NCBI RefSeq assembly: GCF_003860585.1
Contig: NZ_CP034159.1
Span: forward strand, 3,162,001 to 3,226,000
Length of the DNA stretch: 64,000 nucleotides
Direction of reading: 5' to 3'
Source of the DNA: Kaistella carnis
Lineage (GTDB): Bacteria > Bacteroidota > Bacteroidia > Flavobacteriales > Weeksellaceae
This document shows, piece after piece, positions 1-64,000 of the stretch (position 1 is its first letter; every line of letters starts with the position of its first letter). The notes beneath the pieces were generated by a model. That model saw nothing but the letters and a program-made list of their open reading frames with translations. It was not told where the DNA came from and made no database searches. The translations under genes and the position numbers were made by a program.

Positions 1-923
1 ATCAACAAACTTCCGACGCTGATAATGACCCAAAGTACGATTGCAAGAAATAATGGTTTCCAACTGATGGTTTTTAAGGTCTGAATAGAAATGGTAGAAC
101 CGATAAAAAAGAGCGTTAAATTTAAACCAGATTTCGCTACCGTTGTTGCAACTTTACTGAAGCCATCGAAGATCGGAAAATAGGTATGCAATAAAATAGC
201 GATCACAAAATAACCGATAAACCACGGAATTTTAATTTTTGCACCTTTGGTTTTGAAAAATACCATCGTTAACAGTGACATTGGAATGATCCACAAAGCT
301 CTTGAAAGTTTAACGGTTGTTGCTACTTTCAGCGCGACATCGCCATATTTATTTGCGGCTCCAACTACGGAACTCGTGTCGTGAATTCCAATTGCGCACC
401 ACAATCCGAACTGTTCCTGCGTCATATTTAATAAATGTCCGATTGCGGGATAAATAAATAAAGCCACGGAATTTAAAGTGAAAACAATCGCTAAAGCCAA
501 AGACATTTGTTTCGTGGTTGGTTTAATGATGGGCGTTACAGCTGCAATTGCACTTCCACCACAAATCGCAGTTCCCACGGAAATCAAGTAGGATAAAGGT
601 CTTTCAATTTTCAGAAATTTTCCCAGAAAATAACCAAGAACCATGACGGTCGTGATACTCATAATGGTTAAAGTAATTCCTTCTTTTCCAGCTTTCAACG
701 CTTCATTGAGCTGCAATCCAAATCCTAATCCGACGATGGAAATTTGCAGTAAAAGGTGAATATATTTGTGAACTTTCTGTTCGTATGGATTTCCAATGAT
801 GATCGTAAAAGCAATTCCTAAAGCCAAAGCAACAGGAGAACTTGCGAATGGAGAAACACAGAAAACGACTAAAAGGAAAAATAGAATTTTTCGAAAAAGG
901 TCTTTGTCTAAAGTAGTTTGCAT
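1..923 (-). CDS. YeiH/UPF0324 family putative sulfate exporter, 3' end cut by window
   Basis: Reading the minus strand from ATG at 923 gives an uninterrupted hydrophobic protein that runs off the window start, so about 307 residues are visible. Several membrane helices are evident. The family-typical segments VGLGFGLQLNEA, SVGTAICGGSAIAA and IGIHDTSSVVGAA match the YeiH/UPF0324 integral membrane family, which is annotated as putative sulfate exporters. The LysR gene at 1005-1886 lies directly upstream on the same strand. YeiH-type genes commonly sit beside a LysR regulator, so that gene probably controls this one. The substrate is known only from family annotation and is not shown by the sequence. 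Confidence 0.85.
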   Translation of the reverse strand, partial: MQTTLDKDLFRKILFFLLVVFCVSPFASSPVALALGIAFTIIIGNPYEQKVHKYIHLLLQISIVGLGFGLQLNEALKAGKEGITLTIMSITTVMVLGYFLGKFLKIERPLSYLISVGTAICGGSAIAAVTPIIKPTTKQMSLALAIVFTLNSVALFIYPAIGHLLNMTQEQFGLWCAIGIHDTSSVVGAANKYGDVALKVATTVKLSRALWIIPMSLLTMVFFKTKGAKIKIPWFIGYFVIAILLHTYFPIFDGFSKVATTVAKSGLNLTLFFIGSTISIQTLKTISWKPLFLAIVLWVIISVGSLL

Positions 924-1004
924 TATTTTAAGTGATTTTGACAGGACAAATTTCGGCTATTTGTCATTCAAAATTTCATCATATTTAGTTGTTGAAGATA
1001 ACAA

Positions 1005-1886
1005 TTAGTTATAACTAATAAATTTAATAAATAGATTGATCAATTCCGACTGTTCTCCTTTTAAAGTAATAAAATTAAAATCTCTTTCAATGCTAAAATT
1101 TTTAATATCAATCACACTTAGCTGATTATTTTTTAATTCCTGCAGAACGGTATTGATGGACAAAAACGTCATCGCATCAGAATGAACCAAATAATTTTTG
1201 AGACTTTCGCTGCTTCCCAATTGCATGATGATCTTTAATTTTTGAACATCAATTCCAGATTTTTTCAGTTGATTTTGAATAAATTCCTGCGTTCCGGAAC
1301 CTTGTTCTCTCACGATCAAATCGACGTCATACAGATCTTTCAGTTTAAAATTTTTCTGAACCAAAGGATGGGTCGCTTTACAGACCAACACAATTTCATC
1401 GGGTTTAAAGATTTCATAATTAAAATAAGAGGACTTCGATTCACCTTCCACAATTCCCAGATCGATCTGTCCGTTTTTGAGCAAAGTAGAAATATCTTCG
1501 GAATTATGCGTCACCAATTCGATGTTGATGTCTTTATAATAAGAATTAAATTTCGCCAGAATTTCCGGCAGAATATATTGAGCGATCGTCGTACTTGCGC
1601 CGATTTTCAGTTTTCCTTTTTCCTGTTTGTTGAGTTGCGACAGACCAAATTCCAGATCGCGATAGAGATTTCGAACTTTTTCGGCGTAAACCAATAAAAT
1701 TTTTCCACTTTCTGTAAGTTGAATGGTCGTTCCGTTTCGGTTAAATAATTTGGTGTTCAGCTGGTTTTCGATTTCCTTAATGTGCTTCGTAACGGCAGGT
1801 TGCGAAATATTGAGTTCGTTTGCAGCTTTGGTAAAACTCAAACGGTTTGCAACGGTAGAAAAAACTTTCAGGCGGTAATCGAACAT
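1005..1886 (-). CDS. LysR family transcriptional regulator
   Basis: This encodes 293 residues from the ATG at 1886. An earlier in-frame ATG at 1976 would add 30 residues unlike the family, and LysR proteins begin right before the helix-turn-helix as MFDYRLKVF does here. The N-terminal winged HTH covers about residues 1-60, with FTKAANELNISQPAVTKHI as the recognition region. A LysR substrate-binding domain follows at about 90-290 (GKLKIGAST, then the ligand pocket). It lies 81 bp upstream of the YeiH-type transporter on the same strand, whereas such regulators are often divergent. Control of that transporter is inferred from position. The inducer is unknown. Confidence 0.9.
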   Translation of the reverse strand: MFDYRLKVFSTVANRLSFTKAANELNISQPAVTKHIKEIENQLNTKLFNRNGTTIQLTESGKILLVYAEKVRNLYRDLEFGLSQLNKQEKGKLKIGASTTIAQYILPEILAKFNSYYKDINIELVTHNSEDISTLLKNGQIDLGIVEGESKSSYFNYEIFKPDEIVLVCKATHPLVQKNFKLKDLYDVDLIVREQGSGTQEFIQNQLKKSGIDVQKLKIIMQLGSSESLKNYLVHSDAMTFLSINTVLQELKNNQLSVIDIKNFSIERDFNFITLKGEQSELINLFIKFISYN

Positions 1887-1922
1887 GAATTGAGAATTTA
1901 AGGATTTATCAAAAGTTTTTCC

Positions 1923-2052
1923 ACCGCAAAAGAGGCAAAAGACAAATGTAGAAAAAGATGATTCAAAAGAAAGCAAAAAGTAGACGCATTATTCTCTTTA
2001 CATTTTGCAAACTTTTGATTTTATGTATATAAACTTTTGTTTCTTTTGCGGT
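1923..2052. repeat. 130-bp imperfect palindromic intergenic element
   Basis: Outer arms ACCGCAAAAGAGGCAAAAG (1923-1941) and its inverse at 2034-2052 match at 17 of 19 positions. An inner pair, TCAAAAGAAAGCAAA (1963-1977) against 2004-2018, matches at 12 of 15. The two pairs share nearly the same centre, so the whole unit could fold into one long hairpin. It lies between the LysR start and the gene ending at 2070. No target duplication is evident, so a MITE origin is only a possibility. Confidence 0.6.
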
Positions 2053-2069
2053 TAAATTTATTCTAAAGA

Positions 2070-2282
2070 TTATTTTTCTTTTGTTAAAGCCGAACCTTTG
2101 TGCGCCGCAATATGATCGGTTTTGCTGCTTTTTATTTCGTATTGTGGATCGTCTTCTTTCGCGTGATGCGTGTAACCTTTGTAATCAAAATCCTTCGTAT
2201 GAACTTTAATAATGGTTCCGGAAACTTTTCCAGCTTCAGAATTCCAGTTGACTTTGTCGCCGATTTTAAATTTTGTTTTCAT
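2070..2282 (-). CDS. DUF2945 (HVA1/TUDOR-like) small protein
   Basis: This is a 70-residue basic protein starting at ATG 2282. The sequence KIGDKVNWNSEAGKVSGTI followed by a YEIKSSKTDHIAAHKGSAL-type tail matches the short single-domain DUF2945 family (hypervirulence-associated TUDOR domain). The expected fold is a small SH3-like barrel. Members are widespread in soil and aquatic bacteria, and their molecular role is not established. The gene stands alone: the palindromic element ends 17 bp beyond its stop codon, and the DUF488 gene lies upstream on the same strand with about 106 bp between them. Confidence 0.8.
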   Translation of the reverse strand: MKTKFKIGDKVNWNSEAGKVSGTIIKVHTKDFDYKGYTHHAKEDDPQYEIKSSKTDHIAAHKGSALTKEK

Positions 2283-2382
2283 GATGAATTTTTAAAGTGG
2301 TTGTTGCACTCTGTCAAATCGAAGATTCGGCGGAGCCAAAGTTACAATCTTTCACAAAGTGCAATAGCACGTTTTTTTAAGA

Positions 2383-2414
2383 ATCTTGTCAAGATTTCAA
2401 ACCTTGACAAGGTT
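2383..2414. repeat. Twin short palindromes overlapping the DUF488 stop codon
   Basis: Two perfect odd-length palindromes lie side by side: ATCTTGTCAAGAT (2383-2395) and AACCTTGACAAGGTT (2400-2414). Their centres are 18 bp apart and they share the CTTG-N-CAAG core. The stop codon and last eight codons of the DUF488 gene lie within or next to this unit. It could act as an operator-like site, a weak terminator or a small mobile palindrome. The sequence alone does not decide. Confidence 0.55.
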
Positions 2415-2955
2415 GATCCGCACGCTCTTCCGAATAAAGAACCTGATCTCCCACAACTCTCGCCGGCGCAGTGTAAGGATGTTCTGTAACTTTCCCCAAT
2501 GCCATGATATGCAAAACTTCCCAACCTTTTGCTTTGAAATAATCCGAAACCATAGAACGGTGACACCGCCACCAAACTGCTTCAGAACACATCATCGCAG
2601 TAGGTTTTTCTAAGGCATACTTTGCCAGTTCTGCAGCACCGTTTGCAAAGGATTCGGTTTCCATATAATCGGCGTAGCCTTGAAAGGATTTATTGCGCCA
2701 AGTTGTATTTTTAGACTCTTTTTTTGCGGGCCTTCTTCCGCCTAAATCTTCGATATAAATGTATACGATTCCATTTTCTTCTAAGGATTTTTTCAAAGCG
2801 TCCTGATCGAACTGCGGATATTTTCGTGACCCCGGCAATCTTCTGATGTCTGCTAAAATTTTAATATTAAATGAAAAGAGCAACTCCAAAAATTCCTCGA
2901 TCGTTCTCGTAGAATGACCGATGGTGTAGATGGTTTGTTTTGGAATAGTCTTCAT
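2389..2955 (-). CDS. DUF488 domain-containing protein
   Basis: This encodes 188 residues from ATG 2955. The start YTIGHSTRTIEEFLELL, then LADIRRLPGSRKYPQFD, and a late CSEAVWWRCHR segment are hallmarks of the DUF488 family, which is found in many bacteria and has no settled function. The Cys-Ser-Glu and Cys-His residues near position 143-153 are the family's most conserved part and suggest metal or nucleic-acid binding, which is conjecture. The C-terminal residues QPCQGLKS are encoded by a palindromic repeat, so the original end of the protein may have been replaced. Confidence 0.85.
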   Translation of the reverse strand: MKTIPKQTIYTIGHSTRTIEEFLELLFSFNIKILADIRRLPGSRKYPQFDQDALKKSLEENGIVYIYIEDLGGRRPAKKESKNTTWRNKSFQGYADYMETESFANGAAELAKYALEKPTAMMCSEAVWWRCHRSMVSDYFKAKGWEVLHIMALGKVTEHPYTAPARVVGDQVLYSEERADQPCQGLKS

Positions 2956-3115
2956 TTTAATTATTAATTATATCTAATGTACATTAGAAATTTTAAATGA
3001 AAATAGGAGTGTTTAAAAGTCCGGGATTTTTACTTCGAGCAATGTACGTTTATCTTTATTGAGATAATCTTTCATGAAAAAATACTTGAGAGTTCAGTAT
3101 AAAAGTGCTTCTATC

Positions 3116-3934
3116 TTACGGTAAAACAATTAAAGGAGTTTGCCCTTCATAAACCAATTCATTTATTAAAAATTTTCTAAAAATCTGGTCCGTTAAAAGT
3201 CGCGAACCTATTTGAACAATCAGGAGTTCTTCTTCTCTGTCATTGATTACTTTCTTAATTTCCGAAATGCGGTTTCGTCCTTTATATATCGCCGTTTTTG
3301 TTTCGTAACGGTCTGTGAATAATTTTGCGAGATCATTTAAAATAAGTTCTATTCCGGAAGTGTCTTCTTTAGGTTTGGCGAGATAAAAGAATGTAATACA
3401 AGTTTCCGCTTCATCCATAAGATTCAAAACTTTATTTAACTCTAAAATATTCAATGGATGCGTTTCTGTTACTGCCACAAAAATCTTCTCGTGTGAGAAC
3501 TTATAAATGTCTTTTGGCATTGCGATCACCGTATTGTTGATGTTTTCAATGATCTGAAGCGTGACACTACCTATCAATATCTGTTTGATTATGTTGGTGT
3601 TTGAAAGTCCTGCGAAAATATAGTTTTCAAAAGGTTCTGCTAAAAGATTGGTCAGCGTAGTTTGTATATGGCTTTCTGAAATAGAGAAGGACACTTCAGT
3701 TGAGGATGGAATTAATTCATCTGTAAGCGCTTTCATTTTTTGAAAAGCGGCATTATTGGCTTCCTGGGTGATTTGTTCTCGGCTCTCGCTGTCAATTAGA
3801 GACGGCGCTATGACTATTGTTTCATGGACCAGCATTAATTTTGCCTTGGCTTGCTTACTCCAGTCACAGGCATATCGAATCAAGTTGCTTGTTTGGTCTG
3901 AAAAGTCAATAAGGATGATAAATCTTTTTTTCAT
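3116..3934 (-). CDS. Tandem universal stress protein (UspA family)
   Basis: This 272-residue cytoplasmic protein is built of two Usp domains, about residues 1-145 and 148-272. Each opens with a hydrophobic strand (KRFIILIDFSD; EKIFVAVTET). The ATP-binding G-2X-G-9X-G(S/T) signature is not clear in either half, although IGSVTLQIIENINNTVIAMP ends the first domain in the usual way. The start codon lies 4 bp after the stop of the antiporter gene, so the two are almost certainly co-transcribed. That suggests the Usp protein senses or tunes cation/proton exchange, which is an inference from the operon. Confidence 0.85.
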   Translation of the reverse strand: MKKRFIILIDFSDQTSNLIRYACDWSKQAKAKLMLVHETIVIAPSLIDSESREQITQEANNAAFQKMKALTDELIPSSTEVSFSISESHIQTTLTNLLAEPFENYIFAGLSNTNIIKQILIGSVTLQIIENINNTVIAMPKDIYKFSHEKIFVAVTETHPLNILELNKVLNLMDEAETCITFFYLAKPKEDTSGIELILNDLAKLFTDRYETKTAIYKGRNRISEIKKVINDREEELLIVQIGSRLLTDQIFRKFLINELVYEGQTPLIVLP

Positions 3935-3938
3935 TGGT

Positions 3939-5420
3939 TTAGGGCTTTACGAGAAACTTGGGTTGATGCAGGAAATCACTTAACATATTAAAGTCTTTAT
4001 CTTCGTCTGCCAGAACCATTAAGACATCATGGACTTTTAATTTGGTTGAACCTCCGGGGCGAATATATTCTCCGTTTCTTTTGATCATCACAATGAACGT
4101 GGATTGCGGAAAATTTAAATCTACAATTCTTTTATTGACGCAATGATCATCCGGGAGCAGTTCAAATTCTTTCAGTGATGATTTCGGGAGATCCAATATA
4201 AACTGGTCTAAGTTCGTCATCGTTTTATTTTTGGCGGGCAGTGCAACATTCAGCCATTTCGCAACTACGGAGAGAGTGGTACCCTGAATAAGAACGGAGG
4301 TAATCGAAATGAAAAATACAATATTGAAAATCATATCGGCTTTGTCAATGCCCGCCAAAAGTGGATACGTAGCAAAAACAATAGGCACTGCACCGCGCAA
4401 ACCCACCCAGGAAATATAAAACCTTCTTCGCAATTCCATTTTGAAAAACATCAAACTCAGAAATACACTTACGGGTCGGGCAACAATAATTAAGAAGAGG
4501 GAAATTAAAAGTCCGATCCCGATTACGGGTGTAATTTCTGAGGGATAAACGAGTAAACCTAAGGTTAAGAACAGAACGATCTGCATGAGCCACGCTAGTC
4601 CATCATACATTTTTAAAATGGTTTTCTTGTGGATCAAGTCTTGACTTCCCAAAAATACGGCGCAAATGTAAATGGCAAGAAAGCCGTTGCCGCCCACAAA
4701 ATCAGTCGCTGAAAAGGTGATAAACATTAACGCAATGACCAAAACGGGATAAAGACCTTCAAAGTCCAGTTTAATTCGGTTGATAATGAATTTACTGAGT
4801 TTACCAAAGCCAAAACCGGCAATTCCTCCCAAAACCATTTGCTGTAAAAAGAGGGGAATAATAGAAGATAAACTTTGATCCTGATTGATGACCAAGGTCA
4901 AAAATGCGATGGTCAGAACGTACGCCATGGGATCGTTACTCCCGCTTTCTAATTCTAAAGTGGGTCTTAGATTACTCTTCAAGGCAAGACTTTTTGAACG
5001 CAGAATTGAAAATACGGCTGCTGCATCCGTTGATGAAACGATGGAACCGAGCAACATGCTTTCATATATTGTAAAGTCGGTAACGTAGAAAACAAACGTA
5101 CCCAGTGTTAAGGCAGTGAGTAAAACACCCACTGTAGACAAAACAATTCCTTCTCGAAGTATTGGTTTTACGGAAGTCCAGTCGGTATCGAGGCCGCCGG
5201 AAAACAAAATGAAGTTTAGGGCAACGATGCCTATTAATTGGGCAAGTTTGGGGCTGTCAAAATAAATTCCTAAAATTCCATCTGAACCCGCCAACATTCC
5301 TACCACCAAAAAGAGCAATAATGTCGGAACGCCAAATTTATAAGATGTCTTGCCTACAATGATACTTATAAAAAGTAACAGAGATCCAATTAACAGGATG
5401 TTTTCGGTGGTTAAATTCAT
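3939..5420 (-). CDS. Potassium/proton antiporter (NhaP2/CvrA-like, CPA1)
   Basis: This 493-residue protein has about 12 membrane helices in residues 5-390 and a soluble C-terminal TrkA-C-type domain at about 405-490. The Na+/H+ exchanger core carries SSTDAAAVFSILR and ELESGSNDPMAYVL, the paired motifs of the CPA1 ion-binding site. Family knowledge and the TrkA-C tail point to K+/H+ exchange gated by a nucleotide or other small ligand. It is the first gene of a two-gene operon with the tandem Usp protein downstream. The ion is inferred from the family. Confidence 0.88.
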   Translation of the reverse strand: MNLTTENILLIGSLLLFISIIVGKTSYKFGVPTLLLFLVVGMLAGSDGILGIYFDSPKLAQLIGIVALNFILFSGGLDTDWTSVKPILREGIVLSTVGVLLTALTLGTFVFYVTDFTIYESMLLGSIVSSTDAAAVFSILRSKSLALKSNLRPTLELESGSNDPMAYVLTIAFLTLVINQDQSLSSIIPLFLQQMVLGGIAGFGFGKLSKFIINRIKLDFEGLYPVLVIALMFITFSATDFVGGNGFLAIYICAVFLGSQDLIHKKTILKMYDGLAWLMQIVLFLTLGLLVYPSEITPVIGIGLLISLFLIIVARPVSVFLSLMFFKMELRRRFYISWVGLRGAVPIVFATYPLLAGIDKADMIFNIVFFISITSVLIQGTTLSVVAKWLNVALPAKNKTMTNLDQFILDLPKSSLKEFELLPDDHCVNKRIVDLNFPQSTFIVMIKRNGEYIRPGGSTKLKVHDVLMVLADEDKDFNMLSDFLHQPKFLVKP

Positions 5421-5616
5421 TCGTTTTCCTCTTTTTGAAATGTGTTTTTTAGATGAGACAATTTTTAATGGGCAGTTATCTTATTATTAAAAAAAAACAG
5501 TCTGCTTCAGTAGTTTGAGCGCCATTGAATAAGAAAACAAGGCAAGCTTTATTTTTATAATGAACTGCTTAGGAGCGTATTACTGCCGATGTCATTTTTT
5601 CTAAATGCTCCTGTCA

Positions 5617-6171
5617 TCATTTACATTTGCCAATATAAAAAAAAGGAAGTAAAATAGCAAGATAAAAAAGAGCACTTTCCAGATAATACAATTCTTTTTT
5701 GTTCAAATCTGCAAGCTGCTGAATATATTCATCCATAGGTAAGTTGACGGTATTTTTTATTGCGCTGCACCTGTATTTTGGATAATAAACCTGAAGTTTC
5801 AGCAATAATTCACCCGGCGTATATTTTTCCAGATCAATTTTTTCGTCTGCAAAAATCTCTTTAAGGTAGGCCAGATCTTCGGGTGACAAAATGGTAGACA
5901 GCATGTCTGAAGAGGGTCGCAGATTATAATAAGCTGAAAATTTAGATCTGTTTATTTCTGTTTCCGTAATAACGAGATCTGCTGCTTTCATCTTTTCCAG
6001 AATAATGGGATGTGAATTGACAAATTCCTGACCCGCTAAGTGATAAGTTCCCAGAATGAAGGAGGTGAGCGCCGTATTTTTATTGGTCACTTTCCAAAGA
6101 ACTGAATTTTGTCCGAAAGACAAAAAGAAGATCAAAAGCGAAATGAGCGTAAATAATCTTTTAGTTTCCAT
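5617..6171 (-). CDS. TraB/GumN family protein, C-terminally truncated
   Basis: This encodes 184 residues with a Sec signal peptide (cleavage after about residue 20, FLSFGQ). It continues with SVLWKVTNKN and SFILGTYHLAG, the TraB/GumN start with its GT.H motif. Full family members are about 280-300 residues. This one stops after KKELYYLES and ends in a short hydrophobic tail (ALFYLAILLPFFYI) that is not family-like. No continuation is visible in the 200 bp before the antiporter start. The missing part contains the second half of the fold, so the product is probably non-functional. Confidence 0.7.
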   Translation of the reverse strand: METKRLFTLISLLIFFLSFGQNSVLWKVTNKNTALTSFILGTYHLAGQEFVNSHPIILEKMKAADLVITETEINRSKFSAYYNLRPSSDMLSTILSPEDLAYLKEIFADEKIDLEKYTPGELLLKLQVYYPKYRCSAIKNTVNLPMDEYIQQLADLNKKELYYLESALFYLAILLPFFYIGKCK

Positions 6172-6378
6172 AATAAGTAAAATATTTTTCCTTGAAACTT
6201 AATTTTTAAGCTCTGATTAGAAAATCAATTTCTTTAAAACTTAAAATATCACTTTTGATTTCCCTATCTGATTTGAGATCAGTAAGTTGAGTTAAACGAA
6301 TTTACGCAATATTTGTTTAAGTAGAAGTTAGAGGCTTATTTTCTTACTTTAAAATGTTTTGAAAAGCCGTTTAAAAAA

Positions 6379-6978
6379 TTAATTTACCGCAATTGATTTC
6401 ACTAAAATTTCAAAGTTTTCTTCTTTTTTATTACCAATCAGTAACTGCATTTCGACCACATTTTCGCCGTTGTAGTTCGGGACGTTTACAACTTCACCCC
6501 TGTAAGTGGCTTGCATCGATTTAAATGGAATAGTGATGGTTTCCCAATCTCCATTATTGTTTGTTGAAAATGTAGCAGCATACGAATGTCTGCCGTTCGG
6601 AGTTCTGATTCTAAAATTGTAATCTTTGCCATCTCCCTTAAGATTTAATATAAAAACATCAGATTCTTCCTTAATTATAAACGGCTCTTTCTCGGAAGTT
6701 TGATGGATCGAGCAGAAACCACCATTGTTTTCCAGTGAAACCCGGCCGGTAAAATGGGCGTAATTTTCCTCAGTCATTTTTAGTTGACTTTCAGATCTGC
6801 CACCCATCACCACATCATTTTGTATCCGCCATTTGCCTTTGCCCTGTTTTGTGAAATCATAAAGGATGTGCTTGTTTTTTTCGGCTTTTGCTTTAGTTTT
6901 ATTGGTCGTACCGTCAGCTGGATTTTTATTTGACATACAGGAAATTATTAAAAGTGATAGAATAGTTAGGAGTTGCAT
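6379..6978 (-). CDS. CIA30 family lipoprotein
   Basis: This is a 199-residue protein. The signal peptide MQLLTILSLLIISC ends in a lipobox with the modified cysteine at residue 14. The mature part carries WRIQNDVVMGGRSESQLKM, FTGRVSLENNGGFCSIHQ and FRIRTPNGRHSYAATF. These are typical of the CIA30 (complex I intermediate-associated protein 30) beta-sandwich domain, which in bacteria resembles a carbohydrate-binding module. It probably sits at the periplasmic face or outer membrane. The ligand is unknown. No operon partner is evident. Confidence 0.8.
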   Translation of the reverse strand: MQLLTILSLLIISCMSNKNPADGTTNKTKAKAEKNKHILYDFTKQGKGKWRIQNDVVMGGRSESQLKMTEENYAHFTGRVSLENNGGFCSIHQTSEKEPFIIKEESDVFILNLKGDGKDYNFRIRTPNGRHSYAATFSTNNNGDWETITIPFKSMQATYRGEVVNVPNYNGENVVEMQLLIGNKKEENFEILVKSIAVN

Positions 6979-7096
6979 TTTGCTTTTGTTGAATCTAAAA
7001 ATACAAAATGTAAAAGAATTTTTTTGATGGGTTTAATGATTGTTGTCTTCGCTGGCGAGAGCGTTTCACTCGTGTCCTATCGTAGCATCGGACTAA

Positions 7097-7342
7097 TTAT
7101 TTAAATACAAAAGTCAGCAAAGCAATAATAAGTGAAATAATTGAAACTTTTTCTGCACGAGAAATACTCACCCATTTTTCTTTGTAGAATGTTTCGATAG
7201 TATTTTCTTTGCTTACGACTTCCCAGCCATCTTCAAGCATTCCAGGAAGTTGCCTTTTACTTACTGTTTCGTAAATATAATTCATAACAAAACCTTCCAC
7301 GTACGGAAGTTTTTTTACTCTATATCTTATCATATCGAACAA
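7097..7342 (-). CDS. Small tail-anchored hypothetical protein
   Basis: The product is 81 residues. The soluble part (MFDMIRYRVKKLPYVEGF... LEDGWEVVSKENTIETFYKEKW) is followed by one hydrophobic helix, IISLIIALLTFVF, at the extreme C-terminus, so it would be tail-anchored in the inner membrane. I do not recognise the family. The gene is monocistronic, with about 118 bp to the next feature downstream and 195 bp upstream. Coding potential is plausible because the hydrophobicity pattern is clean, but support is moderate. Confidence 0.55.
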   Translation of the reverse strand: MFDMIRYRVKKLPYVEGFVMNYIYETVSKRQLPGMLEDGWEVVSKENTIETFYKEKWVSISRAEKVSIISLIIALLTFVFK

Positions 7343-7537
7343 GTTTATTCTCTAATATAATAAAAAATTTTAAACTTGTTTAAGTTTTTAATAATGCGGA
7401 CTTAATATCCGTGATGAAAATTTATGCAATGAACAAGCAAAATAGTTTGTTTCCTACTCAAAAAATTTAGTTTTTATTTTTTGGCTTTAAAAAATACTTT
7501 TGGTCCTGGTTTACCAATGCGTATCAAAATGATGCTA

Positions 7538-9382
7538 TTACTTACTCAATGCTTTACTTACTCGTTCTTCATTAATCAAAATATCTCTGAACAATACATG
7601 TGGAAAAACATTGTATTTAGAATTCTTAAATGATTCAAATATTTGAGCCAATGTTGAGGATGTTATTAGAGACAAGTTCATTTCAGTGTCCATTTCACAG
7701 TCGTAAACAAAGTCATCACTAAACTCTGGCGCAACAAGTAGAATTTTCACGATGCGAAGATTGTTTTTTAAAGCTAAATTTTGATATGATTTTAGTTGTC
7801 TGGAAACATAACTGAATTTATTGTAACCTTTCTCTTTAATGGTTTTACATTCAATAATTATAATTTCACTATTGCCCAAATTTAGTAGGACATCAATCAT
7901 ATCTTTCTGAGTATTCAACTCATTTTTTAATTTTTCATCAACATTAAATCCTAGGCCTGTAAAAATTATCCTCGTTAACTCCTCAAACTTTAATCCTAAC
8001 TCACTTTCTTTAATTTGAATTCCATTCTCTTTTAAAAGATTTAAATTGCGATATCCAACATTTGCATAGTTTTCCATGTAAAGATTTTCAACATCTTTGT
8101 AGTGCTCTAAAATGTTCAAGATATCATCACCACGCTGCTTTACTCCATTATCTTTTATAAATTGCGTCAAATCTACTTTCGAAATTAAATCTAAAATGTC
8201 TCTAGGCTTAATGTTATAATCAAGCAAAAATGAAGCATTTAAGACGTACTCATCTTGAAGTTCAAATTGCTCTTTAATCTCTTTATTTAATTTTGGCAAT
8301 GAAACATTTAATTCAGTTAACATTTTATCATAGCCATCATGTGATATTCCAACTTTATCATCTTTTTCGATAGCGTTAAAATATTCGATTAAACTTCCTA
8401 TTTTATCTTCTAGTGTGTTCCCTTTTAAATTTTCTATACCAAGACCTTTTTCAATAACTTCTGCTAAAAATTTCTTCTTTTCAGTAAGTGAAATGCCTTC
8501 TTTGTAAATCTCATTTTTAAGGATAGAACTAAGCGAAACTCCGTCATTAATAATCTTCTCAATTTTTTCAGTTATTGACATTTTTCGATCAATATTATGG
8601 TTTTTTGCAATTTGATTAATGATCGGTTCTCTAAATAGTTTAAGAGTTCTTCTGTAGAACTTCTCTGCTACTTCTTTTTCTCTAATATTGCGCAGTAGTC
8701 GGACTATTTCATCTGCAACATAGATGCAACTATCTTTTTTGGAGAAAAATAAGATTCCCATATTTTTCAGATGATTAACCACTTCCTGAATTTCAATTTT
8801 CTTTATTGGTAGAACTGAGTAGTTGATAAATTTAATTTCCTCTTGAGAAAGATCAAGCTGTTTTGCTAAAGTTAAAATGATTGAGAGTTCATCAGAATTT
8901 ACTTTTGTTTCCCTGTTATTTGAGACGTCATTATGAAAAGCAGTATAAAGACAGTTTTTGTAAATTCTGTAATCTCTTTTTCTGTGTTCGGAAATTTCCG
9001 ATTTTTCACTTTCTAAGTCTGTATTGAGTTCTTTTATCTTAATCTTTAAGTTCTTAATTTCATTTTCGTAAAGTCTAGAAAACCAATCTTGTTTCATAAT
9101 GCAATTTCCATCTCGAATAATGATATCAATTAGAATGTCTAACTGAGAATTGGCTTCATTAAATTCGCAAATAATATGCTCTTTAAATTCCTCTGATATT
9201 AAATTGAAAATATTTACAATATTGATATTATCTGCGTTCTTTAGACCTTTATCAGAATTACTTAACAGTTTTTCAATGTCTTTAGCGTTTTTTGGATTTT
9301 TTGAAATTTTATTATCTATTATTTTTATAAAAGAGTTTTTCTCCAAAGATCCCAATTTATCTAAAATTTTTTCAAGTTTCAT
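7538..9382 (-). CDS. PD-(D/E)XK nuclease-like protein, possible defence gene
   Basis: This 614-residue protein is rich in Lys, Asn, Ile and Glu and has no membrane segment. A heptad-like stretch near residues 105-135 looks coiled-coil. The C-terminal part shows a restriction-endonuclease core: E467/E468 in KFEELTRIIF, D497 in DMIDVLLNLG and the E511-x-K513 pair in IIIIECKT, followed by a helix with a Gln (YVSRQLKSY). This order is that of Mrr/type IV-like PD-(D/E)XK enzymes. The N-terminal 450 residues match nothing I recognise, though residues 140-245 have a helical TerB-like character. The gene is strongly AT-rich and stands alone, which suggests acquisition. A role in DNA defence is inference. 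Confidence 0.7.
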   Translation of the reverse strand: MKLEKILDKLGSLEKNSFIKIIDNKISKNPKNAKDIEKLLSNSDKGLKNADNINIVNIFNLISEEFKEHIICEFNEANSQLDILIDIIIRDGNCIMKQDWFSRLYENEIKNLKIKIKELNTDLESEKSEISEHRKRDYRIYKNCLYTAFHNDVSNNRETKVNSDELSIILTLAKQLDLSQEEIKFINYSVLPIKKIEIQEVVNHLKNMGILFFSKKDSCIYVADEIVRLLRNIREKEVAEKFYRRTLKLFREPIINQIAKNHNIDRKMSITEKIEKIINDGVSLSSILKNEIYKEGISLTEKKKFLAEVIEKGLGIENLKGNTLEDKIGSLIEYFNAIEKDDKVGISHDGYDKMLTELNVSLPKLNKEIKEQFELQDEYVLNASFLLDYNIKPRDILDLISKVDLTQFIKDNGVKQRGDDILNILEHYKDVENLYMENYANVGYRNLNLLKENGIQIKESELGLKFEELTRIIFTGLGFNVDEKLKNELNTQKDMIDVLLNLGNSEIIIIECKTIKEKGYNKFSYVSRQLKSYQNLALKNNLRIVKILLVAPEFSDDFVYDCEMDTEMNLSLITSSTLAQIFESFKNSKYNVFPHVLFRDILINEERVSKALSK

Positions 9383-9524
9383 CTTATGTTTTATTTATGT
9401 TGATTATTTTTAATCGTATTGCCAAATGATTTATTAATATTGTAAAAGCTAAAATAGGCAATATTTCTCAAAGAGCATTTATGGATTTTTTAGGTTTTTA
9501 CAATTTAATTCTTGTGATAAATCA

Positions 9525-9553
9525 AAAAAAACACGCCTTCCGACGTGTTTTAA
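9525..9553 (-). terminator. Rho-independent terminator of the transketolase genes
   Basis: The inverted repeat AAAACACG / CGTGTTTT around an 8-nt loop, with an A-run that reads as T on the minus strand, lies 20 bp beyond the stop codon of the transketolase C-terminal gene. Confidence 0.75.
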
Positions 9554-9572
9554 AATAATATTTCAAAAGAAA

Positions 9573-10520
9573 TTATCTCTTCATAATTCTCTTCACTGCT
9601 GCTTGAACAGCGTCCGAATCGATTCCGTACTTTTTCATGAGTTCTGCTGGTGTGGCAGATTCTCCGAACGTATCGTTTACGGCTACGAATTCCTGAATGG
9701 TTGGTCTTTTTCTGGACAACATTCCGGCCACGGATTCTCCTAAACCTCCGATGTAGTTGTGTTCTTCGGCTGTTACGATTCTTCCTGTTTTTTCTACCGA
9801 TTTTAAGATGATCTCTTCGTCTAAAGGTTTGATCGTGTGAATGTTGATCACTTCACAAGAAATTCCTTCTTTCTCTAAAGCATCTGCCGCCAACAAAGAT
9901 TCCCAAACTAAATGTCCGGTTGCGACGATGGTGACGTCGGTTCCTTCCTGAAGCATAATTCCTTTTCCGATTTCGAAAGGCATATCTTCCGGAATAAATA
10001 CGGGAACAACTGGTCGTCCGAATCTTAAATAAACGGGGCCGTCGAAATCTGCGATGGCAAGAGTTGCTGCTTTGGTTTGGTTATAATCACAAGTGTTGAT
10101 TACGGTCATACCGGGAAGCATTTTCATCATTCCGATGTCTTCTAAAACTTGGTGTGTTGCACCATCTTCACCCAAAGTTAATCCGGCGTGGGAGGCACAA
10201 ATTTTTACATTTTTGTTGGAGTAAGCAATTGACTGACGAATCTGGTCATAAACTCTGGAAGTAGAGAAGTTCGCGAAAGTTCCGGTAAAAGGAATTTTTC
10301 CGTTGATTGTTAAACCGGCGGCGATTCCCATCATGTTGGCTTCTGCGATCCCGACCTGGAAAAAACGTTCCGGTGCTTTTTCAATGAATTTCTCCATTTT
10401 TAAGGATCCGATAAGGTCGGCGCAAAGTGCGACGACATTTGGGTTTTTATCTGCCAATTCTGCTAATCCAGCGCCGAATCCGCTTCTTGTATCTTTTTGT
10501 TCTGTGTATGTATATTTCAT
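9573..10520 (-). CDS. Transketolase, C-terminal (pyrimidine-binding) subunit
   Basis: This 315-residue protein matches the C-terminal half of transketolase: the pyrimidine-binding domain (about residues 1-165) and the C-terminal domain (about 185-310). Key pieces are RFFQVGIAEANMMGIAAGL, with the conserved glutamate of the TPP-binding site, then SHAGLTLGEDGATHQ and LRFGRP. It transfers two-carbon units between sugar phosphates in the pentose phosphate pathway, together with the N-terminal subunit encoded upstream at 10852-11703. Split transketolases are normal in many Bacteroidetes and archaea. A 331-bp gap holding a repeat separates the two halves. Confidence 0.92.
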   Translation of the reverse strand: MKYTYTEQKDTRSGFGAGLAELADKNPNVVALCADLIGSLKMEKFIEKAPERFFQVGIAEANMMGIAAGLTINGKIPFTGTFANFSTSRVYDQIRQSIAYSNKNVKICASHAGLTLGEDGATHQVLEDIGMMKMLPGMTVINTCDYNQTKAATLAIADFDGPVYLRFGRPVVPVFIPEDMPFEIGKGIMLQEGTDVTIVATGHLVWESLLAADALEKEGISCEVINIHTIKPLDEEIILKSVEKTGRIVTAEEHNYIGGLGESVAGMLSRKRPTIQEFVAVNDTFGESATPAELMKKYGIDSDAVQAAVKRIMKR

Positions 10521-10851
10521 GACTTTTTTAGTGTTTTGGTTTCTCGAATTACTTCGAATTTTGATTGATGTTCCGTAAATAAATTACTAAAATTTTTTTA
10601 ACGCAAAGGGCGCAAGGTTTTTTTATAAATATGCTTTTAATTACGTTCGCAAAGGCGTTTCACTTAGCAAGGTTCGCAAAGAATTTAATTTATTGCTATT
10701 CACGGAAATTTACTTTTAATAACGAGTTTTCTAATTATAACTCATCTGCAGCCCGACTTGAACGGAGCTCTTTTTTATTGGTGGCTGAGCCTGTCGAAGC
10801 CAGCAATAAAAAAAGCGGGAGTGGAAGGCGGAAATGTCTGCCTAATTGAGT
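10521..10851. other. 331-bp spacer between the transketolase halves
   Basis: I see no gene here. It holds CGCAAAG-type short repeats (10597-10617 and 10650-10681), a 67-bp AT-rich stretch, and a copy of the dispersed intergenic repeat at 10746-10831. The 72-codon frame on the plus strand (10631-10849) is composed of these repeats and is not taken as a gene. Confidence 0.6.
10746..10831 (+). repeat. Dispersed intergenic repeat, copy A1
   Basis: The left arm is GCCCGACTTGAACGGAGCTC and the right arm is AGCGGGAGTGGAAGGCGG. Between them lies the inverted pair TTTTTTATTGGTGGCT / AGCCAGCAATAAAAAA. The centre (10783-10801) is GGCTGAGCCTGTCGAAGCC, a motif familiar from widespread bacterial extragenic palindromes. 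Copies A2 and A3 carry the same arms with different centres and the opposite orientation. Confidence 0.85.
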
Positions 10852-11703
10852 TTAGTAATCAGCCGGCGCTTCTAAATACAATTGTTTGAAAGCGTTATCC
10901 AGTTGCTCATCGCTAGGCGCTTTTCCGTGCCATGCGTGAGTTCCCATCATAAAATCTACACCATGTCCCATTTCGGTATGCAATAGAATACACACGGGTT
11001 TTCCCTGACCGGTTTCTGCTTTTGCTCTTTCCAGAATCGCGATTACGGCTTCTAAATCGTTTCCGTTTTTCTCGTTCAAAACGATCCAGCCAAATGCTTC
11101 CATTTTTGCGTGTAGATTTCCTAAATCTAAAACATCATCGGTGTCGCCATCAATCTGACGTCCGTTGTAGTCAATGGTTGTAATTAAATTATCTACTTTT
11201 TTAGCAGCGGCAAACATAAATGCTTCCCAGTTTTGACCTTCCTGCAATTCGCCATCGCCTTGTAATACATAGACCAAGCTTTCATCACCGTCTAATTTTT
11301 TACCTAAAGCGGCACCAATCGCAACCGACAATCCCTGACCCAAAGACCCCGAAGCGACTCTGACTCCCGGAAGATCGTCATGCGTGGTTGGATGTCCCTG
11401 CAATCTGGTTCCCAATTTTCTAAACGTTGCCAATTCTGCAACGGGGAAAAAATCGAATCTCGCTAAAGTGGAGTAGAACACGGGCGAAATGTGTCCGTTG
11501 GAAAGAAAGAAAAGATCTTCGTTTTTTCCTTCCATGGTGAAAGGGAGTTTGTAGTTCATGACTTTCCCGTACAATGCGGTGAAGTATTCGGTACAGCCCA
11601 AACTTCCGCCCGGATGCCCTGAATTAACGGCGTGAACCATTCTTAAAATGTCTCTTCTAATCTGTGTGGTAAGAGATTTCAGCTCTTCAGTAGATTTACT
11701 CAT
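10852..11703 (-). CDS. Transketolase, N-terminal (TPP-binding) subunit
   Basis: This 283-residue protein corresponds to the N-terminal PP domain of transketolase. It shows HAVNSGHPGGSLGC near the start, the thiamine-diphosphate motif GDGELQEGQNWEAF (about 150-163) and DYNGRQIDGDT, which belong to the Mg-TPP-binding GDG(X)nN pattern. HTEMGHGVDFM is also typical. It should form a heteromer with the C-terminal subunit at 9573-10520. The N-terminal gene comes first in transcription. Whether one transcript crosses the repeat-bearing 331-bp gap is open. Confidence 0.92.
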   Translation of the reverse strand: MSKSTEELKSLTTQIRRDILRMVHAVNSGHPGGSLGCTEYFTALYGKVMNYKLPFTMEGKNEDLFFLSNGHISPVFYSTLARFDFFPVAELATFRKLGTRLQGHPTTHDDLPGVRVASGSLGQGLSVAIGAALGKKLDGDESLVYVLQGDGELQEGQNWEAFMFAAAKKVDNLITTIDYNGRQIDGDTDDVLDLGNLHAKMEAFGWIVLNEKNGNDLEAVIAILERAKAETGQGKPVCILLHTEMGHGVDFMMGTHAWHGKAPSDEQLDNAFKQLYLEAPADY

Positions 11704-11813
11704 TATTTTGATTTATTTGCAGGCGAATTTAGTGATTTTTGATGGGTTTCAAAAATGGGCGAAATGAAAAAATTTTGTTTAGAAGTCTCGCCTGAAATTG
11801 TGGAAAATTGATC

Positions 11814-13157
11814 TTAAGGATAAAAAGTATATTCTAAAAGCACTTTTTTAATTCTGCAGTTGTTGAGAAAATCGATGGAAGTTAGAAGGTTTTTACCATT
11901 CAAATGGTAAGTGGCTTCCAGTTTGAGTTTTTCATTTTCTCCATCCTCGTTATTTGCAAAGTATTCTTCATAAAGCTGATCGCTTTTTTTGAGAATTTTG
12001 TACTCTTTTTGCTGCAAAATTTTACCATCCTGAAACGAAGTGTAGGTATAAGTGAAGGGAAAAACCCACGGATCACTGCTGCAGTTACTTGTCCAGATTT
12101 TGCCATCGATATAATATTTCACGCAATCTTTTTCTAATTTGTCCTCGGTGAAAGAATTGTCCTCGGCATTTTGATCTCCTGACATCATCATGAAAGATTT
12201 ACGAAGAAGATGATCGCCGCTCAAAGTATAAATTTCAGTTTCATCGGCATCACCCACATTTTTTTGCATGATCATTTGGTCGTTGCTGTAATTTATTTTG
12301 GTCGTGTGCAACGCACCTTTGATTTCAGAAAGCCTGTTGTTTTTATAAATAAATGTGGTGTTACTGGAGATTTTTCCAGATTTATCATATTGAATGTTTG
12401 AAGTTGGCTGACCGGCTGTATTCAGTTCTTTTTTCTCAAAAAGCATTTTTTTTCCATTCCCCAAAATAAAGGTGGTCGTTATTGATTTTACTTTTTCTTG
12501 CGATCTGTTGAAGATCATGGATTCCTTTTCGATGAGCGCCATTTCGGGAACAGAACCGATCTGCAAAAAGGCATTCATGACCAACTTAGACTTGTCGGTG
12601 AAATTATCTTTGCTTAAAAGTTCGGCAATTTCTTTTTTGTAATTCGTAGTAGTGGTCACATAAGACGATTGTTTTTTAAGGCCCAATTGCGCCGCAACAA
12701 ATTCGGTTGCATTTTTCTTACCTTCTTGTACCACTGCAGATTTCTTCAGATCGCCGCTCCAGAAAGCCGTTGCCTGAAAAGTGTTTCCTTTTCCCGACAA
12801 ATCCAAATATTCCCCGTTTTCAAAAAGCAGATACGTGTACCGCACGATTTTTTTCAGTTGAAAATCGGTTTTTTTAAAATTTTTCCGGAGTTCATTTTCT
12901 TCCTGATCTTCGGGAGACATTAAACCTTCACCTTGACTTTGATCAATGTCGATAAGGAATACGGAAGGTTTTCCACTTTTTATTTCAAGAGTATCAACGG
13001 CGTAATCATTTTAAAATTCGTCGCCACTCGTCATACTTACAACTGCAGCTTATATCGGTGTTTTTGGTTTAGAATTTTTCTTCTGCGGTGATTTTTTCTG
13101 CGCCTGAAGACTTAGTGAGAAAAAAATGATAAGGGAAGTGGACATTATTTTGAGCAT
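11814..13157 (-). pseudogene. Secreted hypothetical protein with a broken 5' region
   Basis: The longest intact frame runs from ATG 12920 to 11814 (368 residues, starting MSPEDQEENELRKN) and has no signal peptide. Upstream in the same frame, an ATG at 13157 opens a good signal peptide (STSLIIFFSLSLQAQ), but TAA stops at 13050-13052 and 13011-13013 separate the two parts. Between the stops another frame reads DISCSCKYDEWRRILK, after which NDYAVDTLEIKSGK rejoins the main frame. Two compensating frame changes near an A5 run and a T4/A4 run would restore one protein of roughly 447 residues. It is either decaying or mis-assembled. The family is not recognised, and the mature part looks beta-rich. 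Confidence 0.65.
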
Positions 13158-13248
13158 TGTTTTAAATTATTTTAAGAATTGGTATTGAAGGAATGCGTTC
13201 TTAAATAGAAAAATTAAAGTCTGTACATATTATCAGATTTGAAAATTT

Positions 13249-13785
13249 TTAGCAACCTTCATTCATATACACATTCACTTCTGTGACCACATTATTGATC
13301 AATGTGAAAGATAAGTTCGTGCCCGCATCGTTATCGGTCAGCACAAAATTGCTCATTGTAGATGATAGTTTTTCGGTTTTTTCATCCCACATTTGGTTCA
13401 CGGAGAAATTGGGGTAATTTTTATACGCGTCTAATAATTCTTCTTTGGTGCTGCCAACGCCCATGCCGCTTTTTGTACGGAATTTTTTACTGGTGGTCGA
13501 CAAAGAATAGATTTGATAGCCCCGTAGTTTTTCTCCCGCATCATCCCATGTTTCCATGATGGTGATTCCAATGATTTCGCCGTTATAATTCACCTTATTT
13601 TTTTTGTTGTACTCATTTGGGCCATTGTAGACAACTAGTTTAGATTTGGTGAATTGCTCTGCGGCTTTATCTTTCATGCCGATGGTGAAAGGACCAATTC
13701 GTAAAGTGGAAATATCGAAGTTGTCTTGTGCGAATGACTGGATCATCCCAAAGAGGAACATGCTAAGTATTAATAATTTTTTCAT
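13249..13785 (-). CDS. Secreted hypothetical protein
   Basis: The product is 178 residues with a clear Sec signal peptide (MKKLLILSMFLFGMIQSFAQ, cleavage after AQ at about 20). The mature protein is small, beta-rich and has one Cys at the very end (NEGC). The segments LRIGPFTIGMKDKAAEQ and GVGSTKEELLDAY resemble small repeat modules seen in secreted Bacteroidetes proteins in which a gene-specific threshold pattern (G.G.S..E...Y) recurs. I do not recognise a named family. It lies just upstream of the frame-broken secreted protein gene on the same strand, so the two may be functionally linked. Confidence 0.65.
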   Translation of the reverse strand: MKKLLILSMFLFGMIQSFAQDNFDISTLRIGPFTIGMKDKAAEQFTKSKLVVYNGPNEYNKKNKVNYNGEIIGITIMETWDDAGEKLRGYQIYSLSTTSKKFRTKSGMGVGSTKEELLDAYKNYPNFSVNQMWDEKTEKLSSTMSNFVLTDNDAGTNLSFTLINNVVTEVNVYMNEGC

Positions 13786-13885
13786 GGTGATTTGGTTTTA
13801 TGGTTAATCGTTTTTCGGTGCTAAAGTAGGGATTTTTTGAAGAGTTTTGAAATGGAGAATTCGAGTGGTTAAATCGGATGTTTTA

Positions 13886-15121
13886 TTATGTCAAACGTTC
13901 ACAATCTGTTTTATTGACAACTCTATCTCTATATTTCTTCTTATCATTAAAGTTTCTTGAAATATTTTGAACTATTTCTGTGTAATTATCGCTGCCATCT
14001 GGCCTTTTGTGAAAGAATGGCTTTACAGATTTACAGTTGTCATGTTCAAAAATCGTATTGAGCATTGTTCTATCTGAAATTCCACAAGAATGACCTACGA
14101 TAAAGACTTGATATTCCTCTGAATCAATAAATTCTAAAAACTTTTTATAATTGCGTGTTTGTAAGTAAGCAATTGACTTGAAATTCTCTAAATAACGATT
14201 ATCGTTAAGGTTTTCGAAATGTTTATATTTTTCATCGACATCATCACCGAATCCGAATATTACCGGTTTATCTTTGTTCAATAATTCACCATGAATATTA
14301 ACAAGATTTTCGTATCGACTATCTATATAATATTTAAGAGAATCAGTGTAATTGAAATTTAAGAATAGAGTTTGTTTTGGATCTAATTTAAATATTTCAA
14401 TAGAACTTTTAGTATGTAGATCATCAACTCTTGCTTTTAGAAAATTGATAGTTTCTATTTCTGAATTTTCATTACTTTGAAATTCTAGAAATAATTTTTG
14501 AAATCTTCTTGACTCTAAAGATATATCATTTTGTAAATTTAATTTTTCAAACTGAATTCCTAAATATTTTTCAACTTCATTTAAAATCTTTGATTGCGAT
14601 TCTTGAATAAAATCCTTCAGATAAAATCTCTCAAAAATTAAATTTTTAATTCGTTCTTTCGGAATCAGTGTTAGATTAATTTTTTTTAGGTAATCTATAA
14701 ATAGATTTTTTACTACACTAAAGTCTCTATTTAAAGCATCAATTGAATAATTAGAATCGCTGCATCTGTCTAATAATTGATAATATTCGTTTTCAATATC
14801 TACCCAATTTCTGATTGATTTATGGTCATTTATATGAGTAAAAAAACGATTATGAATTGAAAGGTTATAATTATAAGTCTGCAAACATTGTTTAAAAGTT
14901 TCAAAGTTAGTCACAGGCATTCGTGATAAGAACGATAATTCTAAACTATCTGTATTTTCGACTTTAATAACATCATCTTTATAATAACGGCTCTGTCGAT
15001 TCGCAGAATTAGTCATTGTTGAAACGATAGATGACCAGAAATCATCGATAAAATCGTTATAACTGGTTTTTAATCCATGTGCTAAATCGAAACCATTTCC
15101 TACTAAAATTAATCTATTCAT
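13886..15121 (-). CDS. AbiH family protein (phage abortive infection)
   Basis: The product has 411 residues from ATG 15121. A 24-residue in-frame extension to 15193 does not fit, because AbiH proteins begin MNRLILVGNGFDLAHGLKTSY exactly as here. The GNGFD.AHG..T.Y motif, NWVDIENEYY and a late LNFNYTDSLKYY plus NIHGEL segment define the family. In Lactococcus, AbiH protects against phage infection. The gene is more AT-rich than its neighbours and sits alone between housekeeping genes, typical of a one-gene defence cargo. Its biochemical mechanism is not established in the family. Confidence 0.85.
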   Translation of the reverse strand: MNRLILVGNGFDLAHGLKTSYNDFIDDFWSSIVSTMTNSANRQSRYYKDDVIKVENTDSLELSFLSRMPVTNFETFKQCLQTYNYNLSIHNRFFTHINDHKSIRNWVDIENEYYQLLDRCSDSNYSIDALNRDFSVVKNLFIDYLKKINLTLIPKERIKNLIFERFYLKDFIQESQSKILNEVEKYLGIQFEKLNLQNDISLESRRFQKLFLEFQSNENSEIETINFLKARVDDLHTKSSIEIFKLDPKQTLFLNFNYTDSLKYYIDSRYENLVNIHGELLNKDKPVIFGFGDDVDEKYKHFENLNDNRYLENFKSIAYLQTRNYKKFLEFIDSEEYQVFIVGHSCGISDRTMLNTIFEHDNCKSVKPFFHKRPDGSDNYTEIVQNISRNFNDKKKYRDRVVNKTDCERLT

Positions 15122-15196
15122 CAATTGCGTTTGTATAAAAATAGAAAAATCGATTGAGCTTTCAACCGATTTTAAATATTTAGTTTTCAACAATGC

Positions 15197-16633
15197 TTAT
15201 TTCTTCCGAATCAACCACAATCCAAAGAACGTAATCAATCCATTAATAATCAACAACTCCAGACCAATTTTGAAATCACCGAAAAAGTTCTCTTGGTATT
15301 TATCGATCAAAAACGAAATAACCGGCGAAGCGATACAAACATAAGGAACCCATTTGTCCTTCACCTGGAATTTGGTGAAAATTCCGAACGCAAACAATCC
15401 GAGTAGTGGTCCATAGGTAAATCCAGCCATTTTCAGAATCAAACCGATCATCGAATTGTCATTGATCAATTTGAAAATAATAACCATGACCAAAAAGGCA
15501 AACGCCACAATCAAGTGAACTCTCTTTCTGAATTTCTCCTGCTCTTTTTGGGAAATTGGTTTTTCTCTCAACCCAAAAACATCAATACACAGTGACGAAG
15601 TTAAAGCCGTCATCGCGCCATCTGCACTTGGGAACAGCGCTGAAATTAAAGCCACAATAAAGATGATGGAAATAAATGGAGGCATATGATTCAAGGCGAT
15701 ATCCGGGAACAATTGATCTCCGGAACTTGCCACATGTTCTGTGTTTCCATAAAGGTGCAAAAGTCCACCCATAAACAGGAATAGGGAAATAACAACAACC
15801 AGAATAAATCCTAGCGTGACCATATTTTTCTGCGAATCTTTCAGTTTGGTTACCGACAAGGATTTCTGCATCATTTCCTGATCAATTCCGGTCATTGTAA
15901 TGGTGATAAAAGCACCGGCTAAAATCTGTTTAAAAAAGAAAGCTTTGCTGTTTACATCCGTATTGAAAACCTCGGTATAGCCCAGTTTATTCATTTCGGA
16001 AATACTTTCCATGAAGTTTAAATCCAGATGCTTCATCATATAAACCGAGCAAATGATCAATCCCAGAAGCATACACGTTGTTTGCAAAGTATCGGTCCAG
16101 ACAATGGTTTTTACGCCACCTTCATAAGTATACAGAATGATCATTCCCAAAATAACCAGTGTCGTCACAATAAACGGAACCCCTAGACTGTCTAAAATGG
16201 TGAGCTGCAGAATATTCACCACCAAATATAATCTCGCCGTTGCACCTACCAAACGCGAAACGATGAAGATCCAGGCTCCGGATTTGTAAGAAAGTTTCCC
16301 CATTCGCTGTTGCAGATAACCGTAAATAGAGGTCAGTTTTAAGCGGTAATAAAGGGGGAGAAGCACGTATGCGATGACGATATATCCTATCAAATAACCA
16401 ATTGTAATTTGCAGATAATGAAATTGATCTGCGCCAACAGCTCCCGGAACCGACACGAAAGTCACGCCCGAAAGCGAGGTTCCGATCATTCCAAACGCAA
16501 CAAGCATCCAGTTGCTTTTTCGGTTTCCAATAAAAAAACTTTCGTTGTTACTGCCTTTTCCGGTTCGGTAAGCGACCCAAAGTAAAAGTGCAAAATACGC
16601 AATAATGATCAACAGCAACACGAGTGGATTCAT
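15197..16633 (-). CDS. Sodium:solute symporter (SSS family)
   Basis: This 478-residue membrane protein starts at ATG 16633; the upstream ATG at 16657 adds eight polar residues. It has about 13 hydrophobic helices from MNPLVLLLIIIAYFALLLW to the C-terminus. SSS features are NESFFIGNRKSNWMLVAFGMIG with GTSLSGVTFVSVPG, and GYLIGYIVIAY. The Na+-binding helix FIVALISALFPSADGAMTAL is present. It imports a small solute with Na+. The substrate cannot be told from sequence. It lies 75 bp upstream of the AbiH start with no sign of a functional link. Confidence 0.88.
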   Translation of the reverse strand: MNPLVLLLIIIAYFALLLWVAYRTGKGSNNESFFIGNRKSNWMLVAFGMIGTSLSGVTFVSVPGAVGADQFHYLQITIGYLIGYIVIAYVLLPLYYRLKLTSIYGYLQQRMGKLSYKSGAWIFIVSRLVGATARLYLVVNILQLTILDSLGVPFIVTTLVILGMIILYTYEGGVKTIVWTDTLQTTCMLLGLIICSVYMMKHLDLNFMESISEMNKLGYTEVFNTDVNSKAFFFKQILAGAFITITMTGIDQEMMQKSLSVTKLKDSQKNMVTLGFILVVVISLFLFMGGLLHLYGNTEHVASSGDQLFPDIALNHMPPFISIIFIVALISALFPSADGAMTALTSSLCIDVFGLREKPISQKEQEKFRKRVHLIVAFAFLVMVIIFKLINDNSMIGLILKMAGFTYGPLLGLFAFGIFTKFQVKDKWVPYVCIASPVISFLIDKYQENFFGDFKIGLELLIINGLITFFGLWLIRKK

Positions 16634-16771
16634 AGAATTTGTTTTATAAATTTCCACAAATATAGTTTTTTTTGAGAGGATTTGGGTGCAGGCTTTAGGG
16701 TGTAGAAAAGGAAATCATTATTTTTTTTGCCACCTGTTTAAGTTTTTTGATTTGGTGCTTTTTATTTTTTG

Positions 16772-16893
16772 GGGTGCCTTTTTCCGCCTTCCGTTCCCGC
16801 TTTTTTAATTGCCGGCTGATTTTCCGCAGGCTGAATTTGACACTATGAGTTCAGCCATCAATTAAAAAGAGCTCCACTCAAGTCGGGGCGCAG
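16772..16893 (-). repeat. Dispersed intergenic repeat, copy A2
   Basis: Read on the minus strand, the arms are GCCCCGACTTGAGTGGAGCT and AGCGGGAACGGAAGGCGG, the same as A1 and A3. The inner inverted pair is TTTTTAATTGATGGCTGA / AATCAGCCGGCAATTAAAAA, with a different centre from A1. Confidence 0.85.
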
Positions 16894-16924
16894 GTTTTTA
16901 CTTCTTTTAAATCTCAGGCACAAA

Positions 16925-16958
16925 AAAAGACCTTTAATATTTATACAAAAGGTTCTTT
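16925..16958 (-). terminator. Hairpin terminator downstream of the GNAT gene
   Basis: The stem AAAGACCTTT / AAAGGTTCTTT (one mismatch) leads on the minus strand into a T-run. It is about 115 bp beyond the stop at 17074 and may end the MFS-TMEM175-GNAT transcript. Confidence 0.5.
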
Positions 16959-17073
16959 CGGTATTTAATTCCACTTCAGATTGCGCTAGCCGAAGTCTTT
17001 ATGATCGAAATGATTGTAGTGATAAAAACACTTCTACAATCTCAAAGGGAATAGATGCTTTTAATAATGAAAG

Positions 17074-17346
17074 TTATTCTGCCAAAATATCTTTAAACTC
17101 CGGCGTTTTCTCGATCATCTTTTTCGCGTACGGACAATAGGAAACAATTTTTAGATCATATTTTTTTGCGCTTTCTACGGCAGCTTTTACCAGTTCTTTG
17201 CCTAAGCCTTTTCCACCAAATTCTTCAGAAACTTCGGTATGTGTAATTACGAATACTCCTTCCTTTCTTTCATATTCCATAAATCCTGCTTTTTGTCCTT
17301 CGTAAAAAAGATCAAGCGTTTTCTCGTTTTGTTTTACTTCTGTCAT
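17074..17346 (-). CDS. Small GNAT-type N-acetyltransferase (YjdJ-like)
   Basis: This 90-residue protein contains the minimal acetyltransferase fold of the YjdJ/DUF-type GNAT group. GQKAGFMEYERKEGVFVITHTEV is followed by the acetyl-CoA loop GGKGLGKELVKAAVESAKK and then VSYCPYAKKMIEK. A close paralogue is encoded at 20999-21283 (same GGKGLAKELV and CPYAKETFEKN). It is the last gene of a likely operon with the TMEM175 channel (11-bp gap) and MFS exporter genes. The substrate is unknown. Confidence 0.85.
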   Translation of the reverse strand: MTEVKQNEKTLDLFYEGQKAGFMEYERKEGVFVITHTEVSEEFGGKGLGKELVKAAVESAKKYDLKIVSYCPYAKKMIEKTPEFKDILAE

Positions 17347-17357
17347 TATAGTACTAT

Positions 17358-17933
17358 TTATTGTTCTAGATTTTTTTCAATTCTTAAGTCAGGAATGGTC
17401 CACAATAATGCGGCCAAATAATACATAATTACCGCAGCGACCGGAAAATAGAAAGAAAGTACAATGCCACTAATGTAAATTGCGGCAGATATTTTTTCTT
17501 TTAAAGTAGATTTCAGGGCTTTTGCAATCACGGAATCTTTGCCTTCCAGATCGAGGCAAAGTTTTTGTAAAATATTGAATGCTAAAGCACACATTAGGAG
17601 GATAAACCCATACAAGGCGACCGGGTTTTCTGCAAAGTCATTTTCTCCCATCCAGGAAGTGGCAAATGGTAAAATGGAGAGCCAAAATAAAAGGTGCAGA
17701 TTCGCCCAAAGCACTTTTCCATTCACGTGTTCTACCGCCTGAAAAAGATGATGGTGATTATTCCAGTAAATTCCAACGTATAGAAAACTGAAAATGTAAG
17801 ACAGGAATTTAAAGGCCATTGGTCTTAGAGCCTGAAAAGTATCGCCTTCCGGAATTCGCAATTCTAAAACCATGATCGTGATGATAATGGCGAGAACACC
17901 GTCGCTGAAAGCTTCTAATCTACCTTTTGTCAT
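17358..17933 (-). CDS. TMEM175 family potassium channel (DUF1211)
   Basis: This 191-residue membrane protein has about six helices. It starts TKGRLEAFSDGVLAIIITIMVL, which carries the FSDG motif of helix 1 that is diagnostic of TMEM175/DUF1211 channels. NNHHHLFQAVEHV, WANLHLLFWLSILPF and the C-terminal helices also fit. Bacterial members form tetrameric K+-permeable channels. It is co-directional with the MFS gene (38-bp gap) and the GNAT gene (11-bp gap), so it is part of one transcription unit. Confidence 0.88.
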   Translation of the reverse strand: MTKGRLEAFSDGVLAIIITIMVLELRIPEGDTFQALRPMAFKFLSYIFSFLYVGIYWNNHHHLFQAVEHVNGKVLWANLHLLFWLSILPFATSWMGENDFAENPVALYGFILLMCALAFNILQKLCLDLEGKDSVIAKALKSTLKEKISAAIYISGIVLSFYFPVAAVIMYYLAALLWTIPDLRIEKNLEQ

Positions 17934-17971
17934 TTGTTATAAAAGAATAAAGGTAATTAAATTCTGTAAAT

Positions 17972-19156
17972 TTAAAGATGTGCTTTTCTAAATTTTGTCA
18001 GGCTCAAAATGACGAATCCCAAAAGTGCTAGTATCAAATATCCTTCCGCCACTTCCAACTGCATCGTCGGGCGAAGAAGGGCAACAATGGTATAACTTAC
18101 GGCCGAAGTGATGATATAGGAAACACCGCCCGTTAAGCCTCCTGCAACTCCCGCTGAATTTGGAAATCTTCCGATGCAGTAGGCGAAATAATTATTAAAA
18201 ATGAAACCCGCCGTAATGTGGATTACGAATGCAAATGCCACCAGACTGTAAATGTTGTTTAGAAAGAAAGAGCAAAAGATCATAAAGAGGATTAGAAATA
18301 ACTGTGTGTAATTTGCAAATCTGATTTTAGGCAGAAAATCTTTTTCTATTAAGAATTTTCCCAGAAACCCTCCGCTCATCCACGCTAAACCCAGGATCAA
18401 AGAAACGTAACCCGCGACCACTTCTGAATAACCCATTTTGTGTTCAATGATAAATGCGCCGCAAAGATTAAAGAAAATCACCATGGCATAACTTATGCCA
18501 CACATGAGCATGCCGTAGAAAAAATCCTTCGTTCGGAACATCATGTCGTATTCCTTTAACACAAAATTGATAACAAAGGGCTTTTTAACTTTTAAGGTTT
18601 CCCCGGAAAATAGAAGTTCCAAAATCAATAACACCAAACTGTAGCCCGCCAAGACGTAAAAATTCGACTGCCATCCGAAGAGTTTCTGCAAATAACCTCC
18701 CAAAAACGGCGCGACAATAGGACCGACTGACCACACGATCGTCATGACACTCAAATAATGTTTTCGCTGTTCTCCTTCAAAAACATCTACAAAAAATGCA
18801 CGTTTGGAGACAATTGCAAAACCAGCTAATACGCCCTGTAAAATACGCATCGCATAGATCACCATAATGTCTCTTGTTAAAGCCGTCACTAAAAAGCTGA
18901 CCATAAATAAACCGAGAGAAACCAGTGTTACACGATATCTTCCGAAAGAATCGACAACGCTTCCTGCAAAAAATTGTGTGATTCCATAACTGATCAAGAA
19001 TAAAGTCAGCGTGAGTTGAATTTTAGTCTCCGGTTGCTGAAGTTCGATCGCCATCGTCGGCATCGAGGGCAAGTAAATATCGGTCGCCAAACCCGACATT
19101 GGAATAACCGCGAATGCGAGCAAAGTGGCAATTAGCTTATTTTTTTCTTTTAGCAT
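17972..19156 (-). CDS. Bcr/CflA-type multidrug MFS transporter
   Basis: The product has 394 residues and 12 predicted helices. The opening PMSGLATDIYLPSMPTMA is the Bcr/CflA motif (TDIYLPS.P). GITQFFAGSVVDSFGRYRV and LRILQG-type sequence (YAMRILQGVLAGFAIV) follow the drug/H+ antiporter-1 pattern. It probably exports drugs or small hydrophobic compounds with protons. It is the first gene of the probable MFS-TMEM175-GNAT operon. The true substrates are unknown. Confidence 0.88.
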   Translation of the reverse strand: MLKEKNKLIATLLAFAVIPMSGLATDIYLPSMPTMAIELQQPETKIQLTLTLFLISYGITQFFAGSVVDSFGRYRVTLVSLGLFMVSFLVTALTRDIMVIYAMRILQGVLAGFAIVSKRAFFVDVFEGEQRKHYLSVMTIVWSVGPIVAPFLGGYLQKLFGWQSNFYVLAGYSLVLLILELLFSGETLKVKKPFVINFVLKEYDMMFRTKDFFYGMLMCGISYAMVIFFNLCGAFIIEHKMGYSEVVAGYVSLILGLAWMSGGFLGKFLIEKDFLPKIRFANYTQLFLILFMIFCSFFLNNIYSLVAFAFVIHITAGFIFNNYFAYCIGRFPNSAGVAGGLTGGVSYIITSAVSYTIVALLRPTMQLEVAEGYLILALLGFVILSLTKFRKAHL

Positions 19157-19285
19157 CGTGAGTTTTAAAATTCTTCAGTGTAATTTGAAGGCGCAAAAAT
19201 CGGTATTTTTTTACTGAAAACAGTACTGCAAATATGCTACACGAGATATCGAAAATAACAATGATGAAATGTTTTTTTAAATTAA

Positions 19286-19318
19286 AAAAGGTGGAATGTT
19301 TTTAAACATTCCACCTTT
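19286..19318 (-). terminator. Terminator downstream of catalase
   Basis: The perfect stem AAAGGTGGAATGTTT / AAACATTCCACCTTT around a 3-nt loop is followed on the minus strand by TTTTTTAATTTAAA. It lies 20 bp beyond the catalase stop and can also end transcription reading the other way. Confidence 0.85.
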
Positions 19319-19337
19319 CATTATAATAAAAATTTAT

Positions 19338-20852
19338 TTAAAATGAATCGGACTTTCTCGGCGCCCACTGATCGTACGGCGTCATATCAAAACTGGTAAC
19401 TTCCTCCATCGTTAATCCAAGCGCATTTGCAACGCCCATTCCATATTCCGGATCGGCCTGGTAACAATTTCTGATGTGCCGGATTTGAATGAATTTCTCC
19501 GCTCCGCCGACATTTGCTGCTGTATTTTTAAATAACACCTCCGCTTTTCCATCTGCTTTAATGATGCGGAATAAATCGCCCGGTTGTGTGAAATAATCAT
19601 CATCGTCATCCCGGAAATTGTGCGCATAAGCATCACCCGAAAGTTCCAGTGGTGGTTCTTTCGCAGAAGGTTGTTCCTGCCATTCTCCGTAACTGTTTGG
19701 TTCGTAATGTTTGGTTCCGCCATAATTTCCATCCACGCGCATTTGTCCGTCTCTGTGATAAGCGTGATAAGGACATCTTGGCTTATTTACAGGAATCTGA
19801 TAATGATTCACGCCCAATCGGTAACGCTGTGCATCACCGTAAGAAAATAATCTTCCCTGCAACATTTTGTCTGGTGAGAATCCAATTCCGGGAACAATGT
19901 TCGTAGGATTAAAGGCAGCTTGTTCAACATCCGCAAAATAATTCTCCGCGTTTTTGTTCAGTTCAAATTCTCCAACTTCAATTAAAGGAAAATCTTTTTT
20001 AGACCAAACTTTAGTTAAATCGAAAGGATGAAAACGGTAAGTTTTCGCCTCTTCTTCGGTCATGATCTGTACAAACATTTTCCATTTCGGGAAATTGCCT
20101 TTTTCGATATTTTCAAATAGATCGCGCTGTGCAGATTCCCGATCCATTCCGACTAATTTTGCCGCTTCTTCATCGGTTAAGTTTTCTATTCCCTGTTGTG
20201 TACGGAAATGGAATTTTACCCAATGTCGAACGTTGTCTTTATTTATGAAACTGTACGTATGACTTCCAAAACCATGCATGTGTCGATAGCCATTTGGTAA
20301 ACCGCGATCGCTCATCAGGATGGTCACTTGGTGTAAAGCTTCCGGTAGTAAAGTCCAGAAATCCCAGTTATTATTAGCGGATCTCATATTGGTTTTCGGA
20401 TCGCGTTTTACAGCATGATTTAAATCCGGGAATTTCATCGGATCCCGGAAAAAGAAAACGGGCGTGTTATTTCCGACCATGTCCCAAATACCTTCATCGG
20501 TATAAAATTTTAATGCGAAACCACGGATGTCTCTTTCTGCATCGGCGGCGCCTCGCTCTCCGGCGACCGTGGAAAAACGGGCAAACATTTCGGTTTGTTT
20601 TCCAATTTCACTGAAAATACTGGCTTTCGAATATTGCGTAATATCATGTGTTACGGTGAAGGTTCCAAACGCACCAGAACCCTTTGCGTGCATTCTTCTT
20701 TCCGGAATTACTTCTCGGTCGAAGTTGGCCATTTTTTCTAAAAACCAAAAATCCTGCATGAGCAAAGGACCGCGCTGTCCTGCAGTTTGCGTATTCTGAT
20801 TATCCGGAACCGGAGCTCCTGTTTGTCTTGTAAGTTTTTTCTTTTGTTCCAT
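19338..20852 (-). CDS. katA: Catalase
   Basis: This 504-residue monofunctional heme catalase converts H2O2 to water and oxygen in the cytoplasm. The catalytic His55 sits in [14 protein letters not shown], Asn128 is in [11 protein letters not shown], and the proximal heme Tyr338 is in [14 protein letters not shown] with Arg334. The full length fits the small-subunit clade, and no signal peptide is present. A -7-like TAGATTTG lies about 90 bp upstream on the minus strand. Its neighbours OsmC and pirin support a peroxide-stress role. The start at 20852 fits the family ([15 protein letters not shown]). Confidence 0.97.
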
Positions 20853-20941
20853 AATACTATTAATTTTTTGATTGATTAAAGTTAAGGATTAAAACTTGAA
20901 ATCTTTATTTATTTTGTCTAAGACGGTTATGGATTTGAAGA

Positions 20942-20949
20942 CAAATCTA
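20942..20949 (-). promoter_or_regulatory. Possible catalase -7 box TAGATTTG
   Basis: It matches the Bacteroidetes -7 consensus TAnnTTTG on the minus strand, 90 bp upstream of the catalase ATG. No TTG at the expected -33 distance was found, so it is tentative. Confidence 0.35.
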
Positions 20950-20998
20950 TTTTGTGGTGAATATGGAATACTTCAAAAAAATAAATTTCGAGTTCAAT

Positions 20999-21283
20999 TT
21001 AGAAAAGGACATCCTGCAGTTCTTTATTTTTCTCAAAAGTTTCTTTCGCATAAGGACAAAGTGGAACTATTTTTTTGCCGTTTTCGCGTGTATATTGTAC
21101 TCCCGCAAAAACAAGTTCTTTTGCAAGCCCTTTTCCGCCAAAGGCTTTGTCAACTTCGGTGTGATCGATGATGAATTTGTCTTTTCCGGCCCATTTATAA
21201 GTCATTTCTCCTGCTTTTTGGCCTTCATAATAAATTTCGAAAGCCCCGTTTTTTTCGTTGTTGATGTGTTTTAATTCTGTCAT
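20999..21283 (-). CDS. Small GNAT-type N-acetyltransferase (second copy)
   Basis: This 94-residue protein is paralogous to the one at 17074-17346. They share NGAFEIYYEGQKAGEMTY-like openings, the loop FGGKGLAKELVFAGV, the VPLCPYAKETFEKN tail and overall length. It belongs to the minimal YjdJ-type acetyltransferases. Its ATG overlaps the last base of the OsmC gene, so translation is likely coupled in the pirin-OsmC-GNAT operon. The two paralogues may act on different metabolites. Their substrates are not known. Confidence 0.85.
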   Translation of the reverse strand: MTELKHINNEKNGAFEIYYEGQKAGEMTYKWAGKDKFIIDHTEVDKAFGGKGLAKELVFAGVQYTRENGKKIVPLCPYAKETFEKNKELQDVLF

Positions 21284-21684
21284 TATTCTATAAATTTTGT
21301 GTTAATTTCTATATTTCCGTGTAATATTTTATGGATAGGGCAGCGTTCAGCAATCGCATGTAAACGGTCAAGTTGTTCTGCATCAAGGTTGGCGCCTTCG
21401 TAACTGATGTTTCTTTCGAAAACGGCAGTTCTGGTTTGGGGATAATCTTCCAGCTTAACTTCTACGTTTATTTTTTCAACTTCCCACTTTTTTCGGTCAA
21501 TATACATTCTTAAAGTGGCTGCGGTACAGCTTGCTAAAGAGGTCGCCATCATTTCGTAGGGATTAAATCCTTTGTTTCCGCCGCCGGCACTCACGGGTTC
21601 ATCGGTAATCAGGCTATTTTCCCCGGCGATGACTTCTGTATAATATTTTTGTTTTCCTAAACTTGCTTTTACAGTAACTGCCAT
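21283..21684 (-). CDS. OsmC family peroxiredoxin-like protein
   Basis: This 133-residue protein has the OsmC/Ohr core: GGGNKGFNPYEMMATSLASCTAATLRMY, with the redox-active Cys53 in LASC, and a second cysteine in IAERCPIHKIL. Such proteins reduce organic hydroperoxides with dithiols. Its stop overlaps the GNAT start by one base, and 17 bp separate it from the pirin gene upstream, so the three genes form one operon. The family assignment is secure. The exact substrate (organic peroxide or other thiol oxidant) is not. Confidence 0.9.
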   Translation of the reverse strand: MAVTVKASLGKQKYYTEVIAGENSLITDEPVSAGGGNKGFNPYEMMATSLASCTAATLRMYIDRKKWEVEKINVEVKLEDYPQTRTAVFERNISYEGANLDAEQLDRLHAIAERCPIHKILHGNIEINTKFIE

Positions 21685-21701
21685 TTTTTCATTTTAAAAA
21701 T

Positions 21702-22607
21702 TTATTTAGTGCCTTTCAGTATTGCTCTGGGAAGCGGAACATATTCCTCATCATCACCGGGAATTTTTGGGAAAGCTTCTAAGTTTTGACCATGCCAGTT
21801 TTTTTTGGCCTGCTCAATTAAGGCTTTATCAGAATTTACGAAATTCCAGAAAATAAAGCGTTCTTCCTTAAAAGGTTCTCCACCGAAAAGGTAAATCGTC
21901 GTGTTTTCGGCCATCTCAAATTCACAAAGTTTTGAATTTTTCGCCACAATCAGTTGCTTGCCGGAAAAAGTATGACCTTCGATGTTCACGCTTCCTTCTA
22001 GAACATACATGGCAACTTCACCAAATAAAGTTTCGCCGATATTGAGCTTTTGGGTCTCTTTACTTTTAATTTCGAGGAAAAATAATTTTGAATGCGTCGG
22101 AACGGGAGATTTATGATTTAATAGTTCGCCTGCAATTAATTTATAGTGTATTCCCTTTTCTTCCCAAGTTGGAATTTCATCCGCTTCGGTATGATGGAAA
22201 GTGGGTTCAGACTGTTCCATGTGTTTTGGCAAACCGATCCAGATTTGAAATCCATGCAGATTTTTATCGGTCGTTCTTAGATATTCCGGTGTTCTTTCTG
22301 AATGTACAACGCCTTTTCCGGACGTCATAAAATTCACAGCTCCGGGTTTTATTTCGATGTCGCTTCCCAAACTGTCTTTATGTTGTATGGAACCTTCAAA
22401 AAGATAAGTTAACGTGGATAATCCAATGTGCGGATGTGGCGGGACATCCATATTCTGATAGTCTTTCAGCGCTGCCGGTCCCATATGATCAATAAAAACA
22501 AATGGTCCTACAGCTCTTTTTTCGCGGAAAGGAAGTAATCTTCCAACGAGGAAGTTTCCGATATCTGCAGGTTTTTCTTCTATAACTAAACCAATATTTG
22601 ACATCAT
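21702..22607 (-). CDS. Pirin family protein
   Basis: This 301-residue bicupin opens IGLVIEEKPADIGNFLVGRLLPF. It continues with GPFVFIDHMGPA, PPHPHIGLSTLTYLFEG (the metal-binding His pair and Glu in cupin 1) and GSLGSDIEIKPGAVNFMTSGKGVVHSE, all signature regions of pirins. Pirins bind Fe2+ in the first cupin and some oxidise quercetin. The start may be the ATG at 22607 or at 22604. It leads the three-gene operon pirin-OsmC-GNAT, consistent with a role in oxidative stress. Confidence 0.92.
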   Translation of the reverse strand: MMSNIGLVIEEKPADIGNFLVGRLLPFREKRAVGPFVFIDHMGPAALKDYQNMDVPPHPHIGLSTLTYLFEGSIQHKDSLGSDIEIKPGAVNFMTSGKGVVHSERTPEYLRTTDKNLHGFQIWIGLPKHMEQSEPTFHHTEADEIPTWEEKGIHYKLIAGELLNHKSPVPTHSKLFFLEIKSKETQKLNIGETLFGEVAMYVLEGSVNIEGHTFSGKQLIVAKNSKLCEFEMAENTTIYLFGGEPFKEERFIFWNFVNSDKALIEQAKKNWHGQNLEAFPKIPGDDEEYVPLPRAILKGTK

Positions 22608-22761
22608 AATTTTAAAATTTAAAGACAGTTTGTATTGTGAAAATCAGTAAAATTTCTTTAGAAATAGAGATTCACTTTTTAATTCATACAAATTTAAGCC
22701 GTTAAAAATGAAGCAGCATTGATTTAGGTTAAGTAGTGAAATGGATGTTTTTTTAAGGCGG

Positions 22762-24159
22762 TTAATCCGCAGATTTCATGTTATTTCCGTCTGAAATATG
22801 AAGTCTTCTAAAGACAAATCCAGAAATTACGGTGACAAAACCTACCGTATAAAAAGTGTATCGAAAGGCGAGATGCGTGCTTCCGTCTGTAATTCCGGTA
22901 TTGTTTTCGAATAATTTCAAGACAATTAAGCCCAAAGCAATCCCGAACCCAACGGCAAGCTGCTGATTGACTGCCAAAAGTGAATTTCCACTGCTGGTGT
23001 GAGAATCCCGCAAATCTGCGATCGCAATCGTATTCATTGAGGTAAATTGAATAGAATTAAAAAATCCCAGGATCGCAATGATAGGAACAAACCAATAAAT
23101 CGAAGACTTTATGCCGGGAATTCCTAAACATGCAATCAAAATTCCGATGATAAAAGTATTGGTCATCAATGTTTTTCGGTAGCCAAAAAAGTCCAAAATT
23201 TTAATGACCAAAGATTTCCCAAACATGGCCGTTAATGCCATTGGAGCTACGATCCAGCCCGAAACGACCGCAGATTGTCCGTACGCAATTTGAATCATCA
23301 ACGGCAATAAAAGTGGGATAGAACTGATCCCTAATCTTGTGGCTAGATTTCCTAAAATTCCTACGCGAAATGTTCTTACCTGAAATAAATTCAAAGGAAA
23401 AATTGGTTTTTTGGTCTTTTTCGCGTGGATGTAATAATAGTAGATCATTAGAAATCCTAAAGTGAAAATGAAAAGAACCAGCGTTGTGTGTTGCGTATTT
23501 CCAAACATTTCTAAGGCGATGGAAAGTAAGAGTGAAGCGGAGGCGAAAATTAAAAAACCCTTTAAATCAAAGGTAATTTCCCGCGATTTATAATCGGGCA
23601 TAAATTTTAAACTCAGAAAAATTCCTATTAAACCAATGGGAACATTAATTAGAAAAATCCAGTGCCACGATAAATAATCCACCATATAACCTCCAACTAA
23701 AGGTCCTAAAATGGGTCCAATCAAGGCGGGAATAATTGCGAAATTCATGGCTTTCATCAACTCATTTTTCTCATAAGTTTTTATTAAAGCCAGCCTTCCG
23801 ACCGGAGTCATCAAACTCCCACCCAAACCTTGAATAATTCTGGAGATAACTAATTGCGTAAGATCCTGCGAAAGCGCACAAAAAACAGACCCCAAAACGA
23901 AGATGAACAAAGAACTGATAAAGATTTTTCGCGTCCCGAATTTATCGGCTAAAAATCCACTTACAGGCATAAATAAAGCCAGCGTTAAAACATAACTGAT
24001 GATCGCATTCTGCATATTCAATGGCGATTCCTGCAAATCTTTCGCGATGGAAGGCAGCGAAGTATTTAGGATCGTAGAATCCAACATCTGCATGAAAATA
24101 GATGTGGCGAGAATTAAGGGAAGAAATTTTTTAACGGGATTATCTTGGCTAAAAGGCAT
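22762..24159 (-). CDS. DHA2 family MFS efflux transporter
   Basis: This 465-residue, 14-helix transporter opens FMQMLDSTILNTSLPSIAKDL, with the D-x-T-I-N-x-A-L-P-like motif of DHA2 exporters (EmrB type). It then carries LFMPVSGFLADKFGTRKIF and SRIIQGLGGSLMTPVGRLAL. Cytoplasmic charge distribution and the central linker (KSREITFDLKGF) fit. It probably exports toxic compounds with protons and may need a separate membrane fusion protein, which is not encoded nearby. A -7-like TAAATTTG lies only 15 bp upstream of the ATG. Confidence 0.88.
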   Translation of the reverse strand: MPFSQDNPVKKFLPLILATSIFMQMLDSTILNTSLPSIAKDLQESPLNMQNAIISYVLTLALFMPVSGFLADKFGTRKIFISSLFIFVLGSVFCALSQDLTQLVISRIIQGLGGSLMTPVGRLALIKTYEKNELMKAMNFAIIPALIGPILGPLVGGYMVDYLSWHWIFLINVPIGLIGIFLSLKFMPDYKSREITFDLKGFLIFASASLLLSIALEMFGNTQHTTLVLFIFTLGFLMIYYYYIHAKKTKKPIFPLNLFQVRTFRVGILGNLATRLGISSIPLLLPLMIQIAYGQSAVVSGWIVAPMALTAMFGKSLVIKILDFFGYRKTLMTNTFIIGILIACLGIPGIKSSIYWFVPIIAILGFFNSIQFTSMNTIAIADLRDSHTSSGNSLLAVNQQLAVGFGIALGLIVLKLFENNTGITDGSTHLAFRYTFYTVGFVTVISGFVFRRLHISDGNNMKSAD

Positions 24160-24173
24160 TTAACAAATTTAAG

Positions 24174-24181
24174 ACATTCAG
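24174..24181 (-). promoter_or_regulatory. Possible -7 box TAAATTTG of the DHA2 transporter
   Basis: It matches TAnnTTTG on the minus strand 15 bp before the ATG at 24159, which would give a leader of only a few bases. No good -33 TTG is visible. Confidence 0.3.
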
Positions 24182-24332
24182 AAGCAAAGAAGTTGCCATC
24201 CGTTTAAGTCTTTGTTAAAAATAGTCATTGATGAAATCTTAAACAAAAAAAATTCCACGAAATCAATCGCAGAATTTTTAAGAATGATTAAAATACTTTT
24301 TTAAGAACCCAAATTTAAAAGTCCAGAACCGG

Positions 24333-24364
24333 ATTCAAAATTCAAAATTCAGAATTCAAAATTG
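24333..24364. repeat. Short tandem repeat of ATTCAAA units
   Basis: The 8-9-bp unit ATTCAAA(A) is repeated about four times with one variant (ATTCAGA), ending at the 3' end of the asnB gene. No function is seen. Confidence 0.6.
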
Positions 24365-24366
24365 TT

Positions 24367-26037
24367 TTAATAGGAATCTTCATGAACCGACAAAACAGCT
24401 CTTCCACTGGGATCATTTGCATTTTTGAAAGCCTCATCCCATTCTAAAGCGATTGGGGTAGAACACGCAACAGATGGAACTGAAGGAACGGTTGCCGCTG
24501 CAGTTTCACTCGGGAAATGTTCTTCGAAAATTGTTCGGTACCGGTATTCTTCTTTATTTTGAGGCGTGTTCAGCGGAAAACGGAATTTTGCATTGGTCAT
24601 CATTTCATCGGTAACTTCCTGATTCGCTACTTCCTTTAACGAGTCGATCCAGGAATATCCAACTCCATCAGAGAACTGTTCTTTTTGGCGCCAGGTGATA
24701 CTTTCCGGAAGCATATCTTCAAAAGCTTTTCTCAAGACCCATTTTTCAATTTTGGGTTCGTGTGCAGTTACCATTTTGTCTTTTGGATTCAGGCGCATTG
24801 CTACATCCATAAACTCCTTATCCAGAAAAGGAACACGGCCTTCAATTCCCCAACTCATCAGGGATTTGTTCGCCCGCAAGCAATCATATAAATGAAGTTT
24901 ATTAAGTTTTCTCACATTCTCTTCATGGAATTCTTTTGCATTGGGCGCTTTATGAAAGTATAAATAGCCGCCGAAAAGTTCATCGCTTCCTTCGCCGGAA
25001 AGCACCATTTTTATTCCCATAGATTTAATGACTCTTGCTAATAAATACATCGGCGTAGAAGCACGAATCGTTGTCACATCGTAGGTTTCCAAATGATAAA
25101 TAACGTCTCGAACGGCATCTAACCCTTCCTGCACGGTGAAATGAACTTCGTGATGAATGGAGCCGATATGTTCTGCCGCTTTTTGTGCCGCAATTAAATC
25201 GGGGCTTCCTTCCAAACCAACCGCAAAACTGTGTAAACGGGGATACCAAGCTTCCTGCGTGTCCCCACTTTCGATTCTATTTCTGGAATATTTTGCCGTC
25301 ACTGCAGAAATAATGGAAGAATCCAAACCGCCGGAAAGTAAAACTCCATAAGGAACGTCGCTCATTAACTGGCGGTGAACAGCGTCTTCTAAAGCTTTTC
25401 GCAGTTCGGCAATATCCGTAGTGTTGTTTTTTACATTTTCAAAATCTTCCCAATCTCTTTTGTACCATTGCTGCATTTCGTAGCCATCTTTGCTGTATAA
25501 AAAATGTCCCGGTAAAAAGTTTTCGATGGTTTTACAAATACCTTCCAACGCCTTTAATTCTGAAGCCACATAGTAATTTCCGTTTTTGTCCCAACCTTGA
25601 TAAAGTGGACATATTCCCATATGATCACGCGCAACAAAGTAAACGTCATTTTCGATATCATAAATTGCAAAGGCGAAAATTCCGTTCAGTTTATCCACGA
25701 AATCTTTTCCATATTTTTGAAATAAAGGTATGATGACTTCGCAATCTGATTCAGTTTGGAAATCATAATCCGGAAACTCTTTTCGCAAATCGCGGTGGTT
25801 ATAAATTTCCCCATTTACTGCTAAAACTATTTTTTTGTCTTTGGAGAACAAAGGTTGTTTTCCCGAAGTTGGATCCACAATCGCCAATCTTTCGTGAGAA
25901 AAAATTACTTTCTCATTTTGAAAAATTCCGCTCCAGTCCGGACCGCGATGACGTATCTTTTTCGACATTTCTAAAACCTGAGGTCTTAAGAGTTCGGTTT
26001 TTTGTTTCGCATCAAACAGGCATACAATTCCACACAT
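24367..26037 (-). CDS. asnB: Asparagine synthase B (glutamine-hydrolysing)
   Basis: This is a 556-residue enzyme. The ATG at 26037 is chosen because MCGIVCLFDAKQ puts the catalytic N-terminal cysteine (Cys2 before Met removal) of the glutaminase domain in place; upstream in-frame ATGs would bury it. The N-terminal class II amidotransferase spans about 1-190 (RHRGPDWSGIF, AVNGEIYNH). The C-terminal synthetase follows at 210-500 with the PP-loop VLLSGGLDSSIISAV. It makes asparagine from aspartate, glutamine and ATP. It appears monocistronic. Confidence 0.95.
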   Translation of the reverse strand: MCGIVCLFDAKQKTELLRPQVLEMSKKIRHRGPDWSGIFQNEKVIFSHERLAIVDPTSGKQPLFSKDKKIVLAVNGEIYNHRDLRKEFPDYDFQTESDCEVIIPLFQKYGKDFVDKLNGIFAFAIYDIENDVYFVARDHMGICPLYQGWDKNGNYYVASELKALEGICKTIENFLPGHFLYSKDGYEMQQWYKRDWEDFENVKNNTTDIAELRKALEDAVHRQLMSDVPYGVLLSGGLDSSIISAVTAKYSRNRIESGDTQEAWYPRLHSFAVGLEGSPDLIAAQKAAEHIGSIHHEVHFTVQEGLDAVRDVIYHLETYDVTTIRASTPMYLLARVIKSMGIKMVLSGEGSDELFGGYLYFHKAPNAKEFHEENVRKLNKLHLYDCLRANKSLMSWGIEGRVPFLDKEFMDVAMRLNPKDKMVTAHEPKIEKWVLRKAFEDMLPESITWRQKEQFSDGVGYSWIDSLKEVANQEVTDEMMTNAKFRFPLNTPQNKEEYRYRTIFEEHFPSETAAATVPSVPSVACSTPIALEWDEAFKNANDPSGRAVLSVHEDSY

Positions 26038-26083
26038 GATTTCTATATTTATCGTTTTGTAAATTTTAATTAAAATTCTACCA

Positions 26084-26091
26084 CAAACATA
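26084..26091 (-). promoter_or_regulatory. Possible -7 box TATGTTTG of asnB
   Basis: A match to TAnnTTTG on the minus strand about 47 bp upstream of the chosen ATG. The -33 TTG is not at consensus spacing. Confidence 0.35.
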
Positions 26092-26232
26092 TTGTAAAAG
26101 TTTATAAAAATAAACTAAAAATTTCAAAAAGTGAATATTTTTCTTAAATAAGTTTTTAAAGAGGAAAAATTTAAGTTAATCGTACAATTTGACCGATTTA
26201 TATTGAAAATTTTCATTGCCTCCATTTAAAAT

Positions 26233-26266
26233 AAAAACACTTCCCGAAGAAGAGAAGTGTTTTTTT
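26233..26266 (-). terminator. Terminator downstream of the GMC oxidoreductase
   Basis: The stem AAAAACACTTC / GAAGTGTTTTT with a short loop lies about 21 bp after the stop codon at 26287. The A-rich left arm reads as the T-tract on the minus strand. Confidence 0.8.
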
Positions 26267-26286
26267 ATCGTTGTTAAAGCGAATCT

Positions 26287-27879
26287 TTAAACAAAATCCT
26301 TCTTAATAATTTCCTCCATACAATATTCTGCAATCGCTGTAATTGTCACAAAAGGATTTACGCCGATCGTTCCGGGAATTAAAGAACCATCAATTACATA
26401 TAAATTCTGATGACCGTTCAATCTTCCGAACTGATCAGTTGCTTTTCCCAAAACAATTCCGCCCAGGGGATGATAACAAACATCAGCACCAAAACCATTA
26501 TGGAACAGTATATGCGATCTCGTTCCACCATTGGCATTATTCATAGTACGCAGAAAATGTTTTGCATTGTCTTTCATATGCGCCGTGTGCGATTGGTCCC
26601 AGTTTAAATCTAATTTCTGAGCTTTCAGATCATATTTTACTTCGCCAAATTTCTTCAGTTTATTCACCATTAAGTAAAGCGCTGTCGCTACATTTAATCC
26701 CATAGGTAAAGGTGCGATCTCTACAAAGAATGGATGTTCCTTATCTTCCCAGTGATCAATTCCACCTACTGGAATCGTAGATTGTTTAAATCCTGTTCCG
26801 CCAGAAAAAGCTTTTACCCAATTTCGTCCCGTCATAAAGTTTCCGTTGTTTCCCCATTCTTTTCCAACGTTTTCATCAATTGGGAGCTGTGTTTTCGCGC
26901 TGGACTTTAATAACAATTCTATAGAGCCCATTGTTCCGGCCGACAGAATTAATTTCTTTGCGTTAATGATTTTATGCTGAATTTCTTCTCCTTTTGTATT
27001 GATAACAGAAATATCGATGGTATAACTTTTATCTGGATTTTGAGAAATATGATTCACCTGATGCAAATCTAGAATTTCCAGTTTTCCTGTTGCCGTCGCT
27101 TTTTTCAGGTAGGTTTTATCTAATGAGTTTTTGCCGTGATTATTTCCGTAAATCACTTCTCCGGCCAGAGCAGAACGTGGTACTTCTTCTTTGTACTCTT
27201 TTTCCATGTAATTGAAATCATACACATTCGGAACACGAACCGTTTTAAAACCTGCTTTGTGGGCCTCTTCTTCACCAACTCTGTTGAACTTATAGAAGTG
27301 ACAGTCTTTTAAAAATTCCTCTGAAGCCACATTGGTTTTCAATTCTTTATTTGCTAAAGGAAAGTAATGGGAATAAAATTTCTCTGTATCTAAGTTTGGA
27401 AATATTTCTTTAAAATATTCTTTTTTTGGAGTAACAGCCATTCCGCCATTCACGAGAGAACCACCGCCAACTCCGCGGCCAACCCAGACTTTGATATGCT
27501 CGAAATCCAGTCGGTCTAATGTTCCAGTGAATTTATCTAAATTAAAAAGATTAAAAAAGGGTGCAATGGTTTTTGTTTTTAGCCAGGCTGCAGAATGACC
27601 CGGATTGATCATGGGCGAAAATTTCTCCCCGGATTTCTCCCAGTTTAAGCCCATTTCTAACAGGGTGACGGGAATGCCTTTTTCACAGAGTCTTAATGCT
27701 GCAACGGAGCCTCCATAACCGGACCCGATAATAACGACCTCTTTGTCAATCATCTCTGTGGGCTTATTTGATTTAATTTCTAAAGGGTTTTGTGCTTTTC
27801 CAAACAGATTGCCTGATCCTAAAAAGAAAAAGGCCGCAATACCTAAACTACTGGTTTGAATAAATTCTTTGCGATTCAT
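26287..27879 (-). CDS. GMC family oxidoreductase (cholesterol oxidase-like)
   Basis: This 530-residue flavoprotein has an N-terminal signal-like segment (MNRKEFIQTSSLGIAAFFFLGSG), with a single Arg and so not a clear Tat signal. The FAD-binding VVIIGSGYGGSVAALRLCE (about 49-67) follows, then GRGVGGGSLVNGGMAV, which is typical of cholesterol oxidase-like enzymes. Near the C-terminus are YHPLGGIVLGKATD and NPFVTITAIAE, which hold the catalytic His/Asn region. It oxidises an alcohol, perhaps a sterol, and passes electrons to O2. It probably acts outside the cytoplasm. The substrate is not shown by the sequence. Confidence 0.85.
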   Translation of the reverse strand: MNRKEFIQTSSLGIAAFFFLGSGNLFGKAQNPLEIKSNKPTEMIDKEVVIIGSGYGGSVAALRLCEKGIPVTLLEMGLNWEKSGEKFSPMINPGHSAAWLKTKTIAPFFNLFNLDKFTGTLDRLDFEHIKVWVGRGVGGGSLVNGGMAVTPKKEYFKEIFPNLDTEKFYSHYFPLANKELKTNVASEEFLKDCHFYKFNRVGEEEAHKAGFKTVRVPNVYDFNYMEKEYKEEVPRSALAGEVIYGNNHGKNSLDKTYLKKATATGKLEILDLHQVNHISQNPDKSYTIDISVINTKGEEIQHKIINAKKLILSAGTMGSIELLLKSSAKTQLPIDENVGKEWGNNGNFMTGRNWVKAFSGGTGFKQSTIPVGGIDHWEDKEHPFFVEIAPLPMGLNVATALYLMVNKLKKFGEVKYDLKAQKLDLNWDQSHTAHMKDNAKHFLRTMNNANGGTRSHILFHNGFGADVCYHPLGGIVLGKATDQFGRLNGHQNLYVIDGSLIPGTIGVNPFVTITAIAEYCMEEIIKKDFV

Positions 27880-28186
27880 ACTTGCTCCTTAACAAATAGT
27901 GTACTAAAACAGGATTTGAAATTAAAAAAATAAGGATTAACATAATAACTGAGACTGATTTCAATTTTATACGACCTCACTTTTGTGGGAATTTTGGTAT
28001 TTTTCATTGAGGTTCTGAAAAAGTGGGTAAGAAGAACCGCTTTTTGTTTTTAGCCGCGATTGGAGTGAAAATCCCGCAGAGAGGCGCGAGCGAAGCGAGC
28101 GCCGACCGAGGAATTGTAACGTAAAGCGGGACTGATAGAGGAGAGAAGAAAAAATCTTTTTGCTCCGAAAAAAAAATAATCCTCAT
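27880..28186. other. 307-bp gene-free region
   Basis: It holds a copy of the diverged dispersed repeat (28051-28140). The 60-codon frame on the minus strand at 28004-28186 is made of this repeat and is not a credible gene. No promoter could be assigned. Confidence 0.6.
28051..28140 (+). repeat. Dispersed intergenic repeat, diverged copy B1
   Basis: The arms AGCCGCGATTGGAGTGAAAA and AAGCGGGACTGATAG resemble those of the A copies (GCCCCGA-TTGAGTGGA and AGCGGGA). Its stem uses TCCCGC / GCGGGA, and the centre carries GCGAGCGAAGCGAGCGCC, an internal short palindrome-like block. Confidence 0.6.
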
Positions 28187-29851
28187 CTATTCCTCGCCCA
28201 AAAGCACGCCCGAAACATTCCAGGAACTGAAGCTGTTACCTTCTTTCTCGCCTTGTGGGATCAAGATTTGAATCTGATGATTGCCCGCCTTTAGATCGCC
28301 CAAAGAAATGTAAATCGGATTCGTCGTAGTGCCGGGACACCAGTTGCTGCGGCTGTAATCGGAAGAAGAAAGTCCGTTGGCAAAGTTGCCCGAAGCCGGA
28401 TTGTAAAGGCGATAACTGCCGCAATCGGTGCGCCATGGAACAAAAGAAAATACCTCTTTTCCGTCGACAAGAATCGTATTTTCTTTCGGTAAAAATTCAT
28501 CGCCATTTTCCCAGCCGCCGTGTCCCGTTGTAATATAGCGGAGTTTCGCGTTTTTCAAATCTTTTTTCAGCGTGAAATCGGTAATCAAACCTTTTGGAGA
28601 ATTAAACATGGTGGCATACTCCTGTCCCTCCATTTCCATGATATTCAAGGTGTTAAAAAGGGGAGTAACGGTGTTGTTTCTGAAAACATCGAGTCCATCT
28701 TTATGGATCGTCATTTCCAATGAAACCTTGTGTCCGTTTTTGTTGTAGTTTCCAATGAAAACTCCCGTCCAGAATTCTTTTTCGCTCAGGATTTCTTTAA
28801 AATCTGAAATATCCTGTCTGTAATATACTTTGTCGTGCCAGTTTTTATCTTTTAATTTCAGATGATTAAACTGCTGAATTCCAAAAGGCGTGAAAAATCT
28901 CATGAGTTCCAAAGGAGGCTCATAATTTTCCGTGGCCACAACTCCCTGATATGTTTTTCCGTTTCCATTGTCGAAAGATGGAATTGTTTTAACACCGTTT
29001 TGTAGCGCATCGAAAAAGCTTTTCTCTTTATTCTGAGGAATAATGAAAACGCTTCCTGTTCGGTCGTAAGCGTCACCTGCCGATTGCTCTGTTAATTCAA
29101 CGAAAACATTCGCGTTCGCTTCTATTTTTGGATACTTTACTTTTTTAAGAATGAGAGTTCCTTTGGCAAAACGTAGAATTTTTTTATCCTTTTTTAAATC
29201 AGATGTAAAATTGATGGTTTCATTTTCAAAAGTTGATATGGTTGTGAAACGGCTTTTCCAAAGGAGATCTTTATAAGTTAGTTCGTCGGTTGGTGCTATT
29301 TTCTTTTGGTCAAAGATTTTTTCCAGGCTGAAGTTTTTTACTTTCGAGATTTCAGTAGCTTTGGTTGTGGTGTTGCCGTTTCTGGTAATTTCTAAAACCA
29401 ACCCCAAGTCCTGACCTAAGAGCGAAGGTCCGCCTTTGACTTTCAAATCAGTCGTGTACCAAATGTCCATGGTATTGGAGTTGATGGAGGTTACCGCTTT
29501 TTTACAAGTATAACCTAAGATTTTCTTGATATCGCTTTTAAGTTCGAATTTTTGTTTTGCTAAAATCTCTTTATTTTCATAGTCAGAAACTGCATTATTC
29601 AGTAGAAAAGCAAATTGATTAATCCGGTTATCAGTTCTGTTAATTTTCTGAATTTCAAACGGAATGTCTTTGGTCGTTTTCAAAATTTGATCACTCAGAA
29701 TAAAGGTTTCTTTGTCATTTGTGAAAACAATAGTAGGATCTTGTTTCTCATTTTCTTTTCCTTCAAAAAACGTTTTATAGGTAATTTTATAATTTTGAGC
29801 ATATAGGATTTGAGCAATAGACAACAGCAGAAATACGAATAACTTTTTCAT
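28187..29851 (-). CDS. PNGase F-II type peptide-N-glycosidase
   Basis: This 554-residue secreted protein has a signal peptide of about 19 residues (MKKLFVFLLLSIAQILYAQ). The N-terminal region (about 20-170) is GLPGLI-like/bowl domain: YKITYKTFFEG, ILGYTCKKA and MDIWYTTDLKVKGGPSLL. The C-terminal half carries the PNGase F folds, with YITTGHGGWENGDEFL, VPWRTDCGSYRLYNPASG and SDYSRSNWCPG. Type II PNGase F enzymes from Elizabethkingia have this N-terminal bowl domain. It would remove N-glycans from glycoproteins outside the cell. No partner gene is adjacent. Confidence 0.85.
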   Translation of the reverse strand: MKKLFVFLLLSIAQILYAQNYKITYKTFFEGKENEKQDPTIVFTNDKETFILSDQILKTTKDIPFEIQKINRTDNRINQFAFLLNNAVSDYENKEILAKQKFELKSDIKKILGYTCKKAVTSINSNTMDIWYTTDLKVKGGPSLLGQDLGLVLEITRNGNTTTKATEISKVKNFSLEKIFDQKKIAPTDELTYKDLLWKSRFTTISTFENETINFTSDLKKDKKILRFAKGTLILKKVKYPKIEANANVFVELTEQSAGDAYDRTGSVFIIPQNKEKSFFDALQNGVKTIPSFDNGNGKTYQGVVATENYEPPLELMRFFTPFGIQQFNHLKLKDKNWHDKVYYRQDISDFKEILSEKEFWTGVFIGNYNKNGHKVSLEMTIHKDGLDVFRNNTVTPLFNTLNIMEMEGQEYATMFNSPKGLITDFTLKKDLKNAKLRYITTGHGGWENGDEFLPKENTILVDGKEVFSFVPWRTDCGSYRLYNPASGNFANGLSSSDYSRSNWCPGTTTNPIYISLGDLKAGNHQIQILIPQGEKEGNSFSSWNVSGVLLGEE

Positions 29852-30154
29852 TCTTTAGATTTTGTAGACTTTTAATTTGTCTCAAATTTAAGATTTTAAA
29901 AGTTCCTTCCATAAGAATTTTCTATGCAAAAACGTAACGTTTAAAATTCCTCTGAAAACATTTAAGACACAATGTTCGCCTCAGTAAAATAGGCTTTAAT
30001 AGAATTGCAATTATATGAACTTAATAAACCCAGTAAGTTCCATCTCAAAAAAAACGTTTGTGACTTTTGCGGTTTAACAAAAGCGGACACTTAAGTTTCA
30101 ACGAAAGAAAAAGGAGCGAAAATTTTCGCTCCTTTTAGTATATGATGTATAATC
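29852..30154. other. 303-bp gene-free region
   Basis: Apart from the hairpin at 30110-30136, it contains GTTTGTGACTTTTGCGGTTTA (30055-30075 region), a copy of the short CCGCAAAAG-type motif also seen at 1923 and 2043. I see nothing else. Confidence 0.5.
30110..30136 (-). terminator. Terminator downstream of the RsmB-like gene
   Basis: AAAGGAGCGAAAA / TTTTCGCTCCTTTT forms a near-perfect stem without a long loop, 19 bp beyond the stop at 30155. Its left A-run supplies the T-tract on the minus strand. Confidence 0.8.
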
Positions 30155-31360
30155 TTATGCTTTTCTCTCGATCAGCGCCATGTAGAATCCGTCGAATCCG
30201 GAACTTGGCATAACCTTCTCTTCTTTAATTAAGGAATAACCTTCATTATTTTTCAGGAACGTTGCGACCTGTTCATCGTTTTCGCTGGGCAAAATAGAAC
30301 ATGTTGCGTAAACCATCTTTCCGCCTTTTTTCAAGATCTTGGCGTAATCCTGTAAAATTTGCTGTTGTTCTTTTTTAATCCGGTCAATAAATTCCTGGTC
30401 AATTTTCCATTTAGAATCAGGATTTCTTTTCAAAACTCCCAAACCTGAACACGGCGCATCGATCAACAAACGATCCGCTTTTTCATGGAGTCTTTTAATG
30501 ACTTTGTTATCATCAATGGGTCTGGTTTCAATATTGTGTGCGCCCGCTCTTTTTGCGCGACGCTTCAGTTCGGCCAATTTCCATTCGTAAATATCAAGAG
30601 CGATGATCTGTCCTTTGTTTTTCATCAAAGCCGCCAGATGCAAAGTTTTTCCACCCGCTCCGGCACATACATCCACCACGCGCATTCCTTCTTTAACGTC
30701 CAGCAATTCGCCGATTTTTTGGGAAGAAGCATCCTGAACTTCAAACAAACCGTCCTTAAATGCCGAGGTTAAAAATACATTTTTCTTTTCCTCCAGTTGT
30801 ATCGCATCCGGATAATTCGGGATGGGAAAACTTTCAACTTTCTCATCTCTTAAATCAGATACCAATTCTCGGGCTGTCGTTTTCAACGTGTTCACACGCA
30901 AAATAGTCGGTGCTTTTTCGTTCAGCGCCTCCATTTCTCTTTCCCAACTCGGGCCGAGTTCTTTCTCCAAAGTTTCGGCTAACCATTCCGGTATAGAATA
31001 CTGAATGGCTTTTGTAGGAACCGTGTTTTTCTTTAATTTGTTGATGATCTCAGCGTTTTTAATGCCGTCGAATTCTTCAAATTTTTTGTAATGCGTTTTG
31101 GTCCAAAGGCAATACGTTAAAATCATTTTATAAATGTTGGCTGGTTTTACACCTTCGCCCATGTAGTATTCCAGGCGTTTTTTCCAGCGAATAATGTCAT
31201 AAAAGATCTGAGCAACCACTTTTCGGTCTTCGCTGCCCCATTGTTTATGGCCTTTTAATAGTCTTTCAATTACTTTATCGGCATATTTTCGGTCTTCGAA
31301 AAAAGTTTCCTGCAAAGCATCGTGAATTCCGATGAGTAAGTTTCTGTGTATGAGTTCCAT
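30155..31360 (-). CDS. RsmB/NOP family RNA cytosine methyltransferase
   Basis: This 401-residue protein has an N-terminal helical NusB-like region (about 1-130), then a SAM-dependent methyltransferase. VVDVCAGAGGKTLHLAALM is the SAM motif I, LIDAPCSGLGVLKRNPDSKW carries the motif IV cysteine (PCSG), and YATCSILPSENDEQV carries the motif VI cysteine (TCS). These two cysteines are characteristic of m5C RNA methyltransferases. The target, most likely 16S rRNA cytosine, is inferred from family members. The start ATG 31360 is followed by MELIHRNLLIGIHDAL. Confidence 0.88.
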   Translation of the reverse strand: MELIHRNLLIGIHDALQETFFEDRKYADKVIERLLKGHKQWGSEDRKVVAQIFYDIIRWKKRLEYYMGEGVKPANIYKMILTYCLWTKTHYKKFEEFDGIKNAEIINKLKKNTVPTKAIQYSIPEWLAETLEKELGPSWEREMEALNEKAPTILRVNTLKTTARELVSDLRDEKVESFPIPNYPDAIQLEEKKNVFLTSAFKDGLFEVQDASSQKIGELLDVKEGMRVVDVCAGAGGKTLHLAALMKNKGQIIALDIYEWKLAELKRRAKRAGAHNIETRPIDDNKVIKRLHEKADRLLIDAPCSGLGVLKRNPDSKWKIDQEFIDRIKKEQQQILQDYAKILKKGGKMVYATCSILPSENDEQVATFLKNNEGYSLIKEEKVMPSSGFDGFYMALIERKA

Positions 31361-31412
31361 TTAGGATAATTTAGGTTAAATTCAGCCTCGAACCTTCGGG
31401 CTATAATTTTTG

Positions 31413-31420
31413 CAAAAATA
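31413..31420 (-). promoter_or_regulatory. Possible -7 box TATTTTTG of the RsmB-like gene
   Basis: It matches TAnnTTTG on the minus strand about 53 bp upstream of the ATG. The leader between them can form a small hairpin, AGCCCGAAGGTTCGAGGCT (31385-31403). Confidence 0.4.
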
Positions 31421-31454
31421 AGGTTTTTTAGCCGAATAGCATGTTTCATCTTTT

Positions 31455-31575
31455 GGGCGCCTTTATCCGTCTTCCGTTCCCGCTTTTTTTCTTGCCGGCT
31501 TCGTTTAAACAGGCTGATGTATTACGGTAAGATCAGCCAACAATAAAAAAGAGCTCCACTCAAGCCGGGGCGCAG
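31455..31575 (-). repeat. Dispersed intergenic repeat, copy A3
   Basis: On the minus strand it reads GCCCCGGCTTGAGTGGAGCT, then TTTTTTATTGTTGGCTGA, a unique centre, CAGCCTG...GCCGGCAAGAAAAAAA and AGCGGGAACGGAAGACGG. It is closest to A2 and has the same orientation. Confidence 0.85.
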
Positions 31576-31788
31576 ATTCGGTCTTTTTAGAAAATTGTTT
31601 TTAAATAGATAAAGTAAGATAATTTTCACAACAATTCTTTTCTTCCGCAATTTGCTGTTTAAAATCCGCCGATGTTTGAAAAATTCTCTACTTTGAGACT
31701 TCAGTAATTTTTTGAAGAGCACATTTCCAGAGCATTATTTATAAAAAAAGGTTTCATTTCTTTTCAAAAAACCATGATTTCAATCCTC

Positions 31789-31819
31789 TTGCAATCTTTT
31801 TAGAATAATAATATCTTTG
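31789..31819 (+). promoter_or_regulatory. Flavobacterial promoter of phnA
   Basis: The -33 TTG (31789-31791) and -7 TATCTTTG (31812-31819) are separated by 20 bp, close to the TTG-N19-TAnnTTTG consensus of Bacteroidetes. The ATG is 15 bp further on, so the leader is short. Confidence 0.6.
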
Positions 31820-31833
31820 TAAAAATTATAATT

Positions 31834-32166
31834 ATGAGCGATACAATAATTTGCCCAAAATGCCAGTCAGAATTTACGTATGAGCAAGATGGCAAAATGG
31901 TATGTTCTCAATGTTTCCATGAATGGATTCCCGGAGAAACGGCCGAAGAAGACAAGATTTTAGATGCCAACGGAAATGAATTACAAGACGGCGATACCGT
32001 AGTTGTCGTAAAAGATTTGCCCGTAAAAGGCGCGCCAAAACCTGTAAAAGCTGGCACAAAAGTAAAAAACATCAGACTTCGCCCAGACAGTGACCATAAT
32101 ATTGACTGCAAAATTGATGGATTTGGCTCTATGGCGCTGAAATCTGAATTTGTCAAAAAAGCATAG
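31834..32166 (+). CDS. PhnA/YjdM-type zinc-ribbon protein
   Basis: This 110-residue cytoplasmic protein has an N-terminal zinc ribbon (CPKCQSEF... VCSQCFHEW, two CxxC pairs at about 8-31). A PhnA domain follows, with [23 protein letters not shown] and [27 protein letters not shown]. The family was once linked to phosphonate use, although phnA-like genes occur without phosphonate operons, as here. Its actual function is not settled. It is preceded by a good TTG-N20-TATCTTTG promoter and appears monocistronic. Confidence 0.9.
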
Positions 32167-32190
32167 GCCGAATTTTAATTCGACCGGTTT
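32166..32190 (+). terminator. Possible terminator of the PhnA gene
   Basis: GGCCGAATTTTAATTCGACC forms a 9-bp stem with one mismatch at the stop codon, followed only by GGTTTTC. The weak T-tract makes it tentative. Confidence 0.35.
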
Positions 32191-32304
32191 TCTAAGAGTC
32201 TAAAGCGTTCGGTTGAAGATTATAAAATTTTTGCAAACAGAAAAAATAGTTGAGAAAAGTTGGGAATAGTTTAGAAAAAACTAATTTCCTGACTTTTCTC
32301 TTTT

Positions 32305-33237
32305 TTATAAATTAATTTTTACAGTACCTTTAATCTTTTCCGGGGTATAGGAAATTAGATTTTTCCCCTTTATTGAAAGTTTATTCCAGAAATGGCTTCC
32401 GGCAAAACGACTTTCTAAAACTTCAGCGTCTCTTCCGTTCTCTGTGATTCGGATTTCGTGAGGATACCAAAAGTTTTTGCTCACATTTAAGGCAACTTTT
32501 TCCTCGTCGGTGAACACATTTACCTCTCCAAAAAGTCTGGCAACGTATTGATTGTAGGGGGTTTTGTACGTTTCTTCTGCATTGTCATTCTGAATTAAGC
32601 GACCTCCTTCTAAAACAATGATCTGATCCAGCCAAGGCATTACTTCCTGAATCTCGTGTGTAGAAATAATTAAGGAAATATTTTTTTCCCGAACGTATTT
32701 AAAAAGTCTTTCCCGCAATTCAATTTTGCGGGAGAAATCTAAATTACTAAAAGGTTCATCAAGCAACAGAAGTTTTGGCAATACCGAAAGTGCTCTTGCA
32801 ATAGCTACACGTTGCTGCTGACCGCCACTCAGGTATTTTGGCAAAGTATCTTTAAATTCGAGTAAACCTACTACTTCCAGCAATTCTTCAACTTTATGCT
32901 TTTTCTCCTGTAAATTGATGTTGGAAATAAATTTTCCTACATTTTCAGAAACGGTAGCGTAAGGCATCAAATCGTAATTCTGTGCCACCAGTTTCATATC
33001 GTCTTCGCCCGGAACTAAATTTTTTACAGGTCCTAAAATGGATTTTCCATTGAAGAGAATTTCCCCTTTTTCCCACTCGAGAAGTCCATAAATTAAATTT
33101 AAAAGGGTTGATTTTCCACAACCACTTTCTCCTGCCAACGCTATAATTTTTCCTTCTTCAATTTTCAGATTAAAGTTTTGAAAAAGAGGCTGATCTGGCC
33201 GATGTGAAAAAAATAAATTCTTGATTTCTAAAAGCAT
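32305..33237 (-). CDS. ABC transporter ATP-binding protein, orphan
   Basis: The product is a 310-residue ATPase. Walker A GESGCGKST (about 36-44), signature LSGGQQQRVAIARAL, Walker B LLLLDEPFSNLD and the switch histidine in STHEIQEV are all intact. The order resembles Fe3+/polyamine-type importers (FbpC/PotA). A C-terminal extension at about 230-310 ends SIKGKNLISYTPEKIKGTVKI and could be a regulatory domain. No permease or binding-protein gene is adjacent, so its partner is encoded elsewhere or the protein has another role. Confidence 0.85.
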   Translation of the reverse strand: MLLEIKNLFFSHRPDQPLFQNFNLKIEEGKIIALAGESGCGKSTLLNLIYGLLEWEKGEILFNGKSILGPVKNLVPGEDDMKLVAQNYDLMPYATVSENVGKFISNINLQEKKHKVEELLEVVGLLEFKDTLPKYLSGGQQQRVAIARALSVLPKLLLLDEPFSNLDFSRKIELRERLFKYVREKNISLIISTHEIQEVMPWLDQIIVLEGGRLIQNDNAEETYKTPYNQYVARLFGEVNVFTDEEKVALNVSKNFWYPHEIRITENGRDAEVLESRFAGSHFWNKLSIKGKNLISYTPEKIKGTVKINL

Positions 33238-33317
33238 GGTGCAAAAATAACATATTTGTTGGTAATAATTTTATTTTTAGTATTTTAGCGCAAACAATAA
33301 AAATTTAAGTATTAGTG

Positions 33318-33974
33318 ATGATTACAATTAAAAAATCTTTTCTTTTAGCCGCATTTGCGTCATTGGTTTTAACTTCTTGTACGAAAGATAAACCAGTCGT
33401 AAATGAAACTACTGAAGTAACCACCAATAACAATGGAGCAGTTTATGAACTTGATACATTGAACAGTAGAATTGAATGGAAAGGTTATAAAATATTGAAA
33501 TCTGATCAAACCAGCCATTTCGGTACCATCAATTTTGAAAGCGGCGATTTAACCGTACATGAAGGAATGCTTGAAAGTGGTAAATTTATTGTTGATATGA
33601 ATTCTTTAACATCTGTTGATCTAAAAGATGACGCAGAACAGTTAGGAAAACTGAACGGTCATTTGAAAAGTGGAGACTTCTTCGAAACCGATAAATTCCC
33701 AACTGCATCTTACGAAATTACGAAGGTTTCTAAAAATGATTCCGGAGACTATAATACTTTGCTTGATGGTAATTTGACAATTAAAGGAATTACAAAACCA
33801 ATGCAGTTTAATGCAAATGTTTCTGTAAAAGATGGCGTGGCGAGTATTGCAACAGAGCCGAAAGACATCAGCAGAGAAGCATTCAACGTGAAATTCCAAA
33901 TGCCGGTAGCGAATGGAGTTATTAAAGATGATGTAAATCTTCAGATTATTATTAAAGCCAACGAAAAGAAATAA
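33318..33974 (+). CDS. YceI family lipoprotein
   Basis: The product has 218 residues from ATG 33318; a GTG at 33315 is possible but unnecessary. The signal MITIKKSFLLAAFASLVLTSC ends in a lipobox with Cys21. YceI features are AVYELDTLNSRIEWKGYK, SHFGTINFESGDLTVHEG and KFPTASYEITKV. YceI proteins have a lipocalin-like barrel that binds isoprenoids. It is likely attached to a membrane facing the periplasm. It lies divergent from the ABC ATPase gene with 80 bp between them. Confidence 0.9.
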   Translation: MITIKKSFLLAAFASLVLTSCTKDKPVVNETTEVTTNNNGAVYELDTLNSRIEWKGYKILKSDQTSHFGTINFESGDLTVHEGMLESGKFIVDMNSLTSVDLKDDAEQLGKLNGHLKSGDFFETDKFPTASYEITKVSKNDSGDYNTLLDGNLTIKGITKPMQFNANVSVKDGVASIATEPKDISREAFNVKFQMPVANGVIKDDVNLQIIIKANEKK

Positions 33975-33996
33975 AACTTTAAACAAAGTTTAAAAT

Positions 33997-34028
33997 AAAA
34001 ATCCGTCTCCTTCTTTGGGACGGATTTT
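33997..34028 (+). terminator. Terminator downstream of the YceI gene
   Basis: AAAAATCCGTC / GGGACGGATTTTT forms a stem of about 10 bp around a T-rich loop, followed by GTTTG. It lies 23 bp beyond the stop codon. Confidence 0.8.
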
Positions 34029-34053
34029 TGTTTGTCTAAATTTATCTTTAAGA

Positions 34054-34706
34054 ATGAAAACCAAGCTGACCAAAAATATTACGTCCAGGATTGATAAGCG
34101 CACTGATCATCCCACTTCTTTTTTTGGTTTTATGGAACTGGAGACCTGCAGCGTCCTGTACCAAATGTTATGGATTTAGGATTGCCTGCGAAATACAACC
34201 CGAATATTCCATTAGAGAAGCAATATTCTTTTGAGGCTTGCAGAAACTGGAATTGTAAAAAAATTAAAGTTGGTGCGAAAGAAAATTCAAAATTCTATGT
34301 TTCAGAAATTGAAAATCTTCAAAAACGAAATGAAAAAGATACGGGGATTGAATTTATTCTTGATGAAAACAATTCTTATAACGATTTTGTCTCTATTTTA
34401 AATGATTTAGCAATTGCAAAACATGAAATTTATGGCTTAGATTTAGATAAAACGGGCCACGTTTTTGCACTGGTGGATTATCAAGATTCAAGCACAAAAA
34501 AAGAAGAAGTAGAATGCTTACTTTGTAATGATGTGATTGTAAACTATTTGGATAATCGGTCAGTTTTTGAAAGAGTTTTTCTTTCGCATATTTTTGAAAA
34601 ATATAGCGCATTATCCGCAACATTAACTAATGAATCTTTGTGTCTTCTCTGCGGATTTCTTATTCTTCTAACTGTTTCTATTTTAAACATCAAAAAATTC
34701 ATATAA
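34054..34706 (+). pseudogene. Membrane-anchored hypothetical protein with a frame-broken 5' end
   Basis: The intact frame from ATG 34170 gives 178 residues ending in a transmembrane helix (LCLLCGFLILLTVSILNI), but its N-terminal part seems lost. Upstream in three frames lie MKTKLTK (ATG 34054), then LRPGLISALIIPLLFLV, then FYGTGDLQRPVPNV, which joins MDLGLPAKYNP in frame. Frame changes near an A5 run and a T7 run would restore a protein with an N-terminal anchor. The central segment FILDENNSYNDFVSILNDL resembles an ExbD-type domain, which is uncertain. If this reading is right, the gene is decaying or mis-assembled. Confidence 0.55.
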
Positions 34707-34708
34707 AA

Positions 34709-34736
34709 AAAGGCTGCCTTTCGACAACCTTTAATT
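34709..34736. terminator. Bidirectional terminator-like hairpin
   Basis: AAAGGCTG / CAACCTTT with one mismatch around a CCTTTCGA loop, between the convergent stops of the gene ending at 34706 and msrA (34740). Confidence 0.45.
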
Positions 34737-34739
34737 TTA

Positions 34740-35396
34740 TTACTTCGCTGCTGGCAGCGGGTTTGCTCTTTTCGCTTCTTCAAAAACGGAAAGCGGAATG
34801 TGGCAATATCCACCCGGATTTTTATCTAAATAATCCTGGTGATAATCTTCTGCCTTATAGAAATTTTTCAAAGGAATCGTTTCTACAACCACAGGTTTAC
34901 TATAATGCTTCGCCAATTTTGCAACCTCAGTTTTTACAATCGCTTCAGCGGTGGGATCGGTCGTGTAAATTCCACTTCTGTAATTATCTCCCACATCATT
35001 TCCCTGTCGGTCTATGGTGGTCGGATCAATGGATTTAAAATAAAGGTCGATCAACAAAGGTAGATCTACTTCATCTGCATCATACTGTACTTTCACAGCC
35101 TCCGCAAAACCAGTCGTGTGACTGATAACCTGTTCATAAGTTGGGTTTTTTATTTTTCCATTTGCATATCCAACTTCCGTGGCAACCACGCCTCTTACGA
35201 GCTGAAATAAATGCTCGGTTCCCCAGAAACATCCACCAGCAAAATAGATTTCTTTAATGTTTTTACCTTCCATATTAATTTCTTCTTTTTTATTTTCTAC
35301 TTCCGATTTTAATTTAGCCTTGGAGCACGAAAAACTTGTTGCAGCAAAAATTCCTACTCCAAAAATAAATGCCATGAGTGTTAAAATATTTTTCAT
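34740..35396 (-). CDS. msrA: Peptide-methionine (S)-S-oxide reductase, lipoprotein form
   Basis: The enzyme has 218 residues from ATG 35396; an alternative ATG at 35417 adds seven charged residues. A lipoprotein signal (MKNILTLMAFIFGVGIFAATSFSC) suggests periplasmic anchoring. The MsrA core opens IYFAGGCFWGTEHLFQLV, with the catalytic cysteine in GGCFWG, and continues with GYANGKIKNPTYEQVISHTTGFAEAV and QGNDVGDNYRSGIYT. It repairs methionine sulfoxide in exported proteins. It is part of the window's redox-protection theme but is not in an operon. Confidence 0.95.
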   Translation of the reverse strand: MKNILTLMAFIFGVGIFAATSFSCSKAKLKSEVENKKEEINMEGKNIKEIYFAGGCFWGTEHLFQLVRGVVATEVGYANGKIKNPTYEQVISHTTGFAEAVKVQYDADEVDLPLLIDLYFKSIDPTTIDRQGNDVGDNYRSGIYTTDPTAEAIVKTEVAKLAKHYSKPVVVETIPLKNFYKAEDYHQDYLDKNPGGYCHIPLSVFEEAKRANPLPAAK

Positions 35397-35647
35397 TCTT
35401 TTTTTATTATTTTCCATTTTTTAAATTCATTTTATTTTACATACAAATATGAGGCTGAAATAATAATTACTTGTTTTTAATTCTCTATCGCTGTAATTTC
35501 TAAAAACAGACCAATCATCCCAGGAATTTTATATACGATAAAAGTGATTGTAAGGTTTTGAAAAAGACATAAAACTACGCTAAAATGGGAATTAATGTAA
35601 AGTTGTGCATTTACAAAAACAGTATTCCACATCATTTTAAAAATGAT

Positions 35648-35655
35648 TAAATTTG
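35648..35655 (+). promoter_or_regulatory. Possible -7 box TAAATTTG of alaS
   Basis: It matches TAnnTTTG, 50 bp before the alaS ATG. The expected -33 TTG is not seen at the usual distance, so confidence is limited. Confidence 0.4.
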
Positions 35656-35704
35656 CAATCTTATAAATAAGCCATAAAGCCAATCGCTAAAGCCAAATTC
35701 AACT

Positions 35705-38362
35705 ATGACTTCACAAAACATACGCCAACAATTTCTTGATTATTTTAAAGAAAAAGGCCACCAAATTGTTCCATCTGCACCCATTGTTTTAAAAGATGAC
35801 CCGACCTTGATGTTTTCTAACTCCGGAATGACGCAGTTTAAGGATTATTTTTTAGGGTATAAGGAACCGAAATCTTCCAGAATTGCTGATACGCAAAAAT
35901 GTTTACGGGTTTCGGGGAAACATAACGATTTAGACGATGTTGGACGCGATACTTACCATCATACCATGTTTGAGATGTTGGGAAACTGGTCGTTCGGCGA
36001 TTATTTTAAAAAAGAAGCAATTCAGTTTGCGTGGGAGTTGTTGACTGAAGTTTACAAAATTCCAAAAGAAAATCTTTACGTGACTATTTTTGAAGGTGAT
36101 GCATCTGAAAATTTAGAACGTGATCAGGAAGCATTTGATTTTTGGAAAGCCAATATTTCCGAAGACCGAATTATCAATGGAAACAAAAAAGATAATTTCT
36201 GGGAAATGGGGGAGAGTGGCCCTTGTGGCCCTTGTTCTGAAATTCATGTTGATTTAAGAACAGATGAAGAAAAAGCCGCAGTTTCAGGCTTAGATTTAGT
36301 CAATAACGATCATCCGCAAGTGGTTGAGATCTGGAATCTTGTATTCATGCAATTCAACAGAAAAGCCGACGGAAGTTTAGAGAAACTACCTAAAAAACAC
36401 GTGGATACCGGAATGGGTTTTGAGCGTCTGTGTATGGCTTTACAAGGAAAAAAATCAAATTATGATACCGATGTTTTTACGCCTTTAATTGCAAAAGTGG
36501 AAGAACTTTCAGGTAAAAAATATACCGGAATTTTAGAAGACGAAAAAGATATTGCAATTCGCGTTGTGGTAGATCATATCCGTGCAGTGGCTTTTGCGAT
36601 TGCCGATGGACAGTTGCCTTCCAACGGAGGTGCGGGATATGTGATCCGCAGAATTTTACGTCGTGGAATTTCGTACGCTTACCGATTTTTAGGAATGAAA
36701 GAAGCCTTCCTTTATGAATTGGTAGCAATATTAAAAGCTGATATGGGCGAATTTTTCCCAGAGTTGGTTAAACAGGAAAAACTGGTTACGGAGGTGATTC
36801 GGGAAGAGGAAGTTTCTTTCTTAAAAACCATTGAACACGGTTTGAAAAGAATTGATTTAATTATTAACGAAACAATTTCTAAAGGTCAAAAAACGCTTCC
36901 TGGTGCAGATGTTTTTGAATTGTATGATACGTACGGTTTCCCCGCAGATTTATCCAGAATTATCGCTGAAGAGAAACAATTAACGGTCGATGAAGCAGGT
37001 TTTGAAGAGGAAATGAACAAGCAGAAACAGCGTTCAAAAAAATCATCAGCGCAGAAAGTTTATGACTGGGTTGTTTTAGAAGGAAAAGCAGAATCTTTCG
37101 TAGGTTACGACCAAACCGAAACCGAAACTTATATTACGCGTTACCGAAAAGTTGAAAATAAAGACGGCGAATTTTATCAGATCGTATTGTCGAAATCGCC
37201 TTTCTATCCGGAAGGTGGTGGACAAGTTGGCGACAAAGGAATTTTAATCCCAAGCTATGCGGAAGGTTTTGATATTTCAAATCCAAGCATTTCTACAATT
37301 ACCGACTGTTCAGAAATCATCGAAGTTCTGGAAACCCGAAAAGAAAATAATCTGATCGTTTCTTTAATTAAAGAAATGCCGAAAGATGCCGGTGCAGTTT
37401 TCTATGCTAAAGTAAATGAGTCGGAAAGAAAAAATACGCAGGCAAATCACTCAGTAACACACTTGTTACACGAGGCATTGCGTGAAGTTTTAGGAACACA
37501 CGTTGAGCAAAAAGGTTCCTTCGTTGGACCGAATTATTTGCGTTTCGATTTCTCTCATTTTTCTAAAATGGATGAAGAACAATTGAAAATCGTAGAAGAA
37601 AAAGTTAATGCGAAAATCAAAGAAAATATTGCATTACAAGAATTCCGTGAAATTCCAATTACCGAAGCGATGGAAAAAGGCGCAATGGCTTTGTTCGGTG
37701 AAAAATACGGCGATAAAGTTCGAATGATCCAGTTCGGTTCTTCTAAAGAATTGTGTGGTGGAACGCATGTGAAACATACGGGAGAAATCGGTCATTTTAA
37801 AATTCAGAACGAAAGTTCAACGGCGGCAGGAATCCGTAGAATTGAAGCGATTTCGGGGGATCAGTCTGCGGCATATTTTAGAAATTTAGAAACCCAGCTA
37901 AAAGAAATTTCTTCTTTATTAAAGTCGAAAGATTTAGTAAAATCAGTTGAGAAATTGATTGAAGAAAACACTTCTTTAAAATCTGAAATCGAATCTTTGA
38001 AAAAAGAAAAAGCAAAATCAGAAACTTCAAACTGGGCAAATGATTTCGTTCAAAAAGATGATAAAAAATTATTGGTGAAGAAAGTTTCTCTGGATGCCGG
38101 AAGCGTGAAAGATATCGTGTTCCAGTTGAAGAAAGATATTGAGAGTTCCGTAATCGTAATCATTTCTGATGCGAATGGAAAACCAATGATAACCGTTGGC
38201 GTTTCTGCGGATTTAGAATCAAAATACCACGCGGGAAATATCGTTAAAGATTTAGCGAAAGAAATCCAAGGCGGCGGTGGTGGAAATCCTGGCTTTGCAA
38301 CTGCAGGTGGGAAAAATTTTAAAGGCATCGAAAATGCTTATCAAAAAGCACTTTCACTTTAA
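35705..38362 (+). CDS. alaS: Alanine--tRNA ligase
   Basis: This 885-residue enzyme charges tRNA-Ala with alanine. The N-terminal catalytic domain has TLMFSNSGMTQFKDYFLG and the class II motif region RVSGKHNDLDDVGRDTYHHTMFEMLGNW. A central editing domain carries NHSVTHLLHEAL (the HxxxH pair) and CGGTHVKHTGEIG, whose cysteine and histidines bind zinc. The C-terminal C-Ala domain includes GGGGNPGFATAGGK near the end. Length and all domains are typical, so it is expected to be functional. Confidence 0.98.
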   Translation: MTSQNIRQQFLDYFKEKGHQIVPSAPIVLKDDPTLMFSNSGMTQFKDYFLGYKEPKSSRIADTQKCLRVSGKHNDLDDVGRDTYHHTMFEMLGNWSFGDYFKKEAIQFAWELLTEVYKIPKENLYVTIFEGDASENLERDQEAFDFWKANISEDRIINGNKKDNFWEMGESGPCGPCSEIHVDLRTDEEKAAVSGLDLVNNDHPQVVEIWNLVFMQFNRKADGSLEKLPKKHVDTGMGFERLCMALQGKKSNYDTDVFTPLIAKVEELSGKKYTGILEDEKDIAIRVVVDHIRAVAFAIADGQLPSNGGAGYVIRRILRRGISYAYRFLGMKEAFLYELVAILKADMGEFFPELVKQEKLVTEVIREEEVSFLKTIEHGLKRIDLIINETISKGQKTLPGADVFELYDTYGFPADLSRIIAEEKQLTVDEAGFEEEMNKQKQRSKKSSAQKVYDWVVLEGKAESFVGYDQTETETYITRYRKVENKDGEFYQIVLSKSPFYPEGGGQVGDKGILIPSYAEGFDISNPSISTITDCSEIIEVLETRKENNLIVSLIKEMPKDAGAVFYAKVNESERKNTQANHSVTHLLHEALREVLGTHVEQKGSFVGPNYLRFDFSHFSKMDEEQLKIVEEKVNAKIKENIALQEFREIPITEAMEKGAMALFGEKYGDKVRMIQFGSSKELCGGTHVKHTGEIGHFKIQNESSTAAGIRRIEAISGDQSAAYFRNLETQLKEISSLLKSKDLVKSVEKLIEENTSLKSEIESLKKEKAKSETSNWANDFVQKDDKKLLVKKVSLDAGSVKDIVFQLKKDIESSVIVIISDANGKPMITVGVSADLESKYHAGNIVKDLAKEIQGGGGGNPGFATAGGKNFKGIENAYQKALSL

Positions 38363-38383
38363 TTATAATAAAATATTTTACAT

Positions 38384-38420
38384 AAAAAATCCCGAAAGTA
38401 ATTTCGGGATTTTATTTTTT
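38384..38420. terminator. Bidirectional terminator between alaS and the small membrane gene
   Basis: The stem AAAATCCCGAAA / TTTCGGGATTTT with a short loop and a TTTATTTTTT tail on the plus strand. It also suits the minus-strand gene that ends at 38436. Confidence 0.85.
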
Positions 38421-38435
38421 TATAATAAAGGATTC

Positions 38436-38678
38436 TTATTTATTTCCTCCACCTCTTGCAACAAGAGCAATGATCACAATCAGTATCAAAGCACCGATCA
38501 CCCAAACCAAAGGATTACTCATCCAGTCGCCTCCCATCGCATCGCCTCCTTTGTTTACGTCCACGTCAACTTTTAAGTCAGCTGCTTTTTCCTGCGCTCG
38601 AACCATTACTACTGCAAGATTAGCCATCACAGCCATTGCGAAAATTTGAATCTTTGAAAGTAAATTAGTACGTGTCAT
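38436..38678 (-). CDS. Small membrane protein with signal and C-terminal helix
   Basis: The product is 80 residues: a signal-like N-terminus (IQIFAMAVMANLAVVMVRAQ), a short acidic linker (KVDVDVNKGGDAMGGDW) and one helix, PLVWVIGALILIVIIALVAR, followed by GGGNK. Such small proteins with a glycine-rich C-terminus occur in Flavobacteriia, and I do not know their function. It appears monocistronic. Confidence 0.55.
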   Translation of the reverse strand: MTRTNLLSKIQIFAMAVMANLAVVMVRAQEKAADLKVDVDVNKGGDAMGGDWMSNPLVWVIGALILIVIIALVARGGGNK

Positions 38679-38768
38679 AATTTTATTTTTTTAATGTTAT
38701 AAAAATTACGGTTCTAAAATCGTACCAAAAGTTAAAAGAGATATAATCGTTGTTAAATAAATCTTAAA

Positions 38769-39263
38769 TTAAAATCTAAATTCCATTAAATAATCGTCCA
38801 TGACAAAGCCGTTTCCAATGTCGAATACTTTCTCTTCAAAAACACTGAAACCTTGTGATTCGTAGACTGCTTTTGCGGGATTATCTTTATTCACGTTCAA
38901 AATAATTCGTTTATCACTTGAATCGGCTACCTCTTCTTTTAAAAATGAAAGCGCTTTTTTGCCCAAGCCTTTTCCTATAAAATCTTCTAGGAGGTATATG
39001 CGGTGCAACTTTGTTGTTGCCGGTTCGTAATGAAATTCAAAACCAATAAATCCTGTCACCTGATCCTCCTCTTTAATCATATAATAATGATAATTTTCAC
39101 TATTAAGATGGCGGGAAATCTCTTTAGTTGAATACATTTGATCCAGCATGTACTCAATTTGGGCTTGGCTGAGAATATTTTTATACGCTGCGTTCCAGGA
39201 TTTCTGTGCTAACTGTTGGACAAAGGAAATATCGCTTTCCGTCACTTTTATAAATTCTGCCAT
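38769..39263 (-). CDS. GNAT family N-acetyltransferase
   Basis: This 164-residue protein has the GNAT core FIKVTESDISFVQQLAQKSW, VTGFIGFEFHYEP and the acetyl-CoA loop LLEDFIGKGLGKKALSFLKEEV, with the conserved GKGLGK. It ends with NVNKDNPAKAVYESQGFSVFEE. It follows the metallophosphoesterase gene by 7 bp on the same strand, so they are probably co-transcribed. The acceptor substrate is unknown. Confidence 0.88.
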   Translation of the reverse strand: MAEFIKVTESDISFVQQLAQKSWNAAYKNILSQAQIEYMLDQMYSTKEISRHLNSENYHYYMIKEEDQVTGFIGFEFHYEPATTKLHRIYLLEDFIGKGLGKKALSFLKEEVADSSDKRIILNVNKDNPAKAVYESQGFSVFEEKVFDIGNGFVMDDYLMEFRF

Positions 39264-39270
39264 GATTTAT

Positions 39271-40476
39271 TTAGCTTAATTCGAATAAAGTAATTTCTGG
39301 TTCAATTCCCACTCTTCCGGGATAACCGATGACGCCAAAGCCTCGGTTTACGTAAAGCGATTTGCCTTCACTTTCATACAAATCTGCCCATTTTGGATAA
39401 CGATACTGCACGGGAGACCACCGAACATTTTTTAGATCAATGCCAAATTGCATTCCGTGTGTATGGCCGGAAAGAGTCAGTTGAACGTTCGATGGGTGCT
39501 TTTTAACAATTCTATCGAAGTGGGTGGGATCATGACTCATCAGGATTTTTGCAGCTTCAGGGGGAACACCCGCTGCGGCTTTATCTAAGTCCCCATATTG
39601 CGGAAAAGGTTTTTCGCCCCAATTTTCAACGCCTAAAATGTATAGTTTTTCGCCATTTTTCTCAATGATTCGATGTTCATTACGCAACATTTGGAAACCT
39701 GCTCTTGCCTGTAATTGAATGAGGTGAGGGACATTTTCAGCTTTTTCTTCCGCTGATTTCCATTCGCCGTAATCCCCGTAATCATGATTTCCAAGAATAG
39801 AAAGTTTACCGTCTCTGGATTGAATGCTTGAAAATAAGGGCACAAAAGGTTCGAATTCATGCGCATAATTATTCACCATATCTCCCGTAAAAAGGATGAG
39901 GTCCGCTTTCTGCTCATTAATGAGATTAATGGCTTTTTGTAATTTTTCCGGATGAAAGAAACTGCCGGAATGCACATCGGAGATCTGTATAATTCTATAC
40001 CCTTTAAAACTGGCCGGCAAATTTTTAATTTTAATTTTTACTTTTCTTACCGAGTGTCTATATTTCCCAAAAATTATGCCGTCGATAAAAAAAGCAGAGA
40101 GCATTGCCGCACTCCCAATTCCTATAAAACTTAAAAATTGTCGCCGCTCGGGAAGGTAGTTTTCGCCCCCGCCAAAACTTTGAAAGAGAAATCGAATTCC
40201 TCTGTACAAATCCTCAATCAACAAAAAAAAGATGATGAAGAGCTTAGGAAGAAAGAAAATTAAAAAAAGAGATGCCACCAGCTGTACGCGATGATGATCA
40301 CGATCTGTTCTCTTAAAATTCAGGATTTCATAAATGAAAAAGAGATAGGCGATAAGGGTAATAGCCCAGTAAGCAATACGTAACCAGTGATTGTTGGTAA
40401 CTGTTTTAAAAGCCTGGTAAATATAAAATTCGAGGGCGAAAAAAATGCCGGTGATGATTAAAATGTTTTTCTGCAT
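39271..40476 (-). CDS. Membrane-anchored metallophosphoesterase
   Basis: This 401-residue protein has about four hydrophobic segments in residues 1-130. A calcineurin-like phosphoesterase domain follows, with the metal-binding motifs IIQISDVHSGSF, ILFTGDMVNN, ILGNHDYGDYGEW and LSGHTHGMQFGI. The DxH, GDxxN, GNHD and GHTH boxes are intact, so it should bind two metals. It resembles the YaeI/YkuE group. Substrates could be phospholipid-like or phosphoester compounds at the membrane. It is co-transcribed with the downstream GNAT. Confidence 0.88.
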   Translation of the reverse strand: MQKNILIITGIFFALEFYIYQAFKTVTNNHWLRIAYWAITLIAYLFFIYEILNFKRTDRDHHRVQLVASLFLIFFLPKLFIIFFLLIEDLYRGIRFLFQSFGGGENYLPERRQFLSFIGIGSAAMLSAFFIDGIIFGKYRHSVRKVKIKIKNLPASFKGYRIIQISDVHSGSFFHPEKLQKAINLINEQKADLILFTGDMVNNYAHEFEPFVPLFSSIQSRDGKLSILGNHDYGDYGEWKSAEEKAENVPHLIQLQARAGFQMLRNEHRIIEKNGEKLYILGVENWGEKPFPQYGDLDKAAAGVPPEAAKILMSHDPTHFDRIVKKHPSNVQLTLSGHTHGMQFGIDLKNVRWSPVQYRYPKWADLYESEGKSLYVNRGFGVIGYPGRVGIEPEITLFELS

Positions 40477-40490
40477 TTGTTGTAGTCAAG

Positions 40491-40521
40491 AAAAAAGCAC
40501 AAAACAAATTTTGTGCTTTTT
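40491..40521 (-). terminator. Terminator downstream of the KAS III gene
   Basis: AAAAAGCACAAAA / TTTTGTGCTTTTT perfect stem, 20 bp after the stop codon at 40541, also usable from the other strand. Confidence 0.85.
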
Positions 40522-40540
40522 ATAATTTTAAATAAAATCT

Positions 40541-41608
40541 TTAAGGGAATCTGTAAACAACCGCGTTGATGTTCATTCCGGCTCCTACAGACGCAAATAA
40601 AATATTTCCTTTGTCTTTAAAAGCATGGTTTTCCAATTTTCCTTTTCTGATGAGGTCAAACATGGTTGGAATTGTCGCCACGGAAGAGTTTCCAAATTGT
40701 TGAATCGTCATGGGAGCGATTGCGTGATCGTATTCTGTTCGACCGTAAAGTTTAAAGAGACGGGAGATCATCGCGTAATCCATCTTCGCATTGGCTTGAT
40801 GTATAAGGATTTTATCAATGTCGTCTATGCCTAGATTAGCTTTGTCAATGGTTTCTTTAATCGCATCCGGCACGTTTTTTAAAGCGTACTCGTAAATTTT
40901 ACGTCCATGCATTCTGATGTATAGTGGTCTGCGGTCTTCATCTAATTTTAGAGAAGGAGAATTTTCCAGATAATAAAGTTCGGGACCATTATCACAAATC
41001 GTATTATCAGCAATGATTCCTACGGTTTCATCGTCAGTTGCTTTTACGACAACAGCACCGGCGCCATCTGCAAAAATCATTTTGTTTCGGTCGAACTTAT
41101 CTGTTACTCTGCTTAAAGTTTCAGATCCAACGACAAGAATTAATTTTGCCTTTTTTGCTTTAATTAAAGTATCTGCCATTATCAGGGCTTCAACCCAACC
41201 TGGACAACCGAAGATCATATCGTAATTTACCGTTCTTCTGTTTTTGATGCCTAATTTATTCTTCACTCGGGAAGACATGGAAGGCATAAAATTCGACATT
41301 CCATCCTTATTAACTTCACCAAAATTGCTGGCATAAATAATATAGTCTAAATCTTCCTGATCAATTTTTGCATCAGCGATCGCCTCTTTTGCGGCACGGT
41401 AGCCAAGGTCCGAATTATGTTCACCATCTTCCAGATATCGGCGGTTTTCAATTTCGGTGATTTCGATAAATTTCTGGATCACCTCTTCGTTGGGTTTGTC
41501 TATTTTCTCACCTTCATCAGTGTAGAAAACAGAATCCATGAAATGTTCTTTACCTACAACTTTGGTGGGAAGACAACTCCCTGAGCCTATTATGATTGTA
41601 TTTGGCAT
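40541..41608 (-). CDS. 3-oxoacyl-ACP synthase III family protein
   Basis: This is a 355-residue thiolase-fold enzyme. ATG 41608 was chosen because MPNTIIIGSGSCLPTKVV matches the KAS III start; an upstream in-frame ATG at 41668 adds 20 residues. The catalytic Cys135 lies in YDMIFGCPGWVEAL, His270 in ILIHQANAKMD and Asn307 in QQFGNSSVATI. It could initiate fatty acid synthesis or make a special acyl product. No other lipid-synthesis genes are adjacent, so the precise role is open. Confidence 0.9.
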   Translation of the reverse strand: MPNTIIIGSGSCLPTKVVGKEHFMDSVFYTDEGEKIDKPNEEVIQKFIEITEIENRRYLEDGEHNSDLGYRAAKEAIADAKIDQEDLDYIIYASNFGEVNKDGMSNFMPSMSSRVKNKLGIKNRRTVNYDMIFGCPGWVEALIMADTLIKAKKAKLILVVGSETLSRVTDKFDRNKMIFADGAGAVVVKATDDETVGIIADNTICDNGPELYYLENSPSLKLDEDRRPLYIRMHGRKIYEYALKNVPDAIKETIDKANLGIDDIDKILIHQANAKMDYAMISRLFKLYGRTEYDHAIAPMTIQQFGNSSVATIPTMFDLIRKGKLENHAFKDKGNILFASVGAGMNINAVVYRFP

Positions 41609-41631
41609 ATGTATTAATGAAAAATTTAAGG

Positions 41632-41685
41632 CAAAGTTAAGAATTAATATTGTACCGCCGTGAAACAAAATTATTATTAAATTTG
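41632..41685. promoter_or_regulatory. Divergent -7 boxes between the KAS III gene and the menG operon
   Basis: TAACTTTG on the minus strand (41632-41639) faces the KAS III gene, 23 bp from its ATG. TAAATTTG on the plus strand (41678-41685) lies 28 bp before the ATG at 41714. Both match TAnnTTTG. No -33 TTG is at the ideal distance. Confidence 0.4.
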
Positions 41686-41713
41686 CAAAAGTTTTTTCAC
41701 CCTAATATTTTTT

Positions 41714-42283
41714 ATGAAAATAAGTCCTTCCACAAAAGGTTTAATCATTTCCCTGCTGACTGTTATTTTTGCATTCGGAATTTACTTTTTGTTTTTAGCC
41801 AAAAAAAATTATTATTTGGTCGACAATCCCTCTGATGATACCTTTTACTTTAACATTAATAATGGTGAAGAAAAAATCATAACCGCCGGTCAACATGTGA
41901 AAGTAGATCTAAAGAAAGGTAAAAATGAGATCAAAGTTTTTGATGCGGAAAAGAAAATGCTGTTTGATTCCAGCTTTACCGTAAATAAAGTTCGCGGTTT
42001 AGTGAATATTGCGCATCAGGATTATTACATAAATGAGCAGTTTTATGGATATGGAGTTAATAAAGATTCCCTGATTGCGACCAGAAGACAAACCAATATC
42101 GACGGGAAACTGTATGTGAATGCTCCTGTTCGTTTCAATAAATTATATACCGATGATTTTTATTATAATATCGATGAGGATTATGATAAGGTCGTGAAGA
42201 ATGTTCAGAAAACGGAATCCCGCACAAAGATTTTCCGTAAAACAGATTTTCTAAATTATTACAAAGAATACTATCAATTTTAA
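41714..42283 (+). CDS. Membrane-anchored hypothetical protein upstream of menG
   Basis: The product has 189 residues: a short cytoplasmic start, one membrane helix (LIISLLTVIFAFGIYFLFLA, about 10-29), then a soluble periplasmic part with YYLVDNPSDDTFYFNIN and KVDLKKGKNEIKVFD, which look like a beta-sandwich, and a polar C-terminus. I do not recognise the family. It ends 10 bp before the menG start, so it is likely the first gene of the menG-porT operon. Confidence 0.65.
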   Translation: MKISPSTKGLIISLLTVIFAFGIYFLFLAKKNYYLVDNPSDDTFYFNINNGEEKIITAGQHVKVDLKKGKNEIKVFDAEKKMLFDSSFTVNKVRGLVNIAHQDYYINEQFYGYGVNKDSLIATRRQTNIDGKLYVNAPVRFNKLYTDDFYYNIDEDYDKVVKNVQKTESRTKIFRKTDFLNYYKEYYQF

Positions 42284-42293
42284 TACACACCCC

Positions 42294-43013
42294 TTGAAGC
42301 AAGTAACGCCTTATAATACCGAAGCCGGAAAGAAAAAAGAAGTCGAAGATATGTTCGACAACATTGCGCCGAAATATGATTTATTGAATCATGTTCTCTC
42401 AATGAAAATTGATGTTCTCTGGAGAAACACTTTGGTGAAATGGATGAGTGCTGACCAACCGAAATTAGTTTTGGATGTCGCCACCGGAACCGGAGATTTA
42501 GCAATTGCGGTTCAAAAAGGAACGGGTGCGAAAATGGTTGGTTTAGATCTCTCTCAACAAATGTTGAATGTGGGTATCGAAAAAATCAAGAAGATTAACT
42601 TAACCGATCAAATCGAAATGATCAAAGGCGATGCGGAAAATCTTCCTTTTGAAAGCAATAAATTTGATGCGGTTTCCGTTGCATTTGGAGTGCGTAATTT
42701 TGAAAACTTAGATAAAGGGCTAGCAGAACTGAAAAGGGTAGTAAAAGAAAATAAAAGCGTTTATATTCTGGAGTTTTCTAAAGTTGAAGGGGTTTTAGCG
42801 CCTTTTTACATGTTCTATTTTAAAAATGTCTTACCTCAGATTGGCAAGTTGGTTTCAAAAGATACGCGCGCTTACACCTACCTTCCGGATTCTGTGAATG
42901 CTTTTCCGTATGGAGAAAAAATGAAACAAATTCTTCTGAACGTTGGATTTAGAACGGTAGAATATAAAAAATTGAGTTTAGGTATCGCAACCATTTATAA
43001 GGCAACAAAATAA
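42294..43013 (+). CDS. menG: Demethylmenaquinone methyltransferase
   Basis: The 239-residue product methylates demethylmenaquinone to menaquinone with SAM. It begins at a TTG codon: YNTEAGKKKEVEDMFDNIAPKYDLLNHVLS is the conserved N-terminus, and no upstream ATG fits. The SAM site LVLDVATGTGDLAIAV and FDAVSVAFGVRNFENLDKGL are typical of UbiE/MenG. Flavobacteria use menaquinone, hence menG rather than ubiE. Gene order with porT directly downstream is common in this phylum. Confidence 0.93.
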   Translation: MKQVTPYNTEAGKKKEVEDMFDNIAPKYDLLNHVLSMKIDVLWRNTLVKWMSADQPKLVLDVATGTGDLAIAVQKGTGAKMVGLDLSQQMLNVGIEKIKKINLTDQIEMIKGDAENLPFESNKFDAVSVAFGVRNFENLDKGLAELKRVVKENKSVYILEFSKVEGVLAPFYMFYFKNVLPQIGKLVSKDTRAYTYLPDSVNAFPYGEKMKQILLNVGFRTVEYKKLSLGIATIYKATK

Positions 43014-43014
43014 T

Positions 43015-43800
43015 ATGTGGAAACTTTTTTTGAAAATAAATTTGGTGGCAGCCTTTTGTTTTGCTACCGTTGCTGAAGCTCAGCTTTTTAGGACCAAAGA
43101 CCGAATGGATAATCTGGAAGGATTTGACAATCAAAAGTTCAGTTATGGTTTTTATTTGGCGGCTAATAATTTTGACTACAAGCTGGTGCTCGATCCAAAA
43201 TTCGGGATGAATGGTCAAAAAAGTTTGGTGCAACCGAAAGCCTTTTACAGTTTCGGCGCCGGTTTGATCGGCAAATTCCGGTTGAATGATAATTTTGATT
43301 TAAGAATTGAACCGGGTTTACAATTTGTGGAGCGCGAGATTTATTTCGATACACAATCTAATGATCAATTCGCAGCGGGAACGCCGGCAAATCTTCCTTT
43401 TACACCACGAGAATTAACAGAAGCCGATAAATTAAGGACCATAAAATCAACATATGTTGATATCCCTTTATTAATTGAAGTTCATGGGGACCGCTGGTAT
43501 AACTCCCGTCCTTACGCTGCTGCAGGAATTAATTATATGATGAATCTGCAATCCAACAATAAATCTGAAGATGATAATGAACAGGGAATTTTCCGTACCA
43601 CTGCGAGTAATTTTGCGTGGTCTGCCGAAGTTGGGATTCAGTTTTATTTCAGTAGATTTAAATTAACCCCCGGTTTCAGAGGAACTTTTATGATTAACAA
43701 TGAAACAGTCGCAGATAATGCCACAACTCCTCCTTATTGGACATCAGCAATTTCCAGTGCAAAATCCAGAGCCTTTATGTTTGTACTGAAATTTGAGTAA
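43015..43800 (+). CDS. porT: Type IX secretion protein PorT
   Basis: The product is 261 residues: a signal peptide (FLKINLVAAFCFATVAEAQ), then an outer-membrane beta-barrel. GPQ-like repeated strands such as FSYGFYLAANNFDYKLV, YSFGAGLIGKFRLNDNFDLRIEPGLQFVERE and the final SRAFMFVLKFE (ending in an aromatic residue and E) fit PorT. It is part of the type IX secretion machinery that exports proteins with T9SS C-terminal domains, such as the giant protein at 46835-54043. It starts one base after the menG stop codon, so the genes are coupled. Confidence 0.88.
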   Translation: MWKLFLKINLVAAFCFATVAEAQLFRTKDRMDNLEGFDNQKFSYGFYLAANNFDYKLVLDPKFGMNGQKSLVQPKAFYSFGAGLIGKFRLNDNFDLRIEPGLQFVEREIYFDTQSNDQFAAGTPANLPFTPRELTEADKLRTIKSTYVDIPLLIEVHGDRWYNSRPYAAAGINYMMNLQSNNKSEDDNEQGIFRTTASNFAWSAEVGIQFYFSRFKLTPGFRGTFMINNETVADNATTPPYWTSAISSAKSRAFMFVLKFE

Positions 43801-43827
43801 AAAATCGTACAATTTTAAGATAGTGAA

Positions 43828-43857
43828 GAGAAAGTTTTGGGACTTTCTCTTTTTTTA
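43828..43857 (+). terminator. Terminator of the menG-porT operon
   Basis: GAGAAAGT / ACTTTCTC stem around TTTGGG, followed by TTTTTTT, 28 bp after the porT stop. Confidence 0.85.
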
Positions 43858-43913
43858 TTAAATGATTTAAGAAATTAGTGTTCATTTATGGTCACTTTCA
43901 ATTTAAATTTTTA

Positions 43914-43921
43914 TATTTTTG
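43914..43921 (+). promoter_or_regulatory. Possible -7 box TATTTTTG of the zapA operon
   Basis: It matches TAnnTTTG, 31 bp upstream of the ATG at 43952. A -33 TTG at the normal distance is missing. Confidence 0.4.
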
Positions 43922-43951
43922 CTACAGAGTTAGAATAAATTAACCTGAGAA

Positions 43952-44254
43952 ATGCTCCAAGACTTAGAACAGAATTTTTCGCTTTTAGAAAAAAAGATAT
44001 TGACGATAAGTAAAAATTATCAGAATCTTGACGAAAAATATGTTGAATTAAAGCAGGAACACGAAGAATTGAAGGAGAAATACGAAGAGGAAAGGAAGAA
44101 GAATCAGGTATTAGCAGAAGAACAAAAAAATATAAAACTTTACTCAGCAATATCAGGAAACCCGGATCATAACCGGTTGATGAAAAATCACATTAACCGA
44201 TTGATCAAAGAAGTGGATTATTGTATTGCAGAGCTTCAAAATAGCGGATTGTAA
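43952..44254 (+). CDS. Coiled-coil protein upstream of zapA
   Basis: This 100-residue charged protein is almost entirely heptad-like: FSLLEKKILTISKNYQNLDEKY followed by LKQEHEELKEKYEEERKK. Its length, coiled-coil character and position directly before zapA, with a 1-base overlap of stop and ATG, suggest a partner in Z-ring assembly, similar in role to ZapB. I infer this from context, since the sequence shows only the coiled coil and the polar C-terminus. Confidence 0.65.
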   Translation: MLQDLEQNFSLLEKKILTISKNYQNLDEKYVELKQEHEELKEKYEEERKKNQVLAEEQKNIKLYSAISGNPDHNRLMKNHINRLIKEVDYCIAELQNSGL

Positions 44255-44541
44255 TGGACGTGAGAAGAATTACCATCACCATTGCGGGAAGAAGTTATCC
44301 GCTGAATGTGCCCTCTGCAGAAGAAGAAACACTGCGGCGCGTAGGGAAACAGATTGAAGCCATGATTAAAGATTTTGAACAGAATTTTGATGTTAGAGAT
44401 AAACAAGATGCATTAGCAATGTGCGCCCTGAAATTGGGAACCAATGCTGAGGTAGCCCAAATCACTAACGATAAAAATATAAAAGATTCCACGGAGCGGT
44501 TGAAAATAATCAATCAAACCCTGGAAGCGTTGGAAAAGTAG
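44254..44541 (+). CDS. zapA: Cell division protein ZapA
   Basis: This 95-residue protein has the ZapA beta-hairpin start, RRITITIAGRSYPLNVPSAEEETLRRVGKQIEAM, and a C-terminal helix (RLKIINQTLEALEK) that mediates coiled-coil tetramerisation. ZapA bundles FtsZ filaments at mid-cell. Its start overlaps the stop of the upstream coiled-coil gene by one base, so they form an operon. A 6S-like RNA lies immediately downstream, an arrangement also seen for zapA (ygfE) and ssrS in Proteobacteria. Confidence 0.92.
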   Translation: MDVRRITITIAGRSYPLNVPSAEEETLRRVGKQIEAMIKDFEQNFDVRDKQDALAMCALKLGTNAEVAQITNDKNIKDSTERLKIINQTLEALEK

Positions 44542-44562
44542 ATTTTTCTTTTTCAATCAACA

Positions 44563-44735
44563 ACTGCCTACAATAGTTCTAACACATTACAGGTGAACTC
44601 AACGCTATACAATTGCCGAACGAAAGTTTATTTAATGGCGCGCCGACTTGCTCGGATTACAGAAAATAAAAAACAGTTCAAATCGTGTTGATAAGGAGTT
44701 TACTCTATATCCTTGAATTATTGTAGGCTTTTTTT
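44563..44735 (+). ncRNA. ssrS: 6S-like RNA (Flavobacterial type) downstream of zapA
   Basis: The 5' end GCCTACAATA (44566-44575) pairs perfectly with TATTGTAGGC (44719-44728), closing a long hairpin of about 160 nt. A T7 tract follows directly. Inside, AACAC (44581-44585) and GTGTT (44685-44689) can pair, and a small CCGA-TCGG hairpin lies near 44643-44655. Position behind zapA, size and the long closed stem agree with 6S RNA, which binds the sigma-70-type RNA polymerase. The exact 5' end is unknown. Confidence 0.7.
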
Positions 44736-44761
44736 ATGACCAAAAATGACATTAAATAAAA

Positions 44762-44790
44762 AATAAAAGACCGGTTTTCTGTCTTTTATT
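44762..44790 (+). terminator. Perfect hairpin between the 6S-like RNA and rny
   Basis: AATAAAAGAC / GTCTTTTATT stem around CGGTTTTCT. It could end the zapA/6S transcript or act as an RNA element before rny, but it lacks a long T-tract. Confidence 0.5.
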
Positions 44791-44830
44791 CGTAATAAAA
44801 AAGAACGATTAATATTAAAACTAAACATAT

Positions 44831-46405
44831 ATGACAACAACGATCGCTATTATTATCGGCATTGTTTGTCTGGCTGCAGGAGCGGCTTTAGGAATGATTT
44901 TTTCTAAAAGCTCCCTGAATGCTAAGGCAAAATTCATCATCGATGATGCTAAAAAAAATGCTGAAAATCTTATAGAGAAATCTACTGTACAGGCAGAAAC
45001 CATTAAGAAAGAAAAACACTTACAAGCTAAGGAAAAGTTTATGGAGCTGAAGTCTCAGCATGATGCAGACATTCAGAGCAGAGAAAAGAAAATGCAGGAT
45101 TCGGAAAAAAGAATCCGCGACAAAGAACAAAAACTGAACGACGAACTTAGCAAAACCGGAAAATTAGAAAAAGATCTGGATCGCCAAATTGCAGATTACA
45201 GTAAGAAAAACGAAATCCTAGAAAGAAAACAACAGGAATTAGATATGGTAACTGCCCAGAAAGTTGAGATCTTAGAAAGAATCTCGGGATATTCGGCAGA
45301 AGATGCGAAAAACGAATTGGTAGAAGCTCTGAAAGCAGAAGCCAAAACGAAAGCGCAGGCTCATGTACAAAATATTATGGCGGAAGCGCAATTGAATGCT
45401 AAGCAGGAAGCCAAGAAAATTGTAATTCAAACTATTCAGAGAATCGGAACGGAACAGGCAATCGAAAATTCGGTTTCTGTATTCAATATTGAATCTGATG
45501 AGGTTAAAGGTAGGATTATCGGTAGAGAAGGACGTAATATTCGTGCTTTAGAAGCCGCTACAGGTGTTGAAATTATCGTCGACGATACTCCGGAAGCAAT
45601 TTTACTTTCATGCTTTGATCCGGTAAGAAGAGAGATCGCAAGATTGTCGCTTCACCGTTTGGTGACCGATGGTAGAATTCACCCAGCCAGAATCGAAGAA
45701 GTAGTTGATAAAACTAAAAAACAGATCGAAGAAGAAATCATCGAAGTTGGTAAAAGAACCGTTATTGATTTAGGAGTTCACGGACTTCACCCGGAATTGG
45801 TGAAAATTGTGGGTCGAATGAAATTCCGTTCTTCTTATGGACAGAACTTATTGCAACACTCCAGAGAAGTTGCAAACATCGCCGGAACAATGGCTGCAGA
45901 ATTAGGTCTCAACGTTAAGTTGGCGAAAAGAGCAGGTCTACTTCACGATATTGGTAAAGTTCCGGAACAGGAATCTGAATTGCCACACGCACTTTTAGGA
46001 ATGCAGTGGGCTGAGAAATATGGTGAAAACCCTGAAGTTGTTAACGCCATCGGAGCTCACCATGATGAAGTAGAAATGACAACATTGTTATCGCCCATCA
46101 TTCAGGTTGCCGATGCAATTTCGGGAGCAAGACCAGGCGCGAGAAGACAGGTACTGGAATCTTATATCCAAAGATTGAAAGACCTAGAAGCCGCGGCTTT
46201 AAGTTTTGATGGAGTTTCAAGTGCTTACGCAATTCAGGCAGGTAGAGAACTTAGAGTAATGGTAGAAAGTGGAAAAGTGAATGATGACCAGTCATCTCAA
46301 CTCTCTTATGATATCTCAGAGAAGATTCAGAATGAATTAACATATCCAGGACAGGTTAGGGTGACAGTAATCCGAGAAACGAGATCGGTGAATATCGCGA
46401 GATAA
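44831..46405 (+). CDS. rny: Ribonuclease Y
   Basis: This 524-residue endoribonuclease initiates mRNA decay. A single membrane helix at about 5-27 ([17 protein letters not shown]) is followed by a long coiled coil (about 35-195). A KH domain follows (about 215-275, [22 protein letters not shown]), then an HD domain whose metal-binding pair sits in [10 protein letters not shown] (about 375-385) with HHDEVEM. Domain order and length are typical. It is likely membrane-attached and forms a degradosome-like complex. Confidence 0.96.
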
Positions 46406-46834
46406 TCCTTCAAAATATTTTATTTAAAAACTCCTTTCAGAAATGAAAGGAGTTTTTCTTTTTTAAGTTTTAACTATTAAACGGAGGTATACTTCTATTA
46501 CACGAAATGGTTTCTTTCAGTCAATCTTCTTCTTTGATCTGAAGTTTTCAACTTGTAAAACATGCTTTGTCTTAAATAAAAAACCTTTGAAAATTTGACT
46601 GAAAATACTTTATTATAAAAGGCAAAAAAGAATGATTTAATTCCTTTTCATTCCAAAGTTCTTTCTTTTGCTGTTGCCTAAAAAAAACATTAATTGAAAT
46701 GTATAAACTCACTTTCCAAGTGTAGTGTCTTCGATTACAATCTTATACTCTCAGTTCACAGCACATTTTCATTTGCCGTTTTCGCCGGTTTAAATACTTT
46801 CAAATCTTTACAGAATTATCCGATAGCATTGCTC
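46406..46834. other. 429-bp region between rny and the giant gene
   Basis: Apart from the rny terminator, it is AT-rich and shows no further recognised signal. The plus-strand 75-codon frame at 46694-46921 overlaps the end of the giant gene and is not supported. Confidence 0.5.
46426..46457 (+). terminator. Terminator of rny
   Basis: AAAAACTCCTTTC / GAAAGGAGTTTTT stem around a short loop followed by CTTTTTT, 20 bp after the rny stop. Confidence 0.88.
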
Positions 46835-49800
46835 TTAATTTCTATTTTTGATCATGACATAACCAGACAATACTCTGCCGTCAGAAAGACTGATGTGATA
46901 CCAATAATTCCCTGTTGCTAATTTTCTAGTTAAATATTCTCCATTCCAAGAGAAAGGACCTTTTACGACGCGGTCTAACACGACTGTTCCGAAACGATCG
47001 ATTACTTTTACTTTAGAACCGGGATAATTTTCTATTCCTTCTATTTTCCAGTCGTCATTGATTCCATCGCTGTTGGGAGAGAAGGCATTATTAATTTTGA
47101 AAATAGTGAACTCTTTTTCTGCAACTGCGCACGGTTGCAGACCACTTCTCACGAATGCAATATGATTTCCGTTGGGAACATTATAGAAAATAGTAGAGGA
47201 TTGCCAAGTAGTCCCGTCTATGGAATACTCCAGCATTCCACTTCCTGTCGCAATAATTTGAACGGTACTGTTTTCTATTTTGATGTCGGTAATTAAAGGG
47301 AAATCTACTTTCTTAACCACTACTGATTTTTTCGTGCTGCAACCCGAGAGATTGGTGACCGTAACCTGATAAGTTCCGTTTTGATCCGCATTAATCGTTT
47401 GTTGTGAACTTATTTGCGTTCCATTAAATTTCCATACATAAGAACTTGCTCCTGTAGGATTGCCCGCATCCAGTAGTACAAAACTCTCCGGACAATATTC
47501 TGCTGTTGCCGGCAATGGAACGACTGGCGAAGCATCAAGAGGAATAATCAGTTTTACTTTCGCTGAACATCCCGACGCTGAATTTATTTCTACAAAGAAA
47601 TTATTCGGCCCAGTTTGTAAATTATAGTTTGCAACATCGGTAATCACCTGGTTATTTTGATTGTAATAAATGTAAGTGTACACGGCTGAATTTACGACCA
47701 GATTATTTTCATACTGTGTTAAATTTATTTTTTTAGTTCCATTTTCATCTGAACATAAAGGCGCGGCAGTGAAGTCCGTGGCTGGAATATTTGTGGTAAC
47801 CAAAGATACGGTGACCGCAGTTCTCTGAACACTTTCGCAAGCTTGACTCGTTTGGGTGGCAAAGTAGGTCATTCCATTTTGAAGAACCGTATTTCCCGGA
47901 AGAACTGTACTTCCAGAATTGCTGCCATACCATTTTATTTGACTTCCTGTGAGCACCAGATTCGCCAATGTCGCATTTTGACTTGTACAAAATTCCTGGA
48001 GAGAATTTCCGGTTGGTGCTGGGGTGGCGATAATATTCACGGTTACCGGAGTTCTTTCACTTTCACAAGAATTTACGGTTTGCGTTGCATAATAAGTACT
48101 GCCGTTCATCAATGGAGTAGTGCTGGAAATGGTATTTCCTAAAATTGGATTTGCATACCACTTCACATTCGTTCCCGTAACACTAAGATTGGCAACGGTT
48201 GCATTTTGTTGTACGCAGAAATTTTGTGTAGCATTTACAGTCGGTTTTGGTGTTGGATTATTAAAAATATTTACCACTACAGAAGAGTTGATCGATTCGC
48301 AACCGAGGGAATTTTTAATTTTGAGAAGATAAGTTTTCGGCAATAAACCTTTGAAAGTATTTGAGTTTTGCCAAGTCAATCCGCCATCAATACTGTATTG
48401 TGATGCACTTTCATTAATGATAATTTGGGCTGATGAATTCGAGCAATCAATTTGTTGCACGGTTGCTGTTGGCATTGCCGGCGTATCTGCGGGAGTATTG
48501 ATTTTTACTGAAACTACTCCCGATTCGCAACCTGCGCTGTTTTTAACTTTCAGTTGATAGGTTCCCGGCGCAAGTTGTCCGGAATTTGAACTTGAAGAAT
48601 AAGTTGCTCCATTATCAAAACTATACAGGTGTTCCGTAGAAGTTATCGTAATATTTCCAAAAGGACTAACACAGGAAGTGGGATGCGTAACTGCAAAAAG
48701 TGGGAGTGTGGGTGCATTCGGTGGTGCGTCAACAGTAGCCGTAGTCGCTGCAGATGAACAACCATTTGCATCTAACTTGATCCGGATTTGATAGGTTCCC
48801 GGAGAAAGATTGGCAGAAGCAGTCGTAACCCAAGTCGAGCCATCATCAAAACTATATAAACCTGCAGCAGAAATCACGGATACAGTTCCCCAGGCGGCCG
48901 CACATCCAGTTGGTTGACTTACGGCAATCTGTGGAGCGTTAGACGTAATAGGCTGCGCATTTACCGTTGCAATTCCGGCATATGAAATACATCCTGCATT
49001 ATCTTTAATCATTAAATTATATGTTCCCGGTCCTACATTAGATTTTGAATTACTGGTGCTGTAAGTAAGGCCATTGTCAAAACTATATTCTGCAGCGGTT
49101 GTAGTTATTTGTATCGTTCCTAAAGCAGTTGTACAATTTGGTTGCGCGATAGTAAAGAGTGGAGCAGGCAGCGGTGCAGGAGTGGTCACCGTAGCGGTGG
49201 TTACATCTGAAATACAACCTGCGCCATTTTTTATTTTGATTTTATAATTACCTGGGAGCAAACCGCTTTTCGTGTCTGAATAAATAAAAGTTAACCCATC
49301 ATCAAAACTGTAGGTTGATGCAGGGGTCGTTACTGTAATTGAACCTGTAGAAACGCTGCAAGTTGGTTGTGTAACTGATAACGCAGGTGCTGCAATGTTG
49401 GTTCCTGAATTTAGGGTAACAGCAACAGCAACAGATTGGCAACTTGAACTGTTGGTTTTTATTCTGATGATATATGTTCCTGCCCCGATATTTTTTTTCA
49501 CCGGATTGGTAGTCCAGGTCGCGCCATCATTAAAGGTGTAACTGCTTCCGGGTGTCGTAATCGTAATGCTGCCATCGGTCGCGTCACATGCGGTGGGCTG
49601 TGTTACCGTAGCCACAGGAGTAGTAGGAATCGAGGGTGCAGAATTGATGTAGGCATAAGCACCTTGCGAAACACATCCAAAAGAATTTTTAATTAGAAGA
49701 GTATAACTTCCTGAATTTACGTTTGTTTTTACCGGATTGCTGGTCCAGGTCGCGCCGTTATCAAAACTGTAAAGATCGGCTATCGTATTGATGAAAATGC

Positions 49801-52800
49801 TTCCTTTCGGTACAGAACAGGTTGGCTGAATTGTGGTGACGCTCGGTGAATTCAAATAAAATTTATAAATTGACGCACTGGCAGATGTTGAAGTACAACC
49901 AGCAGAATTTTTGATTAAAATGTTATAATATCCAGGTGTAGGATTTAGTAAAACGGGATTCGTTACCCAGGTTACTCCATTATCAAAGGAGTATCGTACT
50001 GCTTGAGAAACCACAGTTATGCTTCCGGTATTGGTGCAAGTCGGTTGCACTACTTTAATCAAAGGACGCGGTAAGTAAAAAGCATGGATGTAAATACTCA
50101 TATCGTAAGGATTGGAAGTACATCCTTGTGCATTTTTAATTACAATATTAAAGGAACCCGACGATAAATTGGTTTTTTCGTTTACGGTGCTCCAGGTTTG
50201 TCCACCGTCAAAACTATAGGATGAAGCACTCGTCATTATTTTGATGCTTCCTTTATTTCCACAGGTTGGCTGAATAATTAAAACATCAGGTTTAGGCAAA
50301 TAGTATTTTACCAGATTTAAAGAATTGCCGTATGAACTAGATTTGCAGCCTTGTGCATTTTGAACCATCACATTATAATAACCATCGCTAAGATTGGTAA
50401 AAGTAGGAGAGGTGCTCCAGGTCTGGCCGCCATTAATACTGTATTGTGTTGCCGGCGTTGTGATAGTAATGGTTCCACCCACCCCACAACTTGGCTGCGT
50501 ACTTGTAAAACTGGGGGTTGGGAGGAAAACTTCTGCCATAATTACCGAAGTATAATTAGAAGTACAGGTGCCGTTTTTAACCTTCACGTAATAATATCCA
50601 GGAGAAACATTATTTAAAACGGGTGAAGAACTCCACGTATTCCCATTATCAAAACTGTAAGAGGTGGCTGGTGTGGTCACGGTAATTTTTCCTTTAACTC
50701 CACAGATTGGTTGAATAACATCCACCGTTGGACTTGCAAGGTCGGTCGTGTTCATGTCAACTCCAATACTATTAGATTTACAGTTAGCGCTGTTTTTTAC
50801 CACTAAATAATAACTACCAGCAGGTAAATTGTCAAAAACAGGATTGGTAGACCAGGTATATCCACCATCGATACTATAACCATCGGCGGTAGAAGTAAAG
50901 GTGATGTTTCCAATATTCCCACAACTGGGGCTCACGGCTGTATAAGTAGGATTATCTAAATAGATTTGATTAAAATAAACGTAATTACTTTCCGACACAC
51001 AGTTTTGGCTGTTCTTAATCATTACATTATAACTGGACCCCGTTAAATTATTGAAAACATTGGTTGTTACCCAAGTGGCTCCGCCATTAATACTGTAGAA
51101 ACTTGCAGAAGTATTGATGGTGATGCTTCCTTTAGTAGTACAGGTTGGCTGAATAATCGTTGTAGAAGGTATTGGTAATTTTCCTTCATATAAATAAATT
51201 CCTTGTGGATCCGAGGTGCAACCTAAGCTGTTTTTAGTCATCAATTGATAAGTCCCTGCCGGTAAACTTTTGGTGTTGGTCGTAACCCAAGTAACACCAT
51301 TATCGAAGGAATAAAAATCGGATATACTGTTGATGGTAATACCTCCATTATTTCCACAAGTTGGTTGCACTACGGTCGTAAAAAAATACGGAAGTTTCGG
51401 CGGATACAAATAAACAGAGTTTGCCAATGATTGACATCCTGCGGCATTCTTTAATTTTATATTGTAAGTTCCGGCAGGCAAATCTTTCATATTGCTGGTT
51501 CCCCATGTCGCGCCGTTGTCGAAACTGTAGAAATCTGCTTCTGTTTTAATGTAAACCGTTCCGTTTTCTCCACAGGTTGGCTGTATTGATTCATAATCTG
51601 GATAGGTATTCTGAAAGGTCTGCAGATAAATACTTTGAAAATAGGAAGTACAGCCCAAACTATTTTTGATACCTACAGAAAAATTTCCAGACAGGATATT
51701 AGATAGAATATTTGTCGTAACCCAAGTTTGTCCACCATCGAAAGTGTAAAAATCAGCGGGTGTATTAATGGTGATACTTCCGGGGACAGAACACGCGGGA
51801 CTAACTACGGTGTAATCAGGATTTCCAAGAGTATTACTCGATATTAAAACAACGGCCGGATCTGAAATACATCCTGCAATATCTTTGGTCCTGATGGTGT
51901 AGGTTCCCGGTTGTAATCCTTCTGCGACAGCATCGGTGACCCAGGTCGAACCATTGTCAAAACTATAATAAGCCGCATTACTGGTAACCGTAATCTTCCC
52001 GGTATCTCCACAAAACCGTGGTTGTTCAGAGTCAACGTTAGGATAAGGGGTAAGCGATGGAACAATGGTAGCCGACTGTGCATAAGAAGTACAGCCTTTC
52101 ACTGTTTTAATCAATACCCGATAAGTTCCGGGATACAATCCTGTCTTTGTGGAATTGGTTCCCCAGGTTAGTCCATTATCGAAACTATATTCCGAAGCAG
52201 AAGAGGTTACTTTAATGGTTCCTGTAGAAACAAAACAAGAGGGCTGTGTAATTTCCAGAGTTGGTGTAACTGCAGTCTGACTGGGTTCTATCGATACATC
52301 TGCCGTACTTGAACACCCAAAACTATCAGTCACGGTTACGGAATAGGTCCCAATATTTGTTACGGTAATATTTTGACTGGTTTCTCCCGTACTCCACAAA
52401 TAAGTGGCTCCTGAAGATGCTTTTAGCACCGTGCTTCCCGAGCACACATTCAGAATTCCTGAAATAGTGGCGGTCGGATTTTTAACTTCAAGATTAACAG
52501 GAATAATTTTATAGCAACCCGCATCTCTCGAGACTCTTATATAAATAACAGCTGAAGGTGAATTGTAAGTTTTGACATTGGCTATCGAGTTCGTGTTATT
52601 AAAGGCATTATCGAAATTTTTAAAGTAAGTAAATGTGATGCCCGCTGTGGAATTGACGACTTGTGAATCAAAAGTGGTTAAGTTAAAATCTTCAAAACCA
52701 TCATGGTTGGTATCGCATTTTGATATTTTTGCCGTGTTCACATTTAAATTACAGTTTGAGGAGCAATTTAAAAAACTGATATCCCAGCCGTCATTTGCAT

Positions 52801-54043
52801 CAGGGTCATTCGCAGAAGCGAAAATCTCCGTATTGCCACTACTTCCGCAACCTCCCGCAGAACCTGCCACATCAAAATCTGCCGTAACACCTATATTATA
52901 ATTGCCGCTCGAAATATCCGGAAAGTTCTGTGCTAACAGTGAAAAACAGAATTTCTTATTCGCCGTATCCAAAGAGGAAGTCGTCGTCGTTGTATAAACC
53001 ACCGCTCCGGCAGCATTATAAACTTTCAGCGTTAATTTTTTCAGCGTTGCACTAATCCCTCCTGAATTTGGCAAAGTGTAATTTCCGCAAACACTGATAG
53101 GAAGAGTCGGACAAACCGCATACAAAGGATCGAGCGTAAGCGATCCTACGAAATTTTCATTGGATTGCAGCAAACAGATATCATCTACATAAGCGTACCC
53201 GAAATGTCCTCCCAATCCGCAACGGGATGCCATGAATTCTACGGTAAACTCTTCATTATTCGGGATCGAAGAAATATCTAAAATCCCTGATTGCCAGTTC
53301 GCGGTATACAATGTTACATAGCCATATCCACCTTCCGGAACTTTGGTGAAAATACAGTTTTTCTCATCTCCAACCAGGCAAAATTCGCTGACAACAACTT
53401 TATTTTTATCCAGGATTCTGGCCTTAAAGAATGCCTGATTATCCGTGTGGCTGGTATCATAAACCGACTGTAAGACGGCTTTGTAATTGAATTTTAAGAA
53501 ATTCTCATTATTAGTTTTGAATCTCCTTCCTTGAGCAATTGCACCGTACGTTCCGGAGTTTTCATAATTTAATTTGAGTGCATATTGATCAAATGCTTTG
53601 ATGTCACCCATATAACTATCGATAAGATTTGCCGGAACCGAAGTTGCCATTACAAAATTATTCGTCGGATTATATTGCGGAATAGCGGTGTCGCCCCAAT
53701 TTGAAATAGATTTACATTGCGTGGGTCCTGGTGGATCGCCAATGTTATAAAGAAAATTTTTAATGAAATTAGTTCCGCCGATGTTCTCCACTTGCTCAAA
53801 ACCTCCATTGGTGCACATTTCCACGGCGGGTTGTGTCGCTTTCAACTGGTTTTTATTTTCTAACTGAATTTTCTGATTTCTTGCTTCCAGAAATTTAATT
53901 TTCTCCGCATGATCGGTGATTATTTTTCCGGATTTATTTTCGAACATTCCATTCCGCAGGTAGTTTTCGGGATCGGAGTTTTTGATTTGAGAAAAAATGA
54001 ATTGATAGGTGAAAAATAAAAAGAACAGGTAGAATTTCTTCAT
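46835..54043 (-). CDS. Giant SprB-repeat protein with type B T9SS sorting domain
   Basis: The product has 2402 residues. The signal peptide (MKKFYLFFLFFTYQFIFSQ) is followed by a unique N-terminal part (about 60-590). Then come about 18 SprB-like repeats of 70-75 residues, each with a QPTC...GSITI...YSFDNGxTW core and a Cys near its end (GCTS/GCES). Two Ig-like modules with FC..QNAT...WY and a PKD-like module follow. The C-terminus FSPNSDGINDDWKIEGIENY to GYVMIKNRN is the gliding motility-associated (CHU_C) domain, the type B T9SS signal. It is probably a surface adhesin or motility protein. Confidence 0.92.
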   Translation of the reverse strand: MKKFYLFFLFFTYQFIFSQIKNSDPENYLRNGMFENKSGKIITDHAEKIKFLEARNQKIQLENKNQLKATQPAVEMCTNGGFEQVENIGGTNFIKNFLYNIGDPPGPTQCKSISNWGDTAIPQYNPTNNFVMATSVPANLIDSYMGDIKAFDQYALKLNYENSGTYGAIAQGRRFKTNNENFLKFNYKAVLQSVYDTSHTDNQAFFKARILDKNKVVVSEFCLVGDEKNCIFTKVPEGGYGYVTLYTANWQSGILDISSIPNNEEFTVEFMASRCGLGGHFGYAYVDDICLLQSNENFVGSLTLDPLYAVCPTLPISVCGNYTLPNSGGISATLKKLTLKVYNAAGAVVYTTTTTSSLDTANKKFCFSLLAQNFPDISSGNYNIGVTADFDVAGSAGGCGSSGNTEIFASANDPDANDGWDISFLNCSSNCNLNVNTAKISKCDTNHDGFEDFNLTTFDSQVVNSTAGITFTYFKNFDNAFNNTNSIANVKTYNSPSAVIYIRVSRDAGCYKIIPVNLEVKNPTATISGILNVCSGSTVLKASSGATYLWSTGETSQNITVTNIGTYSVTVTDSFGCSSTADVSIEPSQTAVTPTLEITQPSCFVSTGTIKVTSSASEYSFDNGLTWGTNSTKTGLYPGTYRVLIKTVKGCTSYAQSATIVPSLTPYPNVDSEQPRFCGDTGKITVTSNAAYYSFDNGSTWVTDAVAEGLQPGTYTIRTKDIAGCISDPAVVLISSNTLGNPDYTVVSPACSVPGSITINTPADFYTFDGGQTWVTTNILSNILSGNFSVGIKNSLGCTSYFQSIYLQTFQNTYPDYESIQPTCGENGTVYIKTEADFYSFDNGATWGTSNMKDLPAGTYNIKLKNAAGCQSLANSVYLYPPKLPYFFTTVVQPTCGNNGGITINSISDFYSFDNGVTWVTTNTKSLPAGTYQLMTKNSLGCTSDPQGIYLYEGKLPIPSTTIIQPTCTTKGSITINTSASFYSINGGATWVTTNVFNNLTGSSYNVMIKNSQNCVSESNYVYFNQIYLDNPTYTAVSPSCGNIGNITFTSTADGYSIDGGYTWSTNPVFDNLPAGSYYLVVKNSANCKSNSIGVDMNTTDLASPTVDVIQPICGVKGKITVTTPATSYSFDNGNTWSSSPVLNNVSPGYYYVKVKNGTCTSNYTSVIMAEVFLPTPSFTSTQPSCGVGGTITITTPATQYSINGGQTWSTSPTFTNLSDGYYNVMVQNAQGCKSSSYGNSLNLVKYYLPKPDVLIIQPTCGNKGSIKIMTSASSYSFDGGQTWSTVNEKTNLSSGSFNIVIKNAQGCTSNPYDMSIYIHAFYLPRPLIKVVQPTCTNTGSITVVSQAVRYSFDNGVTWVTNPVLLNPTPGYYNILIKNSAGCTSTSASASIYKFYLNSPSVTTIQPTCSVPKGSIFINTIADLYSFDNGATWTSNPVKTNVNSGSYTLLIKNSFGCVSQGAYAYINSAPSIPTTPVATVTQPTACDATDGSITITTPGSSYTFNDGATWTTNPVKKNIGAGTYIIRIKTNSSSCQSVAVAVTLNSGTNIAAPALSVTQPTCSVSTGSITVTTPASTYSFDDGLTFIYSDTKSGLLPGNYKIKIKNGAGCISDVTTATVTTPAPLPAPLFTIAQPNCTTALGTIQITTTAAEYSFDNGLTYSTSNSKSNVGPGTYNLMIKDNAGCISYAGIATVNAQPITSNAPQIAVSQPTGCAAAWGTVSVISAAGLYSFDDGSTWVTTASANLSPGTYQIRIKLDANGCSSAATTATVDAPPNAPTLPLFAVTHPTSCVSPFGNITITSTEHLYSFDNGATYSSSSNSGQLAPGTYQLKVKNSAGCESGVVSVKINTPADTPAMPTATVQQIDCSNSSAQIIINESASQYSIDGGLTWQNSNTFKGLLPKTYLLKIKNSLGCESINSSVVVNIFNNPTPKPTVNATQNFCVQQNATVANLSVTGTNVKWYANPILGNTISSTTPLMNGSTYYATQTVNSCESERTPVTVNIIATPAPTGNSLQEFCTSQNATLANLVLTGSQIKWYGSNSGSTVLPGNTVLQNGMTYFATQTSQACESVQRTAVTVSLVTTNIPATDFTAAPLCSDENGTKKINLTQYENNLVVNSAVYTYIYYNQNNQVITDVANYNLQTGPNNFFVEINSASGCSAKVKLIIPLDASPVVPLPATAEYCPESFVLLDAGNPTGASSYVWKFNGTQISSQQTINADQNGTYQVTVTNLSGCSTKKSVVVKKVDFPLITDIKIENSTVQIIATGSGMLEYSIDGTTWQSSTIFYNVPNGNHIAFVRSGLQPCAVAEKEFTIFKINNAFSPNSDGINDDWKIEGIENYPGSKVKVIDRFGTVVLDRVVKGPFSWNGEYLTRKLATGNYWYHISLSDGRVLSGYVMIKNRN
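48260..52280 (-). repeat. Tandem repeats encoding SprB domains
   Basis: About 18 units of 210-225 bp form this block. Nearby units share short DNA blocks such as CCATTATCAAAACTGTA and AGGTTGGCTG, but they have diverged so that repeat-unit boundaries are visible mainly at the protein level. The encoded cores YSFDNG-TW and QPTC recur throughout. Confidence 0.9.
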
Positions 54044-54361
54044 TCAGTAAATATTATATTAAAAAAAGTTTCTTAAAAAAATCTTAAATGATTCTTAAAA
54101 GAAACTTAACAAATATAATTTAAAAAACCTTTATATTTTAATTTGTTTAAAAGAAATTAAATAAATGTTTGATATTTTTGAATAAACTTCAATGAGTTGT
54201 GAAATAACTTTAAATCGCTATCGCATTTATAATGATAATTGTTTTAAAGGATTTAGAAATTTGAATAAAGGCAGTTGGAATAAGTAATGTTTTTAAACAA
54301 AATAATTGGTTTGAAAATCCTGTTAAAATGAGTCGAAGATATTTTTAAAATTGCTGAAATT
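54044..54361. other. 318-bp promoter region of the giant gene
   Basis: Very AT-rich sequence with long A/T runs. No box, hairpin or gene could be confidently assigned. Confidence 0.45.
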
Positions 54362-54826
54362 TTACATAAAAGGCTTCATCTCATCCTCAATTTTCTTCCT
54401 TAAATCCATCAGTTTAATCGCATATTTTTCCATCTGCATATCTTGCTCGGTCTTCGGTACAAACTTCGGAACTTCCACAGAGTTTCCTTCATCATTAACC
54501 GCAACGAAAACAATAATGCAGTGCGTTTTCTTTTCAAAATCTTTGCTTTTGATGTTGCGTGAAAAAACATTGATGGCAATATGCATACTCGCTTTTCCGG
54601 TGTAAATTACTTCGGCTTCCACTTTTACAATATGACCAATTTTAATGGGCGAGTAAAACCGAATTCCACCCACGTAAACCGTTACGCAATAACTCGAAGC
54701 CCAAGAACTCGCACACGCATAACCCGCCTGGTCAATCCATTTCATTACACTTCCACCGTGAACATTACCACCATAATTTACATCGCTCGGCTCCGATATA
54801 AACTGAAAAACTGTTTTATTTTGCAT
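54362..54826 (-). CDS. Acyl-CoA thioesterase (hotdog fold, YciA-type)
   Basis: This 154-residue protein hydrolyses acyl-CoA. SDVNYGGNVHGGSVMKWIDQAGYACAS carries the hotdog helix with the conserved Asp/Gly, then VTVYVGGIRFYSPIKIGHIVKVEAEVIYTGKASMHI, as in YciA-type thioesterases. Length is normal. The start ATG 54826 (MQNKTVFQFISEP) fits the family. Its physiological acyl-CoA is not determined. It stands alone between the giant gene and the LysM gene. Confidence 0.9.
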   Translation of the reverse strand: MQNKTVFQFISEPSDVNYGGNVHGGSVMKWIDQAGYACASSWASSYCVTVYVGGIRFYSPIKIGHIVKVEAEVIYTGKASMHIAINVFSRNIKSKDFEKKTHCIIVFVAVNDEGNSVEVPKFVPKTEQDMQMEKYAIKLMDLRKKIEDEMKPFM

Positions 54827-55069
54827 AAATCTTTAATTAAAAATTAAAATTAAGACTTTTTTAATCTTAAGCGTAATTGGAAAGTGGTTTTGTTGGATTT
54901 ATTGTCAAAAAGAATAGAAACAAATCTATATTCCCTTTAAAATCAGTTAATTGAAAAATTAGATAAAATTTTTAACAGATTTTAACATCGTAAATGCACA
55001 CATTTTGAAGAGTTACTTGCGCTGAGGAAAATCTTTAGCAATTCACATTAACATTAAAAATTAAAAACA

Positions 55070-55534
55070 ATGGGATTAGGATCATTTTTAAAAAACGTAG
55101 GTGAGAAAATTTTTGGCGGAGGAGAAACTCCGGAAGAGCAGGCACAAAAAGTGAGAAATCACGTATCGAAATATGGTTTTGATACTTCTGGGCTAACTTT
55201 TACAGTGAAAGATGATAAAGTAACCATTGCTGGAGACGCGAAGAGCTGGGAAGAAAAAGGCAAGATTTATGTCGCTGCCGGTAACGTAGAAGGAATCGAT
55301 GGTGTAACCGACAATATGACCGTAAAAGTTGCGCCGGTACAAGCGTCAACTCCAGAACCTGCACAAGTACAGGTTAAATATCACACCGTTCAAAGTGGTG
55401 AATCACTTTCTAAAATTTCTAAAGAATTTTATGGTGACCCAAATCAGTACAACAAAATTTTTGAAGCGAACAAGCCAATGCTTTCAGATCCTGATAAAAT
55501 TTATCCAGGACAGGTTTTGGTTATTCCTCAATAA
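55070..55534 (+). CDS. BON-LysM domain protein (YgaU-like)
   Basis: This 154-residue protein starts with MGLGSFLKNVGEKIFGGGETPEEQAQ. A BON domain follows (about 30-90: VRNHVSKYGFDTSGLTFTVKDDKVTI, GIDGVTDNMTVK), then a LysM domain at about 104-152 (KYHTVQSGESLSKISKEFYGDPNQYNKIF... PGQVLVIP). LysM binds peptidoglycan or related polymers. E. coli YgaU (Kbp) has the same two domains and binds K+. There is no signal peptide, so it is expected in the cytoplasm. The K+-binding role is a family inference. Confidence 0.93.
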   Translation: MGLGSFLKNVGEKIFGGGETPEEQAQKVRNHVSKYGFDTSGLTFTVKDDKVTIAGDAKSWEEKGKIYVAAGNVEGIDGVTDNMTVKVAPVQASTPEPAQVQVKYHTVQSGESLSKISKEFYGDPNQYNKIFEANKPMLSDPDKIYPGQVLVIPQ

Positions 55535-55558
55535 GATAAGTAAAATCATTTTTATAAG

Positions 55559-55590
55559 AAATTCGGCTCTATTAAAGCCGAATTTTTTTT
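55559..55590 (+). terminator. Terminator of the LysM gene
   Basis: AAATTCGGCT / AGCCGAATTT stem around CTATTAA, followed by TTTTTTT, 25 bp after the stop codon. Confidence 0.85.
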
Positions 55591-55602
55591 ATGTTTGTGA
55601 TT

Positions 55603-55956
55603 ATGAAAAAAGTATTTTATCTAAAAACTTGCGGAACCTGTACCAAGATATTGAAGATGTTCGATATTTCCGATTGGGAACTTCGCGAAATTAAAAGCTC
55701 GCCAATAACCGAAGAAGAGTTGGAGGACATGTATAAGCTGACCAATTCTTACGAAGCGCTATTCAGCAGAAGATCAACACAGATCAAAGCACAGAATATC
55801 GATGTAAAATCTTTAGGAGAAAAGGATTTCAAAAAATTGCTTTTAGAACATTATTCCTTTTTGAAGCGACCTGTTTTTGTGACGGATCAAGAAATTTTTA
55901 TTGGAAATGAAAAACAAAATATCGAAAAATTAGAACATTTTTTTAACAGGAAATGA
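55603..55956 (+). CDS. ArsC/Spx-like thioredoxin-fold protein
   Basis: The product has 117 residues from ATG 55603; an ATG at 55591 lies within the terminator tail and adds four residues. MKKVFYLKTCGTCTKILKMF contains a CxxC motif, and the later segments ITEEELEDMYKLTNSYEALFSRRS and LEHYSFLKRPVFVTDQEIFIGN match ArsC-related proteins. It might reduce arsenate or act as a thiol switch like Spx. The single CxxC resembles Spx, but no proof is available. It overlaps the following gene by 4 bp. Confidence 0.8.
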   Translation: MKKVFYLKTCGTCTKILKMFDISDWELREIKSSPITEEELEDMYKLTNSYEALFSRRSTQIKAQNIDVKSLGEKDFKKLLLEHYSFLKRPVFVTDQEIFIGNEKQNIEKLEHFFNRK

Positions 55957-56192
55957 TAAAGCTTTTATTCTTGCTTGTTTTTTCCCTAGGTCTTACTGCA
56001 CAAACGGTTTATAAAACGACCTCAGGAAGTAAATACCATCTTGCTGAATGTAGAATGGTAAAAAATGTGTCTTCTTCTTTGACTTTAGATAAAGTACTTC
56101 GTAGTGGACTGACGCCCTGCAAAATTTGTCGGCCGCCCTTTCAGCGTACATTAGGAATTATTTCTACCCCTAAAAAAAACACCCGGCGTTAA
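55953..56192 (+). CDS. Small secreted protein with a Cys-His metal-binding pattern
   Basis: The product has 79 residues with a signal peptide (MIKLLFLLVFSLGLTAQ). The mature part has YHLAECRMVKN and GLTPCKICRPP, together resembling the Ada/nuclease-associated metal-binding motif YHx(4)Cx(~30)PCxxC, in which a His and three Cys could bind zinc. The gene overlaps the ArsC-like gene by 4 bp (ATGA), so the two are co-translated. Function unknown. Confidence 0.65.
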   Translation: MIKLLFLLVFSLGLTAQTVYKTTSGSKYHLAECRMVKNVSSSLTLDKVLRSGLTPCKICRPPFQRTLGIISTPKKNTRR

Positions 56193-56290
56193 TTCTGTAA
56201 ACCGGTGTTCTGCTATAACAAAAGCAGGGACCCGATGCAAAAGAAACACAAAGATTGGGAACAATTTTTGTTTCCAACACGTACCAAAAT

Positions 56291-56330
56291 AAAACCGTCT
56301 TATCAAAAATGACAAGACGGTTTTACTTTT
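56291..56330. terminator. Bidirectional terminator between convergent genes
   Basis: AAAACCGTCTT / AAGACGGTTTT stem with a long loop and TACTTTTTTT tail. It serves the minus-strand gene that ends at 56337 and may also stop the plus-strand ArsC-like operon. Confidence 0.8.
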
Positions 56331-56336
56331 TTTACC

Positions 56337-56786
56337 TTATTTCTTACTTCTTCTTTCCAGTAAATTATAAACGCCAATACTTACTACCGCGCCTAAAAGA
56401 TAATATCCCGTCGTCATCCACTTTTTTTGATCCGTATCGGTGGCTTTGTTATTTCCTAGAAGTTGATCTGCTAAACCAATGGTTCCTGCTGCTCCCAATA
56501 ATCCGGTTCCCAAAGTTTTTGAAATGATTTGAGAAGTATTCGTAGAGGTAGCTAGTGTTGAAAATAAGAGGGCATTCGATAGAATGTTTCCGCCCATCGC
56601 TGCCGCATAAACCTGTTCTTCATCGGTAACGGGAGCGTCAACCTTTTCCAGAGAAGTTCGTACAGCTTCCTCTCCAACCTGGTCCAGATTAGGAGCTCCT
56701 TTTGTGCATTTTTTAAAGATTTCGTGAACGCCTGTGAGTGCTAAAGCACCTGCTAAACCTGCAATGCTTCTGTTGATAAATGACAT
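56337..56786 (-). CDS. Small membrane protein of unknown function
   Basis: The product has 149 residues from ATG 56786. An upstream in-frame ATG at 56834 adds a 16-residue extension lying in the sequence after the old gcvT terminator. At least four hydrophobic segments (SIAGLAGALALTGVH, ILSNALLFSTLATS, LGTGLLGAAGTIGLAD, YYLLGAVVSIGVYNLL) suggest a membrane protein with about 4 helices. I do not recognise the family. It appears alone on its transcript. Confidence 0.6.
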   Translation of the reverse strand: MSFINRSIAGLAGALALTGVHEIFKKCTKGAPNLDQVGEEAVRTSLEKVDAPVTDEEQVYAAAMGGNILSNALLFSTLATSTNTSQIISKTLGTGLLGAAGTIGLADQLLGNNKATDTDQKKWMTTGYYLLGAVVSIGVYNLLERRSKK

Positions 56787-56839
56787 AATATTTAGATTTT
56801 TAGTGAGCAAAAAGGACTGCGAAAACAATGCCACATAAA

Positions 56840-56867
56840 AAAAGCAAGTGAAAAAATCACCTGCTTT
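56840..56867 (-). terminator. Orphaned terminator of gcvT
   Basis: On the minus strand, AAAGCAGGTGA / TCACTTGCTTTTTTT forms a stem with a T-tract. Removing the IS element and one target copy would put it about 17 bp after the gcvT stop. It now lies about 1 kb away from gcvT. Confidence 0.7.
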
Positions 56868-56884
56868 ATCTTGTCTGAAACTGT

Positions 56885-56892
56885 ATATTATT
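56885..56892. repeat. Left target-site duplication ATATTATT
   Basis: Identical to 57877-57884 and directly flanking the IS1595-family element. Eight bases is the usual length for this family. Confidence 0.8.
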
Positions 56893-57876
56893 TATGTATG
56901 TCCGTAACTTCCCATAATTCCGTATATTTGTTTGATAATTAAATAATTGAGATGAATATTTTTAGTTTTGGCGTAGAGTTTAGCAGTGAAGAGGATTGTA
57001 TATCTCATTTTAAAGCAGAACGTGACAAAATTGGCGTTTCCTGCAAGTGCGGAAAAACTGATTTTTTTTGGATTAAAAGCAGATTAAGTTACGAGTGTAA
57101 ATCTTGTAGAAAGCGAACTACATTACGAAGTGGAACCATCATGGAAAATTCCAATTTGTCCTTTCTAGTTTGGTATAAAGCGATGTTTTTGATGAGTGCA
57201 ACAAAAAAAGGATTTTCTGCTAAAGAAATGCAAAGGCAATTAGGTTTGAAGCGCTATGAGCCAGTTTGGGCTATGATGCACAAATTGAGAAAAGCGATGG
57301 GAAAACGAGATGAAAGATACACTTTAGAGGGCATGATTGAAATGGATGAAGGGTATTTTACAGTTGAATCTAGAGAACTGGAACAAGAGAAAGGGATTCG
57401 TGGAAGAGGTGCAGTTGGAAAGCAAAATGTTGCAGTGATGGCGGAATCTACGCCATTAGAAAATATAGAAACAGGAGAGACATCGAAATCTTGTAGATAT
57501 TTTAAAGCAATAGTATTAGAAGATCATACAGCAGAGGGAATTAATGAGACTATTAAAGAATCTTTGGCAGAATCCAGCATAGTTTTTACAGATCAAAGCA
57601 CGTCATATGTTGATATATCACAACTTGTAGAAATTCATATTTCAGAAAAATCTTCGAAAGAAACTACAAAAGATACTTTGCGTTGGGTTCACATATTTAT
57701 CAGTAATGCGAAAAGGAATTTATTAGGAAATTACCACAAAATAAAACGCAAAAACCTTCAACTTTATCTAAATGAGTTTGTTTATAAGTTAAATCGGAGA
57801 TATTTTGAAGATAAACTGTTCGATAGACTTGTGATAGCAAGCATTACAGGAGTATGATGAAAAACGGATATACATT
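56893..57876. mobile_element. IS1595-family insertion sequence
   Basis: The 984-bp element has imperfect terminal inverted repeats: left TATGTATGTCCGTAACTTC, right (on the minus strand) AATGTATATCCGTTTTTC. It has one intact transposase gene and an 8-bp target duplication, ATATTATT. It lies between gcvT and the former gcvT terminator. Because the duplication is exact, insertion was probably recent, and the element could still be active. Confidence 0.85.
56952..57857 (+). CDS. IS1595-family transposase
   Basis: This is a 301-residue DDE/N-type transposase. A zinc ribbon occupies the N-terminus (CKCGKTDFFWIKSRLSYECKSC, about 31-55). The catalytic residues are seen in MIEMDEGYF, SIVFTDQSTSYVD and HIFISNAKRNLLGNYHKI (the last carrying the H-N rather than E pattern). 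Full length without frameshift suggests it is functional. It moves its element by cut-and-paste at AT-rich sites with 8-bp duplication. Confidence 0.92.
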   Translation: MNIFSFGVEFSSEEDCISHFKAERDKIGVSCKCGKTDFFWIKSRLSYECKSCRKRTTLRSGTIMENSNLSFLVWYKAMFLMSATKKGFSAKEMQRQLGLKRYEPVWAMMHKLRKAMGKRDERYTLEGMIEMDEGYFTVESRELEQEKGIRGRGAVGKQNVAVMAESTPLENIETGETSKSCRYFKAIVLEDHTAEGINETIKESLAESSIVFTDQSTSYVDISQLVEIHISEKSSKETTKDTLRWVHIFISNAKRNLLGNYHKIKRKNLQLYLNEFVYKLNRRYFEDKLFDRLVIASITGV

Positions 57877-57884
57877 ATATTATT
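57877..57884. repeat. Right target-site duplication ATATTATT
   Basis: Matches 56885-56892. Its last two bases are also part of the gcvT stop codon (57883-57885), so the insertion fell right behind the gene without altering its product. Confidence 0.8.
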
Positions 57885-58962
57885 AAACAAAAGGAGTTTT
57901 TACTACTTTTGCCGGAACATTTTTATTCCTGATTTGAATATAAATGTCTGAACCGACTTTATTATGATCGGTCGCCACATAAGCCAAACCAATTCCAATA
58001 TTTTTCATCGGACTCATCGTGCCGGAAGTTACTTTTCCAATTTCATTTCCTTCCGCATCCACGACCAAATAATCATGTCTCGGGATTGCTCGTTCCTGCA
58101 TTTCGAAACCAACGAGTTTTTTAGTAACTCCTTCTTCTTTTTGTTTTGCAAAACGCTCTTTGTCCACAAAATCTTTATCGAATTTCGTGATCCAGCCTAA
58201 ACCTGCCTCCAGCGGCGAAGTCGTATCATCAATATCATTTCCGTATAAGCAGAATCCTTTTTCTAAACGTAAAGTATCTCTGGACGCCAATCCACAAGGA
58301 ATCAATCCAAATTCTTCGCCGGCTTCTATGATCGCATCCCAAAGTTTAAGGGCATCTTCATTTTTAAAATAAATTTCGAAACCGCCGCTTCCTGTATAAC
58401 CGGTATTTGAAATAATCACGTCTGAAACTCCCGCAACCGTTCCCACAGAAAAATGATAATACGGAATCTCTGAAAGATTTATATCCGTTATTTTTTGTAA
58501 TGTTTCCGTCGCTTTCGGACCTTGAATCGCCAAAAGGGACATTTCATCTGAAGCATTGGTTAATTTCGCTCCAAATTTCTCATTGTGTTTCGAAATATGA
58601 TCCCAGTCTTTCTCGATATTAGAAGCATTTACGACCACAAAATATTTTTCATCCGTCATCTTATAAACGATCAAATCGTCTACAATTCCGCCGTTTCCGT
58701 TTGGTAAACATGTGTACTGCGCCTTTCCGTTTTCAAGGGAATTCACATTATTGGTTCCTACATACTGGAGCAAATCTTTTGCAGCAGGACCTTCCACGAA
58801 AAACTGACCCATGTGAGAAACATCAAATAATCCTACTTTTTCACGCACTGCAAAATGCTCCTGCGTAACACCGCCATATTGTACGGGCATTTCAAAACCT
58901 GCAAAAGGCACCATTTTCGCACCAAGCGATACGTGTTTATCAAATAACGAAGTTCTTTTCAT
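57883..58962 (-). CDS. gcvT: Aminomethyltransferase, glycine cleavage T protein
   Basis: The 359-residue protein transfers the methylene of aminomethyl-H-protein to tetrahydrofolate in the glycine cleavage complex. The start [28 protein letters not shown] fits Gcv[27 protein letters not shown] and [20 protein letters not shown] are typical. All domains are present and length is normal. The insertion sequence lies 7 bp beyond its stop, separating it from its terminator, so read-through into the element is likely. The gcvH and gcvP genes are elsewhere. Confidence 0.96.
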
Positions 58963-59024
58963 ATTATCTTTTTATTATTTAAATTATTTTTCAGGAGCAA
59001 CAGGATTGTTGCCTTTTTTGAAGA

Positions 59025-59099
59025 CCCGTCCCGCTCTCCACTCTATCTTTTTTTCGTCGTTCCTCCTCAAAAAAGGATGCCGTTCCGATCGGGGCTATC
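59025..59099 (-). repeat. Dispersed intergenic repeat, diverged copy B2
   Basis: On the minus strand it reads ATAGCCCCGATCGGAACGGC, ATCCTTTTTTGAGGAGG, a centre, GATAGAGTGGAGAGCGGGAC. It shares the GCCCCGA.CGGA and AGCGGGAC arms with B1 and, more distantly, the A copies. Confidence 0.6.
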
Positions 59100-59183
59100 A
59101 TCACTTTCTCTTTCTTTTTCAAACGAGGTTGGGTAGAAGAGGACTTGTATAATTGAGCTCAAGAAATTACCTTCAACTATCAA

Positions 59184-59693
59184 CTAAAGCCTGTCTTTAT
59201 ATTCCCCCAGAATAATCTTAAACCATTCCGTAAAATGCTCCGGATTAGATTTAATTTCTTCATCCAGTGCTTCCATCGTTATAAATCTAATTTCTGAAAC
59301 TTCATCTGAATTTAGAGTAAAATCTCCGTTGTAATGTCCGGTGAACACATGATCCAGTTCGTGTTCCCAAAGATTTCCACCTACATCGGCTTTGTAAATA
59401 AAGTGAAATTTTGGAGTCAGCTCTGCTTCAATTCCCAATTCTTCTTTTAAGCGACGTTGCGCACCTTCCATGTAAGTTTCATCAACTCTTGGGTGGGAAC
59501 AGACGGCATTGGTCCATTGGTTAGGAGAATGGTATTTTTCTGCGGCTCTTTTCTGCAGCAGAATCTCACCCTTCTCATTAAATAAAAAAACCGAAAAAGC
59601 CCGGTGCAGAATTCCATTTTTGTGAGCCTGCATTTTATCCATCAGGCCCAAAACTTCGTCCTTCTCTGAAATTAAAACTACTTGTTCTTCCAT
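59184..59693 (-). CDS. idi: Isopentenyl-diphosphate delta-isomerase type 1
   Basis: The product has 169 residues from ATG 59693; a longer frame to 59774 would add a non-homologous 27 residues. The Nudix-like enzyme shows AHKNGILHRAFSVFLFNEKGEILLQKRA, the conserved SPNQWTNAVCSHPR with the catalytic cysteine in CSHP, and LKEELGIEAE as the Nudix Glu helix. It interconverts IPP and DMAPP to feed isoprenoid synthesis, including menaquinone. It stands alone. Confidence 0.93.
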   Translation of the reverse strand: MEEQVVLISEKDEVLGLMDKMQAHKNGILHRAFSVFLFNEKGEILLQKRAAEKYHSPNQWTNAVCSHPRVDETYMEGAQRRLKEELGIEAELTPKFHFIYKADVGGNLWEHELDHVFTGHYNGDFTLNSDEVSEIRFITMEALDEEIKSNPEHFTEWFKIILGEYKDRL

Positions 59694-59901
59694 CTTCACA
59701 AAATTAACATTAATATATCTATTGGGAAAATTTTCAACCCTCATTTCAAATAGAAAAATAAAGCAGATCTGCACGAATATTCTTTAATTGAAAGAAATAG
59801 TTGTAAAGCTGACTGCAGATTTCATTTTTTATAATGAAAAGAAAAGTCTCAGTGCATAATGATTACATTGATTTAATAGGCTGCAAATCAATGAAAAGTT
59901 G

Positions 59902-59909
59902 TAAATTTG
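59902..59909 (+). promoter_or_regulatory. -7 box TAAATTTG before the HAD-like gene
   Basis: It matches TAnnTTTG, 15 bp upstream of the ATG at 59925. It overlaps a TTG codon at 59907, which argues against that TTG as a start since the RNA would begin after it. Confidence 0.5.
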
Positions 59910-59924
59910 CACCTTAAATTTTTG

Positions 59925-60329
59925 ATGATGGAATTAGAATATAAAGATCATTTAAGCCCAATGTTGAAGGGAGATGTGAAAAATTATCTCATTGATATTG
60001 ATGGAACAATCACAGATGACGTGCCGAATGAAGAGCCCGAAAGAATGATTACCGCAGAACCTTATCTGGACGCCTTGGAAACCATTAACAGATGGTACGA
60101 CCAAGGTCATATCATTTGCTTTTTTACATCCAGAACCGAAAACTTAAAACAGATTACCATCGACTGGCTCGATAAACATGGCTTCAAATATCATAGTGTC
60201 CTTTGTGGGAAACCGCGGGGAGGCAATTACCACTGGATTGATAATCATTTGGTAAAAGCAACCCGGTATAAAGGGAAATTTACCGACATGGTGGAGAAAC
60301 AGGAAACAATTGAAGTTTTTAAAGATTAA
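59925..60329 (+). CDS. HAD-like phosphatase family protein
   Basis: The product has 134 residues (start ATG 59925 or 59928). KNYLIDIDGTITDDVPNEEPERM holds the HAD motif I DxDGT, CFFTSRTENLKQITIDWL carries motif II (TSR), and GKPRGGNYHWIDNHLVKA supplies the later lysine. Bacteroidetes relatives are sometimes annotated as phosphoheptose isomerase or LNS2-like, without good support. A short HAD phosphatase or a regulatory LNS2-like domain is most likely. It is 9 bp upstream of the D-3-phosphoglycerate dehydrogenase gene, so they form an operon. Confidence 0.75.
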   Translation: MMELEYKDHLSPMLKGDVKNYLIDIDGTITDDVPNEEPERMITAEPYLDALETINRWYDQGHIICFFTSRTENLKQITIDWLDKHGFKYHSVLCGKPRGGNYHWIDNHLVKATRYKGKFTDMVEKQETIEVFKD

Positions 60330-60338
60330 GAATAAAAG

Positions 60339-61298
60339 ATGAAGATATTAGCAAATGACGGTTTAGATCAATCAGGTATTGATGCATTGACTGAAAGTGG
60401 TTTCGAAGTGATCACCCAAAAAGTTCCACAAGAGTTTTTAGCGGATTTTATTAATGAACATCAGATTCGAACTTTGCTAGTTCGAAGCGCGACGGAAGTT
60501 CGCAAAGAACTCATTGATGCTTGCCCTAGTTTAGAGATCATCGGTCGTGGTGGCGTTGGTATGGATAATATTGATGTGGAGTACGCCCGGTCAAAAAACA
60601 TACATGTTATTAATACGCCTTCAGCTTCTTCAGCATCAGTGGCAGAATTGGTTTTTGCCCATTTATTTTGTGGTGCCCGTTTTTTACAGGATTCCAACAG
60701 AAAAATGCCACTTCTGGGTGATTCGCAATTTAACCAGTTAAAAAAAACCTATGCTGCAGGAATTGAACTGCGCGGCAAAACCATTGGTATTGTGGGGATG
60801 GGAAGAATCGGTCAGGAGGTTGCCAGAATTGCCCTTGGTTTGGGAATGCGAGTAATTGCAGCGGACAACAATATTGGAAAAGCGAGTATTAAGGTAAAGT
60901 TTTACAATAATCAGTTCATCAATGTTGACATTGAAACTGAACCGCTGGAAGACGTATTAAAGCATGCTGATTTCATAACCCTTCATGTTCCTGCTCAAAA
61001 AGAAGGTTGCATGATCGGTGCTCCGGAAATTTCTAAAATGAAAGACGGCGTGGTGATTATCAATTGTAGCAGAGGTGGAGTTGTTGAAGAAGATGCCTTA
61101 TTAGAAGCCCTGAATTCTGGAAAAGTTGCCTTCGCCGGTCTGGATGTTTTTAATAATGAACCGACCCCTTCAAAAGAAATTTTGAACCATCCGAAAATTT
61201 CCTTAACACCTCACACCGGAGCATCAACTGTAGAAGCTCAGGATCGTATCGGACTTTCTTTAGCGGAGCAGATCTGCAGTATTTTGCAGATTCACTAA
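60339..61298 (+). CDS. serA: D-3-phosphoglycerate dehydrogenase
   Basis: The product has 319 residues. IIGRGGVGMDNIDVEYARS and VINTPSASSASVAEL are typical of the substrate domain. GIVGMGRIGQEVARIALGLGM is the NAD-binding GxGxxG loop. The catalytic Arg lies in IINCSRGGVVEEDALLEAL, Glu in GLDVFNNEP and His in LTPHTGAST. It catalyses the first step of serine synthesis. It lacks a C-terminal ACT domain, as in short SerA forms. It is the second gene of the operon with the HAD-like protein. Confidence 0.9.
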   Translation: MKILANDGLDQSGIDALTESGFEVITQKVPQEFLADFINEHQIRTLLVRSATEVRKELIDACPSLEIIGRGGVGMDNIDVEYARSKNIHVINTPSASSASVAELVFAHLFCGARFLQDSNRKMPLLGDSQFNQLKKTYAAGIELRGKTIGIVGMGRIGQEVARIALGLGMRVIAADNNIGKASIKVKFYNNQFINVDIETEPLEDVLKHADFITLHVPAQKEGCMIGAPEISKMKDGVVIINCSRGGVVEEDALLEALNSGKVAFAGLDVFNNEPTPSKEILNHPKISLTPHTGASTVEAQDRIGLSLAEQICSILQIH

Positions 61299-61318
61299 AA
61301 ACTGAACTATTTTAAAAA

Positions 61319-61352
61319 TAAAAAGACGCACCATTTGGCGCGTCTTTTTTTA
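61319..61352. terminator. Bidirectional terminator between serA and mscL
   Basis: AAAAAGACGC / GCGCGTCTTTTTTT stem (about 10 bp) around an AT-rich loop. It is 20 bp after the serA stop and 18 bp beyond the mscL stop on the other strand. Confidence 0.85.
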
Positions 61353-61369
61353 ATCATCATAAAAAACGA

Positions 61370-61741
61370 TTATTTGTTTTTCAACAGATCTCTAATTTCA
61401 GTCAATAATACTTGATCGTCAGTTGGTCCGGCTGGAGCAACTTCTTTTGGCTTATTAACTTTGTTTACCGCTTTTATAACCATAAACAACACCAAAGCGA
61501 TCACGAAGAAACTTAGCACTGCAGAAAGGAAGTTTCCATATTGCACCCCGTTCCAGGTAAGTTGTGCGATATTTTCTGCACCCGCTGCTTTCAGAGCTGG
61601 ATTTAACAGTAGTGGAGTAATTACATCATCTACAAAAGAGGAAACAATTTTTCCAAATGCACCACCAATGATAACAGCTACAGCTAAATCTACTACATTG
61701 CCTTTGAATGCAAAATCTTTAAATTCTTGTACTAATCCCAT
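61370..61741 (-). CDS. mscL: Large-conductance mechanosensitive channel
   Basis: This 123-residue membrane protein starts GLVQEFKDFAFKGNVVDLAVAVIIGGAFGKIVSSFVDDVI, which matches MscL's first helix. A second helix (FLSAVLSFFVIALVLFMVIKAVN) follows, then a C-terminal cytoplasmic helix (DDQVLLTEIRDLLKN). It opens under membrane tension to release solutes during osmotic downshift. A -7-like TATTTTTG (61769-61776) lies 28 bp upstream. It complements the K+/H+ antiporter in osmotic control. Confidence 0.96.
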   Translation of the reverse strand: MGLVQEFKDFAFKGNVVDLAVAVIIGGAFGKIVSSFVDDVITPLLLNPALKAAGAENIAQLTWNGVQYGNFLSAVLSFFVIALVLFMVIKAVNKVNKPKEVAPAGPTDDQVLLTEIRDLLKNK

Positions 61742-61768
61742 AATTTTATGTTTTTATCTTTAATAGTG

Positions 61769-61776
61769 CAAAAATA
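61769..61776 (-). promoter_or_regulatory. Possible -7 box TATTTTTG of mscL
   Basis: It matches TAnnTTTG on the minus strand, 28 bp before the ATG. No -33 TTG at standard spacing. Confidence 0.35.
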
Positions 61777-61899
61777 GTTAATTAAATTATAAAATTCGGA
61801 ATATATTGCTGAAATTCACAATGTTTATAAAATAATCTGCTAAAAATATAAGAAAAGTATATTTTTCAGTAACTTATAATGAATTAATTATTTGACGAA

Positions 61900-63411
61900 A
61901 TGAAAATTTTTTCTGCCCAACAAATTAAAAAATGGGATGCTTTCTCCATTTTAAATAACCCTATTTCTTCCCTACAACTGATGGAAATTGCGGCAGGTTC
62001 CTGTGTGGAATGGATCATAAAAAACTATGATCCTGCACATTCTTTTTGCTTTTTTTGTGGCAACGGAAATAATGGCGGCGACGGTTTTGCGTTGGCAAGA
62101 TTATTATACGAAAAAGGTTTCGATGTGACTGTATTTGCTGATCAGAATAAAAAATTTTCAGCCGAGGCTTTGGTCAATTTCGAAAGATGCAAAGCGATTT
62201 CAGGAATTGATATTTTTGGTTTCGAGCACTTCAATGATTTCTCTTTTAATGAAAGTACAGTGATTATTGACGCCCTTTTTGGCATCGGACTGAACCGACC
62301 TGTTGAAGAAGCGACCGCAAAACTAATTTCATTTCTTAATGACTTGAATTTTCCCAAAGTTTCTATTGATATTCCTTCAGGTTTAATACCTGATGAAATG
62401 ATTGGGGTAAATGCAGCGGTCTTTAAAGCAGATCACACATTGACTTTTCAATCCTGGAAGAAGTCATTTTTCCATCCGGAAAGCGGCATCTTTTGTGGAA
62501 AGATTCAGGTCTTTGATATTGGTTTAAGCAAAGAATTTTATACTCATGAAATAACGAATGATTATATCATCGACGATTCACTAATTCACGAAACTTACAA
62601 GCCAAGAAGTGAATTTTCTCACAAAGGAACTTTTGGAAAGGCAACGATTGTCGCTGGCAGCTTCGGAAAAATTGGCGCAGCAGTAATGGCGACGAAGGCT
62701 TGTTTGCGCTCAGGAAGCGGGATCACTTTTGTTACTGCACCAAACTGCGGGTACGAAATCCTACAAAATAGTTGTCCGGAAGCCATGTTTATTTCGGGAG
62801 GTCAGAATTATATCGTCGATTTTGATTTTGAAGAAAATTCTACGTTTGGAATAGGTCCGGGATTAGGAACACATCCGGGAACAGAAACCGCTATTTTAAA
62901 ATTTTTAAAAAACACTATTAAACCTGTTGTTATTGATGCAGATGCTTTAAATATAATTTCGGAAAATTCCGAACATTTAAAACTCCTTCCAAAGAAATCA
63001 ATTATTACTCCTCATCCAAAAGAATTTGAGCGACTTTTCGGACAAACTCAGAACTCTTTTGAAAGATTAAGACTTGCCCGACAAAAAGCCGAGGAATTAC
63101 AGATTTTCATTGTTCTGAAAGATCATCATACGCAGGTTATTACTCCCCAAAATCAAGTGTATTACAATATCACGGGAAATTCTGGAATGGCGAAAGGCGG
63201 AAGCGGAGATGCCTTGTTAGGAATTATAACGGCTCTTTTAGCGCAAGGTTATTCGTCACAACATGCTGCAATTTTCGGAGTTTGGCTCCACGGAAAAGCA
63301 GGAGATTTTGCTGGAGAGAAGTTTTCCAAAGAAGCCATGTTACCCTCTGATTTAATTGAAGAGATTGGAAATGTATTTAAATTTTTGGCCAAAAAAAATC
63401 CTTCCGATTGA
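61900..63411 (+). CDS. nnr: Bifunctional NAD(P)H-hydrate epimerase/dehydratase
   Basis: This 503-residue protein repairs damaged NAD(P)H hydrates. The N-terminal YjeF domain (about 1-215) has MKIFSAQQIKKWD, FCGNGNNGGDGFALARLL and VIIDALFGIGLNRPVE. The C-terminal ribokinase-like dehydratase domain (about 235-500) has SHKGTFGKATIVAGS, GIGPGLGTHPG, VIDADALNIIS and NSGMAKGGSGDALLGII with the conserved catalytic Asp. Length and domain order are normal. The start ATG 61900 is clear. Confidence 0.95.
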   Translation: MKIFSAQQIKKWDAFSILNNPISSLQLMEIAAGSCVEWIIKNYDPAHSFCFFCGNGNNGGDGFALARLLYEKGFDVTVFADQNKKFSAEALVNFERCKAISGIDIFGFEHFNDFSFNESTVIIDALFGIGLNRPVEEATAKLISFLNDLNFPKVSIDIPSGLIPDEMIGVNAAVFKADHTLTFQSWKKSFFHPESGIFCGKIQVFDIGLSKEFYTHEITNDYIIDDSLIHETYKPRSEFSHKGTFGKATIVAGSFGKIGAAVMATKACLRSGSGITFVTAPNCGYEILQNSCPEAMFISGGQNYIVDFDFEENSTFGIGPGLGTHPGTETAILKFLKNTIKPVVIDADALNIISENSEHLKLLPKKSIITPHPKEFERLFGQTQNSFERLRLARQKAEELQIFIVLKDHHTQVITPQNQVYYNITGNSGMAKGGSGDALLGIITALLAQGYSSQHAAIFGVWLHGKAGDFAGEKFSKEAMLPSDLIEEIGNVFKFLAKKNPSD

Positions 63412-63425
63412 TGGAAGGATGATTT
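63393..63425. terminator. Terminator overlapping the nnr stop codon
   Basis: AAAATCCTTCC / GGAAGGATGATTT stem around GATTGAT. The nnr stop codon (63409-63411) lies in the loop, so the hairpin is part of the coding end. Confidence 0.7.
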
Positions 63426-63446
63426 GAGTTGTACTTCTATTAGGAC

Positions 63447-64000
63447 TTATTCAGGTTTAGAATTTTCCTCTTCTGTTATCATTCTGTTTTTTGAGGTGAA
63501 CATAATGACAAATCCTGCGATCATAAAAGGAATCGATAGGACCTGTCCCGTATTTAGTCCTGCAAATTGAATAAATTCATCGCCTTGAGGTTCTTTCAAA
63601 TACTCTACAAAGAAACGTACGGCCCAAAGAATAATAAAGAAAAGGCCAAATAACCAGCCTTGCTGATATTTTTTGTTCGTGTAACGGTATAAGATCCACA
63701 ACAGAATAAATAATAAGAAATAACCGCCTGCTTCAAAAAGTTGCGTGGGATAACGCGGCACAATCGGTCCATATTCCGAACTTTGCTGTGGAAAGAGGAT
63801 GGCAAATGGAGAGTTTTCCGGTGCGGGTTTACCAATAATTTCTGAATTAAAAAAGTTTCCAATTCTTACAAATGCGCCTCCCAAAGCCACTGGAATTCCA
63901 ATTCTGTCATACACCCAGAAAGGATTTTTCTTGATGATCTTATAGGCATAATATAAGGTAGTGAAAATAAGTGCAATGGTCGCTCCATGGCTTGCAAGTC
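63447..64000 (-). CDS. lgt: Prolipoprotein diacylglyceryl transferase, 5' end outside the window
   Basis: About 184 residues are visible, because the frame continues to the window edge. GLASHGATIA-type sequence (LASHGATIALIF) and VYDRIGIPVALGGAFVRIGNFFNSEIIG hold the conserved HGA and R-x-GNFxNxE signature of Lgt, followed by helices (YFLLFILLWILYRY, WLFGLFFIILWAVRFFVEYLKEP). It adds the diacylglyceryl group to the lipobox cysteine of prolipoproteins, so it should process the lipoproteins listed here (YceI, CIA30, MsrA). Confidence 0.95.
   Translation of the reverse strand, partial: LASHGATIALIFTTLYYAYKIIKKNPFWVYDRIGIPVALGGAFVRIGNFFNSEIIGKPAPENSPFAILFPQQSSEYGPIVPRYPTQLFEAGGYFLLFILLWILYRYTNKKYQQGWLFGLFFIILWAVRFFVEYLKEPQGDEFIQFAGLNTGQVLSIPFMIAGFVIMFTSKNRMITEEENSKPE

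Follow-up and report, generated by a model that had tools for sequence, protein, structure and literature searches.

The window analysed here is a stretch of 64,000 nucleotides from Kaistella carnis (contig NZ_CP034159.1 of assembly GCF_003860585.1, positions 3,162,001 to 3,226,000 of the forward strand), and it carries three copies of a long two-armed repeat together with a fourth, related element. Copy 1 occupies 10744..10846 on the plus strand and scores 78.7 bits with R1, the covariance model of the repeat, and 35.4 bits with the Rfam model Flavo-1, for which the cut-off is 42. Its left arm (10752..10770, plus strand) and its variable centre (10771..10814, plus strand), a REP-like hairpin with GGCTGAGCCTGTCGAAGCC, were read from the sequence, and the right arm GCGGGAGTGGAAGGCGG (10815..10831, plus strand) was placed from the sequence together with a match to the arm pattern. 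The outer stem of this copy is GCAG/CTGC. Copy 2 (16769..16895, minus strand) scores 76.5 bits with R1 and 36.9 bits with Flavo-1 and has a single outer-stem pair broken. Copy 3 (31452..31577, minus strand) scores 82.8 and 22.7 bits, respectively, and has the conserved mismatch of the element in its G.A version. The fourth element, at 59023..59100 on the minus strand, is a canonical Flavo-1 (Rfam RF01705, 56.7 bits) with the centre GAGGAGGAACGACGA, and R1 matches it with 35.6 bits at 59016-59101. A preliminary description of the window had reported the three copies, and their positions are borne out with slightly wider bounds from R1, as are the REP-like centre of copy 1 and the location between genes, all three copies lying outside the open reading frames of at least 90 amino acids in the window. 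The same description had called the arms conserved. They are similar among the copies and not identical, and the differences are mostly compensatory, with the versions GCAGCCCGACTTGAACGG and GGGAGTGGAAGGCGG in copy 1 and GCGCCCCG[A/G]CTTGAGTGG and GGGAACGGAAG[G/A]CGG in copies 2 and 3. With up to three mismatches allowed, the window has three occurrences of the right-arm pattern, where shuffled sequence would give 0.02, and the left-arm string of the preliminary description occurs in copies 2 and 3 only, against 0.00 expected.

The element reaches well beyond these three copies. R1, which was built from 56 relatives, has at least 43 strong matches of 71.6 bits or more in the 3.23-Mb genome, followed by a gap down to 42.9 bits, and at E ≤ 0.01 it has at least 54 matches among the 150 candidates scored out of 2773. 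When as many as two mismatches are allowed, the arm pattern occurs 37 times in the same genome and the reversed pattern not at all; the window copies make up 3 of these 37 pattern matches and 3 of the 43 strong R1 matches. The arm pattern was also present in all 25 congeneric genomes searched, K. carnis included, at 1 to 44 copies each, and in none of the 15 genomes searched that belong to other families within the order. Named sources among the matches listed for it (at least 119 stretches) include Chryseobacterium, Epilithonimonas, Kaistella, Halpernia, Cloacibacterium, Amniculibacterium, and, for two stretches, Flavobacterium. The search of the Weeksellaceae with a covariance model, which the preliminary description had proposed, found R1 matches in half of the 120 genomes sampled (60) and in 17 of 33 genera, with up to 37 candidates scored per genome.

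The paired arms covary, which strongly backs the earlier suggestion of a structured RNA or DNA element. Among 189 distinct two-armed elements, the outer four pairs are fully matched in 176 and occur in six versions (GCAG/CTGC 112, GCGC/GCGC 32, GCGA/TCGC 15, GCAC/GTGC 7, GCAA/TTGC 6, and GCGT/ACGC 4), while the outer stem is unreadable in 7 and imperfect in 6. The inner two-pair helix is GT/AC in 98 elements, AC/GT in 57, GC/GC in 18, and AT/AT in 6, which accounts for 179 of the 189, and the conserved mismatch is A.G in 142, G.A in 44, and G.G in 3. Most right-arm letters were fixed by the search pattern, which placed no constraint on the two-pair helix and did not extend to the outer stem. 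In the alignment of 56 sequences, 99.1% of 1064 cells are paired and 8 of the 19 pairs have changed on both sides. The covariation score of this alignment is 0.264, compared with 0.114 (sd 0.008) after shuffling and at most 0.078 after sliding. Further pair types number 14 against 12.0 in shuffles, and 6 of 500 shuffles reach 14. On the strand of the arms, the conserved loops are G.A or G.G oppositions, the first being TGA/GGA in 183 of the 189 elements and the second GGA/GGGA in 176.

The best Rfam family for all three copies is Flavo-1, a kinship that the preliminary description missed. The copies cover positions 1-76 of the 76 in the Flavo-1 model, with scores below the gathering threshold. 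A match to a known family had been named beforehand as a reason to give up the idea of a distinct element; all three copies have such a match, and all of the matches are sub-threshold. In the opposite direction, R1 gives weak reciprocal matches to canonical Flavo-1 elements, including the one at 59023-59100. In addition, hybrid copies (L077, L078, L083, L084, and L085) combine outer arms of the new branch with a Flavo-1-like inner stem. Because of the scores below the cut-off, the weak reciprocal match and the hybrids, the repeats are, judged by their sequences, a diverged branch of Flavo-1 that the Rfam threshold mostly leaves out. Flavo-1 itself has at least 72 matches at E ≤ 1 in the K. carnis genome, at least 49 of them over the cut-off, with 150 of 935 candidates scored; weak matches also occur in 5 of 14 control genomes, none above the cut-off. 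The copies and Flavo-1 have in common the order of the helices, the purine mismatches and the orientation bias relative to genes. They differ in the extra outer stem of the copies, which occurs in compensatory versions, in the inner helix, which is GCTC/GC in the copies and AATCC/GAT in Flavo-1, and in the foot of the copies, which in the flank profile is short, conserved and reads GCCCAAA.

Flavo-1 entered the literature in 2010 as a candidate RNA, and the entry of Weinberg et al. for it gives 'y' for RNA and 'n' for both cis-regulatory and switch (PMC2864571). Rfam classes the family as an sRNA of unknown function. The passage on Flavo-1 in a 2022 review places it among the most abundant sRNA families and states no function there (PMC9029176). 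In the account given for Flavobacterium psychrophilum, Flavo-1 matches lie 'indistinctly' sense or antisense to transcribed regions, many lie outside such regions, and several 5' transcribed regions overlap Flavo-1 matches (PMC9723704). Six arm strings of the new branch had no occurrence in the open-access literature text searched. The Rfam class, the entry of Weinberg et al. and the overlaps in F. psychrophilum all favor a structured RNA, with the folded strand transcribed as an sRNA or with one strand acting inside transcripts near the gene. We consider such an RNA unlikely, though far from negligible, on the evidence from strand stability, caps, wobble pairs and gene context that follows.

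The strand of the arms gives the more stable fold of the two in 168 of 170 elements when RNA energies are used and in 169 of 170 when DNA energies are used. The consensus fold is obtained in more elements with the former, a point in favor of RNA: a single hairpin is predicted for 145 of 170 elements with RNA energies and for 129 of 170 with DNA energies, under which some elements (L040, L043) fold locally instead. In copy 2, the RNA energies of the two strands are nearly equal (-34.4 and -34.6), as they are in the Flavo-1 of the window, and the lowest-energy RNA fold of copy 1 differs from the consensus. The caps speak in part against RNA, the type in strong excess over shuffles being GNA and not GNRA or UNCG, although a minority of the elements have it. 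Under RNA energies, 48 of the 170 elements have a GNA apical triloop, against 4.2 with the centre alone shuffled, and under DNA energies 28 have one, against 3.0; most of the triloop caps are of this type. GNRA tetraloops numbered 3 against 3.4 and 4 against 3.8 with the two energy sets, respectively, and none of the 170 elements had a UNCG cap. The RNA energies are not known to contain a bonus for GNA triloops. The 375 perfect-stemmed terminator-like hairpins of the loci examined include 38 triloops, none of them GNA, and 118 tetraloops, 10 of them GNRA. With near-duplicate centres removed, GNA caps remain in 9 of 66 elements against 1.3 (RNA energies) and in 5 of 66 against 1.45 (DNA energies), and GNRA caps number 2 against 0.4 and 3 against 0.75; the GNA excess shrinks, and much of the signal is therefore that of one recurrent centre type, GTGNAGCGNAGCGGAACA. 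In canonical Flavo-1, 8 of 9 triloops are GNA, yet these belong to 8 of 63 elements. A cruder scan of loops without a fold, now superseded by the fold-based scan, had given GNA 90 times against 59.1 and TNCG 27 times against 8.2. DNA mini-hairpins with a GNA loop and two or more G-C pairs have been described as exceptionally stable, GCGAAGC melting at about 78°C (PMC4686876).

Wobble pairs also speak against an RNA. G.T occupies 18 of 1476 cells (1.2%) in the stems of the elements and A.C occupies 11, compared with 29 G.U in 336 cells (8.6%) and no A.C in the acceptor and T stems of 28 tRNAs from the same genome. The rarity of G.T relative to the tRNA stems is significant over all cells (Fisher p about 4e-11) and in the pairs left free by the search pattern (13 of 984; p about 2e-9). 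Within these pattern-free pairs, G.T nevertheless exceeds A.C by 13 to 4 (p = 0.05), as would be expected of an RNA.

The elements have a marked position relative to genes. Of the 163 elements with flanks, 126 have on their GCCC side an open frame of 100 codons or more whose end faces the element and lies no more than 200 nt away or, in 4 cases, overlaps it; such a frame is present at the opposite end in 50. The stop codon is most often 9 nt from the element (21 cases), and the median distance on the GCCC side is 15 nt in K. carnis and in other genomes. In tandem gene pairs, the likely transcript carries the complement of the better-folding strand in 113 of 142 cases (26 of 33 for the new branch and 24 of 31 for other Flavo-1 in the K. 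carnis genome, and 63 of 78 in other genomes), which counts against a structured RNA; the p-values for this orientation are overstated because genes were taken as the longest open frames and because orthologous sites are shared by some of those 78 pairs. In the window, copy 1 alone has the majority orientation, whereas copy 2 and the canonical Flavo-1 (59023) have the opposite one and copy 3 sits between two gene starts that diverge. An earlier pass over gene context, since superseded, had placed 29 elements inside open frames, mostly short ones among those listed.

The close stop codon on the GCCC side is what an intrinsic terminator of the upstream gene would show, and inverted repeats right after stop codons in Escherichia coli are reported to be mostly terminators (PMC6060812). 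In the flank profile of 180 elements, neither strand has a T-run beyond the foot of the hairpin, the T- and A-runs sitting inside the stem, and the position of copy 3 between divergent starts also speaks against termination. Moreover, a separate terminator-like hairpin on the upstream transcript strand already precedes 20 of 157 elements, compared with 7-8 at the three other placements. Because of these separate hairpins and the foot without a T-run, the element does not look like a terminator; this identity was not supported and is regarded as highly improbable. The placement after a separate terminator-like hairpin also weighs against a structured RNA. On balance, the frequent GNA caps, the rare G.T pairs and the usual antisense position of the better-folding strand in tandem genes suggest, short of proof, a fold in DNA.

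The comparison of flanks grouped 98 clean copies into 33 sites common to two or more loci. The type of outer stem is the same in 122 of 149 within-site pairs (0.82) against 0.38 shuffled, a value that none of 1000 shuffles attained, and the copies have therefore mostly been inherited at their sites. Agreement within sites is closer to the shuffled value for the inner helix (70 of 149, 0.47 against 0.37) and for the A.G/G.A type (86 of 149, 0.58 against 0.54), and the centres are the same in 10 of the 149 pairs. Of the 33 shared sites, 21 have a Watson-Crick pair in which both partners have changed, and 12 have A.G as well as G.A. Since the outer stem is mostly inherited and pairs are doubly changed at shared sites, we take the grouped copies to reflect selection that acts on pairing where each copy resides; such changes in place could also have arisen by conversion between copies or by more than one insertion at the same site. 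The centres, to go by the same comparison, are exchanged at fixed sites while the fold stays. Comparison of positions between relatives, another step proposed earlier, gave a strong copy at each window site in 5 of 16 congeneric genomes, and sites have therefore been gained or lost. Strong and weaker matches together, as read from coordinates, were found in 6 of the 16 genomes for copy 1, 8 for copy 2, and 7 for copy 3; orthology at the copy 2 site is less sure because 4 of the 16 flanking genes are just 56-58% identical.

The preliminary description had seen in the changing centres a mobile or recombining unit, and the differing centres and patchy sites give this a weak basis. In its specific form, the element would be a REP-like mobile repeat whose folded single strand is read by a transposase and whose pairing is kept mainly for transposition. 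The numerous dispersed copies, the patchy occupancy, the short conserved foot and the REP-like centres are in keeping with such a repeat, which we nonetheless hold to be improbable, given the outer stem mostly inherited at the 33 sites, the compensation in place and the results of the transposase check, which concerned Y1/RAYT. A tblastn search with seven RAYT transposases gave no match in 119 element loci (938 kb), and blastn of copy 2 gave no match on plasmids or phages; the arm pattern matched one viral contig. Y1_Tnp was found in 16 of 26 genomes. A partnership with RAYT was considered and rejected, an arm lying within 1.5 kb at 1 of 30 RAYT loci (L266) and at none of the three RAYT genes of the K. 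carnis genome. Weak Flavo-1 matches (34.6, 31.2, and 22.9 bits) do lie 2.2-2.9 kb from these three genes and are tentatively taken as chance. No recurrent neighbour family extends over more than 6 loci, and the highest-ranking ones cluster according to shared sites. GC skew over the scattered stretches gave no clear origin or terminus, and for this reason strand counts by direction of replication were not used.

Of these readings, we tentatively favor one in which the repeats are a conserved stem-loop related to Flavo-1 that probably works as folded DNA near gene ends, a proposal to which we give close to, and somewhat short of, an even chance. Under negative supercoiling, the strand rich in G.A mismatches is predicted to extrude close to gene ends and to form a stable hairpin there. 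Sheared G.A pairs and the frequent GNA cap would make the hairpin of that strand stronger than that of its complement. Such a one-sided cruciform would absorb supercoiling between adjacent genes and may present the folded single strand to a putative protein. The pairing would owe its preservation less to transposition than to selection on the local fold, and the centre would matter mainly as a cap. A wider proposal, held a little more cautiously still, is that Flavo-1 and the new branch together may be a genome-wide set of chromosomal DNA hairpins and not an RNA family. Zippered by G.A pairs and capped by GNA, they would extrude from the template strand where genes end, and selection on the DNA fold would hold them in place.

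Several known systems resemble the proposed DNA hairpin in part. The repeats of the REP/RAYT system, which include GTAG- and CGTC-tagged families, are likewise small intergenic palindromic DNA with many copies and a folded strand (PMC3733652), and some centres of the elements are REP-like. The elements differ from them in that no RAYT association was found at the loci examined and in being mostly inherited at their sites with compensation in place. The early promoters of phage N4 have been described as cruciforms formed at sub-physiological superhelical density with sheared G:A in the loop, where the template-strand hairpin is retained and the other strand is melted by SSB (PMC4496689). The likeness to the elements lies in the GNA-type loop, which a minority of the elements have, with its putative sheared G.A pair, in the stronger hairpin on one strand and in the position of this hairpin on the template strand, whereas the N4 hairpins are small promoters read by a phage polymerase and extrusion of the elements is a prediction. 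The attC sites of integrons have conserved arms and a variable terminal structure and are recognised as folded single-stranded DNA. The elements resemble the general description of attC in these arms and this terminal structure, and differ in being scattered singly.

Overall, what is already known is Flavo-1 itself, and what is new here is its diverged branch and the reinterpretation of Flavo-1 as a DNA fold. If the DNA fold is true, many RNA annotations in Bacteroidetes would be wrong in kind, and a natural collection of DNA hairpins driven by supercoiling, complete with a history of compensatory changes, would be open to testing in dozens of genomes. With its outer stem, its mismatch swaps and its shared sites, the new branch makes the question directly testable.

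The arm pattern of the repeat also matched a viral contig and a record titled outside Bacteroidetes. The sole match in the viral collection was at positions 213–234 of locus L362 (contig IMGVR_UViG_3300037119_009367), close to the end of the viral contig, and possibly represents host flank. Another arm match was obtained at positions 4457–4478 of locus L109, the record titled Angelakisella massiliensis; no two-armed element from this record was present among the extracted elements listed. Within the window, R1, the covariance model built from 56 relatives, gave a very weak match at 59550–59635 on the minus strand (13.6 bits, E 0.12), which lies within an ORF and is probably due to chance.

An ORF of 2402 aa (46835–54043, minus strand) is made up of many diverged repeats spaced about 216–231 bases apart and may encode a large surface protein of repetitive type. 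Beside copy 2 of the element, a candidate terminator-like hairpin and T-run were seen by eye on the minus strand at 16922–16956, in the stretch that separates the copy from the stop codon at 17074.

The copy-1 site was also inspected in two congeneric genomes. In the first (L335), a REP-like GTCATTGCGAGGGACTTGGCAATC sits after the stop codon and before the element, and in the second (L339) a REP-like stretch of the TCCTGAGCTTGTCGAAGGA type replaces part of the right arm. REP-like sequences are nested around the elements at this site.
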